NCBI GenBank assembly: GCA_026414975.1 | Contig: JAOAHZ010000008.1 | Location: 62,001 to 126,000, forward strand | Length of the DNA stretch: 64,000 nt | Direction: 5' to 3' | Origin: Bacteroidia bacterium | GTDB taxonomy: Bacteria; Bacteroidota; Bacteroidia; SpSt-205 | Shown here: in pieces, positions 1-64,000 of the stretch | Numbering within the stretch: the first letter of the stretch is position 1 | Layout: each line of letters opens with the position of its first letter | The notes under the pieces: generated by a model | Databases searched by the model: none | What the model saw: only the letters and a program-made list of their open reading frames with translations | What the model was told of the DNA's origin: nothing | Made by a program: the position numbers and the translations under genes

Positions 1-2
1 AC

Positions 3-86
3 ACTGGGCAAAGCTACCCATATCAGCTTGAGATAGACCACCATCCTACAGACCCAATGGCGTTGGTTAGCTATCCGTCTGATTGA
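3..86 (+). CDS. Possible C-terminal end of a protein entering from the left (partial)
   Basis: One frame is open from the left edge of the window to a TGA at 84-86. It reads as a plausible C-terminus (TGQSYPYQLEIDHHPTD and about ten more residues). The other two forward frames contain stops in this stretch. It would converge on and overlap the last 16 bp of the TerC gene. The fragment is too short to recognise, and an open frame of 27 codons can occur by chance, so this is only a suggestion. Confidence 0.3.
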   Translation, partial: TGQSYPYQLEIDHHPTDPMALVSYPSD

Positions 87-766
87 GGTGTTTCTCTCAA
101 ACCTGCTCTAAGATTGAGTAGCTCCACCCCAAGGGAAAATAGCATGGCAAAGTAAATGTAGCCTTTGGGTATTTCCAATCCTGTTCCTTCGGCTACCAGC
201 GCAAATCCCACGAGCAAAAGAAAAGCAAGGGCTAACATTTTGATGGTAGGGTGTCGCATGATGAAGTTTTGAATGCGTTGGGCTGCAAAAACCATAAGTA
301 GGAAGGCCGCTCCGATGGCTAATATCGCTATTTCCACCCTTCGGCTCATGCCCACTGCCGTCAGAATAGAATCCGCCGAGAAAACGAAATCTATAACTGC
401 CACCTGAGCCAAAACGCCTGTAGAGGAACCGAGACGCTCTGGACTGCCTTCAGACCGACGATGAATCTCTTTCACAGCTTTGTACAAGAGGAATAGCCCC
501 CCTCCCATCAGGAGAAGCTCGCGCACGCCCACTTCGTGACCCATTATCGTTAGCAAGGTCCGATCTAAGCGAAGGAGTTGGAAAGCCCCCAGCAGCAGAG
601 CCACTCTAAGAAGCGGAGAATAAACCAGCCAAAATCGCCACACCAGCCGCCGACGAGCAGACGGCAAACCCTCCGCCACAATCCCGACAAATATCACATT
701 ATCTATCCCTAAGGCTATCTCCATGAGCAGCAGCGTGATAAAGCTTAGAATTCCTTCACCCCACAT
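71..766 (-). CDS. TerC family integral membrane protein
   Basis: The 231-residue, very hydrophobic protein has about seven membrane segments and the TerC family signature: an acidic ALGIDNVIF motif in the first helix and a second IDFVFSADSILTA motif near residue 125, whose conserved Asp residues are thought to bind metal. Family members are inner-membrane proteins linked to tellurite resistance or manganese export; the substrate cannot be told from sequence. The length is normal for the short TerC form (E. coli YgdQ/YoaE-like core). The start codon is ATG at 766. No exact TAnnTTTG lies next to it. It stands alone, in the same direction as apt but separated from it by 76 bp. Confidence 0.85.
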   Translation of the reverse strand: MWGEGILSFITLLLMEIALGIDNVIFVGIVAEGLPSARRRLVWRFWLVYSPLLRVALLLGAFQLLRLDRTLLTIMGHEVGVRELLLMGGGLFLLYKAVKEIHRRSEGSPERLGSSTGVLAQVAVIDFVFSADSILTAVGMSRRVEIAILAIGAAFLLMVFAAQRIQNFIMRHPTIKMLALAFLLLVGFALVAEGTGLEIPKGYIYFAMLFSLGVELLNLRAGLRETPQSDG

Positions 767-842
767 ACAACGCAGCTAAGGACGGCCAAACGCTTCATCC
801 AAAGGGTTCAAGCGAGATTCCGAAAACTCCACGAAGGAGATT

Positions 843-1379
843 TCAGTTGGGGTAGGAAAGGATATGCACGATAGGCACGCCAAAGGGTTCTAAGGCTTGA
901 CGACCCCCTAAGTTTTCAAGAACAATCAAGAAGGAAAATCCTACTAGGGTAGCCCCGATCTGTTCAACCAGTTTAGCAGCGGCAGCGGCTGTCCCCCCTG
1001 TAGCAAGAAGGTCATCGTGAATCAAAACCCGATCCCCTGGTTGAAGGGCATCTTTGGGTATCTCTACGGTAGCTGAGCCGTACTCTAACTCATAAGATAC
1101 ACTGGCTGCCACTTCTGGGAGCTTACCCTTTTTGCGGACTATGGCAAAGCCTGCCCCAAGCTCAAGAGCAATCATCGGCCCCATCAAGAAGCCTCGGCTT
1201 TCTATACCAACCACCTTCGTTACATCTCGGACACGAAAGTGGCGAGATAACTCCTCTACGCATCGCTCCACGAGCTTTGGCTTGAGAAAGATAGGAGATA
1301 TATCCCTAAACAGCACGCCTTTCTGAGGAAAATCTGGTATAGTACGAACGGTCTGTTGAAGCTCTTTTTCTAAAAGCAT
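843..1379 (-). CDS. apt: Adenine phosphoribosyltransferase
   Basis: This enzyme makes AMP from adenine and PRPP in purine salvage. The 178-residue protein carries the PRPP-binding loop VLIHDDLLATGGT near residues 120-132, the FRDISPI motif near the N-terminus and the VGIESRGF motif characteristic of APT. A GTG two codons upstream (1385) is open, but ATG 1379 is preferred because TAACTTTG ends five bases before it. That promoter contains the TAA stop codon of the upstream HhH gene, so apt probably has its own transcript although it looks like the second gene of an operon. Confidence 0.95.
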   Translation of the reverse strand: MLLEKELQQTVRTIPDFPQKGVLFRDISPIFLKPKLVERCVEELSRHFRVRDVTKVVGIESRGFLMGPMIALELGAGFAIVRKKGKLPEVAASVSYELEYGSATVEIPKDALQPGDRVLIHDDLLATGGTAAAAAKLVEQIGATLVGFSFLIVLENLGGRQALEPFGVPIVHILSYPN

Positions 1380-1384
1380 CGGCA

Positions 1385-1392
1385 CAAAGTTA
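1385..1392 (-). promoter_or_regulatory. -7 promoter element TAACTTTG of apt, containing the upstream stop codon
   Basis: On the minus strand the bases read TAACTTTG followed by TGCCG and the ATG of apt. The first three bases (1392-1390) are also the TAA stop codon of the HhH gene. It matches the Bacteroidota consensus TAnnTTTG exactly. Confidence 0.7.
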
Positions 1393-2385
1393 CTCGCCCG
1401 TGAGATACCCCTTAAGGCGATCTTTTAGGGAATCGGGCAGCCAACCTTGCCAGATTTCAGGTGGGATTGGCTCAGGTCCCCAGAGCGTCCGCTCCTGCAC
1501 GAGTCGGCGCGCCAGCTTCCATGAGATGTAAGGGTGGGCCGCTAAAGACTCAACAGGGGCATATCTCAAAGACAAGGGGGGCCGCTTAGGGGGGCCAATA
1601 TACAAGTAGGGTATAGATTTTTGGATAGCCTCTGGGCGAAGGCCCCATATCTCACGAAGCTGCTCTAAAGAGATAAAGTAGCGCAGTTTAGCCCTATATT
1701 TCACAATCCGCTCAGCCGATTTAGTCCCTATACCTGGAAGCTGTTCCAGCTCGGCTGCAGTGGCAGCGTTGAGGTCCAAACGCCAAGGCCCACGCCGCTC
1801 TTTCCCAAAAGAGAGGGAAACACCACCCAACGAGCCGTATATACGAAGCCGATGGCGCTCCAGCGCATGCAGGCCCCGAAATGAGTCTATCTCTGCCCAG
1901 TCCGAAAAACCACCCAACTTATACCGGTACCGGATGAATCTCCCGGCTATAGAGGAACGACATAAAAGCGAGGCAGCAAGCTGGCCGCTGTCCACAGCGT
2001 TTAGATTGAGAGGATGTGTAGGCGGCGATGTTATGGGCCGAGCCTCCACTTCAGCTGCTATAGCTCTCCAATTCAAGCTATCTAAAACAACACGTACCTC
2101 CACAGTGTCCCAAAATCCTCCTAAAGCTCTACGCCAGTACAGAAGGCGATGCACTTTCCACGGCATCATACCAGAAAGGGATAGAAGCTGGAGACTATCG
2201 GCGGCGTTTATATCTACTCGGGGAGCCCCCGGTAAGTCCAATGACCCAGAGCTCCTCAAGCGATAAAGACCAGGCAGACTAAAAAGCAGAACCACCCCAC
2301 TCCAACCTACAAAACTCCATCCGGAGGGTTGACTTCGCAGACGCAGTCTGTGAGAGGCTCGTTTGGAAGGCGATGTCCCTCTCAT
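1390..2385 (-). CDS. ComEA-like protein with repeated helix-hairpin-helix motifs
   Basis: The 331-residue protein has a single hydrophobic segment near residues 23-43, probably a membrane anchor, followed by four degenerate HhH units. They begin VDINAADSLQLL, LNLNAVDSGQLA, LDLNAATAAELEQLPGIG and LSLRYAPVESLA; the third is the best preserved, with the LPGIGxxxAxxI turn. Such motifs bind DNA non-specifically in ComEA and related proteins. Bacteroidota often carry multi-HhH proteins of this type with no proven function; DNA uptake or envelope-associated DNA binding is an inference. A near-consensus CTATTTTG sits five bases before ATG 2385. Confidence 0.75.
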   Translation of the reverse strand: MRGTSPSKRASHRLRLRSQPSGWSFVGWSGVVLLFSLPGLYRLRSSGSLDLPGAPRVDINAADSLQLLSLSGMMPWKVHRLLYWRRALGGFWDTVEVRVVLDSLNWRAIAAEVEARPITSPPTHPLNLNAVDSGQLAASLLCRSSIAGRFIRYRYKLGGFSDWAEIDSFRGLHALERHRLRIYGSLGGVSLSFGKERRGPWRLDLNAATAAELEQLPGIGTKSAERIVKYRAKLRYFISLEQLREIWGLRPEAIQKSIPYLYIGPPKRPPLSLRYAPVESLAAHPYISWKLARRLVQERTLWGPEPIPPEIWQGWLPDSLKDRLKGYLTGE

Positions 2386-2390
2386 GCACT

Positions 2391-2398
2391 CAAAATAG
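2391..2398 (-). promoter_or_regulatory. Degenerate -7 element (CTATTTTG) of the HhH gene
   Basis: It lies five bases before the ATG at 2385, the same geometry as the exact TAnnTTTG elements elsewhere in the window, but one base is missing from the consensus spacing. Confidence 0.4.
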
Positions 2399-2557
2399 TC
2401 ATAAAGACCTTATCTGGCTTGCTAAGAGCTTTCGCGCATGCTGAACCGCCTCCATGCCAACCTGACGAATCACTCAAACGAAGGGGCCAAGCCACCAAAC
2501 GAATCTCCCCCCTCTTGCTCTGTACCGCCTCAGCTTAGTTCTTTCGGTGGTTTTCAG

Positions 2558-2565
2558 TTTATTTG
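2558..2565 (+). promoter_or_regulatory. Degenerate -7 element (TTTATTTG) of the glycine-rich T9SS gene
   Basis: TTTATTTG is followed by CATTG and ATG 2571. One mismatch to TAnnTTTG. The position supports ATG 2571 rather than GTG 2547 as the start. Confidence 0.45.
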
Positions 2566-2570
2566 CATTG

Positions 2571-5500
2571 ATGCGTATCCTCTCTCTCTTGCTGGCTTTC
2601 GTGTGGGCCCAACGTCTCCCAGAATCTGACTGCATAAACGCTATTCCCGTTTGTCAGCAGACTTATACTTACACTAGCTCTCCCCCTGACTATGGACAAC
2701 AGCAAGAGCTGAGCAACAACACGTGTCTCTTGAATAATGAGCAAAAAACCGCCTGGTTTATATTCACCGTTCAGCAGGGCGGGACCTTTGGCTTTACTAT
2801 CAATACAACCTATGACTACGACTTTGCTCTGTGGGATATCACGAATAGCTCCTGCAGCATCGTGGGAAATAGCCAGCCCATTCGGTGCAACTTTTCAGCT
2901 CAAAATGGCAATACAGGACTTGATCCTAATCAGACCGACCCTAATCCACTGAGTTATCCAGCCAGCGATCCGCCCTTCATGCCAGGCCTACAAGTAAACC
3001 CAGGTCAAACTTTTGTTCTCGTAGTTGATAACTACACTCGGGACCAGACAGGCTTCACGATTACCTTTACAGGTACAGCGAACATTTTTGACAATACGCC
3101 TCCTCAGCTCGTATCAGCTCGTCAAGACTGCCAATCCCCTACGCGAATCATTCTGCGCTTCAGCGAGCCTATAGCCTGCAACACAGTCGCTTCCAATGGG
3201 TCTGACTTTCAAATCTCTGGAGGGCTCAACCCTGTGGCAGCGGGGTGCGTAGGAGGGGGGGCTTTTTCTTATGAGGTATTCATAGAGGTGGCTGGGCCCA
3301 TTTCGGGCGGGAGCTATACGATTACGCTGGTAACAGGTTCGGATGGCAATACAGTTGCAGATAAGTGCGGCAACTTCGCTTCATCAGGGCAGACAGTTCA
3401 GGTCAGTCTCGTGGGCAGCCCGACGATGACGATCGCTCCGCGGGAGGTTTGCGCTGGAGGAAGCGTTCAGCTCACGGCGAATATGCTCGGAGGGTTGCCG
3501 CCTGGTGCCACAGCGACTTGGAGTACGGGCGCGACAGGGCTATCTACCACCCATACGCCACCAGCCCCTAATGACTTTGAAAACCCTTTCTGGTATCGTT
3601 ACACTTTGACAATACGAGTGGGAGCCTGTGAATATACCCTCACAGACAGCGTCCGAATCCACCCTATACCCCGAGCCGAGGTATCCCCCCGTCGTCTCTA
3701 TACATGCGGGGGACGACCTGTAGAGCTTACTGGACTTGCATCTGTCTTAGGGGGCACATGGGAGGTCTTACAAGGGGGTAGCTGGACTGGGGTCTCTCCA
3801 CCTTTGCGTTTCCCACCCGGACGCCATGTCTTTAGGTACATATCCCAGGCAGGATGCGCTTCCGATTCCTTTTCCGTAGAGGTCATAGAAGGAACTCAAC
3901 CAGCTGGTGCTTGCAATGTCCAGTATGTAACCCCCACTGGAAGCCCCACTGCACCCGGCACTCAGGCCGAGCCCACTTCTTTAGAAGCAGCCTTAGAGCG
4001 GATTCGTTGTCGCTCAGGCCTAATCAAGCTGGCTCAGGGAACCTATCTTCTCAACCAGACTCTGGCGACTATTACCGATAGCGTCATCTTAGAGGGGGGA
4101 TACGATCCAACGGCAGGCTGGGTAAAGCGATCCACACCGGGTCTTACCGTACTGCGTCGCACCACTCAAAATGTAGAGGGGTGCGCCACCCGAACCCCCC
4201 GCTTAGTAGCCCTTCAAATCCATGGAGCCCGAGCCTTTCGGCTTCAAGACCTGACGATTGAAGTAGAAGATGCTCCGGCCGCCACCGCCACTTGCGCAGA
4301 TGGACGAGGAACCTCTACATATGGGCTTTACCTACGAGACTGTGCCGACTATGAAGTGGTAAGATGTCAAATCATCGCTGGCGATGCAGCCTCTGGGCAA
4401 AATGGAAACGCTGGTACAAACGGCAGGGCGGGGGGTAACGGAAGCTGTGGGGGAACAGGGGCAGCGGCGACTCCTACATTTGGGGTGTGTCTGCCACCTT
4501 TAGGAACACCTCCGCCAGCAAGTGCAGGAGCAGGTGGAGCTGGAGGAAGTAGCCCAGTCGGAGCAGTAGGCGGAGCTGGAGGAAATAGCCAGTACATGAA
4601 TAATGGCTTAGGCGGACAGCCTGGTCAAGGGGTCGCAGGAGGGGTTGGCGGAACCGCAGGGTCCTTGTGTGCTATAGGGCTCATTGGAGGGGGTGCTTGT
4701 GCTTGTACTCAAACTGGACTCCCAGGTGCGCCCTCCGCTGCGGGCGGCGATGGGGCTCCCGGAGCCGATGGACGCGATGGAACCGACGGGGCAAACGGCA
4801 GTGCAGGACAAGTAGTAGAGGGGTTCTGGCGACCTGGATCGCGGGGCGAACGAGGAAATGACGGCTCCCATGGTAGTGGAGGCGGCGGTGGGGGAGGCGG
4901 CGGCGGGGCGCTAAATATCGTGCCCCCAGCTTGCCCTACTATAGGGGCTGGCGGGGGTGGTGGAGGGGGTGGCGGTGAAGCAGGCACCGGCGGCGAAGGA
5001 GGTTCAGGAGGCGGAAGCAGTTATGCTGCTGTTCTCGTAGGCAGCTCTACCGGCAGTTGGCGGCAGTGTTTCCTTGCTGCGGGCAACGCTGGAGCAGGTG
5101 GGCTTGGAGGAAGCGGCGGCCTTGGAGGAGCTGGTGGGCAAGGAGCAGGTCCTTGCCAGCCAGCTGATGGAGGCTGCAACATGGGACGCGGCGGTCGCGG
5201 CGGCAACGGCGGTCGCGGCGGCAACGGCGGTCGCGGCGGTAATGGACAGCCCGGCCAATCCATCGCTTTCGCCGTCCAAGGCCCACCCCCAACCCTCAGC
5301 GAAGTCTCCTTCAATCTCGCCGCTCAACCTACCATAACCGTCGGTTCTGCTACCTGCACTAATGTTCCTATAACCTTCAGCAGCCCTACTGCAGGGAGCT
5401 TCACCGATTTAGGCGCAGGAGCCTCTCCCGCCTCTCTTCCTTCTAACTCAGGCACAGCTCAGTATAACTCTACAGGCCCCAAGGATATCTCTTTCGCAGG

Positions 5501-6551
5501 AAATACCTACCTGCGATTCTGGACTATTCTTACCTCCCCCGATGTTATCAACCTCCAAATCCTCACGGAAGCCGATACCTTATGCACAGGGGAAATAGTG
5601 GCCGCGAGTTCTGAGCGATTTGCCTTACAATATGAATGGAGCGTCCTATTCGGAGGGCAAGTTATTGCCACGGGTAATAGAGACACCTTGCGATTTACAG
5701 CCACTCAGCCTGGGCGTTACACCTTAAGGCTACGCGTAGAGACAGACTGCTGTGGCTGGATCGGGCCTGTAGAACGGACTATAGAAGTTATACCTGCCCC
5801 AGAGATAAGGGCTGAAGGAGCGGCGGGCTGCTTCCCTCTGAGACTGCAAGCAAGCCTGGTATCGGGCCCGCCCGGAGGCGCGTTCATATGGTATGATCAG
5901 AACGGCGATTCAGTGGGCACTGGGCCTGAGCTAATCCTTGCCGGTCCTACTGCATCCTCAACTTATACGGTGGTATATCGGGCTGGAGCTTGTCTTTCGC
6001 CTTCTGTCCAAGTTCAAGTGCAAGGACTTCCCTCGCCTGTCCTAACTGGCCTCGCCAGCTCGCCCCCTCTGTCTCCCGCTCCCGAGGGTCCCGTGGAAAT
6101 AACCTTCACTGCCACTCTTAACGCCCCTCCTAACTACCCCATCACATTCTTATGGAGCTTTGGCGACGGAGCTACACTCAGTACGACTACTCCTACTGCT
6201 ACCCATTTCTATACGCCCGGCTCCTATGAGCTGCTACTTGTAGCTAGCATCGGGGATTGTCGGGACACGCTAAGTGCTCGTGTTGTGATCCAAGGCCAGC
6301 GTCAGCTTGTTATTCCCAATGCATTCAGTCCTAATGGAGACGGAGTTAATGACGACTGGTCCCCTCGCGGCTCGGGCATTCGCCTGATACAAATGCATAT
6401 CTACGACCGCTGGGGCAAGCTGATGTATCAAGGTAATGCCCCTTGGCGTGGAGAAAATGCCGTAGAAGGAGTCTATACTTACGTAGTACGCATCTCGTTT
6501 TTGGACGGGACTGAAGTAGAGCGCGCTGGCACTGTAACCCTTCTAAGATGA
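2571..6551 (+). CDS. Very large glycine-rich T9SS surface protein with gliding-motility-type C-terminal domain
   Basis: The 1326-residue protein starts with a signal peptide (MRILSLLLAFVWA) from ATG 2571; a GTG at 2547 is also open. Residues up to about 170 resemble bacterial pre-peptidase-like beta domains, followed by Ig-like modules (one with NTPPQLVSARQDC). Around residues 450-600 there is a stretch like a right-handed beta-helix. Residues about 600-896 are extremely glycine-rich and contain three in-frame 18-bp repeats encoding GGRGGN. A PKD-like module (about 1169-1240, LWSFGDGA) precedes the C-terminal T9SS domain of TIGR04131/CHU_C type, beginning IPNAFSPNGDGVND and including YDRWGKLMY. 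It should be secreted by T9SS and displayed at the surface; adhesin or sheath-like roles are guesses. The next gene starts in an ATGA overlap. Confidence 0.85.
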   Translation: MRILSLLLAFVWAQRLPESDCINAIPVCQQTYTYTSSPPDYGQQQELSNNTCLLNNEQKTAWFIFTVQQGGTFGFTINTTYDYDFALWDITNSSCSIVGNSQPIRCNFSAQNGNTGLDPNQTDPNPLSYPASDPPFMPGLQVNPGQTFVLVVDNYTRDQTGFTITFTGTANIFDNTPPQLVSARQDCQSPTRIILRFSEPIACNTVASNGSDFQISGGLNPVAAGCVGGGAFSYEVFIEVAGPISGGSYTITLVTGSDGNTVADKCGNFASSGQTVQVSLVGSPTMTIAPREVCAGGSVQLTANMLGGLPPGATATWSTGATGLSTTHTPPAPNDFENPFWYRYTLTIRVGACEYTLTDSVRIHPIPRAEVSPRRLYTCGGRPVELTGLASVLGGTWEVLQGGSWTGVSPPLRFPPGRHVFRYISQAGCASDSFSVEVIEGTQPAGACNVQYVTPTGSPTAPGTQAEPTSLEAALERIRCRSGLIKLAQGTYLLNQTLATITDSVILEGGYDPTAGWVKRSTPGLTVLRRTTQNVEGCATRTPRLVALQIHGARAFRLQDLTIEVEDAPAATATCADGRGTSTYGLYLRDCADYEVVRCQIIAGDAASGQNGNAGTNGRAGGNGSCGGTGAAATPTFGVCLPPLGTPPPASAGAGGAGGSSPVGAVGGAGGNSQYMNNGLGGQPGQGVAGGVGGTAGSLCAIGLIGGGACACTQTGLPGAPSAAGGDGAPGADGRDGTDGANGSAGQVVEGFWRPGSRGERGNDGSHGSGGGGGGGGGGALNIVPPACPTIGAGGGGGGGGGEAGTGGEGGSGGGSSYAAVLVGSSTGSWRQCFLAAGNAGAGGLGGSGGLGGAGGQGAGPCQPADGGCNMGRGGRGGNGGRGGNGGRGGNGQPGQSIAFAVQGPPPTLSEVSFNLAAQPTITVGSATCTNVPITFSSPTAGSFTDLGAGASPASLPSNSGTAQYNSTGPKDISFAGNTYLRFWTILTSPDVINLQILTEADTLCTGEIVAASSERFALQYEWSVLFGGQVIATGNRDTLRFTATQPGRYTLRLRVETDCCGWIGPVERTIEVIPAPEIRAEGAAGCFPLRLQASLVSGPPGGAFIWYDQNGDSVGTGPELILAGPTASSTYTVVYRAGACLSPSVQVQVQGLPSPVLTGLASSPPLSPAPEGPVEITFTATLNAPPNYPITFLWSFGDGATLSTTTPTATHFYTPGSYELLLVASIGDCRDTLSARVVIQGQRQLVIPNAFSPNGDGVNDDWSPRGSGIRLIQMHIYDRWGKLMYQGNAPWRGENAVEGVYTYVVRISFLDGTEVERAGTVTLLR
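5190..5243 (+). repeat. Three tandem 18-bp units encoding GGRGGN
   Basis: Units at 5190-5207, 5208-5225 and 5226-5243 are identical except for two third-position changes in the last. They lie in frame inside the glycine-rich region and give the peptide (GGRGGN)3. Such in-frame units can expand or contract by slippage. Confidence 0.9.
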
Positions 6552-7096
6552 TAAAGCTGCCACCCTTTCCCCCCGAATGGGCTGTAGTCCGCCCCAACGC
6601 TCCCATGCATGCCCCTGTAGCTCCCGTGATTCTCATAGATCTGGTGGAACCCCAAACGGGCGAACTGATAGAAGACATAGAACTCCTCTTATACAAATGG
6701 AAAGCAACCTCTGCAGATAGGTGCTTGGGCCTGCATATCACCTACTGGTTTATGGGACTGGCTTATGGACACGACTGGGAAGTGGATTTTCTCCTTTATC
6801 ACGAGCCCACCTTCCAACAGCTCTGGGGGCTTTCTCTGGAATCCGACATCCTCCCCGAGATAAAAGGTTGGGCTCCTCCCCCCAAGTGGCACCTTCTGTC
6901 ACCTACTTATCGCCCGACGCTATCCATTATAGAACGAGCTAACACTTATTTGAGAGCCCTGCAAGACTTTCGGCGTCGCCTCGTGGGATATCAGCCTCAT
7001 CACAGCACCTTGTACCGAACCGTCACCGAGGATCATACATTCCTTCATTATAGCCTATCTGACATAGAACGACATGTGGCTGCTTTACGGAGCTAA
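6548..7096 (+). CDS. Unknown 182-residue protein
   Basis: I do not recognise this protein. It is soluble in appearance, with no signal peptide or membrane segment, and rich in Trp, Tyr, His and Pro. Notable stretches are HITYWFMGLAYGHDWEVDF near residue 60 and a C-terminal region with many charged residues (FRRRLVGYQPHHSTLYRTV). Its ATG overlaps the TGA of the large T9SS gene, and its own end overlaps the start of the next gene by 23 bp, so the three form a translationally coupled operon. A cytoplasmic role connected with making or handling the T9SS protein is possible but has no direct support. Confidence 0.75.
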   Translation: MIKLPPFPPEWAVVRPNAPMHAPVAPVILIDLVEPQTGELIEDIELLLYKWKATSADRCLGLHITYWFMGLAYGHDWEVDFLLYHEPTFQQLWGLSLESDILPEIKGWAPPPKWHLLSPTYRPTLSIIERANTYLRALQDFRRRLVGYQPHHSTLYRTVTEDHTFLHYSLSDIERHVAALRS

Positions 7097-8090
7097 TGGC
7101 ACTACAGGACGCATCCTCTTAGAGATTTGGAAAGCTCACTTTTCGGATTTACCTCGTCCAGTGTTAGCAGGGCGTAACCCCGTAGCCCTTCGCGCTTTGG
7201 GGGAAAGATATGGGCTTTCTTACGAGGTCTTTTCCCTCGTTCAGCTTCATCAACGAACGCTACCCAGCGAAATACAGCTTGTTGTAAACTTAGCAGGCCC
7301 CTATTCAGAAACCGCTCAGCCTTGGATAGAAGTCTGCTCAGCTCATCGCAAAGCTTATATGGATATCTGTGGAGAGTGGCGCACTTTTCAGCAAATGTAT
7401 GCCCATTGCGCCTTATCCGTGCCTATTATTACAGCCGCTGGTTATGATACAGTTATAGGAGAAGGGGCTCTCTACCGCTTATGCCAAGCTCGACCCAACC
7501 CTGAACAGCTAAAACTACGCGTGTATGCTAAAGGAGGCTTTTCAGCCGGTACAGTTAAGTCGGCTTTGACCATGCTTACTCAGGGGTATTACATCTGGAG
7601 AGATGGACAGCTTCTCGCCGTACCGTTTCATGAAGAGAAATGGGAGATCCTTCCTCATAGGACCTATACGTTTGCCGTAGCGACCCTTGCCGAGCTTATA
7701 ACGTTCCCGGCATGGCACCCTGTGAAGGAACTATCTACATGGGTAGCCTTGCCTGAGCGTTATTTGCGCTGGAGGGGACTTTTGGAAAAGATTGCAGTGT
7801 GGAAACCTTTTTTAGAGGGGATGTATCGCCTCTTAGATATGCAGCGAGGGCGCCTCGCCCGAGAAATGGACCTCAATGCTCGCTCTTACCTCGTGGCTCA
7901 TACGGAGGACTACTTCGTGCTGGTGGACTCGCCGCAGCCATACTGGGTCACAGCATGGACTGTCCTAAGCGCGGTTCGGCTCTTTTTCTCTGAGGGAGCT
8001 GAGGCTGGGGTCAGCAGCGCCTTCTCTCGCTGGCGAGACAAGTTATGGGAAGCCTTGCCGGATATTCGCGTTTCGGAAGGCCGTTTATAG
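7074..8090 (+). CDS. Saccharopine dehydrogenase-like NAD(P)-binding protein
   Basis: The 338-residue protein opens with a Rossmann nucleotide-binding motif (YGANGTTGRILLE) followed by LAGRNPVALRALGERYGL, the arrangement of the Sacchrp_dh_NADP family, which also includes trans-acting enoyl reductases. NLAGPYSETAQPWIEVC and the later YMDICGEW and ITAAGYDTVIGEGAL fit the same fold. Actinobacterial members reduce double bonds in polyketide or lipid intermediates; the Bacteroidota role and substrate are unknown. It is the third gene of the operon starting with the glycine-rich T9SS protein, overlapping its predecessor by 23 bp. Confidence 0.7.
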   Translation: MWLLYGANGTTGRILLEIWKAHFSDLPRPVLAGRNPVALRALGERYGLSYEVFSLVQLHQRTLPSEIQLVVNLAGPYSETAQPWIEVCSAHRKAYMDICGEWRTFQQMYAHCALSVPIITAAGYDTVIGEGALYRLCQARPNPEQLKLRVYAKGGFSAGTVKSALTMLTQGYYIWRDGQLLAVPFHEEKWEILPHRTYTFAVATLAELITFPAWHPVKELSTWVALPERYLRWRGLLEKIAVWKPFLEGMYRLLDMQRGRLAREMDLNARSYLVAHTEDYFVLVDSPQPYWVTAWTVLSAVRLFFSEGAEAGVSSAFSRWRDKLWEALPDIRVSEGRL

Positions 8091-8212
8091 ACAAGGATTG
8101 GTTTTTTCATGCTCTTTTTGCAGACAGGTATTGATGCTGAGGGGGAAAGGAGATGCCGTTGTTGTAGGTAGCTATTGCTTTGCCTACACCGCTCACCGCC
8201 TAAAAACCCCTC

Positions 8213-10456
8213 ATGTTATCATATTTTAGCCAACCCTCCTCAGCGACCATGCTTCAAAAGCGGCAGCTCAAGACCCCTCTCAGCCCAGAGGCATTTTTGA
8301 TAGGAGGTCTCATCGTTATATCTCTCTTGGGAGAAGCGTACAATCATGCGCCCACTCCCCCTCCTCTTTCCCCTCGGCTCCTAACCGAGGAAGGGAAGCT
8401 CGCCCATATCAGCCTCTCCCCCGATGAGAAGTGGCGCTTACCTCCCACTAAAAGAACCTTGGCCCGAGTAGCTCCCCTACTCCTATACAAAGAAGATAGG
8501 CGATTTTACTTCCACCGAGGCGTAGACCCCATAGCTTTAGTACGAGCGATAGGGAGTACCCTAAAGGGCTCGCGTCAAGGCGGCTCCACGCTTACGATGC
8601 AGCTTGCTCGCTTATGGCGGCCCGGCCCCAGAAACCTATGGAGGAAACTCTTAGAGATATACTGGGCGTTAGGCATAGAGCTGCGTCACGACAAAGCTGA
8701 AATACTGAGTTTTTACCTCACTTATGCACCTTTCGGTCGGAATATAGAAGGCATAGAAGCTGCGGCGCAGGCTTACTTCGGCAAGGAGGCCGAAAGACTC
8801 ACACCCATGGAGATGGCAGCTCTATTACTCTTATCCCAGCGGCCATGGCTCTTACCAGCTCTCCTGCGAGGCGAAGAACGAGTCAAACGATGGGCTCTGC
8901 GCTGGGTAGAGCGCTGGTATCAAGCTGGGCTCCTCACGGCAGCTGAGTACGCTCAGGCACAACAAACTCCTCTTCTTTTGCGGTATCACTCTATGCCCCA
9001 GATAGAGCCCCACGCCATACCCACCCCAGTCAAAGAGCTGGATACTTTATATCTTAGCCTCTCTCTCCAGAGAGAGATTCATCGCCTCCTCCGAGCTGAG
9101 CTAACCGCCCTGCGCCCCTGTGGGGTTTCTGAAGGAGCTATTCTGGTTGCTGAGGCTCAAACAGGACGGGTTCGAGCTTACGTTCCCAGTTCGGGATATG
9201 CTCAGTGTGCCATAGACCTTATACAGGCTAAGCGATCTGTCGGTAGCACCCTCAAACCCCTCCTTTGGGCGGAAGGGATTTTTCAAGGCAAGATTCACTC
9301 TGAGTCACCTCTCTTGGACTTCCCCAAGTCCTACAATGGATATGTACCTATAAACTTTGAGCGGAGCGCTTATCAGGGGATAGTATCGGCGTCTGCAGCC
9401 CTTCGCCAATCGCTAAACGCCCCGGCTGTTTATCTTTTAGCGGAGATAGGTATCAACTCCTTCGCCGACAGGTTAAGGACCTTAGGTATAACAGGGGTAG
9501 AAAGAAGTGGACACGCAGGCATTGTTGGGGCTGTAGAAGCCTCCCTCTTCCAGCTCGTGCAGGCCTATACACCTTTGGCTACAAGGGGTTATTTCACTAA
9601 GCTGCGCCGTCGTGCCTCCGACCCCATAAGCATCCAATCCGTATGGGATTCGGCCAGCACCTGGATCGTTAGCGCTACGCTCCGTGAAGGTAATGGGTGG
9701 AGCTATAAAACAGGTACCTCTACAAAACTGCGTGATGCTTGGTGCATAGCCTACGATAACCGATACATTGTAGGAATATGGCTTGGGAATCCAGATGGTG
9801 CCTCTAGCGGCTGCCTAAAGGGCCGAGACGCCGCCTTCCCTTTAGCTCACAAAGTGGCACGGCTTCTTGGCACGAGTAGTTTTTATTTAGAAGCACCTAC
9901 TACAGTTGAAACCCTCCTTACATGTCCAGTTACAGGACTGACCAAGGGTACTTCATGTCCCAGGGGGGTTTTAGCGCTGCGTCGTCGGGGAGAGAGCTCT
10001 CTCCCCACCTGTCCCCATCTTCGTCGTTTGTGGGTAGGCCCTGTTTATTCCTTTTGCGAGGTATGTCGGCCCGAGAATAAAGATACCCTCAAAGAGCTGA
10101 GTCTTCCCCCTCTTCCATGGGCTTTAGTCAAAATAGATAACCTACCGCCCCATAATCCCTTCTGCCCAGCTGTACAACTAGACCTCCTTTCACCTCAGGA
10201 GGGAGCGGTCCTATGGCTGAGACGACCGCGCTTACCCCTTTATGCGGCGAGCGCTCCTACAGCTCCCGTTCTGTGGGGCAGCGAATCGGATACGATTGGG
10301 TGGCAGATGCCGAGTCAAACGCTATGGTATGTCCCTTCTCGTCGTGACACCTTACTTAAGCTCTGGGCTCAGGTAGGAAGCCTACGACGAGAGGTCCGAT
10401 GTAAGGTGCGATGGCTTTCTAAAAATGCCAAAGGCTCCCCCCTGCCCAGCCATTAG
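8213..10456 (+). CDS. pbpC: Penicillin-binding protein 1C (bifunctional glycosyltransferase/transpeptidase)
   Basis: The 747-residue class A PBP polymerises glycan strands and may cross-link peptidoglycan in the periplasm. An N-terminal membrane anchor (about 30-45) is followed by a GT51 domain with catalytic-type EDRRFYFHRGVDP and GGSTLTMQLAR motifs. The transpeptidase domain shows SVGSTLKP (SxxK), SLN (SxN) and KTGTS. The C-terminal ~100 residues fit the PBP1C-specific BiPBP_C domain. pbpC is often next to the alpha-2-macroglobulin gene yfhM; that partner is not here. The start is uncertain: ATG 8213 is used, but ATG 8249 is also possible and no adjacent TAnnTTTG decides between them. Confidence 0.9.
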   Translation: MLSYFSQPSSATMLQKRQLKTPLSPEAFLIGGLIVISLLGEAYNHAPTPPPLSPRLLTEEGKLAHISLSPDEKWRLPPTKRTLARVAPLLLYKEDRRFYFHRGVDPIALVRAIGSTLKGSRQGGSTLTMQLARLWRPGPRNLWRKLLEIYWALGIELRHDKAEILSFYLTYAPFGRNIEGIEAAAQAYFGKEAERLTPMEMAALLLLSQRPWLLPALLRGEERVKRWALRWVERWYQAGLLTAAEYAQAQQTPLLLRYHSMPQIEPHAIPTPVKELDTLYLSLSLQREIHRLLRAELTALRPCGVSEGAILVAEAQTGRVRAYVPSSGYAQCAIDLIQAKRSVGSTLKPLLWAEGIFQGKIHSESPLLDFPKSYNGYVPINFERSAYQGIVSASAALRQSLNAPAVYLLAEIGINSFADRLRTLGITGVERSGHAGIVGAVEASLFQLVQAYTPLATRGYFTKLRRRASDPISIQSVWDSASTWIVSATLREGNGWSYKTGTSTKLRDAWCIAYDNRYIVGIWLGNPDGASSGCLKGRDAAFPLAHKVARLLGTSSFYLEAPTTVETLLTCPVTGLTKGTSCPRGVLALRRRGESSLPTCPHLRRLWVGPVYSFCEVCRPENKDTLKELSLPPLPWALVKIDNLPPHNPFCPAVQLDLLSPQEGAVLWLRRPRLPLYAASAPTAPVLWGSESDTIGWQMPSQTLWYVPSRRDTLLKLWAQVGSLRREVRCKVRWLSKNAKGSPLPSH

Positions 10457-10637
10457 ACTGATACGGACTGGTCCCAAGGAGGCGCAAACAAAAGTGCCCT
10501 CTGCAAACCCTTCAAGGAGTATCCACCCCCTACCATTTAGGGCCAAAACGGATCATGGACCACCCCAATCCTTGGCTATTGCACAGCCTCGCCGACTCCC
10601 TCGGCTTTTAGACAAAGGCGGTAAAACTTATCGGTCT

Positions 10638-11990
10638 TCAAGACTTCCGCCGCCAAGTCTCTAAAAATCGGGTGTTGTAGGTGCCTTTACGGAAGTTTTC
10701 ATCCCGTAGGATTTCCTTCAAGATGGGTATAGTGGTGCGTAAGCCAGGCCCCTCAATGATAAATTCATCTAAAGCGCGGAGCATCTTATTGATAACCTCT
10801 TCTCGGGAAAAGTCTGACACGATTAGCTTAGCTATCATGGAGTCGTAATAAGGGGGAATGGTATAGTTGGCATAAACATGGGTATCTACTCGTACACCGT
10901 GTCCACCGGGTTTATGATAATCCTGAATGCGACCTGGGCTAGGGCGGAAGTCGGCATAGGGGTCCTCAGCGTTGATGCGAACCTCCATCGCCCATCGGTT
11001 CTGCGGAAAATAGTGCTTTCCCGAGACGGGTACGCCTGCCGCCACTTTGATCTGTTCCTTGATCAAGTCAAAGAAGAATATCTCCTCTGTAACAGGATGC
11101 TCCACTTGAATGCGGGTGTTCATCTCCATGAAGTAAAACTCCCCCGTATCCTGATCCAAGATGAATTCTACTGTGCCTGCACTTTCGTACCGAATAAACT
11201 TAGCCAGCCGGACCGCTGCCTCACCCATCCTTTCTCGGAGCTCAGGTGTCATGATTGGACTCGGCGCCTCCTCTATAAGTTTCTGATAACGGCGCTGGAT
11301 GGTACAGTCCCTTTCAGAGAGATGGGATACATTTCCATACTGGTCCCCCACCACTTGAATCTCTATGTGGCGCGGATTTTGAATGTACTTCTCCATGTAT
11401 AGGCCATCATTTCCAAAAGCCGCCTTAGCCTCAGCTCGAGCGATATTCCACGCATCCTCTAACTCCTCAGGTTTCCAGACAATACGCATGCCTTTTCCCC
11501 CGCCACCAGCCGTCGCTTTGAGAAGCACAGGATAGCCTATATCCGAAGCTACATGCCGCGCCTGAGTAAGGCTTTCTAACACACCCTCTGAACCAGGGAC
11601 CGTAGGCACACCCGCCCTCTGAGCTGTAGCTTTTGCGGTTGCTTTGTCTCCCATAGCCGCTATAGCTTCAGGGGACGGGCCGATAAATTTCACGCCGTAT
11701 TCCGCACAAATGCTGGCAAATCTCTCATTTTCAGACAAAAAACCATAACCCGGATGCACGGCATCTGCCGCAGTAACTTCCACAGCCGACATGATAGCCG
11801 GGATATTCAGGTAGCTATCCCGGCTAGGAGGCGGACCAATGCACACCGCCTCATCCGCAAATCGTACGTGCAAACTTTCCCTATCTGCGGTGGAATAAAC
11901 AGCTACTGTGGGTATCCCCAGTTCTTTACAGGTGCGAATGATGCGTAAGGCTATTTCTCCACGATTCGCTATGAGTATCTTTCGGAACAT
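10638..11990 (-). CDS. accC: Acetyl-CoA carboxylase, biotin carboxylase subunit
   Basis: AccC carboxylates the biotin on AccB using ATP and bicarbonate, the first half of malonyl-CoA synthesis for fatty acids. The 450-residue length is typical. Visible motifs include [18 protein letters not shown] at the N-terminus, the glycine-rich ATP loop [24 protein letters not shown] and the catalytic [15 protein letters not shown]. It lies 10 bp after accB with AGGGG before its ATG, one of the clearer Shine-Dalgarno-like sequences in the window, and is the last gene of efp-accB-accC. Confidence 0.97.
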
Positions 11991-12000
11991 ACCCCTCAGC

Positions 12001-12480
12001 TCAGAGCGGCTCTATTTCAAAGAGAGGTTGGTCATATTCCACGGGCTGGGCATCCTCAACAAGAATGCGAACGACCTTGCCCGAGATTTCCGATTGGATT
12101 TCGTTAAAGAGTTTCATTGCTTCTATGATACAGACCACTTGTCCTGGCCGTACTATGTCGCCCACTTTTACATAGGGTTCCTTATCGGGACCTGGACGCC
12201 GATAAAAGGTACCAACCATCGGCGAGCGGATGTATTCTAACTTCTTAGGAGGCGAAGGCGGTGTCTCCACTTTGGATACCTCTGGCACAGGCTCAGATGG
12301 CGGCGAAGAAGCCGAAGGAATGGGAGGAGAAGAAGGTTGTACTACAGGTGCAGCGGGCAAAGCGGCTCCAAGCACCCCCCGCCGAATCGTCAGACGAAAC
12401 TCCCCTTCCTCCAAGATTACCTCATTCAAATCCGATTTATTGACAAAACGCAGCAGCTCTAAAATAGATTTCAGGTCCAT
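12001..12480 (-). CDS. accB: Acetyl-CoA carboxylase, biotin carboxyl carrier protein
   Basis: The 159-residue carrier protein has an N-terminal helix region, a Pro/Ser-rich flexible linker (about 45-80) and a C-terminal biotinyl domain. The modified lysine lies in EAMKLFNEI near residue 125; the usual AMKM is AMKL here, a common variant. It shuttles carboxylated biotin between AccC and AccAD. It sits 6 bp downstream of efp and 10 bp upstream of accC, the classic efp-accB-accC order. Confidence 0.97.
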
Positions 12481-12486
12481 ATCAGC

Positions 12487-13053
12487 TCAGCCTTTGACGC
12501 GTTCTATGTATTCTCTTTTACGGGTATCAACTTTCACTTTATCACCTGTCTCAACAAAAAGAGGTACCTTGATGCGGGCCCCAGAAGAGAGCACGGCATT
12601 TTTCATTAGGTTCGTCACGCTATCCCCCTTAACCGCCATCTCCGCCTCTGCCACATCTAAGACCACAAACTGGGGCAGTTCTACGAAAAGCAGCGTCTCC
12701 GTATCTGCATCCCATAAAGCCTCACAATCTTGATTTTCGGTCAGAAACTCTACACCACGCACTTGTTCCTGGGTCGCTGAAAACTGCTCAAAGCTTTCTG
12801 CTTCCATGAAGTAATACAGACTACCATCGCTATACAGATATTGGCAAGGGCGTCGCTCCACCCGTACAGGGTCTATACGAGTGTTAGAGGGGAAGTTTCT
12901 TTCAAAAACCCGCCCTGTAATGACGTTCTTCAGGCGAGTATAGACGTACGGATTACCTTTTCCAGGCTTTACATGTAGAAACTCCACTACTTCATATAAC
13001 TCGCCCTCCAAACGGAGGATCATGCCATTGGAGATATCCACCGCTTGCGCCAT
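12487..13053 (-). CDS. efp: Elongation factor P
   Basis: EF-P relieves ribosome stalling at polyproline, which matters here because several encoded proteins have PPP runs. The 188-residue length from ATG 13053 (MAQAVDISNGMILRLEGE) is standard; an upstream in-frame ATG at 13101 would add 16 unusual residues and is rejected. The lysine at the domain I loop tip (HVKPGKGNP) is present, so post-translational modification is possible. CATCTTTG sits four bases before the ATG. It leads the efp-accB-accC operon and diverges from the acyl-CoA dehydrogenase gene, with 70 bp between the two starts. Confidence 0.95.
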   Translation of the reverse strand: MAQAVDISNGMILRLEGELYEVVEFLHVKPGKGNPYVYTRLKNVITGRVFERNFPSNTRIDPVRVERRPCQYLYSDGSLYYFMEAESFEQFSATQEQVRGVEFLTENQDCEALWDADTETLLFVELPQFVVLDVAEAEMAVKGDSVTNLMKNAVLSSGARIKVPLFVETGDKVKVDTRKREYIERVKG

Positions 13054-13057
13054 GTCG

Positions 13058-13065
13058 CAAAGATG
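13058..13065 (-). promoter_or_regulatory. -7 element (CATCTTTG) of efp-accB-accC
   Basis: One mismatch from TAnnTTTG, four bases (CGAC) before ATG 13053 on the minus strand. Confidence 0.5.
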
Positions 13066-13111
13066 AGAAAAACCCTGCTTCTGAAAGTGACAACAGGTCA
13101 TACATATTTGT

Positions 13112-13119
13112 TACCTTTG
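13112..13119 (+). promoter_or_regulatory. -7 element TACCTTTG of the acyl-CoA dehydrogenase gene
   Basis: Exact TAnnTTTG, followed by AAGC and ATG 13124. Predicts a leaderless or nearly leaderless mRNA. Confidence 0.7.
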
Positions 13120-13123
13120 AAGC

Positions 13124-14920
13124 ATGGCACAGGCAATTGCCCAGCAGCACTTGACCAGAGGAGGGGCCTTCTTGATTCAATCCACACCTCCTCAGCGTGT
13201 ATTCATCCCAGAAGAATGGAATGAAGAGCAGCGTCAGCTCGCTCAGCTATGCGAAGAGTTTTTAGAGAAGGAGATATACCCTCGATTAGATGAAATTGAC
13301 CATGGCGACCCTACTCAGGTCATGCCGGACATCCTTCGCAAGGCTGCGGCATTAGGCTTCCTTGGGCTAACCGTACCCGAGGCCTATGGCGGCTTAGGAG
13401 CTGACTTCTTGACGGGCATGCTTTTTACCGAAAAGATGGGTCCGTCCCACTCTTTTGCTGTAGCCCTTTTAGCCCATACTGGAATTGGAACTCTGCCCAT
13501 CCTTTACTTCGGTACGCCAGAACAGAAACAGAAGTACCTACCCAAAATTGTATCGGGTGAGCTTTTTGCGGCTTATTGCCTAACCGAACCGGGTTCTGGC
13601 TCTGATGCCCTCGGCGCACGCAGTAAAGCCATACCTACTCCGGATGGCAAGGCTTATCATCTCTCAGGACAAAAAATGTGGATCACAAACGGGGGATTTG
13701 CTGATCTATTTACTGTATTCGCTAAGGTAAACGGCGAGCACTTTACCGCTTTCTTAGTAGAACGAAGTTTCCCGGGAGTATCGGTGGGAGCCGAAGAGAA
13801 GAAAATGGGCATCAAAGGCTCCTCTACTCGGCAAGTCTTCTTCCAAGATACCCCTGTCCCCGCTGAGAATCTACTGGGTGAAATCGGAAAAGGGCATGTA
13901 ATCGCTTTCAATATACTGAACATCGGCCGCATCAAGCTTGCAGCTGCTACAACTGGGTCAGCTAAACGCCTTATTGACATTTCGGTCAAGTACGCCAAAG
14001 AACGCCACCAGTTTGGCCGTCCCATAGCCAGCTTTGGAGCTATTCAGCACAAACTGGCTGACATGGCAATCTATACTTGGGCTTGCGAGACAGCGACTTA
14101 TCGGACATCGGCCGACATTCAAGCCTACGAAAAGCACCTTTTAGAAAAAGGAGAGCCATACGAAAAAGCCCTCTTAGGAGCCGCTCAAGAATATGCCGCT
14201 GAGTGTGCAATGCTCAAAGTCTTTGGCTCGGAGATGCTGGATTATGTAGTAGATGAGGCCGTTCAAATACATGGCGGCTACGGCTACTCTGCCGAGTACC
14301 CTGTCGAACGAGCCTACCGAGACAGCCGCATCAACCGCATCTATGAGGGTACCAATGAAATCAATAGAATGCTAAGCGTGGATTATCTCCTCCGCAAGGC
14401 GATGAAAGGCGAGCTGGACCTATTGAGCGCAGCCATGAAGGTACAGAGCGAGCTAACCAGCATCCCAGATTTGGGAGAACCGAGTGGGGAGTTTCTCGCT
14501 GTAGAGAAGAAAGCCGTAGAAAACCTCAAGAAAGCCATCCTTATGGTAGCGGGATACACAGCTCAAAAGTACATGCAAAAGTTAGCAGAAGAGCAAGAAG
14601 TCCTGATGGCAATCGCCGATATGCTTATAGATACTTATGTGGCTGAATCCATGATCTTGCGCACAGAGAAAATAGCGATAATGAATGGGCAAGCCGCGGC
14701 GACTGAAGCCTTAGCCATGACGCAGTGCTACTTGGTAGATGCGCAAGAACGGGCCGCCTCGGCGGGACGACGAGCTATACTTCATGCAGCTCAGGGGGAT
14801 GAACGACGCTTACTCCTCATGGGACTCAAACGCTTTACAAAGCCCATGGAGGTAGATACTGTGGCCTTGCGCCGGCGGATAGCTGAAAGGCTTCTGCAAG
14901 CCGAGAGATATTGCTTTTAG
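13124..14920 (+). CDS. Acyl-CoA dehydrogenase with extended C-terminus
   Basis: The 598-residue FAD enzyme introduces the trans-2 double bond in acyl-CoA beta-oxidation. The N-terminal and middle domains show YCLTEPGSGSDALG and MWITNGGFADLF, and the C-terminal helical domain has IHGGYGYSAEYPVERAYRD and the active-site region YEGTNEINRM. About 170 residues follow the normal ACAD core, as in the roughly 600-residue class common in Bacteroidota and in VLCAD. Substrate chain length cannot be read directly. It diverges from efp and has its own promoter. Two strong hairpins follow its stop codon. Confidence 0.93.
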   Translation: MAQAIAQQHLTRGGAFLIQSTPPQRVFIPEEWNEEQRQLAQLCEEFLEKEIYPRLDEIDHGDPTQVMPDILRKAAALGFLGLTVPEAYGGLGADFLTGMLFTEKMGPSHSFAVALLAHTGIGTLPILYFGTPEQKQKYLPKIVSGELFAAYCLTEPGSGSDALGARSKAIPTPDGKAYHLSGQKMWITNGGFADLFTVFAKVNGEHFTAFLVERSFPGVSVGAEEKKMGIKGSSTRQVFFQDTPVPAENLLGEIGKGHVIAFNILNIGRIKLAAATTGSAKRLIDISVKYAKERHQFGRPIASFGAIQHKLADMAIYTWACETATYRTSADIQAYEKHLLEKGEPYEKALLGAAQEYAAECAMLKVFGSEMLDYVVDEAVQIHGGYGYSAEYPVERAYRDSRINRIYEGTNEINRMLSVDYLLRKAMKGELDLLSAAMKVQSELTSIPDLGEPSGEFLAVEKKAVENLKKAILMVAGYTAQKYMQKLAEEQEVLMAIADMLIDTYVAESMILRTEKIAIMNGQAAATEALAMTQCYLVDAQERAASAGRRAILHAAQGDERRLLLMGLKRFTKPMEVDTVALRRRIAERLLQAERYCF

Positions 14921-14933
14921 AGTTTGGTTATGA

Positions 14934-14962
14934 GGCGGCAGCCACCGATGGTGGCTGCCGCC
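14934..14962 (+). terminator. Hairpin 1 downstream of the acyl-CoA dehydrogenase gene
   Basis: A perfect 13-bp stem (14934-14946 with 14950-14962; GGCGGCAGCCACC arm) and a GAT loop begin 14 bp after the stop codon. There is no U-run, so it may terminate or stabilise the 3' end rather than act as a canonical intrinsic terminator. Confidence 0.55.
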
Positions 14963-14967
14963 TAGTG

Positions 14968-15006
14968 GGGGGGGGCGCCAGCGCCAAAGGCGCTGGCGCC
15001 CCCCCC
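14968..15006 (+). repeat. 18-bp perfect GC-only-ended palindrome (hairpin 2)
   Basis: Arms 14968-14985 and 14989-15006 pair perfectly around an AAA loop. The outer eight pairs are all G:C with G on one side (a G9 run precedes) and the inner part reads GCGCCAGCGCC. It follows hairpin 1 by five bases. The stem shares the octamer GCTGGCGC with the hairpin at 59604-59633. Function may be termination, mRNA protection or an interspersed REP-like unit. Confidence 0.85.
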
Positions 15007-15210
15007 GCTCTTTACCCCCACAGCAGCGAAGCTATCCCCGTGCCGCTGAACCGCCTCTATTAGCACCTCCCCCACCACCCATACAGGCCCGACCAACAGA
15101 CAGGAACAGCAACGAGGCAAAAACGCCCTACACTACTCCAGTACCCCTTCCTCAAGATTTTCTTTCTTCCCCTATCCTCCTACGACCCTCACGCTATACC
15201 CTCCATAAGC

Positions 15211-16302
15211 TTACTTAAAAGCAGCTTCAAAAGCCTCCATGTACTTAGCCGTATTAGCCCGAACCGAATACTGCCTCTCCACGACCTCTCTGGCAGCTCG
15301 TCCTAAGCTTTGACGCACTTCAGGGTGTTCAATCAAGTAGCTTATCTTGTCTACCCAATCGTCTAAAGTGCGAGCGAATAGGCCGTTCACCCCGTCCTCA
15401 ATAACCTCGCAATTCATACCAATAGGGGAGACAACCGCAGCTTTACCCAAAGCCATGTATTGGAGAGCCTTGAGAGCGCACTTACCTCGACTCCAGTCTT
15501 CGTCGGGTAGAGGCATTAGCCCTATGTCAATCTTCATCAGGTCTTCCACCTCCGTATCAGCTCGCCAAGGTAAAATCTCAGCTGGAAAGGGGGGCTGATA
15601 GCCTGAAGTTCCTATGAAGCGAAATCGGATGCGGTCCCCATACAGCTTATATAGCTGCACCAAAGCACCTTCAATCGTACGCAAATGCGCCGTCGTAGTC
15701 CGACTACCACTCCATCCTATGACTACATAAGACTTCGGAGGAGTTTCCAGCGCTCTATATAAATCCGTGTCTATGGTAGTGGGGATAATCCGAACGTCCT
15801 CGGCATACTGGCGGGCAAAGGCAGCCAAGTATTCATTGCAAACTGTAACCACCTTCGCTTGACGAAGCAAACGCGGAAGTTTCTGAGAGCTCTTTAGCCA
15901 TGCAAACCTCTTGTTCTCCTCAGAAACATTCACTATCCATATGGCATCGTCAAAATCCACAATCACGGGCAATCCTCTCATCCACAGCTTCTCTACTAGA
16001 GTCGTGCCCAATACCGTAGCTTCCCTGTGTAGGTAAATTCCATCCCACCTACCGCGATTGATAGCCCGAACAAGCGACCCTAAGAAAGAGGAACCTATTA
16101 TCCCGAACCGTCTCAGAATAGGGGTATCACGGGCTGTAAAGGTCTGGTACTGCTGCGCTGAGAAAAAGGGTATACACTCTATAGTATAGCCTGCTTCTTG
16201 GAGAGCAGGAAGGTATTGCCCTATTCGGAAGCGCAGACTGGGGGGTATATGCAGGGGATAAGCGGTAAGTAGGGCTATTCGGCGCTTCACTCCTCCAGCC
16301 AT
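15211..16302 (-). CDS. Glycosyltransferase, GT4/GT-B type
   Basis: The 363-residue protein looks like a GT-B fold transferase. The N-terminal half includes IALLTAYPLHIPPSLRFRIG and DGIYLHREA; the C-terminal half has a donor-binding region with WSGSRTTTAHL and KALQYMALGKAAVVSPIG followed by EVIEDGVNGLF, the group 1 transferase signature including the conserved acidic residue. The sugar and acceptor are unknown. It overlaps the epimerase gene by 16 bp, so the two are co-translated and likely act in one surface-glycan pathway. Nothing in the sequence suggests membrane segments. Confidence 0.85.
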   Translation of the reverse strand: MAGGVKRRIALLTAYPLHIPPSLRFRIGQYLPALQEAGYTIECIPFFSAQQYQTFTARDTPILRRFGIIGSSFLGSLVRAINRGRWDGIYLHREATVLGTTLVEKLWMRGLPVIVDFDDAIWIVNVSEENKRFAWLKSSQKLPRLLRQAKVVTVCNEYLAAFARQYAEDVRIIPTTIDTDLYRALETPPKSYVVIGWSGSRTTTAHLRTIEGALVQLYKLYGDRIRFRFIGTSGYQPPFPAEILPWRADTEVEDLMKIDIGLMPLPDEDWSRGKCALKALQYMALGKAAVVSPIGMNCEVIEDGVNGLFARTLDDWVDKISYLIEHPEVRQSLGRAAREVVERQYSVRANTAKYMEAFEAAFK

Positions 16303-17288
16303 ACGGAGGGGAGGTTTTTGTAGATTTCTATGTTCTGAAAACTGGGGGTTTTTCTAGCTCCCTTGGCCTTGACCCACTGGGCCATCCGATGCAGGCCCTC
16401 CTTTAGAGGAACGAGCGATTTCGGATCAATCCCAAATACTTGATAAGCTTTTGTATGATCGGCATAAGCATAAGGCACCTCGTTCCGAGGGGGCAAATAG
16501 CGAATCGGTTGTCTCATTCCCATAGCCTCCATCACCGCTTCAGCTAGTTCGTTGATAGTGTAGGGGATATCTGCTCCGATGTTGAACACTTGATTATATG
16601 CCGAGGGAATATGCGCACTTCTCGCTATATGAGGAGCTACATCCTGTATATAAGAGAAGGCCCGCTTTGAGGTACCGTCTCCAAAAATCGTAAGAGGCTT
16701 GCCCGACAAAAGCTGATTCATAAATATGCCTACTACATTCCGATAACGATCGCCTATATTTTGTCGTTCACCATATACGTTATGCGGGCGGAAGATGATG
16801 TAGTTCAGTCCAAAAAGCTCATGGGCCGCTTTGAGGTCTAACTCCACGGCATACTTGGCAATTCCATAAGGGTCCTCAGGCTGAGGGGTGAGGTCTTCAT
16901 GCATTGGCAGTTGATTTCTCCCATAGACAGCTATAGAAGAAGTAAAGATGAAGCATTCTACCTCATGTTTGATAGACAAGTTGATAAGGTTGACGCTACC
17001 TACAACGTTATTTTCGTAGTTGAAGCGACGGATGAAGTGGCTGAGGCCCTCTGCAGCATAAGCGGCCAAGTGATAAACGAAGGTAAAACGGTAATCATGA
17101 AAAACTTTCTCTAAGAGCGGCCAATCAACGATACTACCCCGTATAAATTCAGCCTTCGGATTGACATTGTCTATGAATCCACCGCTCAGATCATCTAGCA
17201 CTACTACTTTGTGTCCAAGCTCTAAAAGGGCATCTACCACATGACTACCAATAAAGCCTGCACCACCTGTCACGAGAGAAACTGGCAT
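16287..17288 (-). CDS. NAD-dependent nucleotide-sugar epimerase/dehydratase
   Basis: An extended SDR enzyme of 333 residues. The N-terminal TGGAGFIGSHVV binds NAD, and the catalytic triad is seen as the Ser in FIFTSSIAVYG and the YxxxK in PYGIAKYAVE. It resembles UDP-glucose/UDP-N-acetylglucosamine 4-epimerases (GalE-like); exact substrate unknown. An upstream TTG/ATG-open extension to 17336 exists, but ATG 17288 fits the fold and has TACCTTTG four bases before it. It leads a two-gene unit with the overlapping glycosyltransferase. Confidence 0.88.
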   Translation of the reverse strand: MPVSLVTGGAGFIGSHVVDALLELGHKVVVLDDLSGGFIDNVNPKAEFIRGSIVDWPLLEKVFHDYRFTFVYHLAAYAAEGLSHFIRRFNYENNVVGSVNLINLSIKHEVECFIFTSSIAVYGRNQLPMHEDLTPQPEDPYGIAKYAVELDLKAAHELFGLNYIIFRPHNVYGERQNIGDRYRNVVGIFMNQLLSGKPLTIFGDGTSKRAFSYIQDVAPHIARSAHIPSAYNQVFNIGADIPYTINELAEAVMEAMGMRQPIRYLPPRNEVPYAYADHTKAYQVFGIDPKSLVPLKEGLHRMAQWVKAKGARKTPSFQNIEIYKNLPSVWLEE

Positions 17289-17292
17289 GCCA

Positions 17293-17300
17293 CAAAGGTA
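17293..17300 (-). promoter_or_regulatory. -7 element TACCTTTG of the epimerase-glycosyltransferase unit
   Basis: Exact TAnnTTTG, followed by TGGC and ATG 17288 on the minus strand. It decides the start codon. Confidence 0.7.
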
Positions 17301-17763
17301 GATGCATGGGATAGTAAGGTATATGGATAGGCACAAGAATCCTCCAACCAGCTATTCACGAGTAAGCGGCTATGGGGCTTCTTGGAACGAATTCACAATG
17401 AAGTAGCGATAGGGACATGAGGTTTATGGAGGGAGAATCGTGGCCCTACGACCCTTGCACAGAGGCCCCCTCTTTCTCCGATTACCATTTAGCTTATGTA
17501 GCAGTTGCCCAAGGGCAGCAGAACGCTATCAATCTACCTTCTGCTGCCACAGCTAAGCTCCCAGCCTAACCTTCTCTCACGCAAGCTTCTCCGCAGAATG
17601 TCATAAAGGCTTATGTTTTTCAAGGTTAGATAGTGATGATATAGCCGCGGCGTAGTCCAGAAGACAACGACCCGATGAGTGCAGCCGTATGAGGATTTAT
17701 AGTCAGACCCCTCGTACCTTAGCAGTAAAGCAATTGACCCGACTTATTTAGGGAGGAAAAACG
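17301..17763 (+). other. Long intergenic region with a gene relic
   Basis: This is the longest gap without an intact gene in the window (491 bp between the epimerase start and ATG 17780). It holds the epimerase promoter at its left, a degenerate coding relic (17480-17569), and the promoter of the outer-membrane protein gene at its right end. I see no tRNA-like cloverleaf, long hairpin or other ORF in the rest. Confidence 0.6.
17480..17569 (+). pseudogene. Remnant of a paralogue of the outer-membrane protein gene at 17780
   Basis: One frame ending at TAA 17567 reads VAVAQGQQNAINLPS, which matches the signal peptide end and mature N-terminus of the downstream protein (IAVAHGQQTLINLPS). The DNA is also similar across this stretch (GGGCAGCAGA and ATCAA). 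No start codon or downstream barrel sequence can be found, so it is a truncated, decayed copy. It probably arose by tandem duplication followed by deletion. Confidence 0.6.
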
Positions 17764-17771
17764 TAACTTTG
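17764..17771 (+). promoter_or_regulatory. -7 element TAACTTTG of the outer-membrane protein gene
   Basis: Exact TAnnTTTG, eight bases before ATG 17780. A GGAGG-like GGGAGG lies upstream of the -7 element, where it would not be in the transcript. Confidence 0.65.
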
Positions 17772-17779
17772 CGCCGCCT

Positions 17780-18499
17780 ATGGGGATAGCCCTCCTTCGG
17801 ATGGGTATTTTGACTTGGATAGCGGTTGCACACGGGCAGCAGACTCTTATCAACCTCCCCTCCCCTGATGTAACCCCACGCAAGAAGCTCTTTCTCTTGC
17901 ACGAAACTCAGGCACGCCCATGGTCCCCAGAGCCCTATTGGGCCACGAGCAACTTTATCGTATATGGACTGAGCTCTAATGTAGAGTTGGGAATCACGCT
18001 CTATGAGTTAGGTGTGCCTAAGCAGGAGTTTAGTGCGGTGGCTATGGGCTACAAATGGAGCCAGCCTTTATTCCGAGGCCCCCTCTCACGATGGAATCTA
18101 CGCACCGTGTTAGGACAAATGCTCACTTTTTCCCTTCATGGCCATGGTAAAGGGCTATGGACCTACCTGATGGGCAGTCTTCAAGTGCCTATGACTAAGA
18201 CTCGTTTATCGGCTGGGGTTACATTTGGCCCCCGAGCCTTATTTGGGGGCGATAATCCCTCTGGACCTTTGGGTGTCAATACTATAGCCTTCATCGGCTC
18301 AGCCGAGCAACCTGTCACGGAATGGTTAGATGTAGTCGTGGAATGGTTCTCCGGAGAAGGACATGAGTTCGCTTATGCAACTCCGGGGCTCGTGATTCAT
18401 GTAGGCAACTGGACATTTGTAGTGGGGTACAAGTTTGCTAACTCAGAGGAGGAAGAACATACTGAAAGCTTAATAGTTGAAGTCGGAACCTTGTTATAG
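17780..18499 (+). CDS. Putative outer-membrane beta-barrel protein
   Basis: The 239-residue protein has a signal peptide (MGILTWIAVAHGQ, cleavage likely near residue 20). The rest alternates short beta-strand-like stretches with turns (NFIVYGLSSNVELGITLYEL, VPMTKTRLSAGVTFGPRAL, TPGLVIHVGNWTFVVGYKF), typical of a small outer-membrane barrel. The family and function are not recognised. A decayed copy of its N-terminal region lies 200-300 bp upstream, pointing to a past duplication. It is monocistronic, with its own promoter. Confidence 0.7.
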   Translation: MGIALLRMGILTWIAVAHGQQTLINLPSPDVTPRKKLFLLHETQARPWSPEPYWATSNFIVYGLSSNVELGITLYELGVPKQEFSAVAMGYKWSQPLFRGPLSRWNLRTVLGQMLTFSLHGHGKGLWTYLMGSLQVPMTKTRLSAGVTFGPRALFGGDNPSGPLGVNTIAFIGSAEQPVTEWLDVVVEWFSGEGHEFAYATPGLVIHVGNWTFVVGYKFANSEEEEHTESLIVEVGTLL

Positions 18500-18680
18500 C
18501 ACTATCACCAGCCCACGCTTCTTTACTCCACGAGATTTTTGCCAGAAAGGTGAGAAAAAAGCCACGCCTGAAAAGATAGATCGCTATCGGCTTACCAGCC
18601 GTAGGACTTGAGCTGGCTTCGGGTGAAGCCCTGAAAAGAAGCCTTATCCTCCTGAGGAGTAAGAAGGATTAGAGCTAATA

Positions 18681-19448
18681 TCAGCTCTTCTTGGCCTTTT
18701 CGTAGAAGAGCTGCTCCCAGGCTCGCTCACGCTCTTCGGCTTCCGTAACGTAGGGGATAAAGTAAGCTATGTTGAGCAGGAGCCAGTTGAGAAGGTTAGC
18801 TGGAAAGTAAGTCGGACGCACGAAATCCACGAATAGCACAGCTCGCAGGCCGTTGGTATTATTATGCACTTCATGGTCAAAGCAGTCATCAAAGATCAAA
18901 GCTTTTCCTTCTTCCCAGTACAGCTTTTGATTATCTACCCGTATCCAGCAGCGTTCCTTAGGTTCTGGAACGATTAGACCCAAGTGAAGGCGCAAAACGC
19001 CATTGTAAGGTCCACGGTGAGGCGGGATATACTTGCCCGGCTCCAAGATGGAGAAGAAGGCGGTGCGAATCCCAGGGATGCGGCGCAGTAAGCGAGTGGT
19101 TTCTGGACACATTTCCGTGTTGCGTTGGCTCCACCGCCCATAGCCGCAAAACAGAAAGGTTTTCCAGTTCTTATCCTGAGTAATTCGACCCACTTCAGGG
19201 ACAAGCTCATGAAAAGCGGGCAGCTCATCTTTGCGTCGCAAAACCTTATCTAACTCAGCCCGAATGAGATGCCAGTTCTCCTCCAGCTCTTTCACCCAAG
19301 GAAAAAGACGTTTGTCATACACAGGAGGATTTCCATGAACGGAAAACCGAGCATTTACCTCTTCTACAAAGTCTACGATGCCTTGGAAAAGCTTCTCCTT
19401 GAAGGTACGGGGTCGGGCTAATACTCCCTTGTACACGCGACCAGCCAT
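18681..19448 (-). CDS. Aspartyl/asparaginyl beta-hydroxylase (LpxO-like) family protein
   Basis: The 255-residue protein belongs to the Asp_Arg_Hydrox family of Fe(II)/2-oxoglutarate dioxygenases. The motifs IPPHRGPYNGVLRLHLGL and FDDCFDHEVHNNT supply the two metal-binding His residues, and GLRAVLFVDFVRP the 2-oxoglutarate-binding Arg. Bacterial members include LpxO, which hydroxylates lipid A acyl chains, and hydroxylases of amino acid side chains. A hydrophobic C-terminal stretch (LLNWLLLNIAYFIPY) could attach it to the membrane, as would suit a lipid substrate, but that is inference. It has its own TAACTTTG promoter and no obvious partner. Confidence 0.82.
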   Translation of the reverse strand: MAGRVYKGVLARPRTFKEKLFQGIVDFVEEVNARFSVHGNPPVYDKRLFPWVKELEENWHLIRAELDKVLRRKDELPAFHELVPEVGRITQDKNWKTFLFCGYGRWSQRNTEMCPETTRLLRRIPGIRTAFFSILEPGKYIPPHRGPYNGVLRLHLGLIVPEPKERCWIRVDNQKLYWEEGKALIFDDCFDHEVHNNTNGLRAVLFVDFVRPTYFPANLLNWLLLNIAYFIPYVTEAEERERAWEQLFYEKAKKS

Positions 19449-19452
19449 GGGG

Positions 19453-19460
19453 CAAAGTTA
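19453..19460 (-). promoter_or_regulatory. -7 element TAACTTTG of the hydroxylase gene
   Basis: Exact TAnnTTTG, four bases (CCCC) before ATG 19448 on the minus strand; it lies in the short gap after the prfB stop codon at 19478. Confidence 0.7.
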
Positions 19461-19477
19461 TGGTAAGGTGAATAATC

Positions 19478-20558
19478 TCAGCTTAGCTGCAGAAGATAGC
19501 TTTTTAGGAAAGGTTCAATCTCTCCATCTAAGACCGCCTGAGCATCGCTGGTTTCATAGTCTGTTCGGAGGTCTTTGACCAGCTTGTAGGGGTGGAGAAC
19601 GTAGCTTCGTATTTGAGAGCCCCATTCAATAGGTCGCTTTTGGGCTTCCAGCTTAGCCCGCTCCTCCTGACGCCTCCGAAGCTCTAACTGATAAAGGCGA
19701 CTTTTGAGGAGTTGGAGAGCTTTTTCCCGGTTCTGATGCTGGGAGCGTTCCTGCTGACAGGTAACCACAATACCTGTCGGTATATGCCGGACCCTAACAG
19801 CGGTTTCCACTTTATTCACATTTTGTCCGCCATGCCCCCCTGCTCGGAACGTGTCCCACTCTAAGTCGTTTGGATCAATCTTAATCTCTATTCGGTCATC
19901 TACCAAAGGGTACACAAATACCCCCGCAAACGAAGTATGCCTACGAGCATTTGCATCAAAAGGCGAAATGCGAACTAAGCGATGGACCCCATTTTCCCCC
20001 TTCAAATACCCATAGGCATAGGGGGCGTCGATTTCTATGGTGATATTCCGATAGCCTGCTCCCTCGCCCAGCAGCTCATCCACGATAGCAGTGGGCCATC
20101 CCTTCTTCTGCGCATACATGGTGTACATCCGAGCCAACATAGCCACCCAGTCCTGAGCCTCGGTACCACCAGCCCCTGCGTTAATCTCTATCACACATCC
20201 ATAAGCATCCTCAGGCGCCGAAAGCATTTTTTGCCACTCTAAGTCAGCCAGAGCTTTCTCTGCTTCACCAAAGGCACTTTCTACTTCTCTTTCCGAGGCC
20301 CCCCCTTCTTTGTAAAGCTCTAAGGCCATCTCGGCCAGCTCCACAGCCGACGATACCTTCTGAAACTTCTCTACCCAGTCGCGTTCGGCCTTGAGCTGGG
20401 CCAAAGTTTTACGCGCTGCCTCAGGGTCATCCCAGAAATCAGGTGCTTGACTTTTCGCTTCCAACGCGTTCACTACAGCTTCTCGCTGAGGAAGGTCAAA
20501 GAAACCTCCTTAGCGCCGAAAGGCGCTCCTTGAGCGTCTTGAGGGCGTCTTGCGTCAT
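19478..20558 (-). CDS. prfB: Peptide chain release factor 2, with programmed +1 frameshift
   Basis: RF2 releases finished proteins at UGA and UAA codons. The main frame alone begins without a proper N-terminus. The true gene starts at ATG 20558 ([20 protein letters not shown], 20 codons), reaches CTT TGA at 20501-20496, and continues after a +1 shift as [15 protein letters not shown], giving a 359-residue protein of normal length. The RF2 stop-recognition SPF motif ([11 protein letters not shown]) and the catalytic GGQ ([14 protein letters not shown]) are present. The shift lets low RF2 raise its own synthesis. TATATTTG lies five bases before the ATG. Confidence 0.95.
20496..20511 (-). promoter_or_regulatory. 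prfB programmed +1 frameshift site
   Basis: The minus strand reads AAGGAGG TTT CTT TGA C. This is the classic arrangement: a strong Shine-Dalgarno-like sequence three bases before CTT, followed by a UGA stop with C as the next base. The in-frame UGA is read by RF2 itself; when RF2 is scarce the ribosome slips from CUU to UUU and continues in the +1 frame. Confidence 0.93.
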
Positions 20559-20563
20559 CGGTG

Positions 20564-20571
20564 CAAATATA
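20564..20571 (-). promoter_or_regulatory. -7 element TATATTTG of prfB
   Basis: Exact TAnnTTTG, followed by CACCG and ATG 20558. Supports the start of the short first frame. Confidence 0.7.
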
Positions 20572-20707
20572 GAGCATCTTTGAAGTCATAAGCCTTCATC
20601 TGAGAGTAAAGCCCTCAGGCTCAGTCCCCTTAGCTCATGCTGGCTAATAGGTATAAAAGGATTGCCTAACTTCAGCTGCCTTAGAAGCTCATCCAATAGA
20701 GGGTGTG

Positions 20708-20715
20708 TACATTTG
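20708..20715 (+). promoter_or_regulatory. -7 element TACATTTG that selects a GTG start
   Basis: Exact TAnnTTTG, followed by AAGGG and GTG 20721. The usual spacing points to GTG 20721 rather than the upstream GTG 20703, which overlaps the element itself. Confidence 0.65.
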
Positions 20716-20720
20716 AAGGG

Positions 20721-21602
20721 GTGCGATGGATTATCTGGATGATCCTGCTCTTAGGGCTCATGTACGGGCAGGACAAAACCTCTCAAGAAGGGAGTTACGA
20801 GGAAGATTTTTTAGAAGACATTTTTTCAGAGCCCCCCTTACAAGCCCCAAAGCCCGATACAATCCCCCTTCAAGCAGACAGTTATTCGCTCACAGAGGAT
20901 ACCGTTTTGAATCCACCCAAACCCTTTCCACCCCTGCGCCTCATAGACTCACCTATCCAACGCAGCCTTCCAGTCGGAGGAAATACCCGTATCACCCTCT
21001 CTACCAATCGCCCATTCCTCGTGCAAATCGTACGCCCTAAACTCCAAAATGCTAAGGGATATCCTCTAATCTACGGCTTTGACACCTGGTATTTGTATAT
21101 CGTGAAAGCGGAGCAAGTAAGAGTCCGGGGTAAAACCCTCCAAACCAACGGTCTCCCTGTATATCTCACCATAGTGAGTTCAGCTAAAACCCTAGAGGAT
21201 ATACCAACAGTAGTGGAGAGCACGGCTCTCATGATAAAAGGACTGGTAGATTATGGAGACACAATCGTAAAGCACTTCAAACGAGAGAAGAAGCGCCTCA
21301 AAATAACATTAGACAGCCTTCTGGCGCAACCCATCCCCGACGACGAAATACAAGCAGAGGAGCAAAGGAACCTAATAGAGCGTGTAGCAGACTCTCTAGA
21401 CTATGCGGAAAGCTATTACGAGTTATACCGTAACTTCAAGCGAGCCAAAGCTTCGGAAAAGGCTCTTGTTCAATTCTTTCTTACCTATCCATTCAATCGC
21501 AGCCTAAGCTACTCTATTTACTCAGCACCTTATGCTCTGCCAAGATACGCCCCCCCCAAAGAAGAGTCGCCTCCGCCTATATCTAAGCGCAAGCGGTCGT
21601 AG
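20721..21602 (+). CDS. Secreted protein of unknown function
   Basis: The 293-residue protein begins, from GTG 20721, with a clear signal peptide (MRWIIWMILLLGLMYGQ). Residues about 20-80 are acidic and proline-rich and probably disordered. The core around GNTRITLSTNRPFLVQIVRP and YPLIYGFDTWYLYIVK looks like a small beta domain, followed by a charged helical stretch (VKHFKREKKRLKITLDSLL) and a basic tail. I do not recognise a family. The rhomboid gene follows, but with its own promoter embedded in this gene's stop codon. Confidence 0.7.
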   Translation: MRWIIWMILLLGLMYGQDKTSQEGSYEEDFLEDIFSEPPLQAPKPDTIPLQADSYSLTEDTVLNPPKPFPPLRLIDSPIQRSLPVGGNTRITLSTNRPFLVQIVRPKLQNAKGYPLIYGFDTWYLYIVKAEQVRVRGKTLQTNGLPVYLTIVSSAKTLEDIPTVVESTALMIKGLVDYGDTIVKHFKREKKRLKITLDSLLAQPIPDDEIQAEEQRNLIERVADSLDYAESYYELYRNFKRAKASEKALVQFFLTYPFNRSLSYSIYSAPYALPRYAPPKEESPPPISKRKRS

Positions 21603-21607
21603 ATTTG
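21600..21607 (+). promoter_or_regulatory. -7 element TAGATTTG of the rhomboid gene, containing the upstream stop codon
   Basis: The TAG at 21600-21602 ends the preceding gene and is also the TA of an exact TAnnTTTG; six bases later is ATG 21614. Confidence 0.65.
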
Positions 21608-21613
21608 CTAGGA

Positions 21614-22180
21614 ATGCGTAACTCCGTACTACCCCACCTTATCATCATTAATGGGCTCATATGGTTAGCCAGTTTTCGATTTCCGATGCTTCCCTTCTAT
21701 CTTGCCGTCCATAAAGAGGGACTTGGATTTGAAGTTTGGCAAATCTTTACCTACTTTTTTACGCATTCCAGTTTTTGGCACATTTTAGCCAATATGATAG
21801 CTCTATGGAGCTTAGGCAGTGCAGTAGAACCTGTCGTGGGTAGTAGGGAGTTTCTAATCATGTATTTATTCGTGGGGATTGTTTCGGGACTGGCCTTAGC
21901 CTTTTTAGACCCATCTCCGGCTCCTGTCTTAGGGGCTTCTACGAGTGTAAGTGGCCTCTTGACAGCTTTTGCCTACTTTTTCCCCCGCTCTCAGCTGGTG
22001 ATTTTTCCCATACCCCTTCCTATCAAGGCAAAGTGGCTGGCCATTGGTTTCGCTATAATCTCTTTAGCCCTATTTTTGATTCAGCCTGTTATGGGAGGCA
22101 TCTCTCACTTTGGACATTTATGCGGATTAGTCTTGGGTTGGATCTATGTGCGCTGGCTCTGGCGGCGATGGAGTATCTGA
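21614..22180 (+). CDS. Rhomboid family intramembrane serine protease
   Basis: The 188-residue inner-membrane protein has six membrane segments, the minimal rhomboid core. The conserved WHILANM (oxyanion Asn), the catalytic-Ser region GASTSVSGLL (G-x-S as in GASG of other rhomboids) and the histidine in GGISHFGHLCGLVLGW are present, so it should be an active protease. Substrates are unknown. ATG 21614 is preferred over TTG 21605 because of the TAGATTTG element. Its last 54 bp overlap the 3' end of the convergent scpB gene. Confidence 0.9.
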   Translation: MRNSVLPHLIIINGLIWLASFRFPMLPFYLAVHKEGLGFEVWQIFTYFFTHSSFWHILANMIALWSLGSAVEPVVGSREFLIMYLFVGIVSGLALAFLDPSPAPVLGASTSVSGLLTAFAYFFPRSQLVIFPIPLPIKAKWLAIGFAIISLALFLIQPVMGGISHFGHLCGLVLGWIYVRWLWRRWSI

Positions 22181-22714
22181 CAAGTCTTTGAGCTTTGGTA
22201 AGTCCTCTATAGAGCGCAGCCCCAGCAGCTCCAAAAACTTTTTAGTCGTTCGGTAGGCCAGAGGCTTGCCAGGCAGCTCGGCTCGCCCCGCAGGCTCAAT
22301 AAGCTCCAGCTCTAACAGCCTTTCTATGGCGTAATCACTTTGAACGCCTCTCAGATGGTTGATGAAGGGACGGGTAGCCGGCTGATGATAAGCAATGACT
22401 GCAAGGGTCTCTAAAAGCGGCTTAGACAGTTGAATAGGATTCTGAAAACTTAGGAACTCAGCCAGCGCTTTTCCATATCCTGGACGCGTTCGTAATGCAT
22501 AGCCTCCAGCTACTTCTACCAGCTCAATACTAGTTGGGGCATAGCGGCTCTTAAGGATTTCTATGGCTCGGAGGATGTCATCTTTTGTATATGAGCGCTT
22601 AGTGATGTACTCAGCAGCTTTTTGAATCTCAGAGAGAGCCAAAGGAGCGCTATTGGTAAAGAGGATGGCTTCAACAAGATTCTCTAACGGATAAGAGAAC
22701 TCCTTTTCAGTCAT
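22127..22714 (-). CDS. scpB: Segregation and condensation protein B
   Basis: ScpB partners ScpA and SMC in chromosome condensation. The 195-residue protein shows the two winged-helix domains of the family, with LVEAILFTNSAPLALSEIQ at the start and ETLAVIAYHQPATRPFINHLRGV in the second domain, and a typical GKPLAYRTTKKFLELLGL near the end. The C-terminal tail is acidic and proline-rich. Its ATG overlaps the TGA of gcdH by one base, so the two are translationally coupled. scpA is not in the window. The 3' end overlaps that of the convergent rhomboid gene. Confidence 0.92.
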   Translation of the reverse strand: MTEKEFSYPLENLVEAILFTNSAPLALSEIQKAAEYITKRSYTKDDILRAIEILKSRYAPTSIELVEVAGGYALRTRPGYGKALAEFLSFQNPIQLSKPLLETLAVIAYHQPATRPFINHLRGVQSDYAIERLLELELIEPAGRAELPGKPLAYRTTKKFLELLGLRSIEDLPKLKDLSDTPSPPEPAHIDPTQD

Positions 22715-23901
22715 CAGGAGAAGGCGGATATGCCAGTGATATCCTGCCCGGTTATCAGGAGATGAACTTCATGCGTGCCTTCATAAGTGATGACCGACTC
22801 TAAATTCATCATGTGGCGCATAATAGGGTAATCGCCCATGATTCCCATGCCTCCGAGGATTTGACGGGCTGTACGAGCCACTTCTAAAGCCATAGCGACA
22901 TTATTTCGTTTCGCCATAGAGATTTGCTGGGGAGTGGCTCGCCCTTCGTTCATAAGCTGGCCGAGCCGCAAAGCCAAAAGCTGAGCTTTTGTAATCTCCG
23001 TCAGCATCTCAGCCAGTTTTTTCTGGGTGAGCTGGAAAGCGGCTATGGGCTTGCCAAACTGCTTGCGCTCCAAACTATACTGAACAGCGGTTTTGTAGCA
23101 GTCTATCGCTGCACCGATAGCACCCCAAGCAATACCGTATCGGGCGCTATTGAGGCAAGACAGAGGACCCTTGAGCCCCACGACGCCAGGCAAAAGATTA
23201 TCTTTAGGCACCCGAACGCGGTCCATAATCAGCTCACCCGTAGCCGAGGCACGCAAAGACCACTTACGATGCATCTCAGGCGTGAAGAAACCTTCCATGC
23301 CACGCTCCAGGATTAGGCCCCGAATTTTACCCTCTGGATCCTTAGCCCAAACGATAGCTATATCCGCAAAAGGTGCATTGGATATCCACATTTTCCGCCC
23401 CGTCACGACATAGGCATCCCCTTCCTCGTAAAAATAGGTTTCCATGCCAGCGGGATTAGAGCCGTGATTGGGCTCGGTCAAGCCGAAGCAGCCCATAAGC
23501 TCACCTTTGGCTAAGCGGGGTAGGTATTTTTGACGCTGGGGCTCCGAGCCGAACTTCCAGATCGGGTACATCACAAGCGAGCTTTGAACCGAGGCGATGG
23601 AACGAATCCCCGAATCACCCGCCTCTATCTCTTGCATGATGAGTCCATAAGAAATGTAATCCAGTCCAGCCCCCCCATACTCCTCAGGAATAAAAGGTCC
23701 GAATACACCAAGCTGAGCCAGCTCAGGTATGAGGTGAGTAGGGCATTCGGCTCTCTGAGCGTAATCGTCTATAATCGGCTTGACCCGACTATCTACCCAC
23801 TGGCGCACCGCATCTCGTATAGCTCGTTGCTCTGCCGTCAAGAAGGACTCTATATCAAAGTAATCCGTAACTACCCCTTGTTTCTGGGCGATAGCTGCCA
23901 T
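22714..23901 (-). CDS. gcdH: Glutaryl-CoA dehydrogenase-type acyl-CoA dehydrogenase
   Basis: The 395-residue FAD enzyme fits the glutaryl-CoA dehydrogenase branch, which oxidises and decarboxylates glutaryl-CoA to crotonyl-CoA in lysine and tryptophan breakdown. Diagnostic stretches are RSIASVQSSLVMYPI near residue 95 and the active-site YEGTHEVHLL (Glu as catalytic base, with THEVH typical of GCDH rather than TNEI). CFGLTEPNHGSNPAGM and MWISNAPFADIAIVWA bind FAD and substrate. It is the first gene of a gcdH-scpB unit; TTATTTTG precedes ATG 23901 by four bases. Confidence 0.9.
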   Translation of the reverse strand: MAAIAQKQGVVTDYFDIESFLTAEQRAIRDAVRQWVDSRVKPIIDDYAQRAECPTHLIPELAQLGVFGPFIPEEYGGAGLDYISYGLIMQEIEAGDSGIRSIASVQSSLVMYPIWKFGSEPQRQKYLPRLAKGELMGCFGLTEPNHGSNPAGMETYFYEEGDAYVVTGRKMWISNAPFADIAIVWAKDPEGKIRGLILERGMEGFFTPEMHRKWSLRASATGELIMDRVRVPKDNLLPGVVGLKGPLSCLNSARYGIAWGAIGAAIDCYKTAVQYSLERKQFGKPIAAFQLTQKKLAEMLTEITKAQLLALRLGQLMNEGRATPQQISMAKRNNVAMALEVARTARQILGGMGIMGDYPIMRHMMNLESVITYEGTHEVHLLITGQDITGISAFS

Positions 23902-23905
23902 GCGG

Positions 23906-23913
23906 CAAAATAA
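23906..23913 (-). promoter_or_regulatory. Degenerate -7 element (TTATTTTG) of gcdH-scpB
   Basis: Four bases before ATG 23901 on the minus strand; one mismatch from TAnnTTTG at the second position. Confidence 0.4.
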
Positions 23914-23961
23914 CGAAAAAAAGCGGACGATAACAGGGACTTGACAGAATAGACTTTTGCC

Positions 23962-23969
23962 TATATTTG
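23962..23969 (+). promoter_or_regulatory. Promoter of the PorP/SprF gene (TTG ... TATATTTG)
   Basis: Exact TATATTTG with a TTG at 23941-23943, 18 bp upstream, fits the Bacteroidota -33/-7 pair. The start ATG 23988 lies 18 bases downstream, longer than most in the window. Confidence 0.7.
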
Positions 23970-23987
23970 CCCTGAAAGACGCTTCGT

Positions 23988-24971
23988 ATGTGGAGAAAAG
24001 TTGGCTACTTTTGGATTGGAACAGGCTTGACTCTGCTGCGTGCTCAAGACCCGCAGTTTTCGCAATTTTTCGCCAATCAAGTCATCTTATCCCCTGCCTT
24101 TACGGGCATTACAAACGGTCCAAGGTTAGCTTTAGCTTATCGCATGCAGTGGACGGCTATCCCAGGGTATTACCGAACCTTCGCCGCCGCTTACGACCAG
24201 CCTATATTTTTCGGTCAAGTGCGAAATGGATTGGGCCTGTCTTTCATTGCCGATCAGGCAGGGGAGGGGAACCTGACTAAGCTCAACGTACTCCTAAACT
24301 ATGCCCTTCACATACAGCTGACCCCAAATAGCGCGCTCAGCTTAGGATTGTCCGGGGGAATTATGCAAGCCAGCATTGACTTTTTCCGCTTGCGTTTCCC
24401 CGACCAGATAGACCCAAATGCTGGGTTCATCTTGCCTACCCAAGAACGTAACTTCTTCCAGAACAGAGTTCACGAGGATGTAAACGCAGGTGCTCTGTAT
24501 TATAATCGGTATCTTTATGTGGGCACCTCAGTCATGCACATTACCCAGCCTCAGCAGCGGTTTTACAATTTCGCCCTAGCGAACCCAGCCTCAGCTCGGC
24601 TTCCGATTCGTGCCACCTTTTTCGCAGGGGCTCAGATACCAATCGACCCAAACCGAGAGGGTCGTCAGACTATAGGGCCAGCGGTTATGTATCGGATTCA
24701 GCAGCCTTTCCAGCAACTGGACATTGGGCTTTACTACACTATAGACCCTCTGGTTTTCGGAGTATGGTATCGGAATCAAGACGCAGTCATCGGACTGGTT
24801 GGTATTCAGAAAGGCATTTTCCGAGTAGGCTATTCGTATGATTACACGATTTCTACTTTGACCAATCGGATTTCAGCCGGCTCTCATGAGGTATCGCTCG
24901 TGATTGAGTTTGAGAAGGAGCGGCGCCGCGGTATGAAACACCGAAGTAACTATCCTTGTCCAAGATTTTAG
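23988..24971 (+). CDS. Type IX secretion system membrane protein, PorP/SprF family
   Basis: The 327-residue protein carries a signal peptide ending near LLRAQ and the family hallmark DPQFSQFFANQVILSPAFTGI directly after it. The rest is an outer-membrane beta-barrel (YRMQWTAIPGYYRTFAAAYD; GLGLSFIADQAGEGNLT; FRVGYSYDYTISTLTNRISAGSHEVSL in part). Family members help anchor or secrete T9SS substrates, in particular those with CHU_C-type C-terminal domains such as the large protein at 2571. The GldJ gene follows after 20 bp with its own promoter. Confidence 0.92.
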   Translation: MWRKVGYFWIGTGLTLLRAQDPQFSQFFANQVILSPAFTGITNGPRLALAYRMQWTAIPGYYRTFAAAYDQPIFFGQVRNGLGLSFIADQAGEGNLTKLNVLLNYALHIQLTPNSALSLGLSGGIMQASIDFFRLRFPDQIDPNAGFILPTQERNFFQNRVHEDVNAGALYYNRYLYVGTSVMHITQPQQRFYNFALANPASARLPIRATFFAGAQIPIDPNREGRQTIGPAVMYRIQQPFQQLDIGLYYTIDPLVFGVWYRNQDAVIGLVGIQKGIFRVGYSYDYTISTLTNRISAGSHEVSLVIEFEKERRRGMKHRSNYPCPRF

Positions 24972-24980
24972 GGAAACTTA

Positions 24981-24988
24981 TACCTTTG
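24981..24988 (+). promoter_or_regulatory. -7 element TACCTTTG of gldJ
   Basis: Exact TAnnTTTG. ATG 24992 follows after three bases and ATG 24998 after nine; the -7 element does not separate the two. Confidence 0.65.
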
Positions 24989-24991
24989 CGC

Positions 24992-26206
24992 ATGCCTATG
25001 GTAAAAAGGTGGATGATAGCCCTGGCAGCCTCGCCTATCTTTTGGGCTCTCTCGGGCTGCGGTGGAAAAGAAAGCTTAGAAGATCCAGGCAGCACCAGTC
25101 GGCTTACGGGTCTCAAGTTTGCCCGTAAGGCTGGGGGTGAAGGCTTTTATGTCAAGCGTTATCGCGAGATGCCACCAGGCCCCGGTCTTGTTTTCATAGA
25201 AGGTGGTACATTTCATATGGGAGGCACAGAAAAAGACTTAGACTTCGAACACAATGCTCGCGTTCGCCAAGTCACTGTGGCTAGCTTCTTCATGGATGAA
25301 ACCGAGGTTCCGAATGTGGAATACAAGCAGTTCCTGTTCTATGTTCAAAAAGATTCAGGGGATCAAAAGCAACAACTTCTCTACCCCGATACGACTGTAT
25401 GGTTTCGCGAGATGGCCTACAACGATCCTTATGTAAGGTATTATTTCCAACACGAAGGCTACCACATGTATCCTGTGGTGGGCGTAAACTGGCATCAAGC
25501 CAGAGAGTTTGCGGCTTGGCGCACAGCGATTGTCAACAAGCAGATAACGGAAAGAGACCCGGAAGCAGTATTATACCCTGACTATCGCCTCCCGACCGAG
25601 GCAGAGTGGGAATATGCTGCTCGGGCAGGCTACGAACAAGAGCTATATCCTTGGGAAGGTCGTAGCCTCCGCGACATGAAAGGGCGCTTCCGCACCAACT
25701 TCAAGCGCGGAAGGGGTGATTATGCTGGACGCTCTAATAAGGGAGGTTCTCTTCTTTACGAAGGTTTGAATGATGCCTACATGATCCCCGCCCCGGTCAA
25801 AGCCTTCTATCCTAACGATTTCGGCTTATACAACATGGCTGGTAATGTGGCTGAGTGGACTGAAGACACTTATCGGGTTCTAAGCCACGAAGATGCGGAA
25901 GATCTCAATCCTCACCGTCGCCGAGGAAATGTACAAAAAGATCAGTTTCAGTATGATGATGATTATTACCCCAAAACCAGTCTGCTGTATAGCCCTAAGG
26001 CTGTGGCGGCTGCTGGACAAGAAGGTGGTGGCGGGAGCGCATGGCCAGATTTAGGTGCAGACGCCGCTAAAGTATACCGAGGGGGCTCGTGGGCTGACAT
26101 AGCTTACTATGTGACTTGCGGAGCCCGGCGCTACCTTCATGCCGACTCTGCCTCCGCTACCGTAGGCTTCCGGTGCGCCATGGTTCGCGTGGGACGCCCG
26201 TTTTAG
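24992..26206 (+). CDS. gldJ: Gliding motility/T9SS lipoprotein, GldJ-like (formylglycine-generating-enzyme fold)
   Basis: A 404-residue lipoprotein with a type II signal peptide (lipobox ALSGC, Cys near residue 23) and an FGE-sulfatase (SUMF1) domain: FIEGGTFHMGG, MDETEVPNVEYKQFL, YRLPTEAEWEYAAR, NMAGNVAEWTEDTYR and the terminal VYRGGSWADI and GFRCAM. GldJ and GldK share this fold; the TGLKFARKAGGEGFYV stretch after the lipobox resembles the TGWKYNxxxxGGF of GldJ, so GldJ is favoured, although it is shorter than the 561-residue F. johnsoniae protein. GldJ stabilises other Gld/T9SS proteins. No gldKLMN follows. Confidence 0.8.
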   Translation: MPMVKRWMIALAASPIFWALSGCGGKESLEDPGSTSRLTGLKFARKAGGEGFYVKRYREMPPGPGLVFIEGGTFHMGGTEKDLDFEHNARVRQVTVASFFMDETEVPNVEYKQFLFYVQKDSGDQKQQLLYPDTTVWFREMAYNDPYVRYYFQHEGYHMYPVVGVNWHQAREFAAWRTAIVNKQITERDPEAVLYPDYRLPTEAEWEYAARAGYEQELYPWEGRSLRDMKGRFRTNFKRGRGDYAGRSNKGGSLLYEGLNDAYMIPAPVKAFYPNDFGLYNMAGNVAEWTEDTYRVLSHEDAEDLNPHRRRGNVQKDQFQYDDDYYPKTSLLYSPKAVAAAGQEGGGGSAWPDLGADAAKVYRGGSWADIAYYVTCGARRYLHADSASATVGFRCAMVRVGRPF

Positions 26207-26228
26207 CCTATTTCCGTCCCAGGATAAT

Positions 26229-26263
26229 AAGGGGGGCATACCGAGTCTGGTGTTGCCCCCCTT
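26229..26263 (+). terminator. Hairpin downstream of gldJ
   Basis: Arms AAGGGGGGCA (26229-26238) and TGCCCCCCTT (26254-26263) form a 10-bp stem with a 15-base loop, 22 bp after the stop codon. A weak T-rich tail (GCGCTTT) follows. Probable intrinsic terminator. Confidence 0.65.
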
Positions 26264-26315
26264 GCGCTTTAATGGGACGCTCGTACTGGACTTAGGCAAT
26301 TCAACGAGCTCCATT

Positions 26316-26338
26316 AGGGTGAGAGGGGCTCTCACCCT
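26316..26338 (+). terminator. Second hairpin between gldJ and the modular secreted protein
   Basis: A 10-bp stem (AGGGTGAGAG with CTCTCACCCT) with a GGG loop. No U-run follows, so its role as terminator is only probable. Confidence 0.5.
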
Positions 26339-26444
26339 TCTCATGGGCCTAACTCAAAAGGCACAACCTTAACCTTGACCATGTCAGTGGGCTTAGACTG
26401 AGCAAATAGGCATCAAACTTTGGATTTTCCGTTCCAGAAATCCT

Positions 26445-26452
26445 TATTTTTG
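26445..26452 (+). promoter_or_regulatory. -7 element TATTTTTG of the modular secreted protein
   Basis: Exact TAnnTTTG, four bases (CTCT) before ATG 26457. Confidence 0.7.
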
Positions 26453-26456
26453 CTCT

Positions 26457-29400
26457 ATGCGATATGCTGCATTTTTCCTTGCCTTGGCTTGGGCTCAGGT
26501 TACGACCTTGTATTTCCAAAATTTCAACGGCAGTAGCACCAGCAGCCCTCCAAGTGGGTGGCAACTCAATTCTACGGACATGGGAGCCGTAACACCGCCG
26601 ACTTCTAACAACATGTGGCGGATAGGACCGCACTATGCCTCCCAGACCGTCAATGTACCTATTATGTGTGGTGGCTTTCTGCCGCTCTGTGTCCAAATCC
26701 CCGCCCCAGCGTCCCCGATACCTAATCAGCCTCCTAACATCGTCGGGGCACCTAATTCTGAGTTTATGCACGTCAGCTTCAGTGGGTATCAGTGCTGTAC
26801 ACCGCCTCCCCAGCCAACCGCCTCTTTCACAGCCGCTGGCAACCCAGGGGTAGGTAATGAAACTTATTTCGCTAAGTATGCTGCAGGGGTCAACATACCA
26901 GCCGGCGCCACAAATGTGCGTCTAACCCTTTTCTGGATATGCCACGGTAATGCCCAAGCTTACGGGGAAGTGCTTTATTCTACCGCAGGTCCTAATGGCC
27001 CCTGGACAGCTCTCACCTCTAGCGTCACCAACTCTACAATGTTTTATACCCCTTCTGGCGCATGGCAGCAATGGAGAGCGGATACTATACCCCTGCCTGT
27101 GACCCCTCCCACGACTGTCTATATAGGATTCCGGTTTGTGAATCAAATCGGCGCTAATAACGACCCACCATTTATCGTGGATGACGTAGGCATCATCGCT
27201 GTACTTGCCAGCGCGCCGACTATTTCTCTAACCTCGGTAACACCCAACCCAGTGTGCGCCGGCTCTCCAGTGACGGTGAGCTTTACCCACTCTAACTTCT
27301 CTGGAAGCCCTAATTTTCAAGTGCAACTATTGGATGCAGGTAATAACATAGTCTTCACCTCAGCAGCAAGCGGGTCTAGTCCAATCAGTTTTACGGTACC
27401 TTCTACTTTAGCGAGCGGCACGTATAGCGTGCGAGTGGTTTCAGGGAGTGTCCAGAGCGCAGCACAGTCTATTCAAGTAACCAACCTTTCATCTTTTACC
27501 TGTTTGGCCAGTGCTACGGCTATCACCGCTGGAAGCGCCGTAACCTTTACCCTAAATGGCGGAGCTGGCTTTCCCAACGCTGGAGCGCTTAGCGTAACCT
27601 TTGATCCAGGAGACGCCAGTGGTACAGTTAGCTTAGGACCTTACACACTACCTGGCCAGCTACCAGCCACCTATACCCATACTTACTCTAATCCTGGAGT
27701 TTATGTAGCCCAATTCACAGCCAATCTGAACGGCTGCACTCAAACCTGCCAGCAAACCATCACCGTAACCGCTACTCCTACGCTGACTCTCAATAGTATT
27801 TCACATACCCAGGTATGTTCTGGAGGAAATCTGCTGGTGAATTACACAGCGTCGGGCTTTCCTCCCAGTACTCAATATACAGCTCAACTTTTGGACGCAA
27901 GTAGTAATGTCGTAGCCTCCGCCAGTGGTGCCAGTCCGATTACCTTGACGATTCCAGCCGCTACCCCCTCTGGAAACTACACTGTACAAGTTCAAGCTAA
28001 TACAACGCCCGTTACAAATAGCAATACCCTCACGGTTAGCGTTATTAATCTATCGGGATTTACTTTGACCTGCTCTGTAAGTCCCTCGCCGGCTGATGCA
28101 GGTAGCCCTGTCACCCTTTCTGTCAATCTAACACCCACTCCTCCAATACCCCTTGATGTACAAGTAAATGCAGGGGATGGCAGTCCGCCGCAGACTGTAA
28201 GCGGCACGATCGCTTTCCCTCAATCTTTCACGCATACATACACCCAGTCAGGTTCCTTTACTGTAACCTTCACTGTCTCAAACTCTGCGCCGGGTTGCAC
28301 CCTGACCTGCACGCAGACTCTCAGTGTAAATCCTACTATTACGCTTGGATCGGTTGCTGCCTCGGTCTGTGCAGGCAGCAGCCTTAGTGTGCCTTTCAAT
28401 GCTGTGGGCTTCGGTTCAGGCACTTCTTTTACAGCCGAGGTACGAAATGCCGCTAATGCTCTCGTTGCCAGCGCCACAGGTACAAGTAGTCCCATTTCCG
28501 TGAGCCTACCCCCTACCCTTCCTTCGGGGAGTTATACAGTCCAAGTCATGGCTGGCGCTACTCAAAGCAGCCCAGTCAGCGTGGAAGTCATCAACCTAAA
28601 CGGCTTTACCTGTGGTGCTTCAGTGACGACTATCACAGTTGGACAGGCCATAGTCTTCACCCTAACTGGCACAGGACTCCCGACTAGTGGGTCTCTCAGC
28701 GTGAGCTTTACCCCAGGAGATGGCGGTCCCGCACAGAATCTGAGTTACAGCCTACCCAGTGGGCTACCTGCTTCAGTCAGCTACACTTACGCTGCAGCAG
28801 GCACTTATACAGCAACCTTTACAGCAAACTACGGCGGATGTTCCCACACTTGCACTCAAACGATTACCGTAACCCCCTTTACTACCCCCCAAATCATTAT
28901 AGGCACCCTTGCTTCATCCATCTGCGCTGGAGGCGGTATCACCGTGCCCTTTGATGCTATAGGCTTCTCTCCTAATACGACCTTTACTGTAGAAATCGCT
29001 CCCGTGAGCTCTTCTACTTGGACCTCCTTATGCACGGGAACAAGTAGCCCGATTAGCTGCATCCTCAACGAAACCACACCTAGTGGGACCTATAAGCTTC
29101 GTATTGCGGGCAGCCCCCCAACTACCCTAAGTCAAGAGCGCACCATAGAAGTCATCCGAATGCAAGGTCTAACCTGCTCCATCACCCCTCTGCCCGCTTA
29201 TGTCGGAGAGCCGATTACCCTCACGCTTTCTGGCCAGGATTTACCTTCCGGTCCCTTTAGGATTGAGTGGATGCCCGGACATAGCCTGCCCAGCCAAACC
29301 CAAAACCTTAGCGCCTTGCCTGCTACCCTAAGCTATACCTACATAACAGAGGGTGTATATGTGGGGCAAGCTACCGTTACCCATACCGCTTCAGGGTGTC

Positions 29401-29660
29401 AAGGCAGGTGTGAGCTTTCTATACTTGTTACTTCGCGCGCCTCAGGAGGCAACCCCTCCAGCCTTATTCATGTAGCGCCAGATGGAAGTTCCATACGAGT
29501 GGAAAAGGATGCAGCTTATGTGGAAGTATTTGATGCCTTAGGGCGAAATCTTTATTTAGGGTCTGGTGGCGCAAACATACCTATCCTAAGGGGCACCTTC
29601 TACCTTCTACGACTGCGAATAGACGATCGAATAGAGATACACCGATTGTACATCCCCTAA
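26457..29660 (+). CDS. Modular surface protein with four tandem Ig/PKD units and a probable T9SS C-terminus
   Basis: The 1067-residue protein has a signal peptide (MRYAAFFLALAWAQ). An N-terminal domain (about 20-245) looks like a jelly-roll/MAM-type beta domain, with NQIGANNDPPFIVDDVGI at its end. Then a two-part unit of about 185-190 residues repeats four times, beginning near residues 251, 441, 626 and 811: an Ig-like half opening with a C[AS]G motif and a PKD-like half with FTPGDG or similar and TYTHTYSNPG. The last ~70 residues (VEVFDALGRNLYLG, then RGTFYLLRLRID) resemble a type A T9SS sorting domain. It should be secreted and surface-attached; the ligand is unknown. Confidence 0.8.
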   Translation: MRYAAFFLALAWAQVTTLYFQNFNGSSTSSPPSGWQLNSTDMGAVTPPTSNNMWRIGPHYASQTVNVPIMCGGFLPLCVQIPAPASPIPNQPPNIVGAPNSEFMHVSFSGYQCCTPPPQPTASFTAAGNPGVGNETYFAKYAAGVNIPAGATNVRLTLFWICHGNAQAYGEVLYSTAGPNGPWTALTSSVTNSTMFYTPSGAWQQWRADTIPLPVTPPTTVYIGFRFVNQIGANNDPPFIVDDVGIIAVLASAPTISLTSVTPNPVCAGSPVTVSFTHSNFSGSPNFQVQLLDAGNNIVFTSAASGSSPISFTVPSTLASGTYSVRVVSGSVQSAAQSIQVTNLSSFTCLASATAITAGSAVTFTLNGGAGFPNAGALSVTFDPGDASGTVSLGPYTLPGQLPATYTHTYSNPGVYVAQFTANLNGCTQTCQQTITVTATPTLTLNSISHTQVCSGGNLLVNYTASGFPPSTQYTAQLLDASSNVVASASGASPITLTIPAATPSGNYTVQVQANTTPVTNSNTLTVSVINLSGFTLTCSVSPSPADAGSPVTLSVNLTPTPPIPLDVQVNAGDGSPPQTVSGTIAFPQSFTHTYTQSGSFTVTFTVSNSAPGCTLTCTQTLSVNPTITLGSVAASVCAGSSLSVPFNAVGFGSGTSFTAEVRNAANALVASATGTSSPISVSLPPTLPSGSYTVQVMAGATQSSPVSVEVINLNGFTCGASVTTITVGQAIVFTLTGTGLPTSGSLSVSFTPGDGGPAQNLSYSLPSGLPASVSYTYAAAGTYTATFTANYGGCSHTCTQTITVTPFTTPQIIIGTLASSICAGGGITVPFDAIGFSPNTTFTVEIAPVSSSTWTSLCTGTSSPISCILNETTPSGTYKLRIAGSPPTTLSQERTIEVIRMQGLTCSITPLPAYVGEPITLTLSGQDLPSGPFRIEWMPGHSLPSQTQNLSALPATLSYTYITEGVYVGQATVTHTASGCQGRCELSILVTSRASGGNPSSLIHVAPDGSSIRVEKDAAYVEVFDALGRNLYLGSGGANIPILRGTFYLLRLRIDDRIEIHRLYIP

Positions 29661-29743
29661 GTAAGCTCATTGAGGTCCATTACCGTTCCAACGGTCTTAG
29701 GCACGACACCGAGGGCTAGGGAGGAGCTTCTGACAGACCGCTC

Positions 29744-29778
29744 TCCATCAAGCCTGTTGGGTCTTGATGGATTTTGTT
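29744..29778 (+). terminator. Intrinsic terminator after the modular secreted protein
   Basis: TCCATCAAG (29744-29752) pairs perfectly with CTTGATGGA (29763-29771) around a 10-base loop, and TTTTGTT follows directly. This is the most canonical rho-independent terminator in the window. Confidence 0.8.
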
Positions 29779-29875
29779 GGGCAGATTAGCACAGGATAGA
29801 GATAGAGGGAGGCATGCAAAGGTTGATAGACGAGAAGAAAACCTATGGGACTAAGGATAAACCCCACAAGGCTAT

Positions 29876-32197
29876 TTAGAAGCTGAAGTTGTAAGTAACA
29901 GCGGGCACCCATCGGAAGAAGTAAAAGTTGTAAGCACGCTGAATGTCTGGATTATTCTCATCGCGACGCAGACGAAGAGCCCACATGTTTCGTCGCCCGT
30001 AAACGTTATACACGGAGAAGTTCCAGCTTGAGAGCCACCGGCGACCCTCCCTCCGGGGAGCGGTCCAAGTGAGAGATATATCTACCCGATGGTAATCGGG
30101 CATGCGACGGTTGTTTCTCTCATTGTAAACGCCGACAACCTGACCGTCATAAATGTATTTGGCTACGGGGAGAGTAATAGGACGACCTGTAGCGTAGACT
30201 CCTGTGATCCCTAAGTCCCAGCGGGGCGTTAGGGGATATTGTAGAACTAAGGTAGCTTGATGAGGTCGGTCGATGTAGTTAGGAAAAGGGTTGGGTGTAA
30301 TCTCGGGAATGTACCGAAAACTGCGGCTATAAGTGTAAGAGAGCCATCCGGTGAGCTTGCCCGTGAGTTTTTGGAGCATCCACTCAACGCCATAAGCCCA
30401 GCCCCGACCTTGGACCAGATCGCGCTCTAACTGGGGGTTGAGAAAAACGTCAGCACCTGAACGAAAATCTACCACGTTTTGCATCCAGCGATAAAACAGC
30501 TCCCAGGAAATGTCCCAAGCATGGTTTTTCCAGCGAGGGGTACCCTGTAAGGCTAAGGCAACCTGGTATCCGTCTTGCCGGCGCACATTAGGTGTAGTTG
30601 GCCACCAAACATCCGTAGGGAGTCCGATGGGTGAGAGCGTCGCTACATGCAGAAACTGCTGGACTCGCCCGGTAGCTCCTTTGAGCGCCCACCGCTCCGA
30701 TAAAGCATATCGCACACTCACACGCGGCTCTATACCCCCCCAACCATCTATAAGACTGCCTGCGCTGTAGGATAGAGTATCCCGTACAATCCGCTCTGGA
30801 GAGTAGGCATAAAGAGTCGCTGGGCCAATAAGGCCGAAGCCAGCCCAGCGCAGTCCACCTTCTATCAGCCAACGCACGCCAATCTTGTACCCAGTTTGAA
30901 TGTAAGCATTAGCTTCTATCCCACGCAGGGAAGGTACGCTAAAAGGCCGCAAGTTAGAGGTATCACTGGTCGGCTTGAGCTGACCTGGAAGAAAGGTATG
31001 CCGAGTCAATCCCACTCCGAAGCGCAGCTTGATACGCTCCGAGAGATAGTAGTCTGCATCTGTTCGCCAGCCCATGTCCTCTATGCCCGAACTAAAACGC
31101 GCCTGATTGCGCCCCGCCTCCACAAGGAAGGCATAATCATACTTGCTATAAAAGAGTATAGTGTTCATGAACAAGCGCGGGGAAGGGATAAAGTTCCAGC
31201 GTAGGGTGGTGGTAGCGTTACCCCAGTTGAAGTCCAGAAAACTGTTTCGGAAAACATCCCGTCCAAAGTATCCCGATAAATACAAACGGTGCTTGTCATT
31301 AGGGGTGTAGTTCAGTTTCGCCGTAAAATCGTAAAAGTAAAGGGCTGTTTGCCGCAGCTCGGGATCCCTGGCAAAAAGCAAAAAGAGGTCAGCATAACTG
31401 CGTCGAGCTGTGATAAGTAGTCCAGCCCTATCTTTGAGAAGAGGACCTTCTATGTTGAGTCGCGAGGATATCAGACCAATCCCCCCCGCCGCAGTCCAAC
31501 GAGGCGTATTCCCTTCTCTGAGACGCACATCGAGCACCGACGAAAGGCGGCCCCCGTACTCTGGAGGCATGTAACCCTTGAATATCTTAGCTTCCTGAAG
31601 GGCATCCGAGTTGAAAGCTGCAAAGATTCCACCCAAATGCCCAGGGTTATATACAATAGCCTCGTCCAGAAGTATCAGATTTTGATCAAAAGAGCCTCCC
31701 CGTACGAAAAAGGCCCCACTGCCATCCCCGGCAGTAGCAACGCCGGGAAGAAAAGATAGCGAGCGCAGCACATCTACTTCCCCGAAGAAAGCTGGGAGTT
31801 TCTTGAGCTGCTGAACATCTATACGATTTTCGCTAACCGCTGCAGACTCAAAGCGCCGCTGCTCATAGGTCTCAATGATTTCTACTGAACGCAGTTCTAC
31901 GCCCTCTTCCCTAAGACTAAAATCCTGCCTCATATCTCCCTTCAAAGAGACGCTGAGGGTCTCACTGCGGTATCCGACGAACTGGGCTACGAGGGTGTAA
32001 CGACCAGCAGGAAGGCGTAAAGCATAGTATCCATATGGATTGGTAACGATACCTGTTCCCCGTTCTATCGCTATGACCTTCGCACCGGCCAAAGGCTCAC
32101 GATTCGCCGCGTCTCGGATGTATCCACTGATAGTAAAGGTAGTCTGAGCAAAAGCGGTGAGACCCCACACTGGCACAAAGCGCCACATAGCATTCAT
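29876..32197 (-). CDS. TonB-dependent outer-membrane receptor with CarboxypepD_reg domain
   Basis: The 773-residue receptor starts at ATG 32197 (signal peptide WRFVPVWGLTAFAQ); an upstream ATG at 32263 would place 22 charged residues before it. Residues about 20-105 form the carboxypeptidase regulatory-like domain common in Bacteroidota (TISGYIRDAANREPLAGAKV, YGYYALRLPAGRYTLVAQ). The plug follows (LPGVATAGDGSGAFFVRGG, KGYMPPEYGGRLSSVLDVRL), then a 22-strand-type barrel ending in the aromatic VPAVTYNFSF. The substrate is unknown; there is no SusD partner next to it, so it is not a polysaccharide-utilisation pair. Confidence 0.92.
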   Translation of the reverse strand: MNAMWRFVPVWGLTAFAQTTFTISGYIRDAANREPLAGAKVIAIERGTGIVTNPYGYYALRLPAGRYTLVAQFVGYRSETLSVSLKGDMRQDFSLREEGVELRSVEIIETYEQRRFESAAVSENRIDVQQLKKLPAFFGEVDVLRSLSFLPGVATAGDGSGAFFVRGGSFDQNLILLDEAIVYNPGHLGGIFAAFNSDALQEAKIFKGYMPPEYGGRLSSVLDVRLREGNTPRWTAAGGIGLISSRLNIEGPLLKDRAGLLITARRSYADLFLLFARDPELRQTALYFYDFTAKLNYTPNDKHRLYLSGYFGRDVFRNSFLDFNWGNATTTLRWNFIPSPRLFMNTILFYSKYDYAFLVEAGRNQARFSSGIEDMGWRTDADYYLSERIKLRFGVGLTRHTFLPGQLKPTSDTSNLRPFSVPSLRGIEANAYIQTGYKIGVRWLIEGGLRWAGFGLIGPATLYAYSPERIVRDTLSYSAGSLIDGWGGIEPRVSVRYALSERWALKGATGRVQQFLHVATLSPIGLPTDVWWPTTPNVRRQDGYQVALALQGTPRWKNHAWDISWELFYRWMQNVVDFRSGADVFLNPQLERDLVQGRGWAYGVEWMLQKLTGKLTGWLSYTYSRSFRYIPEITPNPFPNYIDRPHQATLVLQYPLTPRWDLGITGVYATGRPITLPVAKYIYDGQVVGVYNERNNRRMPDYHRVDISLTWTAPRREGRRWLSSWNFSVYNVYGRRNMWALRLRRDENNPDIQRAYNFYFFRWVPAVTYNFSF

Positions 32198-32212
32198 AAC
32201 AAAACTTACCCC

Positions 32213-32220
32213 CAAAGATA
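32213..32220 (-). promoter_or_regulatory. -7 element TATCTTTG of the TonB receptor gene
   Basis: Exact TAnnTTTG, 15 bases before ATG 32197 on the minus strand. The rest of the 313-bp divergent gap up to ettA shows nothing recognisable besides the ettA promoter at its other end. Confidence 0.55.
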
Positions 32221-32497
32221 GTTTTCTCGGCTTAGCTGCCCATAAAAACCTTTCGCAATGCATATGCTAAGCAAATCCTCCATGAGCCACTCACGAGGAG
32301 GCTCTGCCTGAGACAGACCAAGGCACCGCTTAGAAGGCACCAGAATCCGTCTAACGAGATCATATTAGGACGCGGAAAAGTAATGCCTCCATTTTCTCCT
32401 ACCAATACCCCCTTGACCCGTAAGCTCAGAAGGAATATAAAGCGAAAGTGCGACCCCTAAGGAGAGCATACCCATCGGCTCTCTTTGGCTTCTCCCC

Positions 32498-32505
32498 TAC
32501 CTTTG
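32498..32505 (+). promoter_or_regulatory. -7 element TACCTTTG of ettA
   Basis: Exact TAnnTTTG, followed by CAGAA and ATG 32511. It supports ATG 32511 over the open ATG at 32448. Confidence 0.7.
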
Positions 32506-32510
32506 CAGAA

Positions 32511-34169
32511 ATGAGAAGCGAAAAAATCATTTATACCATGGTGCGTGTCTCTAAGGTCATTCCCCCCAACCGCACGATTTTGAAGGATATCTCCCTATCC
32601 TACTTTTACGGAGCCAAAATCGGTGTAGTAGGACCTAACGGCTCAGGGAAAAGCTCCCTGCTTCGGATTATGGCCGGCGTAGATCAAGACTTCCAGGGGG
32701 AAGCCAAGCTGTCGCCCGGTTATACGCTGGGTTACTTACCCCAAGAACCTTATTTAGAACCTACCAAGAAGGCTATAGAGGTTGTACGCGAGGGAGCTGA
32801 AGAGGTATATCAACTGATTCGCCGGTATGAAGAGATTAGCTGGCGCCTCGCAGAGCCTCTCACGGATGAAGAGATGACAGCTCTTTTGGAAGAGCAAGCC
32901 CGACTCCAAGAACAGATAGAAGCCGTCGAGGGCTGGAATACTGATAGTTACATCCAGCAGGCGATGGAAGCCCTTCACTGTCCAGAGCCTGAGGCTCCTG
33001 TCAGCGTTCTATCAGGGGGAGAAAAGCGGCGTTTAGCTCTGGCCCGTCTACTGATCCAAGAGCCCGACATACTCCTGCTGGATGAACCAACTAACCACTT
33101 AGACGCCGAATCGGTGGCTTGGCTGGAAACCCACCTTCAACAATATCAAGGGACAGTGATCGCCGTAACGCATGATAGATACTTTTTAGAGAAAGTAGCT
33201 GAATGGATATTAGAACTTGACCATGGACGCGGAACGCCATGGAAAGGCAACTACTCAAGCTGGCTCAAGCAGAAAGAAATGCAACTCAAACAGCAAAATG
33301 CTGTGCCTGAAAGACAACGAGCCCTTCAGCGAGAGCTGGAGTGGATACAAATGAGCCCCAAAGATCGAGAGAGTCAGCGCAAAGCCCGTCTCACCGCTTA
33401 TAACCGCCCTACCGAAGAGGATAGAGAAATCTTCATCGCCCCCGGCCCTCCCTTAGGAGAATGGGCGATTCAAGTTCACGACCTAACCCTTCGATACGGC
33501 GAACGCACCCTATTTGAGAACCTAAACTTCTCCGTTCCACGAGGGGCTATCGTCGGTATCATCGGACCTAATGGTGCTGGAAAAACTTCTCTCTTTCGCC
33601 TCATCGTAGGACAGGAGCAGCCTACCAGCGGTGAAATCAAGATTTCTCCTAAAGCGGTGATCGCTTATGTAGATCAAGAACATAAGGACTTAGACCCCCA
33701 GAAAAAACTGTTGGAGCAGCTTTCTGGCGGTTTAGAATACCTGCAAGTCGGCGGGAAGCAAGTCCATGTACGCTCCTATTTAGCTCGCTTTGGCTTCACA
33801 GGGAGTGACCAAGAAAAGCAAATAGGCTCCCTATCAGGTGGGGAGAAGATGCGCGCTCACTTAGCTTATAGCTTTCAGCAAGGAGCCAACCTCCTTCTTT
33901 TAGATGAGCCTACCAACGATTTAGATGTGCACACCATCAGAGCTTTAGAGGAAGCATTAGAAACCTTTACAGGAGCTGCGATGATTATATCCCATGATAG
34001 ATGGTTCTTAGACCGCGTGGCAACCCATATTTTAGCCTTTGAGCCTGGTTATGGGGTATTTTTCGTGGAGGGAAGCTGGACGGATTATGAAGAGACATGG
34101 AGACCACGCCTGGTTGGTCGTTCTCGTCCTAAACCTTTTTATCGACGGTTGAGAGCGGTGGGAAGTTGA
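32511..34169 (+). CDS. ettA: Energy-dependent translational throttle protein (ABC-F ATPase)
   Basis: The 552-residue ABC-F protein binds the ribosomal E site and gates entry into elongation according to ATP/ADP. The N-terminus [21 protein letters not shown] closely follows EttA (E. coli VYTMHRVGKVVPPKRHILK). Two ATPase cassettes are seen: Walker [17 protein letters not shown] and [16 protein letters not shown], signatures [15 protein letters not shown] and [15 protein letters not shown], Walker [15 protein letters not shown] and [14 protein letters not shown]. The linker and 555-residue family length are normal. It is alone in its transcription unit. Confidence 0.95.
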
Positions 34170-34211
34170 GGGAAGGGGATTATCCTCAAGGAGCCTTATC
34201 TGTATTGGCGA

Positions 34212-34229
34212 GGGGGCACTAGCGCCCCC
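34212..34229. terminator. Possible GC-rich hairpin between ettA and the convergent TPR gene
   Basis: GGGGGC and GCCCCC arms around a 6-base loop with CTAG at the centre, 43 bp after the ettA stop. It could terminate ettA. The stem is short and no U-run follows. Confidence 0.4.
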
Positions 34230-34357
34230 CTTCTCAAATCTCTCGGCCCAGGTTACCCATCCTCTGCCCAAGCCATTGGATGTATAAACATAAAGAAACC
34301 GACCCACCCTCAGGAGACGAGGGAGGCCGGGCAAGGGAGACAAGGTTTTATGGAAAC

Positions 34358-35662
34358 TTAGCGAGCGGACAGCTTATCCAGCTCCACTCTCGCTGCCGCC
34401 TTGAATCGGGGGTGGGTTATTTTCCCAAATGCTTCCCGAGCTTTTTCTACTTGACCAGACTTCCTGGCCGCTAAACCCATTAGAAAGTAGGCTTGGGAAA
34501 TCTTAGCGGCATCTGTCCCTAATAGAGGAACTATGCGGTCTACGATAGATATCACTTCACCATAGCGACCAAGAAGATAAAGAGCTTGAGCTTTCAGTAA
34601 GAGGGTGTTAACGTCATTGGGACTTTTCTCTAAGATACGGTCAGCCGTAGAAACTGCTCCGGCGTAGTCTCCAGCGTTATATTGAAGCCGAACGGTACGA
34701 GCGTAAAGGGCCGAGCGCTTTTTCTCATCTGGCTCATTCGCCGCTGCTTGGAGGAAACTCTGAGCTGCCTCAGCTGTACGCCCTTTACGGAAAAGGATAG
34801 CACCTTGCATTTGATAAACTTGGTTGAGACGGTCTTTAGTTTTAGCTGCTTCATTCACATACTCCAATGCCTCGTCCAGGGCACCTGTTTTTAAGTAGGC
34901 ATAGGCGATACTCAGGTTGTAAGCTGCCCCACTACGAGCTATGGCTGCTTTGAGGCGACGCCCCATAGGATGGTTTTCTATCTGCTTCGCATACTTCTCA
35001 TATTCACTTGTATTCCCAGCCCTATAGTGGGCAAGGGCTAAACCGTAGATGTAGCGCGCATTCTGAGCTATGGGAAGGTCGCGAGTCTTATCATAAGCCC
35101 GCTGGAAAGAAGCTACAGCTGCTTGAGGATTATTCAAAGCCAAGTGAGTTTCGCCTTCTGCATAGAGAAGGCGAGGGGCATCCGCTACCTGTGGAAACTG
35201 GGCTTTCAGAGCATTAAGCTCGGACAATGCCTCTTGTGAGCGACCTTGTAAGTTTAGCAAGCGAACTACACTGAGCTTATGCGTCATCTTCTTGTCTACG
35301 TCTTGCTCCTTCGCATATGCCTGATTCAAGACTTCTATAGCAGCTGGATAGTTCTTAGCACGAACATGAATCTGGGCAATCCGCACATAAATCGGCGTAA
35401 GCCCAGAGTTAAGCTCCAACGCCTTCTGATAAGCTTGGATGGCCTCATTTGGACGCTTAAGGTTATTCAGAACTTCGCCCTTACGAGCATAATAAATAGC
35501 TTTGGAAGGTTCTAAGCGAATGGCCTCCTCATATTTCTGGAGAGCCAGTTCGTATTGCTTATTCTTTCTGTACTGCTCCCCCTCCAAATAGGCGGCGCGA
35601 CCACTTTGCGCAGCGAGCGGCAACCACGCACCCAGCAGAAAAGTGACTGTTAAGTACCTCAT
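34358..35662 (-). CDS. Secreted/periplasmic tetratricopeptide-repeat protein
   Basis: A 434-residue protein with a signal peptide (MRYLTVTFLLGAWLPLAAQ) followed by about ten TPR motifs almost to the end; the first is YLEGEQYRKNKQYELALQKYEEAIRLEPS in part, later ones include AYAYLKTGALDEALEYV and LLLKAQALYLLGRYGEVISI. TPR arrays are protein-binding scaffolds; the partner is unknown. ATG 35662 is preferred over ATG 35686, since the latter starts only two bases after TACCTTTG and would precede the expected transcript start; CAAGGAT before 35662 may act as a weak ribosome site. Confidence 0.8.
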   Translation of the reverse strand: MRYLTVTFLLGAWLPLAAQSGRAAYLEGEQYRKNKQYELALQKYEEAIRLEPSKAIYYARKGEVLNNLKRPNEAIQAYQKALELNSGLTPIYVRIAQIHVRAKNYPAAIEVLNQAYAKEQDVDKKMTHKLSVVRLLNLQGRSQEALSELNALKAQFPQVADAPRLLYAEGETHLALNNPQAAVASFQRAYDKTRDLPIAQNARYIYGLALAHYRAGNTSEYEKYAKQIENHPMGRRLKAAIARSGAAYNLSIAYAYLKTGALDEALEYVNEAAKTKDRLNQVYQMQGAILFRKGRTAEAAQSFLQAAANEPDEKKRSALYARTVRLQYNAGDYAGAVSTADRILEKSPNDVNTLLLKAQALYLLGRYGEVISIVDRIVPLLGTDAAKISQAYFLMGLAARKSGQVEKAREAFGKITHPRFKAAARVELDKLSAR

Positions 35663-35688
35663 ATCCTTGTATTGTTTTGAGTACATAG

Positions 35689-35696
35689 CAAAGGTA
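35689..35696 (-). promoter_or_regulatory. -7 element TACCTTTG of the TPR gene
   Basis: Exact TAnnTTTG, 26 bases before ATG 35662 on the minus strand, one of the longest leaders among the promoters found here. It lies just after the ftsE stop codon. Confidence 0.6.
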
Positions 35697-35707
35697 TAGA
35701 GTTCCCA

Positions 35708-36385
35708 TTAACTGGAAGAAGCCGTGGCCCGAAAACATCCATCCGTGCAAAGATACACAGGAGCAGGCATATCTCGGATGTGCTGGAGGTTATGGGTGGC
35801 CAAGATTACGGCCGTACCCCATCGGGCAATCTGGTGGAAGAGAGCCAGAATCTGAGTTCCCACTTCTGGGTCTAAGTTTCCCGTTGGCTCATCAGCCAAA
35901 AGCAAAACAGGCGCACCAACAATGGCCCGAGCTATGCAAGTGCGCTGCTGCTCTCCGCCCGACAGTTCGTGAGGGTAGGCATCCTTACGCGCTGAAAGGC
36001 CTACCCGCAGGAGGACATCCATAACACGTTCCCGTATTTTACGCTTATCCTTCCACCCTGTAACTTCTAAGGCCAAAGCCACATTCTCATATACAGTCCG
36101 GTAAGGCAAAAGCTGAAAATCTTGAAAAACAATCCCCATCCTGCGACGCAAGAAAGGAATTTCAGAAGGAGACAAGGTATCTACGCGTTGTTCGCCGACC
36201 CATATCTCCCCTGCCTTAGGACGCATGTCAGCATAGATGGCTCTCAGCAAAGACGTTTTACCCGCACCTGTGCGTCCTGTGATATACACAAACTCTCCTT
36301 TACTGAGAGAGAGATTGATGTCCCTAAGAATAACTCGCTCTCCGTAAGCCAAGGTAACCGCTCGCAAAAGTAGAACGGGATTCAC
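35708..36385 (-). CDS. ftsE: Cell division ATP-binding protein FtsE
   Basis: FtsE is the ATPase of the FtsEX complex, which drives peptidoglycan hydrolysis at division. The 225-residue protein has Walker A GRTGAGKTSLLRAI, the Q-loop FQDFQLLPYRTVYENVALAL typical of FtsE, signature HELSGGEQQRTCIARAI and Walker B LLLADEPTGNLD. It starts at GTG 36385, whose GTGA overlaps the TGA of the preceding small gene. ftsX is not adjacent, as in many Bacteroidota. Confidence 0.9.
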   Translation of the reverse strand: MNPVLLLRAVTLAYGERVILRDINLSLSKGEFVYITGRTGAGKTSLLRAIYADMRPKAGEIWVGEQRVDTLSPSEIPFLRRRMGIVFQDFQLLPYRTVYENVALALEVTGWKDKRKIRERVMDVLLRVGLSARKDAYPHELSGGEQQRTCIARAIVGAPVLLLADEPTGNLDPEVGTQILALFHQIARWGTAVILATHNLQHIRDMPAPVYLCTDGCFRATASSS

Positions 36386-36621
36386 GATAAATAAACTTCT
36401 TGGGTTGCTTCATCCCAATCTACAACACAGACTTCCCCGTACGGAAGCTGAGCAAAGAGCTTGGAAACCTCTCTCAGGAAGCCAGTAGGCAGAGCCGTAC
36501 GCTTTTCCGTACGATCAGGACGGAGATAGCACACTAAGGAAAAACGATCGTCTCGTATTTGTACGTAATCTGGTATTTTAGCCACGCCTTTGACCTTGAG
36601 AAGGTAGTATCGCTTTTTCAT
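36382..36621 (-). CDS. Small conserved-looking protein of unknown function, between ALDH and ftsE
   Basis: A 79-residue protein (KRYYLLKVKGVAKIPDYVQI at the start; LPYGEVCVVDWDEATQEVY near the end) with no signal peptide or membrane segment. Its start overlaps the ALDH gene (ATGA) and its stop overlaps ftsE (GTGA), so it is translated as part of a tight three-gene unit. This coupling and its amino acid composition support it as a real gene. I do not recognise a family. Confidence 0.7.
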   Translation of the reverse strand: MKKRYYLLKVKGVAKIPDYVQIRDDRFSLVCYLRPDRTEKRTALPTGFLREVSKLFAQLPYGEVCVVDWDEATQEVYLS

Positions 36622-37997
36622 CCTAATAAACGGCGAATCAGCGACAACTTTTTACCATAGGGAGGATACCTCAAAGGCAAGTCTATCCAGGTGGGGGTTT
36701 TCACCACAGCACGAGCATGAGAAAAGGTCTCAAAAGAATACCAGCCGTGATAGCGGCCGATCCCGCTGTCTCGTACCCCCCCAAACGGCAGGCGAGATGA
36801 ACCAATATGCATAAGTGTATCGTTGATGCAAGCCCCTCCAGATTGAAGCTGTTCAAGATAGGCCCGTTGGGTCTTCTCAGAGCCGGAGAAAATGTATAAG
36901 GCTAAGGGAGGGGGAAGCCGACGAACAAACTCAATTGCTTCCTGTTTCTCCCCATAGGGAATAATCGGCAAAAGCGGACCGAATATCTCCTCTTCTAGTA
37001 GAGCTCCGCGAGGTGATAAGAGGAGGGTCGGACTGATGTATAGCTTCTCTGGGTCAGCATAGCCTCCGAAAACCACCTCGCCTTCCTGCATCATACGCAT
37101 AAGCCGATCATAATGTCCTCTATGAACAATACGACCATACTCTTTAGGAGGATGCATTATGTCGCCGTAAAATTGAGTGACGGTTCGTTGAATAGCCTGC
37201 ACGAGGGGGTCTAATACAGTCTCATGGACGAGAAGGTAGTCGGGAGCGATGCAGGTTTGCCCAGCATTTAGCCACTTCCCCCAGGCAATGCGGCGAGCTG
37301 CCACTGAGAGATCGGCATCAGGTTCTACGATTACAGGGGACTTGCCACCCAGCTCTAAAGTATAAGGAATAAGCCGGCGAGCCGCTGCCTCAGCCACCTT
37401 GCGACCGATGCGAGGGCTTCCCGTGAAAAAGATGTAATCCCAATCTAACTCCAACAAACTCGCTGAAACTTCAGCATCACCCTGTACCACTTGAACATAC
37501 TCAGGGGGAAAGGTGTCCTTAGTGATCTCTTCTACAATCTGAGCCGTCGCCGGAGCAAACTCAGAAGGCTTGAGCACCGCTACATTACCAGCGGCAATCG
37601 CCCCTGCCAAAGGCACCATGAGAAGCTGAAAGGGGTAGTTCCAAGGGCTTATAATCAGCACCACCCCACGAGGTTCATAGCGGATATAGCTCCGCCCAGG
37701 AAGCTGAACCAGAGAAGGAGATACTCGTTTAGGAGTCACCCAGCGAGGCAGCCGCCTTCTCAAATATCGAATTTCTTCCAAAGTGAAGCCCACTTCCGAA
37801 GCATATCCTTCAAAATCGGACTTTCCTAAATCGGCATGAAGGGCCTTCAAAATCTCCGCTTCTCGCCGACGAATAGACGCCTCCAACCGCTCCAAATATC
37901 TCAGTCGAACCTTTACTTCTTTAGGCGGCCCTTCATGAAAAAAAGCCCGCAGGCGATCCACATTCACTGGGACAGTCTTTTTTTCAGCGACCTCCAT
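36618..37997 (-). CDS. Aldehyde dehydrogenase (class 3-like)
   Basis: The 459-residue NAD(P)-dependent enzyme oxidises aldehydes to acids. Its length and lack of the N-terminal extension match class 3 and fatty-aldehyde dehydrogenases. Motifs: IISPWNYPFQLLMVPLAGAI, FTGSPRIGRKVAEAAA (cofactor), LELGGKSPVIVEPDA with catalytic Glu, and NAGQTCIAPDYLL with the nucleophilic Cys. The C-terminal region LPFGGVRDSGIGRYHG is typical. It heads the ALDH-small protein-ftsE unit with TATATTTG 12 bases upstream of ATG 37997. A link between aldehyde oxidation and division is not implied. Confidence 0.92.
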   Translation of the reverse strand: MEVAEKKTVPVNVDRLRAFFHEGPPKEVKVRLRYLERLEASIRRREAEILKALHADLGKSDFEGYASEVGFTLEEIRYLRRRLPRWVTPKRVSPSLVQLPGRSYIRYEPRGVVLIISPWNYPFQLLMVPLAGAIAAGNVAVLKPSEFAPATAQIVEEITKDTFPPEYVQVVQGDAEVSASLLELDWDYIFFTGSPRIGRKVAEAAARRLIPYTLELGGKSPVIVEPDADLSVAARRIAWGKWLNAGQTCIAPDYLLVHETVLDPLVQAIQRTVTQFYGDIMHPPKEYGRIVHRGHYDRLMRMMQEGEVVFGGYADPEKLYISPTLLLSPRGALLEEEIFGPLLPIIPYGEKQEAIEFVRRLPPPLALYIFSGSEKTQRAYLEQLQSGGACINDTLMHIGSSRLPFGGVRDSGIGRYHGWYSFETFSHARAVVKTPTWIDLPLRYPPYGKKLSLIRRLLG

Positions 37998-38009
37998 ATC
38001 CTGTCAGAA

Positions 38010-38017
38010 CAAATATA
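38010..38017 (-). promoter_or_regulatory. -7 element TATATTTG of ALDH-ftsE unit
   Basis: Exact TAnnTTTG, 12 bases before ATG 37997 on the minus strand, with AGGAT in the leader. Confidence 0.6.
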
Positions 38018-38181
38018 CAAGTCTCTACCTCTACAAGCGGCAAGCCAAACCAGCCAGCAAGCCGACCATACGACTCATGAGCCGATAAAAAATGAGACTA
38101 TTGTCACCTTACCCTCTAACCTCCTGCATAAGACCTGGATGCCAACCAACCCGCGATTTAGATGAGGGCTCGTACGGTGCC

Positions 38182-39369
38182 CTATACTCTTTCTATAAGC
38201 ATACTCACTCCCTGTCCTACGCCGACGCAAAGAGTAACTAGCCCATACCTTTTCCCATACCAATGCAGACTACGGGTCAGCGTCAAGGCCAGTCGGGCAC
38301 CTGTTGCGCCCAATGGATGACCAATAGAAATAGCCCCCCCATGCACATTCAAAGAGGTCTCATCTATGCCCAAAAGCTGTATGCAGGCTAAAACCTGAGC
38401 AGCAAAGGCTTCGTTTAGTTCAATCAGGTCTATATCAGCGAGAGAGAGCTGGAGACGACCAAGGAGCTTCTGAGTAGCTGGAACTGGACCTATACCCATG
38501 AAAGCTGGATCTACCCCAGCGGTCGCAGCTCCAGCGATGCGAGCCAAGGGTGAGAGGCCGTACCTACCTAATGCCTTTTCGCTTGCAAGAAGGAGGACTG
38601 CAGCGCCATCGTTTATCCCAGACGAATTGCCAGCCGTGACGGTCCCTCCTGCACGGAAGGCAGGCTTCAACTTAGCCAGCCTCTCTATAGAAGTATCGGG
38701 TCGCGGCTGTTCATCCTCGTCCATGAAAGTTCCATCAGGAAGAGGTATAGCCACAATCTCCTCTGAGAAAAACCCTTTTTCTTTAGCTGCGGCGTATCGC
38801 TGCTGGGATCGGAGGGCATAAGCGTCCTGAGCCTCTCGGGAAATATGATATCGCTCAGCCACATTCTCTGCTGTCTCTCCCATGCTATAGGGAGGATAAA
38901 GCTCTGCTAATCGTGGATTGACGAATCGCCAGCCGATAGTGGTATCGTAGATTTCGGCTTTTCGGGAAAAAGCGGTCTCGGCTTTAGGAATAACGAAAGG
39001 GGCCCGACTCATGGACTCAACCCCTCCCACTAAGACTACATCTGCTTCACCCACGGTGATGGCCCGAGCCCCTTGGATCACAGCTTCTAGCCCAGATGCA
39101 CAAAGCCGATTGACCGTTACGCCCGGAACCTCCACAGGAAGTCCAGCTAATAAAGCGGCCATGCGAGCTATGTTTCTGTTGTCTTCACCCGCTTGATTGG
39201 CTGCGCCGAGGATAACTTCGTCATAAGCCGAAGGTGGTATCTGAGGAAAAAGCTCCACAACTTGCTTGATCAGATAAGCTATCAAATCATCTGGACGAAG
39301 ACCAGAGAGTTTGCCCCCATATCGCCCAAAAGGGCTGCGCTTACCCGCTACGATATAAGCGGCTCCCAT
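38182..39369 (-). CDS. Acetyl-CoA C-acetyltransferase (thiolase)
   Basis: A 395-residue thiolase. It condenses two acetyl-CoA or cleaves acetoacetyl-CoA; direction depends on metabolism. Motifs: active-site Cys in [28 protein letters not shown], the His in [18 protein letters not shown], and the second Cys in [10 protein letters not shown]. The start is ATG 39369 ([18 protein letters not shown]), which fits the family and has TACCTTTG five bases before it; an extension to 39435 is rejected. It diverges from ruvX with only 55 bp between start codons. It could feed acetoacetyl-CoA to the beta-oxidation genes elsewhere in the window. Confidence 0.93.
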
Positions 39370-39374
39370 ATAGC

Positions 39375-39382
39375 CAAAGGTA
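39375..39382 (-). promoter_or_regulatory. -7 element TACCTTTG of the thiolase gene
   Basis: Exact TAnnTTTG, five bases (GCTAT) before ATG 39369 on the minus strand. It lies 28 bp from the ruvX -7 element facing the other way. Confidence 0.7.
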
Positions 39383-39410
39383 ATAGGTTCGCTGGCTGCC
39401 AAATGGGATG

Positions 39411-39418
39411 TATTTTTG
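39411..39418 (+). promoter_or_regulatory. -7 element TATTTTTG of the ruvX operon
   Basis: Exact TAnnTTTG, six bases before ATG 39425. It rules out the open TTG at 39416, which lies inside the element. Confidence 0.7.
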
Positions 39419-39424
39419 CAGAAT

Positions 39425-39829
39425 ATGGGTCGCATCTTAGCGATTGACTATGGACTCAAGCGAAGTGGACTGGCATGGACAGACCCCACGGGTCGCGTAG
39501 CTCTGCCTTTGGCAGGTGTGGAGACCCCCCAGCTTTGGGATAAGCTAAGCGCTCTCTTACCAGAGGTGGATAAGGTGATCGTAGGTTATCCCCGCCAGCT
39601 CAGCGGAGCTACCACTACAATGACCACCTCCGTAGAACTCTTTTTCAGCGAACTGCGGCGACGATACCCTCACCTATCCGTAGAGTTAGTGGAGGAGCGA
39701 TTGAGTACGTGTGCTGCTCAGTATTATCTTAGGCAGCTTCCCCGCCGGCACCGGCAAAATAAATATACCGCTGATCAGCTTGCAGCGACGATTATCTTAG
39801 AAAGCTACCTTCTGCGCAAAAGGCTATGA
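39425..39829 (+). CDS. ruvX: Putative pre-16S rRNA nuclease / Holliday junction resolvase-like YqgF
   Basis: The 134-residue RNase H-fold protein of the YqgF/RuvX family begins [19 protein letters not shown], with the first catalytic Asp in AIDYG, and has [13 protein letters not shown] with the Glu and the final Asp in [11 protein letters not shown]. coli YqgF matures the 16S rRNA 5' end. It is the first gene of a long operon; its TGA overlaps the ATG of def. Confidence 0.92.
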
Positions 39830-40374
39830 TTCGGCCTATTGTTCTATACGGCTCTCCCATACTACGCCAGAAAGCCTTGAAAATAGAGGCTGATGACCCT
39901 GACCTCAATCAGCTTATCAAAGACCTCTGGGAAACGATGTATAATGCGGATGGCGTTGGACTAGCCGCTCCCCAAATTGGGGTCTCTAAGCAGGTGTTTG
40001 TGGTAGATGCCCGCGAGCTCCAACCGCCCGAGGAGCCCCCCTTTAGAGCCGTTTTTATCAATCCTAGAATCCTTGACAGAGCCCCAGTCTACACACTCCA
40101 AGAGGAAGGGTGCCTCAGCATCCCCGGCATCCGAGAACGCATTTCTCGCTCATCCGACATAGAAGTAGAATACTTAGATGAGGATTTTTCCCTTCACCGA
40201 CAGCGCTTTAGAGGAATTGTCGCTCGGATTATCCAGCATGAATACGACCATCTCATCGGACGGCTATTTATTGACTATTTGTCGCCTATCAAGCGGCAGC
40301 TCCTGCGGCGGCGGCTTCGTTATATCGCAGCGGGTGAGGTAGAAGCCCATTACCCCTTCGCTTATGCAAAATGA
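39826..40374 (+). CDS. def: Peptide deformylase
   Basis: Removes the formyl group from new proteins. The 182-residue protein has all three motifs: GVGLAAPQIG, EEGCLSIPGI with the metal-binding Cys, and QHEYDHLIG with the HExxH-type His pair. The length is normal. It starts in an ATGA overlap with ruvX and overlaps the next gene by 11 bp. Confidence 0.96.
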   Translation: MIRPIVLYGSPILRQKALKIEADDPDLNQLIKDLWETMYNADGVGLAAPQIGVSKQVFVVDARELQPPEEPPFRAVFINPRILDRAPVYTLQEEGCLSIPGIRERISRSSDIEVEYLDEDFSLHRQRFRGIVARIIQHEYDHLIGRLFIDYLSPIKRQLLRRRLRYIAAGEVEAHYPFAYAK

Positions 40375-41746
40375 ATTCGCCGAGACTCTTGTCTATCTTG
40401 TTAGTATCGTTTTAGGGGGAGCAGCCTTAGTTATCCTCCCCCTTTATCCACGAGCAAGCTGGGTGTTGTTAGGACTGGGCATCCCATGGGCTAGTGAGAT
40501 CGCCGAAATAGGAAGCACCCTTCTGACCTTACCTACCGATGCCTTCGCCGTCATGGGGGGAGTTGCTGTAGTAATGTATTTGCTTTTCGCACCTAATCGG
40601 CTTTTAGACATAAGGCGTAATCCCATTCTTAGGTGGGTCATAGCCTATCTTGCATGGATGGGTATCACTATTGCATTTTCCTCTAACCCTATCATCTCGG
40701 CCAAGTTCTGGTTGAGTCAGACGGCATACTTTACGGCGTTCGGCTTAGGAGGATACCTCTGGCTACGCAGCAACTCTAACAATCTCCCCCAGCTATTTTT
40801 GGCTATCCTACTGTCAGCATCAATAGTACTAAGCTTTTGTGTATTCAAGCATTTCGAGCTGGGTGGAGAACGAGAAACCGTAGACAAGGCTATAAGTCCG
40901 TTTATGCGCGAACATACCGTCTATGGGGCCTATAGCGCTTGGTTTTTCACGATGAGTGTGGCCTTGGTTTTTCTGAGGCCTAATCTATTCACGATAGCTT
41001 GTACCGGAATAACAGCGACGGCTCTTTTACTTAGCTATAGCCGAGGCGCATGGCTTACGGCTTTAGGAGCTTTGAGTCTTTGGGCTGTGATTGAGATACT
41101 TAGGCACCTCTTACCTACTGTTCGGTTTTTCATTGGGACTGTGGGAGGCTTCGTGGTTCTGATAGCTGGACTTTTCCTGATTGGCTACAATCCAGATATT
41201 CTACAGCTTCGGGCTCGTCAGCAGTTTGGAGAAATGGGCGAACATTTGGCATCCAGCTTTGATGTGAAAAAAAACCCCTCCAATATGGAACGAATTAATC
41301 GGTGGTTTTCTGCTCTTCAGATGGTTGAAGAGCGACCTATCTGGGGGTTTGGGGCTAATACTTTTATAAGAGAGTACTCAGCATATCAGCGCAGCCTCAA
41401 GCGTACCTCCATCAGCGTAGAGATGGGAGAAGTAGGAGGGGCTCATAGTGAGTACCTTACAGCTGCTTCAGAGCTGGGGATACCTGGTTTGATACTGCTC
41501 TTAGGCATATACCTTAGCACAATACAGACTGGATTAGGGGGTATGTGGCGTTCCACATCCACTTCTCAGAGACGGATATACGCTGCACTAACCCTACCCC
41601 TAATCTCTTATTACCTTCACGGATTTATCAACAACTTCATGGACCATGGTCATATGGCAGCTCTTTTATACTTACACTGGAGCGCCTTAGCTGCACTCCG
41701 ACAAGAAGCTGTACCTTCACTTCATGCAGCATCGGAACGGGCATAA
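40364..41746 (+). CDS. O-antigen ligase/polymerase-like membrane protein
   Basis: The 460-residue protein has about ten to twelve membrane segments and a central periplasmic loop typical of the Wzy_C superfamily. The loop holds NPSNMERINRWFSALQMVEE, then GFGANTFIREYSAYQ and the conserved GGAHSEYLTAASELGIPGLI. These proteins ligate or polymerise O-antigen or other glycans on the periplasmic side. It is oddly placed between def and a thioredoxin-like gene in a housekeeping operon; other glycan genes are at 15-17 kb. It could also be a teichuronic or exopolysaccharide ligase. Confidence 0.85.
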   Translation: MQNEFAETLVYLVSIVLGGAALVILPLYPRASWVLLGLGIPWASEIAEIGSTLLTLPTDAFAVMGGVAVVMYLLFAPNRLLDIRRNPILRWVIAYLAWMGITIAFSSNPIISAKFWLSQTAYFTAFGLGGYLWLRSNSNNLPQLFLAILLSASIVLSFCVFKHFELGGERETVDKAISPFMREHTVYGAYSAWFFTMSVALVFLRPNLFTIACTGITATALLLSYSRGAWLTALGALSLWAVIEILRHLLPTVRFFIGTVGGFVVLIAGLFLIGYNPDILQLRARQQFGEMGEHLASSFDVKKNPSNMERINRWFSALQMVEERPIWGFGANTFIREYSAYQRSLKRTSISVEMGEVGGAHSEYLTAASELGIPGLILLLGIYLSTIQTGLGGMWRSTSTSQRRIYAALTLPLISYYLHGFINNFMDHGHMAALLYLHWSALAALRQEAVPSLHAASERA

Positions 41747-43025
41747 CTGGCCAGTCTGGCTTTTCCTACTTATTACAAGCGCCTGCCAGTCCCAGCCCGC
41801 CATACTTACAGGTGAAATAGAGGGGCTCGCTAGAGACTCCATCCATCTATACCGATGGGAAGCCGGGCGATGGGAAAAAGTGATAGGGGCAAAACTTGAG
41901 AATGGAAGGTTTAGCCTCCGAGGCATGATTCCGGCAGGAGCCTATCTTTGGGGCATTTCTCCTCAAGAAGGGGATATAGTTATACTCAATGGGAAAGAGG
42001 CTCCTCATATTCGTGGGAAGATCGCCCAACTACTTCAAACCTATACTTATGAGAAAAGCTCTGAAAATGAAGCCCTCTTACAGTTTCGTCGAGCGATAAA
42101 TAACGCTTATCAACGGCTAAGTCAAGCAGCCCCTGACCAAAGGGCCTCCATTCAGCTATCCATAGATAGTCTGCTACAAGCTGCCGAAAAAAGTCCATTT
42201 CGCAGCTTGCGTGCATACAGCTGGCTATTTCGCTCTCCGACTCCGCTGAATTCAGCATCTGATGTCTTCTCCAAGTGGCGTGAGATGGAGAGAGCCTTCT
42301 GGAGCGGCTTCAGTTGGGATAATCCGCTTTTACCTCAGCTCCCCGAGACATTTATGCGGATGCAGAGCTTCTGGCAAAATGTCTTAGCGGTCATTCCCGA
42401 GGATTCTGTATGGAAATATGGAGAGGCCTGGGTCGGAAAGCTTCCTGTCTCTCTACACGCTACAGCTTGGATGGGGCTATTAGATGCAAGTCAGCGATTT
42501 CAGCTTACTGAAACAATGCTCTTTGCTGGAGAGAAATTTCTATCGGTAAGTCCCCAAGACCCACGCAGACCACAAATAGAGCAGTTTATTCAAGTGGAGG
42601 GACGCCTTCGGCGAGGTCAGCCTGCGCCGGATATCACCCTTCCTGACACTGAGGGGAAAATAAGGCGCCTTTCAGACCTTCGGGGCAAATGGGTCCTCAT
42701 AGACTTTTGGGCAAGCTGGTGCCGCCCCTGTCGCATGGAGAATCCGAATGTCGTTCGTTTGTATCAAAAATATAAGTCGCGTGGATTTGAAATCTTCGGG
42801 GTCAGTCTTGACCAAAACCGTGAGGCTTGGCTGCAAGCAATCCGGAACGATAATCTCACTTGGATCCACGTGAGTGATCTGCGGGGCTGGCAGAGCGCTG
42901 GCGCTCAACTTTATCGTGTCTCGGGCATTCCTTTCACTGTGCTGGTAGACCCTGAAGGACGTATCTCCGCTAAGGGACTGCGCGGAGAAAGTTTAGAAGC
43001 CAAGCTCAAGGAAATTTTCCCTTGA
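41724..43025 (+). CDS. TlpA-like thiol-disulfide lipoprotein with DUF4369-type N-terminus
   Basis: A 433-residue lipoprotein (signal peptide with lipobox ITSAC). Residues about 25-110 resemble the DUF4369 beta domain found before Bacteroidota thioredoxins, a helical middle follows, and the last 140 residues are a TlpA/ResA-type thioredoxin: PAPDITLPDTEGKIRRLSDL, then DFWASWCRPCRMENPN with the CxxC active site and GIPFTVLVDPEG with the cis-Pro. It should reduce or exchange disulfides outside the cytoplasm. It overlaps both neighbours (23 bp upstream; TTGA with era). Confidence 0.88.
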   Translation: MQHRNGHNWPVWLFLLITSACQSQPAILTGEIEGLARDSIHLYRWEAGRWEKVIGAKLENGRFSLRGMIPAGAYLWGISPQEGDIVILNGKEAPHIRGKIAQLLQTYTYEKSSENEALLQFRRAINNAYQRLSQAAPDQRASIQLSIDSLLQAAEKSPFRSLRAYSWLFRSPTPLNSASDVFSKWREMERAFWSGFSWDNPLLPQLPETFMRMQSFWQNVLAVIPEDSVWKYGEAWVGKLPVSLHATAWMGLLDASQRFQLTETMLFAGEKFLSVSPQDPRRPQIEQFIQVEGRLRRGQPAPDITLPDTEGKIRRLSDLRGKWVLIDFWASWCRPCRMENPNVVRLYQKYKSRGFEIFGVSLDQNREAWLQAIRNDNLTWIHVSDLRGWQSAGAQLYRVSGIPFTVLVDPEGRISAKGLRGESLEAKLKEIFP

Positions 43026-43909
43026 CCCGAGCAGGTTTTATTGCTCTCTTGGGCTTTCCTAACGCAGGAAAATCCACCCTACTCAATCGGCTGGTTGGCT
43101 ACCCTCTCTCTGCTATTACTCCTAAGCCTCAGACCACCCGCTTCAGCATACCTGCTATTCTCACGACGAGCGATACACAGTATATCTTTATAGACACACC
43201 GGGCTGGATAGCTCACCCTAAAAACATGTGGCACCGAGCCCTGATGCACCAGAGCCTATCAGCCGCCCGTGACTCAGACGTGCAAGTGTGGGTTCTATCC
43301 CTGACCCAAAACGAGCTTGCCCTGCCCGAACCCATAGAAACTCTGGCTCAGAACTTACCCTATCTTTTGGGAGCTTTCTCTCACGGCGATAAGCTCTCCC
43401 CACCCGACCGTGCTAAACAAATTGCATATATCCAAGACGCTTTATCCAGATTTCCCTTCAAGGGGTGGACCGACGCATCATTAGATCAACCTTTGGACCC
43501 ATTCCTTAAGCTCGTTGCAAGTGGTCTGCCGACAAGTCCTTTTCTTTATCCAGAAGGCGACATAACGATTCTCCCCCTCCGATTCTTTGTGGGGGAAATT
43601 CTACGAGAGGTGCTTTACAGGCACCTTCATGAGGAAATACCTTATGGAGCCGAAGTACAAGTGTCCCAGTATAGTGAGAAAGAAGATCGCGATTACATAG
43701 CAGCGACGATCTATGTTGAAAAGGATTCACATAAGAAGATCCTCATCGGCCAAAATGGACAGATGATTAAGAAAATCGGCACTGAAGCACGAATGAAAAT
43801 AGAAGGGCTCCTTGGAAAGCCTATTTACTTAGACCTGTACGTGAAGGTAGCTCCAAAGTGGCGCCGTTCTCCTCGCCTTCTTCGGAGTTTAGGCTATGGA
43901 ACGTCCTAA
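43022..43909 (+). CDS. era: GTPase Era with an atypical G4 region
   Basis: Era binds 16S rRNA and helps 30S assembly. The 295-residue protein has G1 GFPNAGKSTLLNRL, the switch I Thr in KPQTTRFSI, G3 DTPGW and a C-terminal KH domain with GQNGQMIKKIGTEARMKIE. The G4 NKxD that reads guanine is replaced by SHGDKL near residue 120, and the G5 SAx is not evident. The start is TTG 43022, overlapping the TlpA stop; any later start would lose G1. Its TAA stop is part of the promoter of the next gene. Confidence 0.92.
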   Translation: MTRAGFIALLGFPNAGKSTLLNRLVGYPLSAITPKPQTTRFSIPAILTTSDTQYIFIDTPGWIAHPKNMWHRALMHQSLSAARDSDVQVWVLSLTQNELALPEPIETLAQNLPYLLGAFSHGDKLSPPDRAKQIAYIQDALSRFPFKGWTDASLDQPLDPFLKLVASGLPTSPFLYPEGDITILPLRFFVGEILREVLYRHLHEEIPYGAEVQVSQYSEKEDRDYIAATIYVEKDSHKKILIGQNGQMIKKIGTEARMKIEGLLGKPIYLDLYVKVAPKWRRSPRLLRSLGYGTS

Positions 43910-43914
43910 CTTTG
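43907..43914 (+). promoter_or_regulatory. -7 element TAACTTTG containing the era stop codon
   Basis: The TAA (43907-43909) ends era and begins an exact TAnnTTTG; CAGC and ATG 43919 follow. An internal promoter for the NYN-like-fabI-purB part of the operon. Confidence 0.7.
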
Positions 43915-43918
43915 CAGC

Positions 43919-44758
43919 ATGACGCCCCCGCATGGAGACAAAAAAAAGAAGAAGCGGACTCTCATCGTCATAGATGGAGATGCCCTTCATGAAGGAGCTC
44001 ACTACGACTTTTCTTTCTTGGAAAATGAGAAAAGGTTGGAAATCTGGTTCTTCTACAAGGAGAGGATTAACCACTCTTTCCGTCTGCGGCGAGACTTCTC
44101 GGCTCAGAACATTCTCTTGCCCCGCTATGAGGATGACCTGAACCTTTACATTCTCAAGCGCGTGTGCTATGAGTTGGGGCGCCGAGAAGGACGGTATCGG
44201 AAGGTCCTCCTTATTGGCTCGCTTCATCCTGTATGGGAAGGCCTAGTACAATTCTTGAGAGAGCGGGGGTTGTCGTGTACTCATATATTAGCAGGTGATT
44301 ACATCGTTGAAAAAGAGCCGTCGGCCGTACCAGATTCAGCTAAATTTTATGCAACCAGCGCTACAGCCGAATCATCGCATAAAAAGAGTCCTGAGCCCTC
44401 CGCAAGCCGAGCAGAGCGCCCCAGCAGCGCTCAAGCCCCTAAGACAGCCCGTTCATCGTCTAAGGCGGGGGAGGTGCCCAGCCTTTCAGAAGAAGAAAAA
44501 ATCAAACTCTTCAAGCGCAAAGGGCGAGCCACAGATAAACACATACAAACCTATGAGCGAGTGATAGCCTTTCTCAGAACGCTACCTTCGGGAACTGAAA
44601 TTACTCGCTCAGATTTTCGCCGAAAGCTCAAAGAAATGGGCATAGGTCCTAAATCAAATCTACCGGGCAAGAACCTCTCTTATTTTCTACACCGACTGGA
44701 AAAAGGAGGCTTCATTCAGATTCGTGGGAATAAGATCATTACTTTGGCGGCCCTATGA
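43919..44758 (+). CDS. Unknown protein with a PIN/NYN-like N-terminus and a winged-helix-like C-terminus
   Basis: The 279-residue protein starts with a basic tract (KKKKKRTLIVIDGDALHEG) whose strand ending in Asp, together with later strands (RKVLLIGSLHPVWEGLVQFL; SCTHILAGDYI), resembles the NYN/LabA-type PIN nuclease core. A low-complexity Ser/Ala/Pro linker (about 140-190) leads to a C-terminal domain of about 80 residues (ITRSDFRRKLKEMGI, NLSYFLHRLEKGGFIQIRGN) that looks like a winged helix. An RNA-processing or nucleic-acid-binding role is inference. It has its own promoter and overlaps fabI by ATGA. Confidence 0.65.
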   Translation: MTPPHGDKKKKKRTLIVIDGDALHEGAHYDFSFLENEKRLEIWFFYKERINHSFRLRRDFSAQNILLPRYEDDLNLYILKRVCYELGRREGRYRKVLLIGSLHPVWEGLVQFLRERGLSCTHILAGDYIVEKEPSAVPDSAKFYATSATAESSHKKSPEPSASRAERPSSAQAPKTARSSSKAGEVPSLSEEEKIKLFKRKGRATDKHIQTYERVIAFLRTLPSGTEITRSDFRRKLKEMGIGPKSNLPGKNLSYFLHRLEKGGFIQIRGNKIITLAAL

Positions 44759-45555
44759 GTTATGGCTTGCTGAAGGGTAAAAAGGGTATCATCACCGGTG
44801 CTTTGGATGAAAACTCTATCGCTTGGCATGTTGCGGTCCGAGCCCATGAAGAGGGAGCCCAGCTTCTTCTGACTAATGCACCGGTGGCACTGCGCCTTGG
44901 TCGGCCCAAAGCGTTGGCCGAACAACTCAACGCCCCCCTTGTACCTGCCGACCTAACTCAGGTCTCAGATATCGCAAATCTTTACGATGAAGCCCTTCGC
45001 CACTTCGGAGGACCTATAGACTTTCTCCTTCACTCTGTCGGCATGTCGCCGAATGTGCGCAAAGGGAAGCCCTACACGGACTTGGACTATGACCTTTTCC
45101 AAAAAACTTTAGATGTCTCGGCCATATCCTTTCATAAGCTCCTGAGTATAGGACGCCAAAAGGCCGCTTTGGCTCGGGGAGGGTCTATCGTGGCTCTGAG
45201 CTACATCGCCGCCCAGCGTGTCTTTCCCAAATACAGCGACATGTCAGACGCAAAAGCTCTTTTAGAATCCATCGCCCGGATGTTTGGGTACTTTTTAGGC
45301 AAGGAGCTGGGGATCAGGGTGAACATCGTTTCTCAGTCGCCCACCCCGACGACAGCGGGTACGGGTATAGAAGGGTTCCAAAGCATGTACGACTACGCCA
45401 ACAAGATGAGTCCGCTTGGCAATGCTTCGGCCGAAGCCTGTGCAGACTTTATTGTGGTGCTATTTTCCGACTTGACACGAGCTGTAACCATGCAGACCCT
45501 TTACCACGATGGTGGCTTCTCGGCGATGGGAGTAGCAGAGGAGCTTCTGAAGTAA
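44755..45555 (+). CDS. fabI: Enoyl-[acyl-carrier-protein] reductase (NADH)
   Basis: Catalyses the last step of each fatty acid elongation cycle. The 266-residue SDR protein shows the FabI dinucleotide motif ITGALDENSIAWHVA, the LLHSVGMSP strand, and the Y-x6-K catalytic pair in KYSDMSDAKALLES. SPTPTTAGTGIEGF is the substrate loop. It is coupled to the upstream gene (ATGA) and to purB (TAATG). It is the target class of triclosan and isoniazid; resistance cannot be judged here. Confidence 0.95.
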   Translation: MSYGLLKGKKGIITGALDENSIAWHVAVRAHEEGAQLLLTNAPVALRLGRPKALAEQLNAPLVPADLTQVSDIANLYDEALRHFGGPIDFLLHSVGMSPNVRKGKPYTDLDYDLFQKTLDVSAISFHKLLSIGRQKAALARGGSIVALSYIAAQRVFPKYSDMSDAKALLESIARMFGYFLGKELGIRVNIVSQSPTPTTAGTGIEGFQSMYDYANKMSPLGNASAEACADFIVVLFSDLTRAVTMQTLYHDGGFSAMGVAEELLK

Positions 45556-46874
45556 TGGAAGACCTCTGGGCGCTCTCTCCCTTAGAAGGGCGATACCGGC
45601 GATATACGGAGGCTCTCCGCCCCTACCTTAGCGAAGCAGCTTTCTTCCGGTACCGCCTTCAAGTAGAGGTAATCTATTTCCGAGCCTTAGCTGAGATTCC
45701 TCTTCCGCCTTTGAAGGGCCTATCGCCGCAGCTATTGGAACGGCTGGAAAAAACGATCGAGCCCTTTACCGACGATATACTCCAGCGACTGCGTCAGATA
45801 GAGTTGCGTACCCGCCACGATGTAAAGGCAATAGAGTACTTTTTACGAGAGAGCTGGAGCCAGCTCCTCCCACCCGCCCTGCACTCAGCTTTAGCTTTTA
45901 TACACTTCGGACTGACCTCTCAAGATGTGAATAACACAGCCCAAGCCCTTATGCTGCGAGATGCTCTAAAGGAGGTCTATTTTACCGCCATAGAGGAGCT
46001 GATTAGGGCTTTGCATGAGAAAGCTTATGCATGGCGTAATGTAGTTATGCTGAGCTTCACTCACGGGCAACCTGCCTCACCTACGACCTTGGGCAAGGAG
46101 CTATTCGTATTTGTGACTCGCTTACAGACAGAGTATCACAGGCTTAGAGCGATGCCGTTTTGGACCAAGCTGGGGGGAGCGGTCGGGCATCTCAACGCCC
46201 ACCGACTGGCTTATCCAGAGATAGACTGGCAGGCATTCTTTGATAAGCTGGCTGGGCGTTTAGGGCTGTACCGCTTCTATCCGACAACACAGATTCTTCC
46301 TTATGAACGCTGGGCTGAAATATGGGACAGCCTTCGTCGTCTCCAGGCTGTACTTATTGACCTGGCGCAGGACATATGGCTTTATGCGCATCGGGGCTAC
46401 TTCCGGCTGCTGCGAATAGAGGGGCAAATCGGTTCCTCTACCATGCCCCACAAGGTCAATCCCATTCTCTTTGAGTTAGCCGAGGGGAATCTTCGTTTAT
46501 CTAACGCCCTATGGAGTTTTTTTACGGAAAAGCTGCCTGTGTCGCGCCTTCAGCGTGATCTGACGGATTCTACTGTTCTGCGGAACTTAGGCGTAGCCTT
46601 GGGGTATGGGCTTGTTGCTATCCGAGCTTTGCAGGAAGGGCTGCAGACCCTTATACCTGATGAGGATCGTATTCAGGCTGACTTAGAGGCTCACCCCGAA
46701 GTTTTAGCGGAAGCCTGGCAGACCCTCCGACGACGAGAAGGGCAAGCCGATGCATACGAAGCAGCGATTCAAGCCTTGAGAGAAGGCACCCTCTCTATAA
46801 ATCTATCTCCCGGGGATTATATAGGGTATGCGACAGATAGCGTGCCGCCCCCAGAGAAATCGAACCAACTCTGA
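45555..46874 (+). CDS. purB: Adenylosuccinate lyase
   Basis: The 439-residue lyase acts twice in purine synthesis (SAICAR to AICAR and adenylosuccinate to AMP). The fumarase/aspartase signature GSSTMPHKVNPI contains the catalytic region; LTSQDVNNTAQALMLRD and FTHGQPASPTTLGKE supply the other active-site parts. It belongs to the E. coli-like PurB branch. Its ATG overlaps the fabI stop by one base. It is the last gene of the ruvX operon. The 195 bp that follow, up to sdhB, show nothing recognisable. Confidence 0.95.
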   Translation: MEDLWALSPLEGRYRRYTEALRPYLSEAAFFRYRLQVEVIYFRALAEIPLPPLKGLSPQLLERLEKTIEPFTDDILQRLRQIELRTRHDVKAIEYFLRESWSQLLPPALHSALAFIHFGLTSQDVNNTAQALMLRDALKEVYFTAIEELIRALHEKAYAWRNVVMLSFTHGQPASPTTLGKELFVFVTRLQTEYHRLRAMPFWTKLGGAVGHLNAHRLAYPEIDWQAFFDKLAGRLGLYRFYPTTQILPYERWAEIWDSLRRLQAVLIDLAQDIWLYAHRGYFRLLRIEGQIGSSTMPHKVNPILFELAEGNLRLSNALWSFFTEKLPVSRLQRDLTDSTVLRNLGVALGYGLVAIRALQEGLQTLIPDEDRIQADLEAHPEVLAEAWQTLRRREGQADAYEAAIQALREGTLSINLSPGDYIGYATDSVPPPEKSNQL

Positions 46875-47069
46875 GAAATGCCCTGTTAATCTTCAGTGAT
46901 GGCCCTCCCTATGCGAGGTCTGAGAGAGAATAGGGATAAAGGCTACCAACCTTCAGACGAATGAAGAGCTTAGTGCAGTGGTAAGGGGAATAGCTCGGAT
47001 AGAAGGCTGGGACTTTAGCCAGCTTAGGCAGCCAAGACAGAGATGGAAGGGGATAATGCGAGTGACTGA

Positions 47070-47828
47070 CTAAGGTGCGTGGGGGTCAGGCGTAAGGTTG
47101 GCCCAAATGTAGTCCCTTTGAAGCTGAGCAATAGCTTTGAGGGGTATTTTGGCGGGGCATTCTACGGCACAAGCTCCTGTGTTGCTGCAATGCCCAAAGC
47201 CTTCTAAGTCCATCTGGGCGACCATTCTCTTCACGCGCTGGCGGCGTTCGGGCTGTCCCTGGGGCAACATAGCGAGATGGGCCACCTTGGCCGCAGTAAA
47301 TAGCATGGCTGAGGCATTCTTACAGGCAGCGACGCAGGCCCCACACCCGATGCATGTCGCATAATCAAAGGCTCTATCCGCAGCCGGCTTAGGGATAGGA
47401 ATGGAGTTCGCATCGGGGGCACTGCCAGTATTTACTGAGATGTACCCCCCTTTCTGGATGATACGATCTAAAGCGGAGCGGTCTACAACGAGGTCCTTAA
47501 TAACAGGGAAGGGCTTCGCTCGGAAAGGTTCTATAGTGATGGTGTCTCCATCCTTGAAGTGGCGCATGTAGAGTCGGCAGGTAGTGATATTGGGCAGGGG
47601 ACCGTGCGCACGTCCATTGATGAAAAGCCCACATGAACCGCAGATGCCTTCTCGGCAGTCGTGGTCAAAAGCTACTGGTTCCTTTCCCTCTTTGATGAGC
47701 TTTTCGTTCAAAATATCCAGCATCTCTAAAAAGGAGGCATTGGGGGGCACCCCGTCTACCTCATAGACTTCAAAGCGCCCTTCATCTTGGCTATTCTTTT
47801 GCCGCCAGATTCGTAAGGTGAATCGCAT
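47070..47828 (-). CDS. sdhB: Succinate dehydrogenase/fumarate reductase iron-sulfur subunit
   Basis: Carries electrons from the flavoprotein to the quinone. The 252-residue protein shows [15 protein letters not shown] ([2Fe-2S]), [15 protein letters not shown] and [15 protein letters not shown] ([4Fe-4S] and [3Fe-4S]). It is the last gene of sdhC-sdhA-sdhB, 8 bp after sdhA. Confidence 0.95.
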
Positions 47829-47836
47829 AATCCGAT

Positions 47837-49813
47837 TTATTTGTAACTACGAACGGTTGGCTTGACAAATTCAAAATTCAGAGGTTCTTTATGTAGGATA
47901 GGTGGCTCGCCCTCGCCGGCCCATTTCCAAGCCGCAACATACGCATAATCCTTGTCATTACGCAGTGCCTCCCCTTCTTCGGTCTGATACTCCTCCCGAA
48001 GGTGGCAACCGCAGGATTCTTCTCGGTGGTAAGCGTCTACGACCATCAATTCGCCCAGCTCCAGAAAGTCTGATACCCGCAGAGCTTTCTCAAGGTTTTG
48101 ATTGAACTCTTGTCCTGTACCCGGTACTCGCACCTCTCGCCAAAACCGCTCTCGAAGTTGGCGGATTTGTTCATAGGCCTGAGAAAGTCCCTGCGCATTC
48201 CGAGCTAAGCCACAGTGGTCCCAAAGAATCTTTCCTAACTCTCGGTGAAACTCATCCACAGTTTGGGTGCCTTTCGTGGAAAGGAGGCGGTCTATGCGCT
48301 GGCGAGTCTCTCTCTCTGCATCGGCAAAAGCAGTTGTATCGGTAGAGAGCTTGACAAAAAGCTGAGTGGCAAGGTAATCGCCGATTGTGTAAGGCAAGAT
48401 AAAGTAGCCATCAGCCAAGCCTTGCATGAGGGCACTGGCACCGAGCCGATTGGCACCATGATCGGAGAAGTTAGCCTCGCCTATAGCGTACAACCCTTCA
48501 ATGTTTGTCATGAGATTATAATCCACCCAGAGACCTCCCATGGTATAGTGTACCGCTGGATAAATCCGCATTGGGGTCTCCCAAGGACTCTCACCCGTAA
48601 TCTCTTCGTACATCTCAAAGAGATTACCATAACGCTGGTAGATAACCTCCTTACCAAACCGCTTGATAGCATCCGAGAAATCTAAATATACCGCCCTACC
48701 CGTAGGGCCAACGCCATACCCCATATCACAGACACGCTTTGCGGCACGAGAAGCTATGTCACGAGGGACCAGATTACCAAAGGAGGGATACCACTCCTCC
48801 AGATAATACCATCGGTCGTGTTCGGGTATCTCATGAGGGGGGCGTTTATCGCCTGGAGTACGAGGCACCCATACCCGCCCGTCGTTGCGCAAGCTTTCAC
48901 TCATGAGCGTGAGTTTAGACTGGTATTCACCTGACTGCGGGATACAGGTAGGGTGAATCTGAACAAAACTGGGATTTCCGAAGTAAGCTCCCCGCCGATG
49001 GGCTCGCCAGATAGCTGTGGCATTAGAGAGCTTAGCATTGGTAGAGAGATAATAGGCATTGCCGTAGCCACCCGTGGCCAATACCACCGCATGAGCGGCG
49101 ACTCGGTGAATCTCCCCACTGATAAGGTTTCGTACAATGATGCCCCGAGCTCTACCGTCTTCGACTACGATGTCTAAGACATCGTGATTGTAGAACACTT
49201 GGACATTCCCCAGCTCCACCTGTCGCTGAAGAGCAGCATAAGCCCCTAAAAGCAGTTGCTGCCCCGTCTGACCGCGAGCGTAGAAAGTTCGCATAAGCTG
49301 CGCTCCACCAAAAGAGCGCGTGTCCAGATACCCCCCATACTCCCGAGCAAAAGGAATCCCCTGAGCCACACAGTGATCTATAATCTTGACGCTTACTTCA
49401 GCCAGCCGATAGACATTGGATTCCCGAGCCCGAAAGTCCCCCCCCTTGATGGTATCGTAGAAAAGCCGCCAGATGCTGTCTCCGTCATTCCGATAGTTTT
49501 TAGCTGCATTGATGCCACCTTGAGCGGCGATGCTATGGGCGCGCCGCGGTGAGTTATGATACACGAAAACCTTTACCCTGTACCCCAGCTCACCCAGACT
49601 GGCAGCAGCCGAGGCCCCAGCTAACCCAGCTCCCACCACAATCACCTCCAGCTTCCGCTTGTTATGAGGAGCGACCAGTCTCAGGCTGTCCTTATGCTTT
49701 GTCCAACGCTTTTCTAAATCACCCGATGGACATTTATTGTCCAGAATCGGATTCCCCTCTCGCCATGTGATCTGGCGCGTAATAACAGGAGGTGCAGTGA
49801 GTATCTCAGCCAT
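47837..49813 (-). CDS. sdhA: Succinate dehydrogenase/fumarate reductase flavoprotein subunit
   Basis: The 658-residue FAD subunit oxidises succinate to fumarate or the reverse. The FAD motif [19 protein letters not shown] is at residue ~58; the His of [15 protein letters not shown] is the expected covalent FAD site. [16 protein letters not shown] and the [20 protein letters not shown] region fit the class found in Bacteroidota and epsilon-proteobacteria. It begins 4 bp after sdhC and ends 8 bp before sdhB, so it depends on the sdhC promoter. Confidence 0.95.
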
Positions 49814-49817
49814 AGGA

Positions 49818-50486
49818 TTAGAGAGTTTTTATCAGGAAGTATATCGGAATAATCGCAAAACCCAGCGGCACAAGGAAAGCGAATACAGCTGCTCCCCACC
49901 GAACTATCTGCTCTACGCGGCGGTTGACAATAAGCCCTAAGGTTTGAAACCCACTGTAGAACCCATGAGCCAAGTGAAACGCTAAGAGCACCATACTCAC
50001 CACATAAAAAGCTGAGTAATAGGGGTTCTCAAAAGCCAGTTTGCAGAGCTCATACATACTCATAGGCGATCCCAAAAGCCGATGCTCCACGAAAAAGTGC
50101 TTCAAATGAACTATCAGAAATACCAGGATTACAAGAGCACTCAAGCGCATAGTCCGAGAAAATAGACTCGTGTTAGCTTTAGCGTCATTCAAAGCATAAC
50201 CCTTCGGCCGCCCTCTTCGTTCGCGAAAAATGAAGTACAAGCCCTGGTAAATATGGATGATAAAGCCGGCGAAGAGAGCTATTTCTAAAATGCGGATGAG
50301 GGGATTAGTACTCATGAACTCGGCGTAGGCGTTGAAGGCGGCGCCACCATCATTGCGCAAGAGGAGAAGGTTTCCGGCTAAATGCACGACAAGGAAAGTG
50401 ATTAGGAAGAGGCCCGTTACGGCCATGATTACCTTGCGACCTACGGTAGTATGGAGCCAGCCGACAGCCAGTGAAGCCGTCTTCAT
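49818..50486 (-). CDS. sdhC: Succinate dehydrogenase cytochrome b subunit (b558 family)
   Basis: Membrane anchor with di-heme b. The 222-residue protein has five membrane segments with the expected heme-ligating His residues ([54 protein letters not shown]), the single-anchor type B arrangement. ATG 50486 is preferred over the open ATG at 50582; TTATTTTG lies eight bases upstream, inside the end of ribD. First gene of sdhCAB. Confidence 0.93.
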
Positions 50487-50494
50487 ATCTATGA

Positions 50495-50502
50495 CAAAAT
50501 AA
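50495..50502 (-). promoter_or_regulatory. Degenerate -7 element (TTATTTTG) of sdhCAB
   Basis: Eight bases before ATG 50486 on the minus strand, in the 40-bp gap after ribD; one mismatch from TAnnTTTG. It would let sdhCAB be transcribed separately from sppA-ribD. Confidence 0.4.
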
Positions 50503-50527
50503 ACGAAAAATGATAGAGAGTGTGTCT

Positions 50528-51526
50528 CTATGGACGACCGATCCAGACTATTTCTTGGGGCGCAAGCACACGACGCCGCCAACGCAGCGTAGGCATGGCC
50601 GGCGCTAATAAGGGGCTTGGCGGGACTTCATCGGTCAAACGAACTAAAACATGGACCTCATCGTAGAGGCTTGCAGATAAAAACCGCTCAAGCAGGCGTC
50701 CCCCTCCTTCTACAAGTAGAGAACCTACCTGTCGAGAGGCATACAGGGTTCTAAGGGTATCTAATAACGAGGGTTGAAGCGGTACAAAATCCTCATCCCG
50801 CTCAGGAGGCTCGCCAAGGCGAGGGTCATAGAATATAATACGCTGAGGACTTTGTCCAGGGAAGAATCGGGTCGTGAGAGTTGGCTGGTCTGCTTGCCAG
50901 GTACGATAGCCCACGGCGATGTGGCTATGACGCGCTCGGAGACGATGACCCCATACCAAGCCCCAAAACCCTGAGATAGGCCAGCGTCCTTTATCCCGAC
51001 TCCCTATATATCCTGACTCGTAAAGCAAACCCCTACGACTGATTTGAGCCCATTTCAGGGTAATGTAAGGACGCTGCTCCTGAATCCCCACCCTAAAGTG
51101 CCTAAGCAGCCGCCTGAAAGGGTAAGGATTGGGAGCCAAAAAAACCGAGACCCCCGCAGCCCGCAAAGCCTGTATGCCTTTTCCCGAGACGGCTGGATTA
51201 GGGTCTTTACATCCTATCACTACCCGCCGAATACCCGCCTCAACGATTCGAGGAACGCAAGGAGGTGTCTTTTTATCTGTATGACAGCAAGGTTCTAAGG
51301 TTACATACAGAGTAGCCTCATGGAGACTTCCAGAGCTTGGCACTCGCTGCAGAGCTTCTATTTCAGCATGAGGTCCGCCCCAAACACGGTGATACCCCTC
51401 GCTTATCAGGCGATCATCAGCGGCAATGACAGCGCCAACAGGAGGATTGGTTTTGATTTCAATAGGCACTGCACGCCGAGCCAATTCTAAGGCTCGCCTC
51501 AACCAAAGCTCATCCCAAGGCGTCAC
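50528..51526 (-). CDS. ribD: Bifunctional riboflavin biosynthesis deaminase/reductase
   Basis: RibD deaminates then reduces the pyrimidine intermediate of riboflavin synthesis. The 332-residue protein has the zinc deaminase motifs GPHAEIEAL and PCCHTDKKTPPC, and a reductase domain with VGYRTWQADQPTLTTR and LLVEGGGRLLERFL. It starts at GTG 51526 in a GTGA overlap with the upstream 916-residue gene, closing the sppA operon. Riboflavin supplies the FAD used by the flavoenzymes encoded nearby, though no co-regulation or FMN riboswitch is visible. Confidence 0.94.
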   Translation of the reverse strand: MTPWDELWLRRALELARRAVPIEIKTNPPVGAVIAADDRLISEGYHRVWGGPHAEIEALQRVPSSGSLHEATLYVTLEPCCHTDKKTPPCVPRIVEAGIRRVVIGCKDPNPAVSGKGIQALRAAGVSVFLAPNPYPFRRLLRHFRVGIQEQRPYITLKWAQISRRGLLYESGYIGSRDKGRWPISGFWGLVWGHRLRARHSHIAVGYRTWQADQPTLTTRFFPGQSPQRIIFYDPRLGEPPERDEDFVPLQPSLLDTLRTLYASRQVGSLLVEGGGRLLERFLSASLYDEVHVLVRLTDEVPPSPLLAPAMPTLRWRRRVLAPQEIVWIGRP

Positions 51527-54273
51527 CGCAATGCAATACGCCCTTCATAGACATCCTTGCCTTGGCGATAGAGATAAAGAAAAGCACGAAGCTTCTGATC
51601 GTAAGCTGGTGGGGTTAGAATTTCCTTACAAAGGCTATCGGGAATCGGCGTATCATTGAGGACAGCATACCAGCCATCACGCCGACGAGCAAAGAAGAGT
51701 AGAGACTTTCCCTCCGAGTCAAATGAGTGATACTGCGTAAAATCGTATTGGTCGCTTTCAGTCTCATTCCAGACGACCCCAGCCCAACCTCCTTTGCGGC
51801 GAGCGACATAAGCTAAATTTCGCCCTCGGACATCCCAAGTGAGCTGGTCAGCTACAGAGTACAGCTTGCCCAACTTGCCATCTCTCAGAACAGCTTGCCC
51901 CTCGCTGCCTTTGCGAATCACAGCCGCATAACTATCCCCCTGCCCTGAAAACTTCGCAATCCCATCAAAAGGACCCGCTTCCGGAGCTCCATTGACATAA
52001 ATGTGATGTTTCCCATGCAAAAGTACAGGATAGATTACGGCGGGCTGCTTTCGGGTGATGAAGGGACGCTCTACCCGCTCGTAGGGTCCGAAGGCCTTCT
52101 TGTGAATGTGGAGAAAGCTTTGGTCCTTCTCCCGAGCAATGTAAGCTACAAAGCGCGAATCCGGAGAAAGGGTAACCCCCGCAATACCTTCCGCCAAGTG
52201 AAGGAGAGCTCCATCCCAAGTGATCCCTATCTGCATCCCTTTTCGCACTAAATACACCAAATGTGCTCCATCCTCTGTGAAGGCAATATCTGATATTAGG
52301 TCATAAGGGTCTCCAAGCTTATCCCCCTCTCTGAGATGGAACTTGCGATTCCTGAGCACAGTATAGACCATGCGTTTACCATCAGGCGAGAAAGTGAGTA
52401 AGTCTATAGCAGGCGCGGGCTCTCCATAGAGGTTATTCAGGTAATCTCGGATTTGCCAGCGATTTTTATCTACTTGAAAGACGAAAAAGAGGTCGTTCTG
52501 TTCATTGGGTCTAAAGGTGAGATTACTCACTTGCGTAAAGGGTCCCATGCCGATGTTATCCAGAAAGACGAAAATCTCTTCGCCCTTTCTGGCTGAGTAA
52601 GCAAGATGTTTATGATTGGGAGAAAGGATAAGGGTAGAAATCTCATCTAAAGGTCGACCCTCTTCTCCATTAAGATAGACTCGATAAGTGCCCTGCAGGC
52701 GATGCTTAATAGCGATGACTTCGCCGGTTGGGCTGACAGCCCAGCTAATCACCTCTTCAAAGCGATGTTCAGGCTTACCCTTAGCTATGAGAATGTATTC
52801 ACGCTCCCCATATTCTACGAGGGCATGCCAGTTAGTTCGGCCCTCCTTGGCAAAGATTTCCGCCCGCCGAATGATATCCTTCTCACTTCGTAGAGAGAAG
52901 ACCTTGATAGAGCTAAAATCAAAAGCCAAACTGGGAAAGTTACCACCCTTGGGATAAGTTGTCGTCTTGATAGCGACAGAAATACCACTATCTGTAACCG
53001 AGGAGGAAGATTTCACCTCTACAGGAGGAGAGCCTATGCTTTCCTTAGGTGGAGGCGAAGGTTCTACGATAACCGGCGGAGGAGGCAGCTCTACGGGGGG
53101 AGTAATAGAGATTCGCTCTTGAAGAGCTTTCTTCTGAGCCGCAACTTCAATCTGGACGAGACTCCTGACAACTTTATCTGTACCCCCCATTTCTTGAGCT
53201 TTCTTGATAAGAAAAATCAGCCTATCATCGGTTATTTTGGCATTCTCTACTAAGACTCTGATCAATGGCTGAAGAGATTGAGGAAACTTAGCCTTATTCT
53301 CCAGGATTTGACGCTCTAACTCAGCGATAATTTCTATGTGGGTTCGGGAGAGTCCTAACTCACTGCCTTTTTGGCTAAGGAATTGATAAGCCTTCTCATC
53401 TAAGCTCTGGGTAGAAATCAGCGCCCGTAGAAGGGGCTGATAGTATTCTGCTGCGAAAGTACCCGGATCTGCCTGCCTAAGGGCTTTCTCTAACTCTATT
53501 AGACCCTCCAAAACACTTAGAGGTATGCCCTCCTCTTGGGCAAGGGCTGTTAGGAAGGCCTGCTCTTCATCCAAGAGACCACCTTTTTGAATAAATTGAC
53601 GAACAAGATAGGCTAAAGCCTCCAAGGGAGAGCGTCTCTTTTGACGCATGCGTATGAACTCTTGAAGGCCCTGACTCACAGCATCGGACAGACGAGCTTC
53701 CCGAGCCAACTCCGTCAAATAACCTAACTCTAAGGCAGGCATATGGCGTTTATCCAGAAGCTGTAATAGAGCCCAGTAGCTTTGTAAAGCCTGAGCTAAG
53801 GATTTGCTGACGGCTGCCTCCATAAGCTGCAGGAGATAACGAGGCGTTTGAGGGTCCAGTTGCAGAAGCTGGGCCTGCTCTTCAAACCATTCAGAGAACA
53901 TTTGAATAGAGCCTATAGACTCGGTCGCTTTGATAAGCCGAGCCAAGAAGCGCAAGGCCGGCGATCGGGGCACTTGTACTAAGGTTTGGACTATATCTAC
54001 GGGTAAGGCTAAAAACTGCGCCACCTCCACAAGAAAGGTCAGCTTCGGAGCCGCCTCTGAGCCAAGGGACTCTATCAGACGACTCAACGCTCGGACTTTA
54101 TGCACCCCTTCCGAAGCCCCTTGGGCCAACCGAGCCTCAACCATGGCTCGCAGAACAGCCTCAGGACAACCTAAAGCCTCTGCGTTTTGGCGCAAAAACG
54201 ACCAATCCTCCTCTGTCACGTCAGGGGATTGAATAAGCTCCTGAATAAGAGGCCAGAGTAGCTCTATCTCCAT
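51523..54273 (-). CDS. Large unknown protein: helical repeats, proline linker, beta-propeller-like C-terminus
   Basis: The 916-residue protein starts at ATG 54273, four bases after the sppA stop; the longer frame to 54318 is less likely. No signal peptide or membrane segment is visible. The N-terminal ~390 residues are alpha-helical with repeats of the pattern "I..L....ITDD.L.FL...A.E.G" (e.g. ITDDRLIFLIKKAQEMG, VTEEDWSFLRQNAEALG). A Pro-rich linker follows (VELPPPPVIVEPSPPP). The C-terminal ~460 residues hold blades with LILSPNHKHLAYSARKGEEI, LLTFSPDGKRMVYTVLRNRK and LTWDVRGRNLAYVARRKGG, like WD40/TolB propellers. Function unknown. Confidence 0.75.
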   Translation of the reverse strand: MEIELLWPLIQELIQSPDVTEEDWSFLRQNAEALGCPEAVLRAMVEARLAQGASEGVHKVRALSRLIESLGSEAAPKLTFLVEVAQFLALPVDIVQTLVQVPRSPALRFLARLIKATESIGSIQMFSEWFEEQAQLLQLDPQTPRYLLQLMEAAVSKSLAQALQSYWALLQLLDKRHMPALELGYLTELAREARLSDAVSQGLQEFIRMRQKRRSPLEALAYLVRQFIQKGGLLDEEQAFLTALAQEEGIPLSVLEGLIELEKALRQADPGTFAAEYYQPLLRALISTQSLDEKAYQFLSQKGSELGLSRTHIEIIAELERQILENKAKFPQSLQPLIRVLVENAKITDDRLIFLIKKAQEMGGTDKVVRSLVQIEVAAQKKALQERISITPPVELPPPPVIVEPSPPPKESIGSPPVEVKSSSSVTDSGISVAIKTTTYPKGGNFPSLAFDFSSIKVFSLRSEKDIIRRAEIFAKEGRTNWHALVEYGEREYILIAKGKPEHRFEEVISWAVSPTGEVIAIKHRLQGTYRVYLNGEEGRPLDEISTLILSPNHKHLAYSARKGEEIFVFLDNIGMGPFTQVSNLTFRPNEQNDLFFVFQVDKNRWQIRDYLNNLYGEPAPAIDLLTFSPDGKRMVYTVLRNRKFHLREGDKLGDPYDLISDIAFTEDGAHLVYLVRKGMQIGITWDGALLHLAEGIAGVTLSPDSRFVAYIAREKDQSFLHIHKKAFGPYERVERPFITRKQPAVIYPVLLHGKHHIYVNGAPEAGPFDGIAKFSGQGDSYAAVIRKGSEGQAVLRDGKLGKLYSVADQLTWDVRGRNLAYVARRKGGWAGVVWNETESDQYDFTQYHSFDSEGKSLLFFARRRDGWYAVLNDTPIPDSLCKEILTPPAYDQKLRAFLYLYRQGKDVYEGRIALR

Positions 54274-54277
54274 GACT

Positions 54278-56008
54278 CTAACGAATCCTAAGTTCCTCCC
54301 AGTAAAGTTGTATGGCATCGGGCAGATAAGGCTGACGGCTTATTTTAGCCCACCAACCCTCCGCCTTCTGAAACTGCCGAAGCAACCGCTCGATGAAGGA
54401 AGAAGGTTCAGGATAAGATTGAACTTCATAGTCTTTGAGAGAGGCAGCTTGAGCAGCTAAGGCTATGGCCGTCTCTATTCCTCCAAGGGTATCCACTAGA
54501 CCGATCTGCTTGGCATCTATACCTGACCACACTCGCCCCTGCGCAATAGCATGAACGGCATCCCGTGAAGGATAGCGTCGTCCTTCTCTAACCAGCCCTA
54601 AAAACTCCTCGTATATCTGGTCTATCTCCGCCTGAAGGCGAGCGTTTTCCTCAGGCGTTACTTCCCGCAAGGGATTCATAAAGTCAGCGTAACGCCCGCC
54701 TACTATTACCCTATCAGTACGCAGCTCAATGCGTTTCTCTAAGAGCTCGCGAAAGTCAAAAAGGAGCCCGATCACGCCGATAGACCCTGTGATGGTAGTA
54801 GATTCTGAAACGATTTTATCTGCCAAAGCAGAGATATAGTAACCTCCCGAAGCTGCCACACCCGACATAGAAACAATCAGGGGCTTTTTAGACTTGAGAG
54901 AGCGGAGAGCCTCAGCTATTTTGTCAGAGTCCAAAACAGCACCACCAGGGCTATTTACACGCAAAACCACCGCCTTTACAGCATCCTCTCGGGCCAACTT
55001 ATTTATGACAGGAACTAAGCGCTCTGCACTAATATCCTCTTCGGGGCCTATCGTCCCCTCCGCATACAGAATAGCTATCTTATTTTCCGACGACTTCTTA
55101 GGTTTTTCGTCTAAAATTTGCTTGACGCCCACAAAGGCAGGCTCGTCTTTTCCTTCGGGGATGAACTGTTTTACCCACACGGGCCAAGGAGTAAGAGCAT
55201 CCACTAAGCCAGCGGCGTAGGCTTCATCAGCCGATAGGAAGATCCGACTCTCTGTCCAGCGGCGCAAACTGTCGATCGCCACTCGCCGACGCTGGGCGAC
55301 AGTATCCACTAAAGTACTCCAGACATCCTCTAAAAGAGCTGTAAGCTGAATGCGATTAGACTCACTATACTGCTCATCTGTAAAGGATTCAGCGGCCGAC
55401 TTATAAGCACCCGTGCGAAAGAGACGCGGTTTGATGCCCCACTTCTCCAAAAACCGTTTATAGAAAATGCTCTGACTGACCAGTCCATTCCATTCCAAAG
55501 AAGCTCCCGAACGCGGATACATTACTATAGTATCAGCGTACGAGGCAAGGTAATAAGTCAGCTCAGAAAAATAATCAGCGTAGGCATAAATGGGCTTCTT
55601 AGCGGCCTGCTTGTAGGCTACAAGCCATCGACCGATCTGCTGGATCTGAGCAGGCTGCGCACTCAAAGCCCCCAAATGAAGGATAATCCCTTTGACCTTG
55701 TCGGAGGTAGCGGCTCGTTCTAAAGTAAGACGTAACTCTTCCATCGTCGGCGGGCGATCAGTAGGAGAACCAAAAACTATCTCCATACCAGAGAAGCTGG
55801 GCTTAAAATCTTTTTCGTACTCCCTCAGCTCACCCGATAAAGGCAGATACAGCCAGCCTTCCTTAGAGATAGCTTTGGATTTATCCGAAGAGCTGGCTTT
55901 AATGGCTATGCCTGAGGTGAGCGCTCCTACTATCAAAACCCCTCCGATGAGCATGGTAAGGAAAAAAGCCAAAATGAGGGCGATCAGCAGTCGCAAAAAG
56001 CGCCACAT
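54278..56008 (-). CDS. sppA: Signal peptide peptidase SppA, 67K type
   Basis: An inner-membrane Ser/Lys protease that digests cleaved signal peptides. The 576-residue length matches the duplicated 67K form. There is an N-terminal membrane anchor (residues ~4-30), the Lys-region (YFSELTYYLASYADTIVMYP) in the first half, and the catalytic serine in SMSGVAASGGYYISALAD with VLRVNSPGGAVLDSDKIAEA before it. TATCTTTG lies four bases before ATG 56008. First gene of the sppA-(916 aa)-ribD operon. Confidence 0.92.
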   Translation of the reverse strand: MWRFLRLLIALILAFFLTMLIGGVLIVGALTSGIAIKASSSDKSKAISKEGWLYLPLSGELREYEKDFKPSFSGMEIVFGSPTDRPPTMEELRLTLERAATSDKVKGIILHLGALSAQPAQIQQIGRWLVAYKQAAKKPIYAYADYFSELTYYLASYADTIVMYPRSGASLEWNGLVSQSIFYKRFLEKWGIKPRLFRTGAYKSAAESFTDEQYSESNRIQLTALLEDVWSTLVDTVAQRRRVAIDSLRRWTESRIFLSADEAYAAGLVDALTPWPVWVKQFIPEGKDEPAFVGVKQILDEKPKKSSENKIAILYAEGTIGPEEDISAERLVPVINKLAREDAVKAVVLRVNSPGGAVLDSDKIAEALRSLKSKKPLIVSMSGVAASGGYYISALADKIVSESTTITGSIGVIGLLFDFRELLEKRIELRTDRVIVGGRYADFMNPLREVTPEENARLQAEIDQIYEEFLGLVREGRRYPSRDAVHAIAQGRVWSGIDAKQIGLVDTLGGIETAIALAAQAASLKDYEVQSYPEPSSFIERLLRQFQKAEGWWAKISRQPYLPDAIQLYWEELRIR

Positions 56009-56012
56009 GGGA

Positions 56013-56020
56013 CAAAGATA
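56013..56020 (-). promoter_or_regulatory. -7 element TATCTTTG of the sppA operon
   Basis: Exact TAnnTTTG, four bases (TCCC) before ATG 56008 on the minus strand. Confidence 0.7.
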
Positions 56021-56053
56021 GCGCTCTCTGAGAAAGGATATATAGCAGAAAGG

Positions 56054-57898
56054 TTATCGAAGGGCATGAAGGATAGGGAATCGCGCAGCGCTGCGCGGAT
56101 CTAAATCGTGAGCATCTACATGAAAGCTTGGGGCAGTCCGCTCACGCTTCCACTGACTAATGCGGAAAAGTCGAATAAACTTTTCTACCGATGCTCTGTA
56201 TTCGGAAAAGCGATCATAAAGATAGCTTGGTGAGAGATTTTCTCTTACAAGGTGTATCTCCAAATCATTGAGAAACGGATAGGGTATAAGGTCTTCTTCA
56301 TCTGATTGCCCTCCGGGACGAAGCTCTGCTGTAGGCGTAGCCAAAGCTATAGTGCGAAGAGGCGGTAAGTCAAAGGCCTCAGATGCCCATAAAGCCCACT
56401 CTTTTAGGTCGGCTTTGGCCACACCAGCAATAGGTGCCAGGCCGCCCGAGGAGTCTCCATCCATCGTGGAGTAGCCTACAGCGAGTTCGCTGCGATTGCT
56501 GGTGGTGAGGAGGAGGGCACCCAGCACATTAGCTACCATCCAAATCCCTGGTACCCGCACCCGCGCCTGAAGGTTTTGACGCGCAATATCATCTTCGTGC
56601 CACGAAAGCGAGCGTCCCAACCATCCCTCCACCAACGACTCATAGGCTTCTACGATATCCTGAATCTCCCACCGATGAAAAGGAATCCCAATAGCTTGGG
56701 CTAAAGCTTGAGCTCGTTCGTACGTATCCAGACTACTTTGAGCTGTGGCTTGATAAAAGGCATAAACCTGCGGCTCAACTCCATCCATATAAGCTAACCT
56801 CTGCCAATAAACAGAAGAAGGGAGAGTTTCTTTGGCCCGGCGCAGAGCGTATTTAGCGAGGAATGCACAAGCGGCTGAGTCCAAGCCTCCCGACAAGGAA
56901 ACTACAAACCCTCGGCTACGACTTTTCCAAAGGTAATCCCAAAGTCCCATGGCTATCGCTTCAGTCAGTTCTGCCCAGCGGTTCATGCTCTCAGAAGGCC
57001 GTGAGGAGAGAGACCGACTGGCAGGAAAGTTCTTTCGGTGGGCCTCTGGCAGTCGGATAGGGTTTCGGGGCGGGGGTAAGCTACTTCGCTTAGCCGCTGC
57101 ATGAAGAGCTTCTTCAGTAAAGTCCGCCCAAATCAGCTCTCCATCATCGTAGGAGAAACGCTTAGCTGAGGCCACAATGATCCCGTTCCAAGCGATAAGC
57201 GTATCGCCATCATATAGCAACTTACCCGCCTCGTTACCTAATAGATTGGCATAGGCATAGACGCATTTGTAGCGATAACTGCTTTCGGCAACGAGACGCT
57301 GCCGTCGCTGAGTTTTCTCCATCTCAAAAGGAGAAGCGTTGAGACTTAATGCAATGTGCGTACGGTGATAGGCCAAAGGGCGACGAGCCTGCCAAGCATC
57401 TTCACAAATCTCTACAGTTACACAAAAATCTCTCCACTGAAAAGGCAAGGCGTAGCCAGCAGGTGCCCCGCTTTTAGGCTCTATAAGGCGTCGTTTCGGA
57501 GCTGGTGCGAACCAGCGCGGCTCGTAGAACACGCCCTCCTTAGGCAAGTGCCGCTTCAGAGAAAAACCCCAGACTCGTCCTTTGCTCAGAACAGCGGCGG
57601 CGTTGTACAGGGTGCCATGCACGCTAAGCGGAAGTCCCACTACGATAACCATCTCATCGCTGGCAGGAAGCAGTTCTTGTAGGCTGTCCCATGCTGCTTC
57701 TGCTACCCATGGATGCCAGAAAAAGTCTCCACACTCATACCCTGAAATCCCCAGCTCTGGGCATACCAGCACATCAATGCCTTGACGATGGGCTTCTTGG
57801 ATGAGAGCAGTGAGGCGCTGGCGGTTACCTTCCCAATCTAAGGGTGTAGTTCGGAGAGACGCTGCGCCGATTCGCACGATGGAACTACTGAAAGCCAT
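56054..57898 (-). CDS. nadE: Glutamine-dependent NAD(+) synthetase
   Basis: Makes NAD from deamido-NAD, ATP and glutamine. The 614-residue protein has an N-terminal nitrilase (glutaminase) domain with Glu in CPELGISGYECGDFF, Lys in FSLKRHLPKEG and Cys in VTVEICEDAW, and a C-terminal synthetase with the P-loop SLSGGLDSAACAFLA and VGYSTMDGDSSGGLAPIAGVAK. So it can use glutamine directly rather than ammonia. The gene is 45 bp downstream of sppA's start in the same direction but is probably a separate unit; no close TAnnTTTG, only TAAGCTTTG 17 bases upstream. Confidence 0.95.
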   Translation of the reverse strand: MAFSSSIVRIGAASLRTTPLDWEGNRQRLTALIQEAHRQGIDVLVCPELGISGYECGDFFWHPWVAEAAWDSLQELLPASDEMVIVVGLPLSVHGTLYNAAAVLSKGRVWGFSLKRHLPKEGVFYEPRWFAPAPKRRLIEPKSGAPAGYALPFQWRDFCVTVEICEDAWQARRPLAYHRTHIALSLNASPFEMEKTQRRQRLVAESSYRYKCVYAYANLLGNEAGKLLYDGDTLIAWNGIIVASAKRFSYDDGELIWADFTEEALHAAAKRSSLPPPRNPIRLPEAHRKNFPASRSLSSRPSESMNRWAELTEAIAMGLWDYLWKSRSRGFVVSLSGGLDSAACAFLAKYALRRAKETLPSSVYWQRLAYMDGVEPQVYAFYQATAQSSLDTYERAQALAQAIGIPFHRWEIQDIVEAYESLVEGWLGRSLSWHEDDIARQNLQARVRVPGIWMVANVLGALLLTTSNRSELAVGYSTMDGDSSGGLAPIAGVAKADLKEWALWASEAFDLPPLRTIALATPTAELRPGGQSDEEDLIPYPFLNDLEIHLVRENLSPSYLYDRFSEYRASVEKFIRLFRISQWKRERTAPSFHVDAHDLDPRSAARFPILHALR

Positions 57899-58009
57899 AT
57901 ATTCTCACGAAAAAACAAAGCTTAGAGGACTTGAAGCAGTGATACTCGGACCTGTGCTCTTATAGAAGAGCTATGAAATGCCGACGATATGGCATAACTT
58001 GCCTGAGCC

Positions 58010-59509
58010 GTGCCTAAATGGAGCTTCTGGATAGGTGTGCTCTCTGCGGGGGTCATGAGCAAAGCACAGACTGTAATCATAGAAAGCGCCGAGGAACTGG
58101 GGGGGACGCCCGAAGTTCGGATTCTCCGCGGCCAAGTGCGATTGCGTCAGGATACAGTCCGATTGTATTGTGAAGAGGCTCAAATCACAGACAAAGGAGA
58201 TTTCACCGCTAAGGGGCGAGTGATAACTTGGATCGGCAACTCGGGTGAAATCCGCGCTGAGAGACTAACTTATACCCCAGAAACTCGTCGTCTCACCTAT
58301 GAAGGACAGGTAGAAGCTGATTTTCCACCGGCCCGACTGAAGGCCCCACGCCTCCACTACGATCGTACAAACGATGTAGCCTGGTACGAAGGGGGAGGTA
58401 CCTTTTCCGACACCACAGGTGAAATACAAAGCGATAGGGCTACTTACGATACCCGAGCTGAAATCGCTACCTTTTCAGGACAAGTGCGGTTATACCGAGG
58501 CTCTACCCAAGCTCAGACGGATTCTCTCATTTATGAGAGCCGGCGGCATTACGCTATTTTCCCCGCCGGTGTGCTCGTGTGGGATATAAAGCGACAAGAT
58601 ACGCTCATAGCTAAAGTAGCTGAATGGAATCGACACAGCGGAGAAATTTTTTTGCGGCAAAACGCCCACTACCGCGATACAGTCCGCTTAATCTGGGCAG
58701 CCGAAGCCTACTATGACAGACTCCGCGATTCCGCCTATGCACGATGTGATATACGCTTCAAAAACCGAAACCATCGGGCTTTCGCATGGGCGGATACGGC
58801 TTACTGGACGAGAGATTCCCTTTACTTACAGGGGAATGTGGCTCTTCTTTACATAGACGGCCCTGATACAACCTTTATTCAGAGTGAAGTAGGTTGGACC
58901 GCGCGGAGCCGAGCTTGTGGCATAGGACAAGCTGAACTCATGCGGCCTCCTTATTGGGCCCGTAGCGAAACCCTCTGTTATGATACGATCCTTCGGATAG
59001 CCCGCTTGCACAAAGAAGCATGGCTCGCCGACAGCGTTATGCAGCTCCAAGCAGATCGTATCTCCATTTACCTCAAAGACAACCGGCCAGACTCCGCTCA
59101 TGCAGCCGGTGCGGTCCGACTACTCAACCAGGCAGATAGCTTACTGGGTTTTTATCATCAGGTATCCAGCGATTCAGCTGCTGCCTTCTGGGACACAGCG
59201 GGCACTCTGCGTGATATACATTTCTTTGGCCGAGTACAGCTGATCTATTATCAAGCCGAGGAGAAGCGATGGACAGGTGCGCATCATGCGCAGAGTAACT
59301 ATCTCTATGTGCTCCTAGACACACTTCAGCAGCCTGCTTATGTTCGGTTGGAGCGTCAGCCAAAAGGTACTTTTTACCCCATGAGCTCATTGATTGACGC
59401 ACCTCTTTGGCTCAAGGGAGCTGTATGGGTCCCCCCTGAGCGTCAGCCCTCTTGGCCCTTCCGCAGACCGAACCCTTTCAAAACAGGTTTTGACCTCAAT
59501 AAACCTTGA
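58010..59509 (+). CDS. OstA/LptA-like protein
   Basis: The 499-residue protein has a signal peptide (SFWIGVLSAGVMSKAQ) from GTG 58010 and three OstA-like beta-jellyroll regions: EVRILRGQVRLRQDTVRLYCEEAQI, TYDTRAEIATFSGQVRLYRGSTQ and YYDRLRDSAYARCDIRFKN (each shown in part). In Bacteroidota such proteins (OstA_2) take the place of LptA in carrying LPS across the periplasm. The start is inferred from signal peptide position; TAACTTG, a weak match to the -7 element, precedes it by eight bases. It diverges from nadE across a 111-bp gap. Confidence 0.85.
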   Translation: MPKWSFWIGVLSAGVMSKAQTVIIESAEELGGTPEVRILRGQVRLRQDTVRLYCEEAQITDKGDFTAKGRVITWIGNSGEIRAERLTYTPETRRLTYEGQVEADFPPARLKAPRLHYDRTNDVAWYEGGGTFSDTTGEIQSDRATYDTRAEIATFSGQVRLYRGSTQAQTDSLIYESRRHYAIFPAGVLVWDIKRQDTLIAKVAEWNRHSGEIFLRQNAHYRDTVRLIWAAEAYYDRLRDSAYARCDIRFKNRNHRAFAWADTAYWTRDSLYLQGNVALLYIDGPDTTFIQSEVGWTARSRACGIGQAELMRPPYWARSETLCYDTILRIARLHKEAWLADSVMQLQADRISIYLKDNRPDSAHAAGAVRLLNQADSLLGFYHQVSSDSAAAFWDTAGTLRDIHFFGRVQLIYYQAEEKRWTGAHHAQSNYLYVLLDTLQQPAYVRLERQPKGTFYPMSSLIDAPLWLKGAVWVPPERQPSWPFRRPNPFKTGFDLNKP

Positions 59510-59603
59510 CAATCTTGCCAATGTGCGGTTTCTCTTATTTCCTTCCTTACTCGTGATATGCTCCAGTGAGCCACCTCTGATCTTCGGTGTTTTGTAAAGA
59601 CAA

Positions 59604-59633
59604 ACTGGGCTGGCGCTTACGCGCCAGCCCAGT
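59604..59633. terminator. Bidirectional hairpin between convergent OstA-like and T9SS genes
   Basis: A perfect 13-bp stem (ACTGGGCTGGCGC with GCGCCAGCCCAGT) and a TTAC loop lie between two converging stop codons. It can form in either transcript and so could serve both genes. It shares GCTGGCGC with the stem at 14968-15006. Confidence 0.7.
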
Positions 59634-59655
59634 CCGAAGGGGGGAGGTTGCCTTT

Positions 59656-61086
59656 TTAGTGCAGTATCGTAACGTGAAACGCGGCGCGACCCAGCTCACT
59701 ATCCAAGCGAAATAGGTAGCTGCCTGCCGGCACATCCGCTACATCCCACAAGGTTTCTACCACACCAGCTGAAAGGGAACGAGCAGGCCAGCTTTTGACA
59801 AGACGCCCTTCCATAGTGTAGAGAGAACCACGAACTTCGGTGGGCTTAGGCGCCTCAAAGCGCACATGAAAGCACTCGGTAGACGGATTAGGATAAGGCG
59901 TCATTACACTCCATGCATCTCCTCGAATCCAACTCCCCATAGAGAGTGTGTGCTCATACACAATAGGAAACAGAACCCAGTTCAAACCACCTTTGAGAGA
60001 TGGAGGTGAAACAGCATGCATAGGAACCCAATCAGGAAAAACAGGGGCTAGAGACGAAGGATTACTATAGAAGTCTCCTCCAGCTGAGGTCGTATCATAA
60101 AATGCCCATGAAAAAAGACTTCGTCCTATTCGAGTCGTATCTCCATTGAGGCATGGATGATTGGAGAGAACGCCGTTGAATGCAGGACCATAGAAGAAGT
60201 AAATCGTATCAGTAAGCGTGTAAGTGTTGATATTATATCGCTCCGTACCTACGGAGAGGTAGTAAGAGGCAGAGTCTGTGATGTCCAAAGGCGTAGAAAA
60301 GTAAACAAAATCAAAAAATTCAGTGATACTAAAGGAAGAAGCGCTACCTGGCATAGGACACCGGGGACCCATATCACCTTCAAAACCATTAGCTAATCGT
60401 ATATTAGATAGGGGCTTAGAAGCCAAGCGCACAGGTGTGCTACCTGGAATAGTACCTGGACGCGACTGGCTATAAAAAGGGGCTCCCCAAGTGTAGGAAC
60501 GCGCAGGATACACCGCATAAAAGAAGGTGTAGGCTCCATCATTGAGACTATCAGGCACAGGAGTGGCCAAAGATGGGTTACAAGGATTACTGGTGGTTTG
60601 AGATAGGTTGTATAACAAAGCAGCAATGCCTTTTATAGAGATCGTGCGATCCGTGCCGCCCAAGTCAGGTGAGAAATCATACCGCTCAGCAATAGCCCCA
60701 TCATAATATAGCGCTATGCCGAGTGATTGAATGCCGCTGCCCTCAAACTTGAATCGCTCATTCCCTACGATTGCATAGGCCAGAGCGGTCTCAAGGGAAT
60801 CGAAAAAGGCACCTAAACATTGAGCAGGTGGATTAGACCGAGTGTTAGGTCCGACCCCATTGCTGATGAGCGTATCACCAGCATAGTCTGGGTCATTAGT
60901 AGGGGAAGGGACAATAGCAAAGTCCTGATTGGGAAGGAGCCAGCCCAAGCTCTGAGTGCGCATCTGGACTGGCAGATAAAGAGGTCGTGCCTGTCTGATT
61001 GGCCTTGGTTGAGGGAGCTTTAGGAGCTCTACCCCTTGCTGAGCCCAAATAAGGCCCATCGCTACTGCATAAGCGTACACTTTCAT
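59656..61086 (-). CDS. Secreted protein with type A T9SS sorting domain
   Basis: The 476-residue protein starts at ATG 61086 (signal peptide MKVYAYAVAMGLIWAQ); the open TTG at 61092 is rejected. The main body (about 60-390) has many YYDG, FYGP-type aromatic turns and looks like a beta-sheet surface protein; no enzyme family is recognised. The C-terminal ~80 residues are a type A T9SS domain with TPYPNPSTECFHVRF, YTMEGRLVKSW and VPAGSYLFRLDSELG. It should be secreted and possibly attached to the cell surface. Monocistronic. Confidence 0.85.
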   Translation of the reverse strand: MKVYAYAVAMGLIWAQQGVELLKLPQPRPIRQARPLYLPVQMRTQSLGWLLPNQDFAIVPSPTNDPDYAGDTLISNGVGPNTRSNPPAQCLGAFFDSLETALAYAIVGNERFKFEGSGIQSLGIALYYDGAIAERYDFSPDLGGTDRTISIKGIAALLYNLSQTTSNPCNPSLATPVPDSLNDGAYTFFYAVYPARSYTWGAPFYSQSRPGTIPGSTPVRLASKPLSNIRLANGFEGDMGPRCPMPGSASSFSITEFFDFVYFSTPLDITDSASYYLSVGTERYNINTYTLTDTIYFFYGPAFNGVLSNHPCLNGDTTRIGRSLFSWAFYDTTSAGGDFYSNPSSLAPVFPDWVPMHAVSPPSLKGGLNWVLFPIVYEHTLSMGSWIRGDAWSVMTPYPNPSTECFHVRFEAPKPTEVRGSLYTMEGRLVKSWPARSLSAGVVETLWDVADVPAGSYLFRLDSELGRAAFHVTILH

Positions 61087-61094
61087 AGGCAAGA

Positions 61095-61102
61095 CAAAGG
61101 TT
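61095..61102 (-). promoter_or_regulatory. Degenerate -7 element (AACCTTTG) of the T9SS gene
   Basis: Eight bases before ATG 61086 on the minus strand; one mismatch from TAnnTTTG. Confidence 0.4.
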
Positions 61103-61114
61103 GCAATTTTTTCC

Positions 61115-62014
61115 CTATATCAGATGATTCCATATCAGTTCCAGTACCCATGCAAGGAAAGCGACGGGTATTCCTCTACGCCAAGCTATTACAAGCACTT
61201 GGTCGGGACGCCAGCGAGGCCATGCCCATCTTAGAGTCATCTGCAAGAGTACAAGGACCGGAATCCAGAATAAAACCTTCCCTGCCAAAAACACATAAGC
61301 CACCCATATAGCTTGAAGGAGCATTAGGATGTATTCAGCCAGCATAAATAGTCCGAAGCGAATTCCGCTATATTCAGTCAGCACGCCAGCTACCAGTTCG
61401 GACTCAGTCTCGGGTAGATCAAAAGGGGCCCGGTGAGCCACCATAACCCCGGCTAAAAACCATAAAATACCTGCGATAAAGAGGGATGGACTTTGAAGAA
61501 TGCCCCAGATTTGAGTCTGACTATTTACGATTTCTTGCAAATCCAGAGAGCCATAATGTGTAGCCACCGTAAGAATAAGGAGTCCTATAATGAGTTCGTA
61601 AGCTAACAGCAGCGTAAGAAGCCGGTAAGCGCCTAATAGGGCGTATTTACTTCCACTAGACCAACCTCCCAAAAACAAAGCCACTGCTTCCATAGACACA
61701 ATGGAAATGGCAAGCCATAAACCGTATTCATTTCGCAGATGGGGCTCTACGAGAGGAATCCATGGAAGAGCGCCCACTACGGAGAGAAAAGCCATGACGG
61801 GAGCCAGGAGAAAAACTCTCTGGACAGATGGAGCAGGGAGAGCTTCTTCCTTACGCAGAAGCTTAAGGATGTCAGCAAGCGTTTGAAGAATACCGTAGGG
61901 CCCCGTTTCCATCGGGCCTTGGCGGTCTTGGATCCAGGCGGCGAGTTTTCGTTCTACATATACCGCCAATAAACCATAGAGTAAAAGTCCGATAACCCAC
62001 GCTACACCGCTCAC
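61115..62014 (-). CDS. nuoH: NADH-quinone oxidoreductase subunit H
   Basis: The 299-residue membrane subunit of complex I lies at the junction with the peripheral arm and forms the quinone site. It has eight or so membrane segments, the N-terminal YVERKLAAWIQDRQGPMETGPYG, LADILKLLRKE, and the diagnostic FDLPETESELVAG (APFDLPEAE in most NuoH) plus EYSGIRFGLFMLAEY. It begins at GTG 62014, overlapping the comA stop. No other nuo gene is in view. Confidence 0.94.
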   Translation of the reverse strand: MSGVAWVIGLLLYGLLAVYVERKLAAWIQDRQGPMETGPYGILQTLADILKLLRKEEALPAPSVQRVFLLAPVMAFLSVVGALPWIPLVEPHLRNEYGLWLAISIVSMEAVALFLGGWSSGSKYALLGAYRLLTLLLAYELIIGLLILTVATHYGSLDLQEIVNSQTQIWGILQSPSLFIAGILWFLAGVMVAHRAPFDLPETESELVAGVLTEYSGIRFGLFMLAEYILMLLQAIWVAYVFLAGKVLFWIPVLVLLQMTLRWAWPRWRPDQVLVIAWRRGIPVAFLAWVLELIWNHLI

Positions 62015-62781
62015 TCGCGCTGGAGAAAAGTCCAGAAGGTATCCCCCCTCAGACCAAGCCGCATCGTTTCCAAACTAAGTATATCGTCAGGGGCGATATT
62101 GCCAAGATTTACGTTGGACCCGAAACGGCGAATAAACCAGGCTTGCTGACTGCGCTGGGGAGCTTCAAAAATGAGTTTTTCTACGGGAATGGCATGAACT
62201 ATCTCCTCTACGAGACCTTCACGTAGCTCTCCTGTAGAGCGATACATGCCTACGGTGCCACTTTCACGAGCTTCGGCAATGACCCATGCCGACCCTGCCT
62301 CCAGCTCAGCCTGAATAAGCTCTATCCAACGAAAGGGAGGCAGAACTTTCGCTGCATCCTTACTTCCTACCTCTGAAAGTACTAAGTACCCACGCTGTCT
62401 AAAGTCAGCAATCCACCGGCGTTTTAGCTCATGCGGGACCTCTACGCTACCATCCGATACTTCCACTACACGCATGTCGTATGCCTCCAAAAGCGCATAA
62501 AAGTCCGCCTGTACCCCTCTGACATAATGAGCCTCCCAGAGAGTCCCGCCAAAGTAGGGCTCTACTCCCGCCTTTCGGTAGAGCTGGATTTTCTCCTTCA
62601 GAACCCCCGATACCAATGCAGTTGTCCAGCCCAGCTTGACAAAATCTATATAGGGTGCAGCGACGCTGAGCAGATCAGAGACGGCATTCGGGCCCAGCCC
62701 TTTATCCATAACCATCGTGATCCCCTCGCGCCGAGGCTTTGCAGCCCGAGGAGGGAGATTAGGCAGGGGAAAGTTGCCCAT
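62011..62781 (-). CDS. comA: Phosphosulfolactate synthase (ComA family)
   Basis: ComA adds sulfite to phosphoenolpyruvate to form (2R)-phosphosulfolactate, best known in coenzyme M synthesis. The 256-residue protein fits the family: TMVMDKGLG with the catalytic Lys, VDFVKLGWTTAL-like FVKLGWTTALVSG, PYFGGTLWEAHY, VVEVSDGSVEVP and LIFEAPQRSQQAWFI. In Bacteroidota the product could feed sulfolactate or a sulfonolipid route, but no such partner gene is here. It overlaps nuoH (GTGA) and the upstream TPR gene (23 bp). The start is ATG 62781. Confidence 0.88.
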   Translation of the reverse strand: MGNFPLPNLPPRAAKPRREGITMVMDKGLGPNAVSDLLSVAAPYIDFVKLGWTTALVSGVLKEKIQLYRKAGVEPYFGGTLWEAHYVRGVQADFYALLEAYDMRVVEVSDGSVEVPHELKRRWIADFRQRGYLVLSEVGSKDAAKVLPPFRWIELIQAELEAGSAWVIAEARESGTVGMYRSTGELREGLVEEIVHAIPVEKLIFEAPQRSQQAWFIRRFGSNVNLGNIAPDDILSLETMRLGLRGDTFWTFLQRE

Positions 62782-64000
62782 ACCGATGCAAAAGTTTCCA
62801 ATAAGAAAGGGGTAGCATAGCCCCTTGGGTAAGCGTATGGAAGAGCTTAACCTGAGCAGGATTGGCCAACAGAGCTACCTCCAAGCTCAATAGACCCGCC
62901 TCGTATCGCTTATTATGCACAGAGAGAGCGGCGTACCAATAAAAGACCGCTGCCGGTACCGATGCATCCCGCATCTTCAGAAAATGCTCCAGTAAGCGCA
63001 AGGCAAACATCTTGTATCCAGCCAAAAACAACGACCGTACCCATTGTATCCACACATCCGGCTGGTCAGAAAAATGTCGACTTCCATAGGTAATCGCCTT
63101 GCGGAGCATACGAAAGTCCCGTAAATGTAAGGCTCCCAAGAGAATACGCTCTATAGCGTAACGCCGTTCTTTTCTATGCGGCAGAAGGGTCTGGTAATAT
63201 AACGTGGCCTGATCGTATCGTCCTTCCAACCAATGAAAATCGGCAATTTGGCGACGAACTCGTGCTCGATGCATCCCGTACTGGTATAGTCGTTCTACAT
63301 AAGAGCGCATAGCTACCTCGTCGCCCATTCGCTGGTAGTGCTCTAAGAGTTTGGAGAGAATGTAAGGTTGAGTAGGCTGATAATGACGGGCTCGGAGCCA
63401 TTCTCGGAAAGCTCCATTAAGGTCGCCGTGAGACTCATACCATATCGCCCAAAGCTTATGATATTCTGCGTGGGCAGAGGCTGGTATATCCTCCTCTGCA
63501 GCGAGGAGAGGCTCGGCTTCTTGGAGCGCTTGACGAGCCTGAGCGTAGGCAAGCTTATGCAAGTAAAGCCGAGCCAACCCCAACCATAGAGAGAATCGCG
63601 TGGGCTCTATCCATAGCTTCCTTTGAAAGGCATGGATACCCTCTGCACAGTTGCCAGAATGAATGTAGGCCCCTGTGAGAAGTCTCACTATCCGCAGCTC
63701 CTGCCGAGGGATAGCGACACCCCAAGCTCGCCATAGAACAGGGATAGCAGCCGAAAGATCACCCTGGTGAAACAGAGCCTCTCCCAAAAACCAGGCGCCC
63801 CAGCTTCGCCGTCTGTCGTCAGGGTTCTCATCCCACCACAGCTCAAGAAGCTCATGCGCTTCCTCTAAGCGTCTCGCTGCCAGACACACTTCTATTAGGT
63901 GCTGATAGATTTCCGATGTCAGAGGCAACTGCTCAAAAGCTTTCATTCCCTGCACATAGGCTTCCAAATAGCGCTCTTGCCGGTAGGCTAAGAGACTGCG
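62759..64000 (-). CDS. TPR-like repeat protein (partial, runs off the right edge)
   Basis: The frame is open from the right edge of the window to the stop at 62759, at least 413 residues. TPR-like helical pairs run through it: SLWLGLARLYLHKLAYAQARQALQEAE, ILSKLLEHYQRMGDEVAMRSYVERLYQ and HWLEGRYDQATLYYQTL in part. The true start and any signal peptide lie outside the window; a TTG at 63967 is not a credible start because the frame continues upstream (YRQERYLEAY). It overlaps comA by 23 bp, so TPR-comA-nuoH appears to be one operon. Confidence 0.8.
   Translation of the reverse strand, partial: RSLLAYRQERYLEAYVQGMKAFEQLPLTSEIYQHLIEVCLAARRLEEAHELLELWWDENPDDRRRSWGAWFLGEALFHQGDLSAAIPVLWRAWGVAIPRQELRIVRLLTGAYIHSGNCAEGIHAFQRKLWIEPTRFSLWLGLARLYLHKLAYAQARQALQEAEPLLAAEEDIPASAHAEYHKLWAIWYESHGDLNGAFREWLRARHYQPTQPYILSKLLEHYQRMGDEVAMRSYVERLYQYGMHRARVRRQIADFHWLEGRYDQATLYYQTLLPHRKERRYAIERILLGALHLRDFRMLRKAITYGSRHFSDQPDVWIQWVRSLFLAGYKMFALRLLEHFLKMRDASVPAAVFYWYAALSVHNKRYEAGLLSLEVALLANPAQVKLFHTLTQGAMLPLSYWKLLHRYGQLSPA

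Follow-up and report, generated by a model that had tools for sequence, protein, structure and literature searches.

Probable promoter -7 elements sit directly at start codons in a family of Bacteroidota, consistent with widespread leaderless transcripts

Results

In the family of Bacteroidota studied here, promoters very probably place the -7 element TAnnTTTG right at the start codon, and about half of the TU-leading mRNAs would be leaderless or carry leaders of only 0-5 nt. The original prediction, made from a 64-kb stretch of one genome (64,000 nucleotides, hereafter the window), had read such elements as a sign of widespread leaderless transcripts. This interpretation was supported by our analysis, the transcript 5' end being deduced from the position of the element: in a large share of genes the last element of the promoter lies exactly 4 bases upstream of the start codon, and transcription of these genes probably starts at that codon itself.

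Start-adjacent elements in the window

As shown in Table 1, all 19 genes described as having an exact TAnnTTTG upstream were located, 15 with the element close to the start and 4 others. The exact element occurred 46 times on both strands of the window, compared with 30.3 ± 6.5 in dinucleotide shuffles. When starts were called without upstream signals, 11 of 48 window genes had an exact element at a gap of 2-9 nt (gap, the nucleotides between element end and start codon), while shuffled upstream sequence gave a mean of 0.23 (maximum 3 in 2000). The gene caller was simple and some starts were mis-set, such as those of thiolase and gldJ in the window; in its 395-aa reading, the thiolase aligns with thiolase models from their residue 2 onwards. 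The ruvX and thiolase genes are divergent, with starts 55 bp apart.

Table 1 Exact -7 elements upstream of genes in the window, and the prfB frameshift site
Feature	Positions	Strand	Gap (nt)	Gene start and remarks
-7 element TAACTTTG	1385..1392	(-)	5	apt (TIGR01090), ATG at 1379
-7 element TACCTTTG	13112..13119	(+)	4	acyl-CoA dehydrogenase, 13124
-7 element TACCTTTG	17293..17300	(-)	4	GalE-like epimerase, 17288
-7 element TAACTTTG	17764..17771	(+)	8	17780; product matches no known family
-7 element TAACTTTG	19453..19460	(-)	4	OlsC/LpxO-like hydroxylase, 19448
-7 element TATATTTG	20564..20571	(-)	5	prfB (TIGR00020), ATG at 20558
prfB programmed +1 frameshift site AGGAGG TTT CTT TGA	20496..20510	(-)		contains internal Shine-Dalgarno-like hexamer
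-7 element TACATTTG	20708..20715	(+)	5	GTG start, 20721; product matches no known family
-7 element TAGATTTG	21600..21607	(+)	6	rhomboid, 21614
-7 element TACCTTTG	24981..24988	(+)	3	gldJ, 24992
-7 element TATTTTTG	26445..26452	(+)	4	PKD/T9SS-sorted protein, 26457
-7 element TACCTTTG	32498..32505	(+)	5	ettA, 32511
-7 element TACCTTTG	39375..39382	(-)	5	thiolase, 39369
-7 element TATTTTTG	39411..39418	(+)	6	ruvX, 39425
-7 element TAACTTTG	43907..43914	(+)	4	43919, no known family; element overlaps end of upstream gene
-7 element TATCTTTG	56013..56020	(-)	4	sppA, 56008
-7 element TACCTTTG	35689..35696	(-)	2	TPR protein, 35686
-7 element TATATTTG	38010..38017	(-)	12	aldehyde dehydrogenase, 37997; short leader, not leaderless
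-7 element TATCTTTG	32213..32220	(-)	15	32197; short leader
-7 element TATATTTG	23962..23969	(+)	18	PorP/SprF, 23988; leadered

Genome-wide enrichment and spacing

The original prediction depended on enrichment at short distance across the genome, and this was found: TAnnTTTG-N3-7-ATG occurred 435 times in the genome of the window, compared with 61 in the composition control, the highest such ratio among the 396 genomes of the phylum surveyed. At gaps of 2-7 nt, the genome-wide count was 462, compared with 69 in the control. Shuffles, shifted windows and reversed-pattern matches served as controls and ruled out chance or a codon-usage artefact as the source of the enrichment.

The gaps were then read from 707 kb of the window's genome (G000), 440 kb of a closed relative and smaller samples of others. 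With starts set by coding potential alone, 61 genes of G000 had the element at exactly 4 nt, while 8 had it at 3 nt and 12 at 5 nt; the same spike comprised 47 genes in G404 and 17 in G397. Pooling five family samples gave 137 genes at gap 4, compared with about 1.9 per gap across 15-39 nt, and gaps of 5-9 nt were likewise enriched. The spacing had been described as usually 4-6 nt; the short gaps were borne out, but the distribution peaks sharply at 4 nt and trails off to 9 nt, with no broad maximum over 4-6 nt. This tail implies leaders of 1-5 nt in a minority of genes.

A mixture model recovered the consensus T-A-N-N-T-T-T-G and placed a near element at 50% (G000) and 56% (G404) of TU-first genes, compared with 1-1.5% of control positions; over all genes the proportion was 38%. 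On the AT-rich control genomes G238 and G041 the model settled on generic AT-rich patterns; these fits were excluded as estimates, so exact-match histograms were used for these controls.

Promoter identity and the expected transcription start

We infer that these TAnnTTTG copies act as -7 elements in housekeeping promoters of the sigma-ABfr type. In the gap-4 genes, G was disfavoured in the variable bases (14/137 at -10 and 6/137 at -9; TAHHTTTG). Transcription in Flavobacterium johnsoniae begins 4-5 nt past TAnnTTTG (PMC6847099), so with a gap of 4 nt the +1 would fall on the A or G of the start codon. The expected +1 base was a purine in 66% of promoters at gaps of 6-30 nt (79/120, binomial p = 0.001). 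The gap-4 start codons were 103 ATG, 34 GTG and no TTG, and TTG was absent among all near-element genes, compared with 36 of 838 other genes (p = 8e-5). The offset is borrowed from Flavobacterium; if it differed here by 1-2 nt, the message would carry a leader of 1-2 nt rather than being leaderless. As had been remarked for the window, a consistent -33 TTTG was missing: the upstream search found neither positional enrichment nor a spacing preference for it, so promoter strength would depend on the -7 element alone. The -33 TTTG is not evident in F. johnsoniae either (PMC6847099), and its absence is therefore not disqualifying for this promoter class.

Operon position and translation signals

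Exact elements were found at 86 of 267 TU-first genes and 17 of 201 operon-internal genes (p = 2.5e-10), and at a single one of 67 overlapping starts. No enrichment of Shine-Dalgarno (SD) sequences over control positions was seen in any gene class; an SD of at least 5 nt preceded 1 of 113 near-element genes, compared with 3 in control positions. Of the 12 family genomes, 11 encode the protein bS21 (PF01165). Upstream of its gene, rpsU, lies a -7 element 5-6 nt from the start, and the upstream regions of rpsU and rpsR showed no strong SD of the kind usual in other orders. Searches of these genomes for 16S rRNA found no SSU match, though control searches matched. The anti-SD may be intact, as suggested by the AGGAGG that prfB retains at its frameshift site, which has the geometry of E. 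coli prfB.

Conservation in the family

The start-adjacent element was common to all 12 family genomes examined. The family comprises uncultured Bacteroidota with hot-spring relatives. Upstream of ettA, the element was kept at a gap of 4-5 nt in eight relatives, in one of them with a one-base mismatch, while the remaining upstream region had diverged and could not be aligned. When orthologues within the family were paired by their aligned starts, the exact element was retained in 14 of 15 partners.

Discussion

All these results suggested a scheme in which the -7 element has become fixed at a gap of 4 nt, about 12 bp ahead of the start codon, and RNA polymerase would initiate at the first base of ATG or GTG or only a few bases away. 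About half of the TU-leading genes would then give mRNAs that are leaderless or begin with 0-5 nt of leader; in place of a ribosome-binding site, ribosomes would have to recognise a start codon at the 5' terminus by means of initiator tRNA. Operon-internal genes, mostly without the element, probably rely on overlapping stop and start codons (ATGA/TAATG) or on leadered initiation independent of SD.

A competing explanation holds that the messages have ultra-short leaders of 1-5 nt and are not strictly leaderless, with initiation dependent on the 5' end but not on a terminal AUG, because the +1 lies at least 5 nt past the element or wobbles. It would account for the enrichment extending to gaps of 5-9 nt, for the sister-family genome G396, in which the trait is looser and the peak lies at 5-9 nt, and for the 6-nt gap of rpsU, kept in G000 and 4 of the 5 relatives read. 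The dominant mode, however, is confined to one position, 4 nt, and in distant promoters the purine enrichment points to the fifth position after the element as +1, the first base of the start codon at gap 4; we consider this explanation rather unlikely. That TAnnTTTG is not a promoter but acts in the mRNA as a translation-initiation motif (Kozak-like or ribosome-binding) appears very improbable. Its fixed distance to the start codon and the use of SD-independent upstream bases by Bacteroidota (PMC6847099) would fit such a motif, but it is scarce at operon-internal and overlapping starts, which equally need translation signals, and it was rejected on this contrast. Its consensus also equals the established -7 promoter element, down to the scarcity of G at the second variable base, and copies of it are also found farther from starts, for example at PorP.

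The spacing might also be an ordinary property of Bacteroidota, noticed because the element is common, and TAnnTTTG is indeed somewhat over-represented near ATG in many of their genomes relative to the reversed control, by as much as about 2.9-fold if the distant family f26 is set aside. We regard this as hardly credible. The near/far ratio (short-gap versus 12-16 nt counts) was 2.6-5.1 in the family but mostly 0.9-1.9 in the other genomes tested, f26 apart, and in a leadered control genome the nearest element was 16 nt from a start, with a cluster at about 27-28 nt. Published maps show just 3.7-13% very short leaders: about 3.7% leaderless or very short in B. thetaiotaomicron (PMC7366714), 5.5% in F. 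psychrophilum (PMC9723704) and, in F. johnsoniae, 13% of leaders at most 10 nt long (PMC6847099); mean leaders in Bacteroides and Flavobacterium are 33-65 nt (PMC6847099, PMC9723704, PMC7366714). The suspicion that such consistent spacing to the start is unusual thus proved sound, with a strong short-gap bias confined in the phylum survey to the window's family and f26. The latter belongs to another class and had near/far ratios of 2.2-6 in eight genomes, but only about 100-180 near matches per genome; a 215-kb sample of its genome G382 contained 5 genes at gap 4.

The best reading is that this lineage has built a leaderless gene architecture on the sigma-ABfr -7 promoter, comparable to that of Deinococcus-Thermus. 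We lean towards the wider claim that the entire family is leaderless-dominated through the phylum's own -7 promoter, the start codon doubling as transcription start site. Bacteroidota are held to translate leadered mRNAs without SD pairing, and for Flavobacterium leaderless mRNA has been explicitly ruled out as an explanation of SD-independent translation. If about half of the family's leading genes are leaderless, the phylum contains both leadered SD-independent and leaderless solutions, and the sister-family genome, whose gaps of 5-9 nt place it in between, lends itself to comparison when asking how leaderless initiation evolves. In practice, gene finders whose training relied on SD or AT-rich RBS models will set starts wrongly in this family, where the element can serve as the marker of the true start codon. 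Were the leaderless-dominated reading true, SD autoregulation of bS21/bS18 would have been lost, and divergent promoters would be fused into units of about 42 bp that admit one polymerase at a time, because the -33 region of each promoter would fall on the -7 element of the opposite one.

Comparison with known systems

Like the sigma-ABfr promoters of Bacteroides and Flavobacterium, those described here have the -7 consensus, disfavour G in the variable bases and have a weak or absent -33, but here the element abuts the start codon in about half of the leading genes. As in the SD-independent Bacteroidia ribosome with its bS21-sequestered anti-SD (PMC9976891), bS21 is present and starts lack SD enrichment; in other orders, rpsU, rpsR or both have a strong SD for autoregulation (PMC9976891), unlike the arrangement found here. 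Leaderless transcripts are also common in Actinobacteria (Mycobacterium, Streptomyces), with ATG and GTG starts and operon-internal genes initiated differently. Actinobacteria with leaderless genes use SD for their other genes, whereas no gene class is enriched for SD here, and the promoter differs. In the -10-adjacent ORFs and leaderless genes of Deinococcus-Thermus (PMC12340547; PMC3160421), a promoter element likewise stands at fixed spacing directly before starts, at about 30-39% of genes of broad functions and with no need for SD. Their element is of the sigma-70 type TANNNT, whereas here it is the sigma-ABfr TAnnTTTG with a 4-nt gap, in a family whose phylum has ribosomes that skip SD pairing anyway.

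Probable promoter elements lie at a short distance from start codons

The original prediction named 19 genes in the window (C55:62001-126000 of the 2.2-Mb, 58-contig genome G000) with an exact TAnnTTTG, the -7 promoter element, upstream. The element was found on the coding strand in 19/19, and the gap of 3-9 nt between element and start codon claimed for 15 of them was confirmed in 15/15. Family models agreed with the names apt, acyl-CoA dehydrogenase, GalE-like epimerase, rhomboid, GldJ and EttA, and likewise backed thiolase, RuvX, PorP, prfB and sppA. The element-implied thiolase start, 22 codons inside the longest ORF, coincided with the start of the thiolase-model alignment.

Features located in the window
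Feature	Position	Strand	Detail
prfB frameshift site	20496-20510	-	AGGAGG-TTT-CTT-TGA
Thiolase start	39369	-	implied by the element
Compact divergent pair, predicted leaderless	39369-39425	-/+	thiolase (-) / ruvX (+)

The genome-wide distance check suggested with that prediction was performed, and TAnnTTTG-N3-7-ATG occurred 435 times in G000 vs 61 times for the reversed pattern, so that chance was rejected; this ratio was the highest among 396 genomes of the phylum. Gene starts were set by a caller using codon usage and start-codon type only, without upstream sequence. In 707 kb of G000, the gap was 3 nt at 8 genes, 4 nt at 61 and 5 nt at 12, with a falling tail up to 9 nt and background beyond, and the counts for the closed relative G404 were 47 genes (4 nt) and 20 genes (5 nt). 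In a leadered control genome, all elements lay at least 16 nt from the start, and they clustered around 27-28 nt. When five family samples were pooled, 137 genes had a gap of exactly 4 nt vs 1.9 per position at 15-39 nt. A mixture model, in which motif and position were learned freely, recovered T-A-N-N-T-T-T-G with about half of the weight at 4 nt. It placed a near element (gap 2-9 nt) at 38% of all genes in both G000 and G404; for genes leading a transcription unit, the shares were 50% (G000) and 56% (G404). Shifted and shuffled controls gave 0.1-1.5%.

The element is probably a promoter rather than a translation signal

Elements this close to start codons might instead serve translation. 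Exact near elements preceded 86/267 leading genes vs 17/201 operon-internal genes (p = 2.5e-10), and were found at 1/67 starts overlapping the previous stop (ATGA or TAATG). Such rarity at operon-internal and overlapping starts indicated that the element is a promoter, and its role as a translation signal was rejected. In no gene class of G000 did Shine-Dalgarno (SD)-like sequence occur more often before starts than at control positions. Only two genes in 707 kb, at C11:168333 and C11:211275, had a strong SD (AAAGGAGG) at the start; one of them sits 15 nt past TATATTTG, and would therefore have an SD-led short leader.

Predicted transcription start at the start codon

In F. johnsoniae, the final G of the element is at -5 and transcripts start 4-5 nt past the element (PMC6847099). 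Combined with the 4-nt gap, this makes the start codon's first base the predicted +1 of gap-4 genes, and these genes would be leaderless. In promoters with a more distant start codon, the fifth base past the element was a purine in 66% (79/120), compared with 47-54% at the surrounding bases (positions 2-9), which lends independent genomic support to a +1 there. The 137 gap-4 genes started with ATG or GTG and never TTG, as expected if +1 favours a purine. TTG was used by none of the near-element genes vs 36/838 of the others, and the GTG share was somewhat higher at gap 4 (34/137) than at gaps 5-9 (15/110, p = 0.04).

Among sampled relatives, 33 divergent pairs carried near elements on both sides, 19 of them with 31-58 bp between start codons. 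In six of the 33, the back-to-back elements were exactly 18 bp apart; at this spacing, about 42 bp would separate the two predicted +1 positions, and each -33 region would overlie the opposite -7 element. This geometry suggests that polymerases would exclude each other at such pairs.

The short spacing extends through the family

The order comprised 13 genomes, 12 of the window's family and one of its sister family. All 12 family genomes had the trait (near counts 309-516 vs 19-86 in the reversed control; ratio of near to 12-16 nt counts 2.6-5.1). It was weaker in the sister-family genome (331 vs 205; ratio 1.85), where gaps were mostly 5-9 nt rather than 4, so that, judging from this one genome, the tight 4-nt spacing may have arisen at family level by refinement of a leader that was short to begin with. 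Apart from f26, a distant family in another class, the other genomes tested had short-gap and 12-16 nt counts of similar size. The f26 genomes (G382, G136, G113, G144, G101, G105, G027 and G059) showed a strong short-gap bias (ratio 2.2-6) with few sites, and may represent an independent, smaller case.

In eight named relatives, ettA kept its element at a gap of 4-5 nt (the start codon was GTG in one, and the element had a single mismatch in one), although the remaining upstream region was unalignable. Among the few start-aligned orthologue pairs within the family, 14/15 partners kept the element, mostly at the same or a neighbouring gap. The KatS3mg series, to which one relative (MAG KatS3mg025) belongs, includes a MAG described as originating in a Japanese hot spring (PMC12735351); this relative therefore probably has a hot-spring habitat.

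Translation machinery

The family retains bS21 (11/12 genomes) and IF3 (9/12, the misses being less complete genomes), and bS1 was found in 11/11 genomes of the genus; 16S searches of these genomes yielded no match. The canonical programmed frameshift site of prfB, with its internal AGGAGG, is kept, and coexists in G000 with the absence of SD enrichment at start codons. In E. coli, this site works by anti-SD pairing. Its presence would be hard to explain if the anti-SD were missing, and thus points indirectly to one here.

Other Bacteroidia have a strong autoregulatory SD at rpsU and/or rpsR (PMC9976891). In this family, by contrast, rpsU (L111-L115, L167) had a -7 element 5-6 nt from the start, and no strong SD was seen at the rpsR start (L220-L230), so the SD feedback loop appears to be missing. 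The IF3 gene infC (L216-L218) had an apparent GTG start about 7-8 nt past TAnnTTTG in three family genomes.

Comparison with known leaderless lineages

That many genes can be leaderless is well established for Actinobacteria, Deinococcus-Thermus and archaea. When 953 bacterial genomes were surveyed, such genes turned up in 1/37 Bacteroidetes/Chlorobi (2.4%); that survey used Pribnow-like signals only and noted possible underestimation in Bacteroidetes (PMC3160421). In mapped Bacteroidota, very short or leaderless transcripts account for 3.7% in B. thetaiotaomicron (PMC7366714) and 5.5% in F. psychrophilum (PMC9723704), and 13% are at or below 10 nt in F. johnsoniae (PMC6847099). These shares, together with the phylum survey, in which a strong short-gap bias was seen in this family and f26 only, bear out the earlier suspicion that such spacing is unusual for Bacteroidota. 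Among the papers within reach of the literature search, which lacked most subscription journals, none described a Bacteroidota lineage dominated by leaderless genes.

Follow-up and report, generated by a model that had tools for sequence, protein, structure and literature searches.

Promoters and overlapping signals in the Bacteroidetes

The well-studied Bacteroidetes initiate translation without a Shine-Dalgarno (SD) sequence, use leaders and have few leaderless mRNAs. Among the described systems close to the junction considered here is the sigma-ABfr promoter (TTTG/TAnnTTTG) of B. fragilis, F. johnsoniae and B. thetaiotaomicron, with which it shares the same -7 octamer. TAnnTTTG is the -7 element recognised by Bacteroidetes sigma-A, and transcription in F. 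johnsoniae starts 4-5 nt downstream of it (PMC6847099). The -33 element is much less evident in that species too (PMC6847099), and is therefore not a firm defining feature of sigma-ABfr promoters. A difference lies in the leaders, which are mostly longer in the studied species: 87% exceed 10 nt in F. johnsoniae (PMC6847099), 5.5% of transcripts are leaderless in F. psychrophilum, and 3.7% of B. theta leaders are under 10 nt, whereas in the genome described below the element clusters 3-9 nt from the start codon.

The TA-led genes of Actinobacteria and Deinococcus-Thermus likewise carry a -10/-7 element some 10-12 nt upstream of their start codons, which predicts a leaderless mRNA (Zheng et al. 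2011, PMC3160421). These belong to another phylum and use another sigma motif; here, in addition, where co-directional genes lie 8-60 nt apart, the element stands at the junction in about one third of cases. Stop codons may also overlap the SD of the next gene, since short spacers force the two signals to share bases and shift stop usage (PMC2784483). That signal is translational and favours TGA and TAG, while the one described here is a probable transcription promoter that fits TAA and TAG. Literature searches, which were not exhaustive, returned stop/SD overlaps of this kind but nothing on stop codons that recurrently overlap a -7 element in Bacteroidetes. Finally, the ATGA and TAATG stop-start overlaps found in operons are associated with translational coupling (PMC6728339), and precisely this arrangement joins a helix-hairpin-helix (HhH) gene to apt in several other Bacteroidia families. 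In the genus studied here, by contrast, the junction has widened to 8-10 nt and accommodates a putative promoter.

The HhH-apt junction and its counterparts

The DNA analysed (the window) is a stretch of 64,000 nucleotides (G000:C55:62001-126000) from a genome of 2.21 Mb in 58 contigs, with a GC content of 51% in the part read. The lineage presumably inhabits hot springs, judging by the name of a relative, isolate SKYB95 (Bacteroidia bacterium). On the minus strand, the TAA that closes the HhH open reading frame opens TAACTTTG (1392-1385), which is followed by five nucleotides (TGCCG) and the apt ATG (1379-1377). The junction thus reads ...GGCGAG TAA CTTTG TGCCG ATG CTT..., and TAACTTTG is an exact match to the -7 octamer TAnnTTTG. 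The initial annotation had described a stop codon doubling as the first bases of TAACTTTG, 5 nt from the apt ATG, with 16 bp in total from stop to start, and these particulars are exact. Although a mechanical list of open reading frames begins apt at GTG 1385, the ATG at 1379 is kept by all genus members.

The same overlap had been proposed at 21600 and 43907, and both sites are real, the first combining TAG with TAGATTTG and the second TAA with TAACTTTG (Table 1). At the second, the era stop and the start codon at 43919 are 9 nt apart, of which 4 nt remain after the octamer. The gene at 43919-44758 (plus strand) follows era throughout the genus, and Pfam and NCBIfam searches gave no match to it. 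The HhH gene's own start region (2386-2400, minus strand) has no exact TANNTTTG; what is found there, ahead of the ATG, is TATTTTGAGTGC, which falls one base short of the pattern. Across the genome, TAN-TTTG is slightly over-represented close to start codons (for example, 8 at one gap against a background of 0.3).

Table 1. Features of the apt junction and of other window sites of the same putative promoter class.
Feature	Position in window	Strand	Basis
ComEA-like HhH gene, 331 aa, upstream of apt	1390..2385	-	ORF; Pfam HHH_3 E=3.5e-28; NCBIfam comEA partial match
TAA stop of HhH; in the -7 element its bases serve as T-12, A-11 and N	1390..1392	-	TAA kept in 9/9 genus members with HhH abutting apt
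Probable -7 promoter element TAACTTTG of apt	1385..1392	-	Exact octamer; kept in 11/11 genus members
Predicted apt transcription start, leader 0-1 nt	1379..1380	-	Deduced from the 4-5 nt spacing of -7 element and TSS in F. johnsoniae (PMC6847099)
apt, adenine phosphoribosyltransferase, 178 aa	843..1379	-	NCBIfam TIGR01090 E=5.2e-59, above cut-off
Gene ending in TAG at the rhomboid site, without Pfam match	20721..21602	+	Gene call, Pfam search
TAGATTTG: TAG stop of upstream gene with probable -7 element, 6 nt before rhomboid gene ATG 21614	21600..21607	+	TANNTTTG kept in the 9 genus orthologues recovered
Rhomboid-family protease gene	21614..22180	+	PF01694 E=3.3e-31
era, GTPase Era	43022..43909	+	NF000908 above cut-off
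TAACTTTG: TAA stop of era with probable -7 element, exactly 4 nt before ATG 43919	43907..43914	+	TAA overlap kept in 10/10 other genus members
Uncharacterised gene, predicted leaderless mRNA, predicted TSS at A of ATG	43919..44758	+	Gene call
Non-overlap member: TACCTTTG, 4 nt before ATG 13124	13112..13119	+	ORF list and motif scan
Non-overlap member: TAACTTTG, 4 nt before ATG 19448	19453..19460	-	ORF list and motif scan
Non-overlap member: TATTTTTG, 4 nt before ATG 26457	26445..26452	+	ORF list and motif scan
Non-overlap member: TATCTTTG, 4 nt before ATG 56008	56013..56020	-	ORF list and motif scan

Genome-wide enrichment of the octamer and of stop overlaps

Stretches covering 1.88 Mb of the genome (85%) were read, and 1542 genes were called with a codon-pair model blind to the motif. 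The octamer pattern TANNTTTG shows a sharp peak at a gap of 4 nt ahead of ATG (170 occurrences against about 20 at background gaps) and again ahead of GTG (59 against about 14), while in the part of the genome read no such peak is seen ahead of TTG. It stands 3-9 nt from the start of 339 of the 1542 called genes, with counts of 18, 167, 53, 26, 43, 22 and 10 at the successive gaps, and past 20 nt each position has only about 2. The 167 genes with a gap of 4 consist of 128 with ATG, 39 with GTG and none with TTG. Allowing one mismatch in the octamer made only a small addition.

The window taken by itself leaves some room for the view that CTTTG follows the HhH TAA by chance and that the other two cases are coincidental: plain TANNTTTG occurs 46 times against 30.3 +/- 6.5 in shuffled sequence, a mild excess, and three of the 18 stop overlaps fall in the window where the genome average would predict 0.6 (Poisson P = 0.02). 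The initial annotation had judged chance less likely and had called for a genome-wide count of such overlaps. That count, now carried out, gives a large excess in two species. Among the 51 TAA or TAG stops with the next start 8-14 nt away, 18 form TANNTTTG; of the 772 in other positions, 7 do so (odds ratio 60, p = 2.6e-18). In a second species of the genus (G005; 800 kb read) the figures are 6/23 and 4/251 (p = 3e-5). None of the 19 TGA stops at the 8-14 nt spacing overlaps TANNTTTG. Among the seven overlaps elsewhere, several themselves resemble promoters, one lying between EF-Tu and tRNA-Trp and others running into an ATG. With the three window loci also conserved in 9-11 species, the counts in two genomes lead us to reject coincidence, which retains a negligible probability.

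A promoter element rather than a translation signal

A second reading takes TANNTTTG before start codons as a signal for translation initiation, either Kozak-like or S1-binding, and not as a promoter. The octamer is locked at 4 nt from ATG or GTG and is unaccompanied by a -33 element: an alignment of 339 promoters showed no TTTG or TTG signal in any promoter class, and apt has none either. Nor is SD use visible in this genome, where SD-like words occupy positions -15 to -5 in 83 of the 1542 genes and shifted positions in 100-116; a search with the pattern for the 16S 3' tail gave no match in the genome stretches read.

The tRNA genes decide against this reading. TANNTTTG lies within 60 nt of the mature 5' end of 27 of the 39 tRNA genes, in 26 of these at 4-11 nt, and the tRNA genes that lack a nearby copy are mostly internal to tRNA clusters. 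Because tRNA genes are untranslated and carry the element at the same short distance, the octamer marks transcription and not translation. Besides matching the published -7 consensus of sigma-A, it is nearly absent (13/534) before operon genes that overlap or abut their upstream neighbour, genes for which translation signals are required and a promoter is not. A translation signal is accordingly very improbable. One tRNA gene reproduces the apt arrangement: EF-Tu ends in GAT TAA CTTTG, with its stop TAA opening the TAACTTTG of tRNA-Trp (L044:2389-2407; G000:C22, minus strand), and tRNA-Trp begins 10 nt after this octamer. A -7 element 4-11 nt from mature tRNA 5' ends also predicts precursor 5' leaders of about 0-7 nt, which would leave RNase P with hardly anything to cleave off.

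The sigma factor that the Sigma70_r3 (region 3) model identifies in this genome is a short RpoD-like protein of 292 aa without the long N-terminal region. It aligns to the NCBIfam RpoD models below their cut-offs, and we take it to be sigma-ABfr. The missing N-terminal part and the lack of a -33 element, itself weak or absent in F. johnsoniae, are further points of likeness to the sigma-ABfr system. The interpretation of TAACTTTG as a -7 element, already made in the initial annotation, is thus backed by the tRNA genes, by conservation across species and by the organism's own sigma factor. At the level of sequence, the element, its position, its enrichment and its conservation are established, as is its promoter nature by way of the tRNA genes.

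Conservation and history of the junctions

All 11 genus members have TAACTTTG or TAAATTTG 3-5 nt from the apt ATG. In nine of them HhH abuts apt with an overlapping TAA; in G006 the HhH stop is 217 nt away and TAACTTTG is still present ahead of apt, and in G007 the upstream place is taken by endonuclease III (NCBIfam nth), whose TAA again overlaps TAACTTTG. The era TAA overlap recurs in the 10 other genus members, with gaps of 2 to 8 to the ATG of the 43919 gene, while the sister genus (G011) has the octamer before this gene and no stop overlap. Of the rhomboid gene, nine orthologues were recovered from the genus; all have the octamer and seven have the TAG overlap as well, while the stop is more distant in G006 and G003, where the octamer is retained. 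A reciprocal best hit to the rhomboid protein in one G005 stretch (26% identity) proved to be a non-orthologue, the true orthologue lying elsewhere in G005, and was not used. Since the octamer stays in place where stops shift, it belongs to the downstream gene, with the stop as a movable partner.

Many other Bacteroidia families (apt loci L114-L131) share the HhH-apt order, and there stop and start often overlap or touch (d = -4 to 1) without the octamer. Judged from one sampled genome per family, a promoter was probably inserted in this genus into an ancestral coupled HhH-apt pair.

Why the stop and the promoter share bases

We consider it highly probable that apt has a sigma-A promoter of the sigma-ABfr type, with TAACTTTG as its -7 element, and that this promoter yields a leaderless apt mRNA, with read-through from HhH probable as well. 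RNA polymerase would start 4-5 nt past TAACTTTG, at the apt ATG or one base earlier. The gap of 5 at apt thus predicts a leader of 0-1 nt, and a gap of 4 would give a transcript opening with the start codon. From these spacings we infer the exact start site and leaderless translation. As the junction leaves no room for a terminator, apt is probably transcribed twice over, from its own promoter and by read-through out of HhH; the initial annotation had thought separate or double transcription likely.

With many genes of the genus apparently built alike, the -7 element would be nearly fixed about 12 nt ahead of the start codon, and a co-directional upstream gene ending at that position would have to share bases with it. 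Wherever such sharing is seen, a TAA or TAG stop supplies the first three bases of TAnnTTTG. All 18 overlaps are at offset 0 and none at -2 to -1 or 1 to 7, because a stop inside the octamer can be spelled as TA plus A or G at its first three bases; the other possible spelling, a TGA over the last two bases of the octamer, was not seen. An A or G at position 3, compulsory in overlapping promoters, is used by 65 of 321 free promoters. Overlapping promoters may consequently be weaker than average, given that these bases are uncommon in free promoters and that F. johnsoniae avoids G there.

The initial annotation had called the overlap a trick. It is recurrent, but it is not specially favoured. 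Selection could in principle act on the overlap itself, for instance by coupling HhH termination to apt transcription or by compacting the genome. The overlap is retained at all three loci in most genus members; TAA and TAG are somewhat enriched at the 8-14 nt spacing (51/70, p = 8e-4 against all other stops); and where they overlap, the HhH and era stops stay TAA and that of the rhomboid neighbour stays TAG, against agreement in only 225 of 474 pairs of orthologous stop codons in general. Conservation of the promoter alone, however, already predicts conservation of the stop, and the overlap is missing while the promoter stays in G006 (apt and rhomboid), G003 (rhomboid) and G011 (43919 gene), as well as at other loci. 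Promoter frequency by gene spacing points the same way. Promoters are found at 2.4% (13/534) of junctions that overlap or are spaced at most 7 nt, at 37% (26/70) of those at 8-14 nt and at 33% (64/196) of those at 15-60 nt. Because the last two do not differ (p = 0.56), special selection for the overlap is not needed: it marks the shortest distance at which a promoter can still be fitted in. These figures lend no support to selection acting on the overlap as such, and we regard it as improbable, if somewhat less so than a translation signal.

Within the promoter reading, a tentative extension, conceivable though on balance doubtful, is that a leaderless promoter at a fixed position acts as a ready-made stop codon. 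The HhH-apt pair would have been opened by a promoter whose TAA ends the upstream gene, and any gene brought upstream by rearrangement, such as HhH or, in G007, nth, could end on the same TAA, splitting operons into separately startable genes without added spacer DNA.

A probable lineage-wide shift towards leaderless promoters

The leaderless mRNAs predicted by the spacing appear to be the larger phenomenon, of which the stop overlap is one case, and this had escaped the initial annotation. The TANNTTTG pattern was counted at gaps 4 and 18 before ATG in 198 Bacteroidia genomes. In this genus the first count is 6-8 times the second (192 vs 29 in the present genome, 223 vs 35 in G005). Most of the other genomes give a ratio of about 1, while family f41 (356 vs 161) and a few more fall in between. 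The lineages in which TANNTTTG is partly shifted to 4 nt before ATG include f41/g42, G157 and G197, possibly as independent gains of leaderless promoters.

On these counts and the published leader data, the genus seems to be a branch rich in leaderless mRNAs within a phylum that otherwise mostly uses leaders. The stop overlap is then best understood as one outward result of a shift to leaderless promoters throughout the lineage. What is found at apt would combine features of known kinds, namely a sigma-A -7 promoter, a leaderless gene and an overlap of a stop codon with an initiation signal, and this combination is well supported by the sequence comparisons. The move towards leaderless mRNAs seems to have been a strong one in this genus, made with the ordinary promoter of its phylum. 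Apparent operons here hold many internal promoters, and gene distance alone therefore mispredicts transcription units. The spacing of the octamer also supplies sharp predictions of the start site at hundreds of genes.

Follow-up and report, generated by a model that had tools for sequence, protein, structure and literature searches.

A conserved RNA hairpin adjoins the internal Shine-Dalgarno sequence of the prfB frameshift site in Bacteroidota

Bacterial +1 frameshifting is commonly exemplified by prfB, the RF2 gene, whose cassette is generally described as a Shine-Dalgarno (SD) sequence plus CUUUGAC. Work with E. coli reporters holds that strong shifting needs no more than the SD and the slip site. 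In Flavobacterium johnsoniae, Naeem and co-workers reportedly found the prfB shift to be largely SD-independent. The accessible portions of the literature (including PMC12421855, PMC8710568, PMC5009743 and PMC6321510) describe the cassette as an SD, a spacer, CUU, UGA and C, and within those portions, which fall short of the whole literature, we found no hairpin 5′ of the SD. According to McNutt 2021 (PMC8710568), the frameshift is present in 523 of 726 Bacteroidia and the SD of F. johnsoniae is a perfect AGGAGG; in the proposal of these authors, cis-acting elements or trans-acting factors yet to be identified promote a pause during which the anti-SD gains pairing time. In F. johnsoniae, bS21 Tyr54 is the residue responsible for redirecting the 16S tail (McNutt 2023, PMC9976891), and the efficiency of the prfB shift is reportedly low (Naeem 2024, as cited in Prince 2025, PMC12421855). 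Upstream structures have been described in two related settings. In a synthetic system with 70S ribosomes, a refolding hairpin with a 12-bp stem, placed 5′ of the CUUUGA slip site in place of the SD and separated from it by one CGC E-site codon, gave ~60% of the +1 activity of the SD (Huang 2018, PMC6321510). In T4 gene 60 bypassing, a 5′ stem-loop forming at the mRNA exit was proposed to pull the mRNA 5′-ward (PMC5009743).

The window, that is, the whole 64,000-nucleotide stretch of DNA analysed here, carries prfB on the minus strand (20558-19478), in two frames that a +1 shift joins into an intact RF2 of 359 aa. The zero frame (20558-20496) runs for 20 codons from an ATG and ends in CTT TGA C (20501-20495; TGA, 20498-20496), and skipping one base gives an uninterrupted +1 frame (GAC to TGA, 20497-19478). 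The internal SD, AAGGAGG (20511-20505), stands 3 nt ahead of CTT, the spacer being TTT (20504-20502), the E-site codon at the stall. The resulting order, AAGGAGG-TTT-CTT-TGA-C, matches the described AGGRGG, 3-nt spacer, CTT, TGA, C and +1 RF2 frame (Craigen and Caskey; Weiss; Baranov 2002; Prince 2025). The first-pass annotation had reported the 20-codon first frame, the SD spacing, CTT TGA C and a 359-residue RF2, and translation bore out each of these points. It had also warned that a naive start at GTG 20473 would shorten the protein; indeed, the ORF starting there (20473-19478) encodes only 331 aa, and 28 RF2 residues are therefore lost.

Conservation in relatives, which had been put forward as a check, was found: AGGAGGTTTCTTTGAC is present in each of the 10 prfB loci identified within the genus and the family. 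Two more genomes of the genus gave no prfB match at E<=1e-60. The motif AAGGAGGNNNCTTTGAC occurs once in the 2.2-Mb genome, with zero occurrences of the reversed-pattern control. Since the 10 loci keep the cassette, the shift is not a sequencing error; more generally, the conserved cassette, the intact 359-aa RF2 and the single genomic copy of the motif refute an assembly error or a pseudogene, to which we attach practically no weight. With an early in-frame TGA, the RF2 body in the +1 frame, a CTT slip codon, a C after the TGA, an AGGRGG-like SD 3 nt before the slip codon and conservation in relatives, prfB here reads as a standard autoregulatory +1 frameshift gene, with predicted frameshifting and predicted RF2 feedback. 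Because McNutt 2021 already reports the shift, the frameshift as first noted is another case of known biology.

The first-pass annotation overlooked a hairpin adjoining the SD. The sequence AGCGCC-UUUC-GGCGCU (20527-20512, minus strand), ~32-47 nt into prfB, lies directly 5′ of the SD, with its 3′ end 1 nt before AGGAGG and a predicted energy of -11 kcal/mol. The 21-nt stretch containing it had a z of -2.64, and 5 of 200 dinucleotide shuffles folded equally well. When 65 nt around the window's own site were folded, the result was not unusual overall (z -0.46), and the SD was partly paired despite the hairpin. Rfam gave no match at the hairpin site and one chance hit elsewhere in prfB. A listing of relatives showed that their sequences at this place differ, yet are often self-complementary. 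In the part of the literature searched, the published cassette does not include a hairpin 5′ of the SD; it looks like a new element of a frameshift that is itself known.

To evaluate conservation, we assembled a set of 198 prfB loci, no two of them identical: 148 combine the shift with an SD, 15 have the shift alone and 35 have no shift. One of the conservation analyses excluded L001, L013, L060, L082, L110 and eight duplicate loci. Thinning at <=85% RF2 identity left 140 representatives, of which 108 had shift and SD, 12 shift without SD and 20 no shift. Loci with fewer than 15 zero-frame codons were reassigned to the no-shift group, and L113 (no shift region) and L082 (truncated) were left out of resampling. 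The 120 frameshifting representatives comprise 119 Bacteroidota, in the wide GTDB sense, and E. coli (L114), which is one of the 108 with an SD.

Two folding tests were applied. In the first, each gene was resampled synonymously according to its own codon usage and folded in sliding 8-codon windows. For the 108 SD representatives, the window ending at codon -4 gave -6.02 vs -3.01 for the resampled sequences (mean z -1.56; 36% at p<0.05). This was a single sharp peak directly 5′ of the SD: windows overlapping the hairpin (ending at -3 and -2) also scored, and those without overlap stayed within |z| 0.5. The shift-without-SD group had a z of -1.27. In prfB genes without shift the hairpin was weak or absent (mean z -0.25, n=20; Mann-Whitney p 1.5e-4 vs frameshifting genes). 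At <=60% RF2 identity, 14/14 frameshifting lineages had a negative z. Leaving out E. coli gave a mean z of -1.54 (n=119), and leaving out the genus and family of the window as well gave -1.51 (n=115). The second test was a column-wise synonymous shuffle, which preserves each protein and the codons of each column. The 120 frameshifting representatives reached -5.99 vs -4.17 kcal/mol (sd 0.17, z -10.9, 0/1000 shuffles), and shuffling within GC3 bins still gave a z of -10.4. The 15 other windows ranged from -5.2 to +2.2, and the no-shift group had a z of -1.8 (37/1000). Incidentally, the value of -5.2 corresponds to a second, weaker excess of structure just 3′ of the shift (codons +1 to +8), and some prfB genes carry 6-7 bp stems beginning at the GAC codon after the shift.

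A contiguous stem of at least 5 bp ending at most 3 nt from the SD was present in 76 of the 108 SD representatives, vs a null mean of 15.4 and a null maximum of 28 in 200 draws; the distance to the SD was 1 nt in 71 of these 76, 0 in four and 3 in one. The other 32 had no near-SD stem of 5 bp. The base before AGGRGG was a purine in 105/108 (97%), where the Leu codons used by these genes would predict 66%, and in no-shift genes the same base was a purine in 53% vs 64% expected. This purine fills the place between stem and AGGRGG, and the SD is therefore effectively 7 nt long, starting at the end of the stem. By sequence, the stems were diverse: we counted ~50 different ones across the frameshifting representatives, with two registers dominating. 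Doubly synonymous compensations were observed in Cytophagales-like relatives (L056, AAGGCT/AGCCTT; L087, AAAGCC/GGCTTT; L084, AAGGCC/GGCCTT). Single-pair covariation was modest (best z 4.3 among 276 pairs) because stem registers differ between genes; likewise, double changes counted in a fixed register kept pairing in 147/389, about one third, which is the chance level, as the register varies. Collectively, these data indicate with high confidence that the prfB hairpin is selected as RNA, beyond the amino-acid sequence and codon usage.

We then considered how widely the hairpin occurs, with and without an SD. In Flavobacteriaceae, 60 genomes were searched, 58 had a match, and the best 30 of these 58 (L255-L284) were analysed, 28 of them with the shift. 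Within this best 30 of 58, the 11 shift sites with an SD folded at -3.85 (null -2.18, z -0.99), and the 17 of the 28 without an SD showed no hairpin (-0.69, null -0.80, z +0.19). Since these 17 lack both, the hairpin is no simple substitute for a lost SD, and we rejected that possibility. Many of these genes share an upstream peptide, LNTRLDKL, whose coding sequence is unstructured. Outside Flavobacteriaceae, the SD-less sites L012, L023 and L122 keep a stable hairpin. In L012, from a sister family of the same order, CTTTGAC is kept, CACCAC occupies the SD position, and a stem GCGTC/GACGC remains, ending 4 nt before that position. Three other Bacteroidia, L128, L161 and L201, have CTTTAAC at the prfB site and no SD, and the structure preceding the site is weak (-3.0 to -4.9); their premature stop is TAA and is therefore readable by RF1 too.

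Our look beyond Bacteroidota covered 25 of 53 plasmid-collection records with an RF2 match, two of the 25 being Bacteroidota; in all, 18 shift-site loci were seen in cellular genomes other than Bacteroidota. All five frameshifting Alphaproteobacteria (Tistrella, Shinella, Methylobacterium and two Sinorhizobium) had stems of 7-8 bp, which folded at -9.6 to -12.9 and likewise ended 1 nt from the SD, and Mitsuaria had a hairpin of -11.3. In E. coli, a stem GGAACG/CGUUCU ends 1 nt before the SD; E. coli and Enterobacter folded at -5.8, values not significant singly (p 0.20 and 0.13). Among the genomes sampled, no significant hairpin was found in three Bacilli (Priestia, Paenibacillus, Latilactobacillus), two Clostridia (Monoglobus, Acetoanaerobium), Fusobacterium, Acinetobacter or Aeromonas. 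The average over the 21 loci of this look was set aside, as it includes one Bacteroidota record and L219, L220 and L222, whose "sites" are probably not real. A scan of viral_contigs gave mostly partial or non-canonical sites. RF2 matches at E<=1e-30 were present in 67 records of the phages collection, including 15 Prevotella phages. Release factors encoded by phages may account for some of these matches, and contaminating host DNA for others.

The state of the ribosome in this lineage was also considered. The bS21 of this genome, read from its ATG, has Tyr at position 54. A core SD match of at least 4 nt lay upstream of 7 of the 47 ORFs of at least 150 aa in the window, ORF starts being set mechanically at the first ATG, vs 4.1 +/- 1.8 for shuffled upstream sequences; this agrees with the earlier remark that most other genes here lack an SD. 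The Rfam 16S search of this MAG found nothing, and the 16S of G005, a complete genome of the same genus, has an intact CCTCC anti-SD; its 3′ end reads GGATTACCTCC (searched motif, GGATCACCTCC), with the anti-SD core intact. Taken together, bS21 Tyr54, rare SDs and CCTCC in a same-genus 16S suggest that the lineage fits the occluded anti-SD model. It thereby resembles F. johnsoniae, also a member of Bacteroidia with a perfect AGGAGG in prfB and bS21 Tyr54, but the host of the window belongs to a different, uncultured lineage. The first-pass annotation had presented prfB as a natural test of anti-SD sequestration. Tyr54 and the CCTCC of G005 are in keeping with that idea, but such a test had already been published (McNutt 2021). 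It had further argued that the anti-SD can still act in this organism. The frameshift was read correctly and the claim is plausible, but the site alone is no proof: as 17 of the 28 frameshifting Flavobacteriaceae among the best 30 of 58 have no SD, a shift by itself cannot prove SD pairing.

How might the hairpin act? When RF2 is abundant, ribosomes would terminate at the prfB TGA. The upstream stimulator would consist of two parts, a hairpin of 5-8 bp (inside codons -11 to -4, counted back from the slip codon) abutting a 7-nt purine SD (R-AGGAGG). With CUU in the P site, sequence geometry places the last base of the stem ~11 nt upstream of the P-site codon. This is near the mRNA exit from the 30S platform. 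The hairpin would refold on leaving the ribosome and may stack on the SD:anti-SD helix; refolded hairpin and helix together would pull the mRNA 5′-ward and block back-slip, favouring +1 slippage. In being stable, placed directly 5′ of the shift region and selected at the RNA level, the hairpin has features expected of an upstream refolding stimulator. What we infer is the formation of the hairpin on the ribosome, its stimulation of shifting and the mechanism; we put the probability that it stimulates the +1 shift by upstream refolding and a pull on the mRNA at roughly 0.6. In comparison with the hairpin of Huang 2018, the prfB stems are natural and shorter (5-8 bp), and the SD intervenes, so that they lie ~7 nt farther 5′ of the slip site; in comparison with T4 gene 60, they would serve a 1-nt shift in a conserved cellular gene and not a long hop in a phage gene.

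Other accounts of the hairpin were weighed against this one. It could be an insulator, which exerts no force on the mRNA and locks the upstream sequence away from competing for the anti-SD or pairing with the SD. Competitor SDs are absent just 5′ of the RF2 SD (Atkins 2016, PMC5009743, in the part available), which would suit such a role, as would the co-occurrence of SD and hairpin (Fisher p 2.5e-4 at <=90% identity and 0.04 at <=80%). That association is, however, not significant at <=70% identity (p 0.68), the SD-less sites L012, L023 and L122 keep a stable hairpin, and when 65 nt around the window's site are folded the SD is partly paired despite the hairpin. We consider an insulator unlikely. 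Less likely again is that SD:anti-SD pairing alone drives the shift, as the first-pass annotation saw it, the hairpin having another role such as slowing ribosomes ahead of the site or tuning early elongation or mRNA stability. In favour of this, the distance between hairpin and start is nearly as fixed in our set as that between hairpin and SD, the nearest ATG preceding the slip codon by 19 or 20 codons in 106/120; yet no-shift prfB genes have the same start region without the hairpin, and the stems of E. coli and Sinorhizobium keep their 1-nt distance from the SD although their annotated starts lie at other distances.

Finally, the hairpin might be a by-product of codon bias and of conserved residues (E/K-R..A-L) whose codons are complementary. 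Codons for Glu/Lys and Leu, and likewise for Arg and Ala, may be reverse complements of each other, and the null alone reaches -3 to -4 kcal/mol. Yet the excess survives resampling by own codon usage, the column-wise synonymous shuffle and the GC bins, and the doubly synonymous compensations of L056, L087 and L084 likewise stand against this account. Chance or an amino-acid by-product is thus largely refuted, and we hold it to be highly improbable.

Within the stimulation that we favour, a more specific version may be put forward tentatively, although we doubt it more than we believe it: the hairpin, flush on the SD:anti-SD helix, would be an old third element of the cassette, and in Bacteroidia the elongating ribosome would capture the anti-SD from the bS21/bS18/bS6 pocket. 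If true, such a composite helix would account for the retention in prfB of an SD that plays no part in initiation, and for the joint absence of SD and hairpin in many Flavobacteriaceae. More broadly, the prfB cassette would be extended by a selected hairpin that borders the SD in Bacteroidota, in Alphaproteobacteria and in E. coli alike. The hairpin is a candidate for the kind of cis-acting element suggested by McNutt 2021, and so a concrete candidate explanation for shifting by ribosomes whose anti-SD is occluded.
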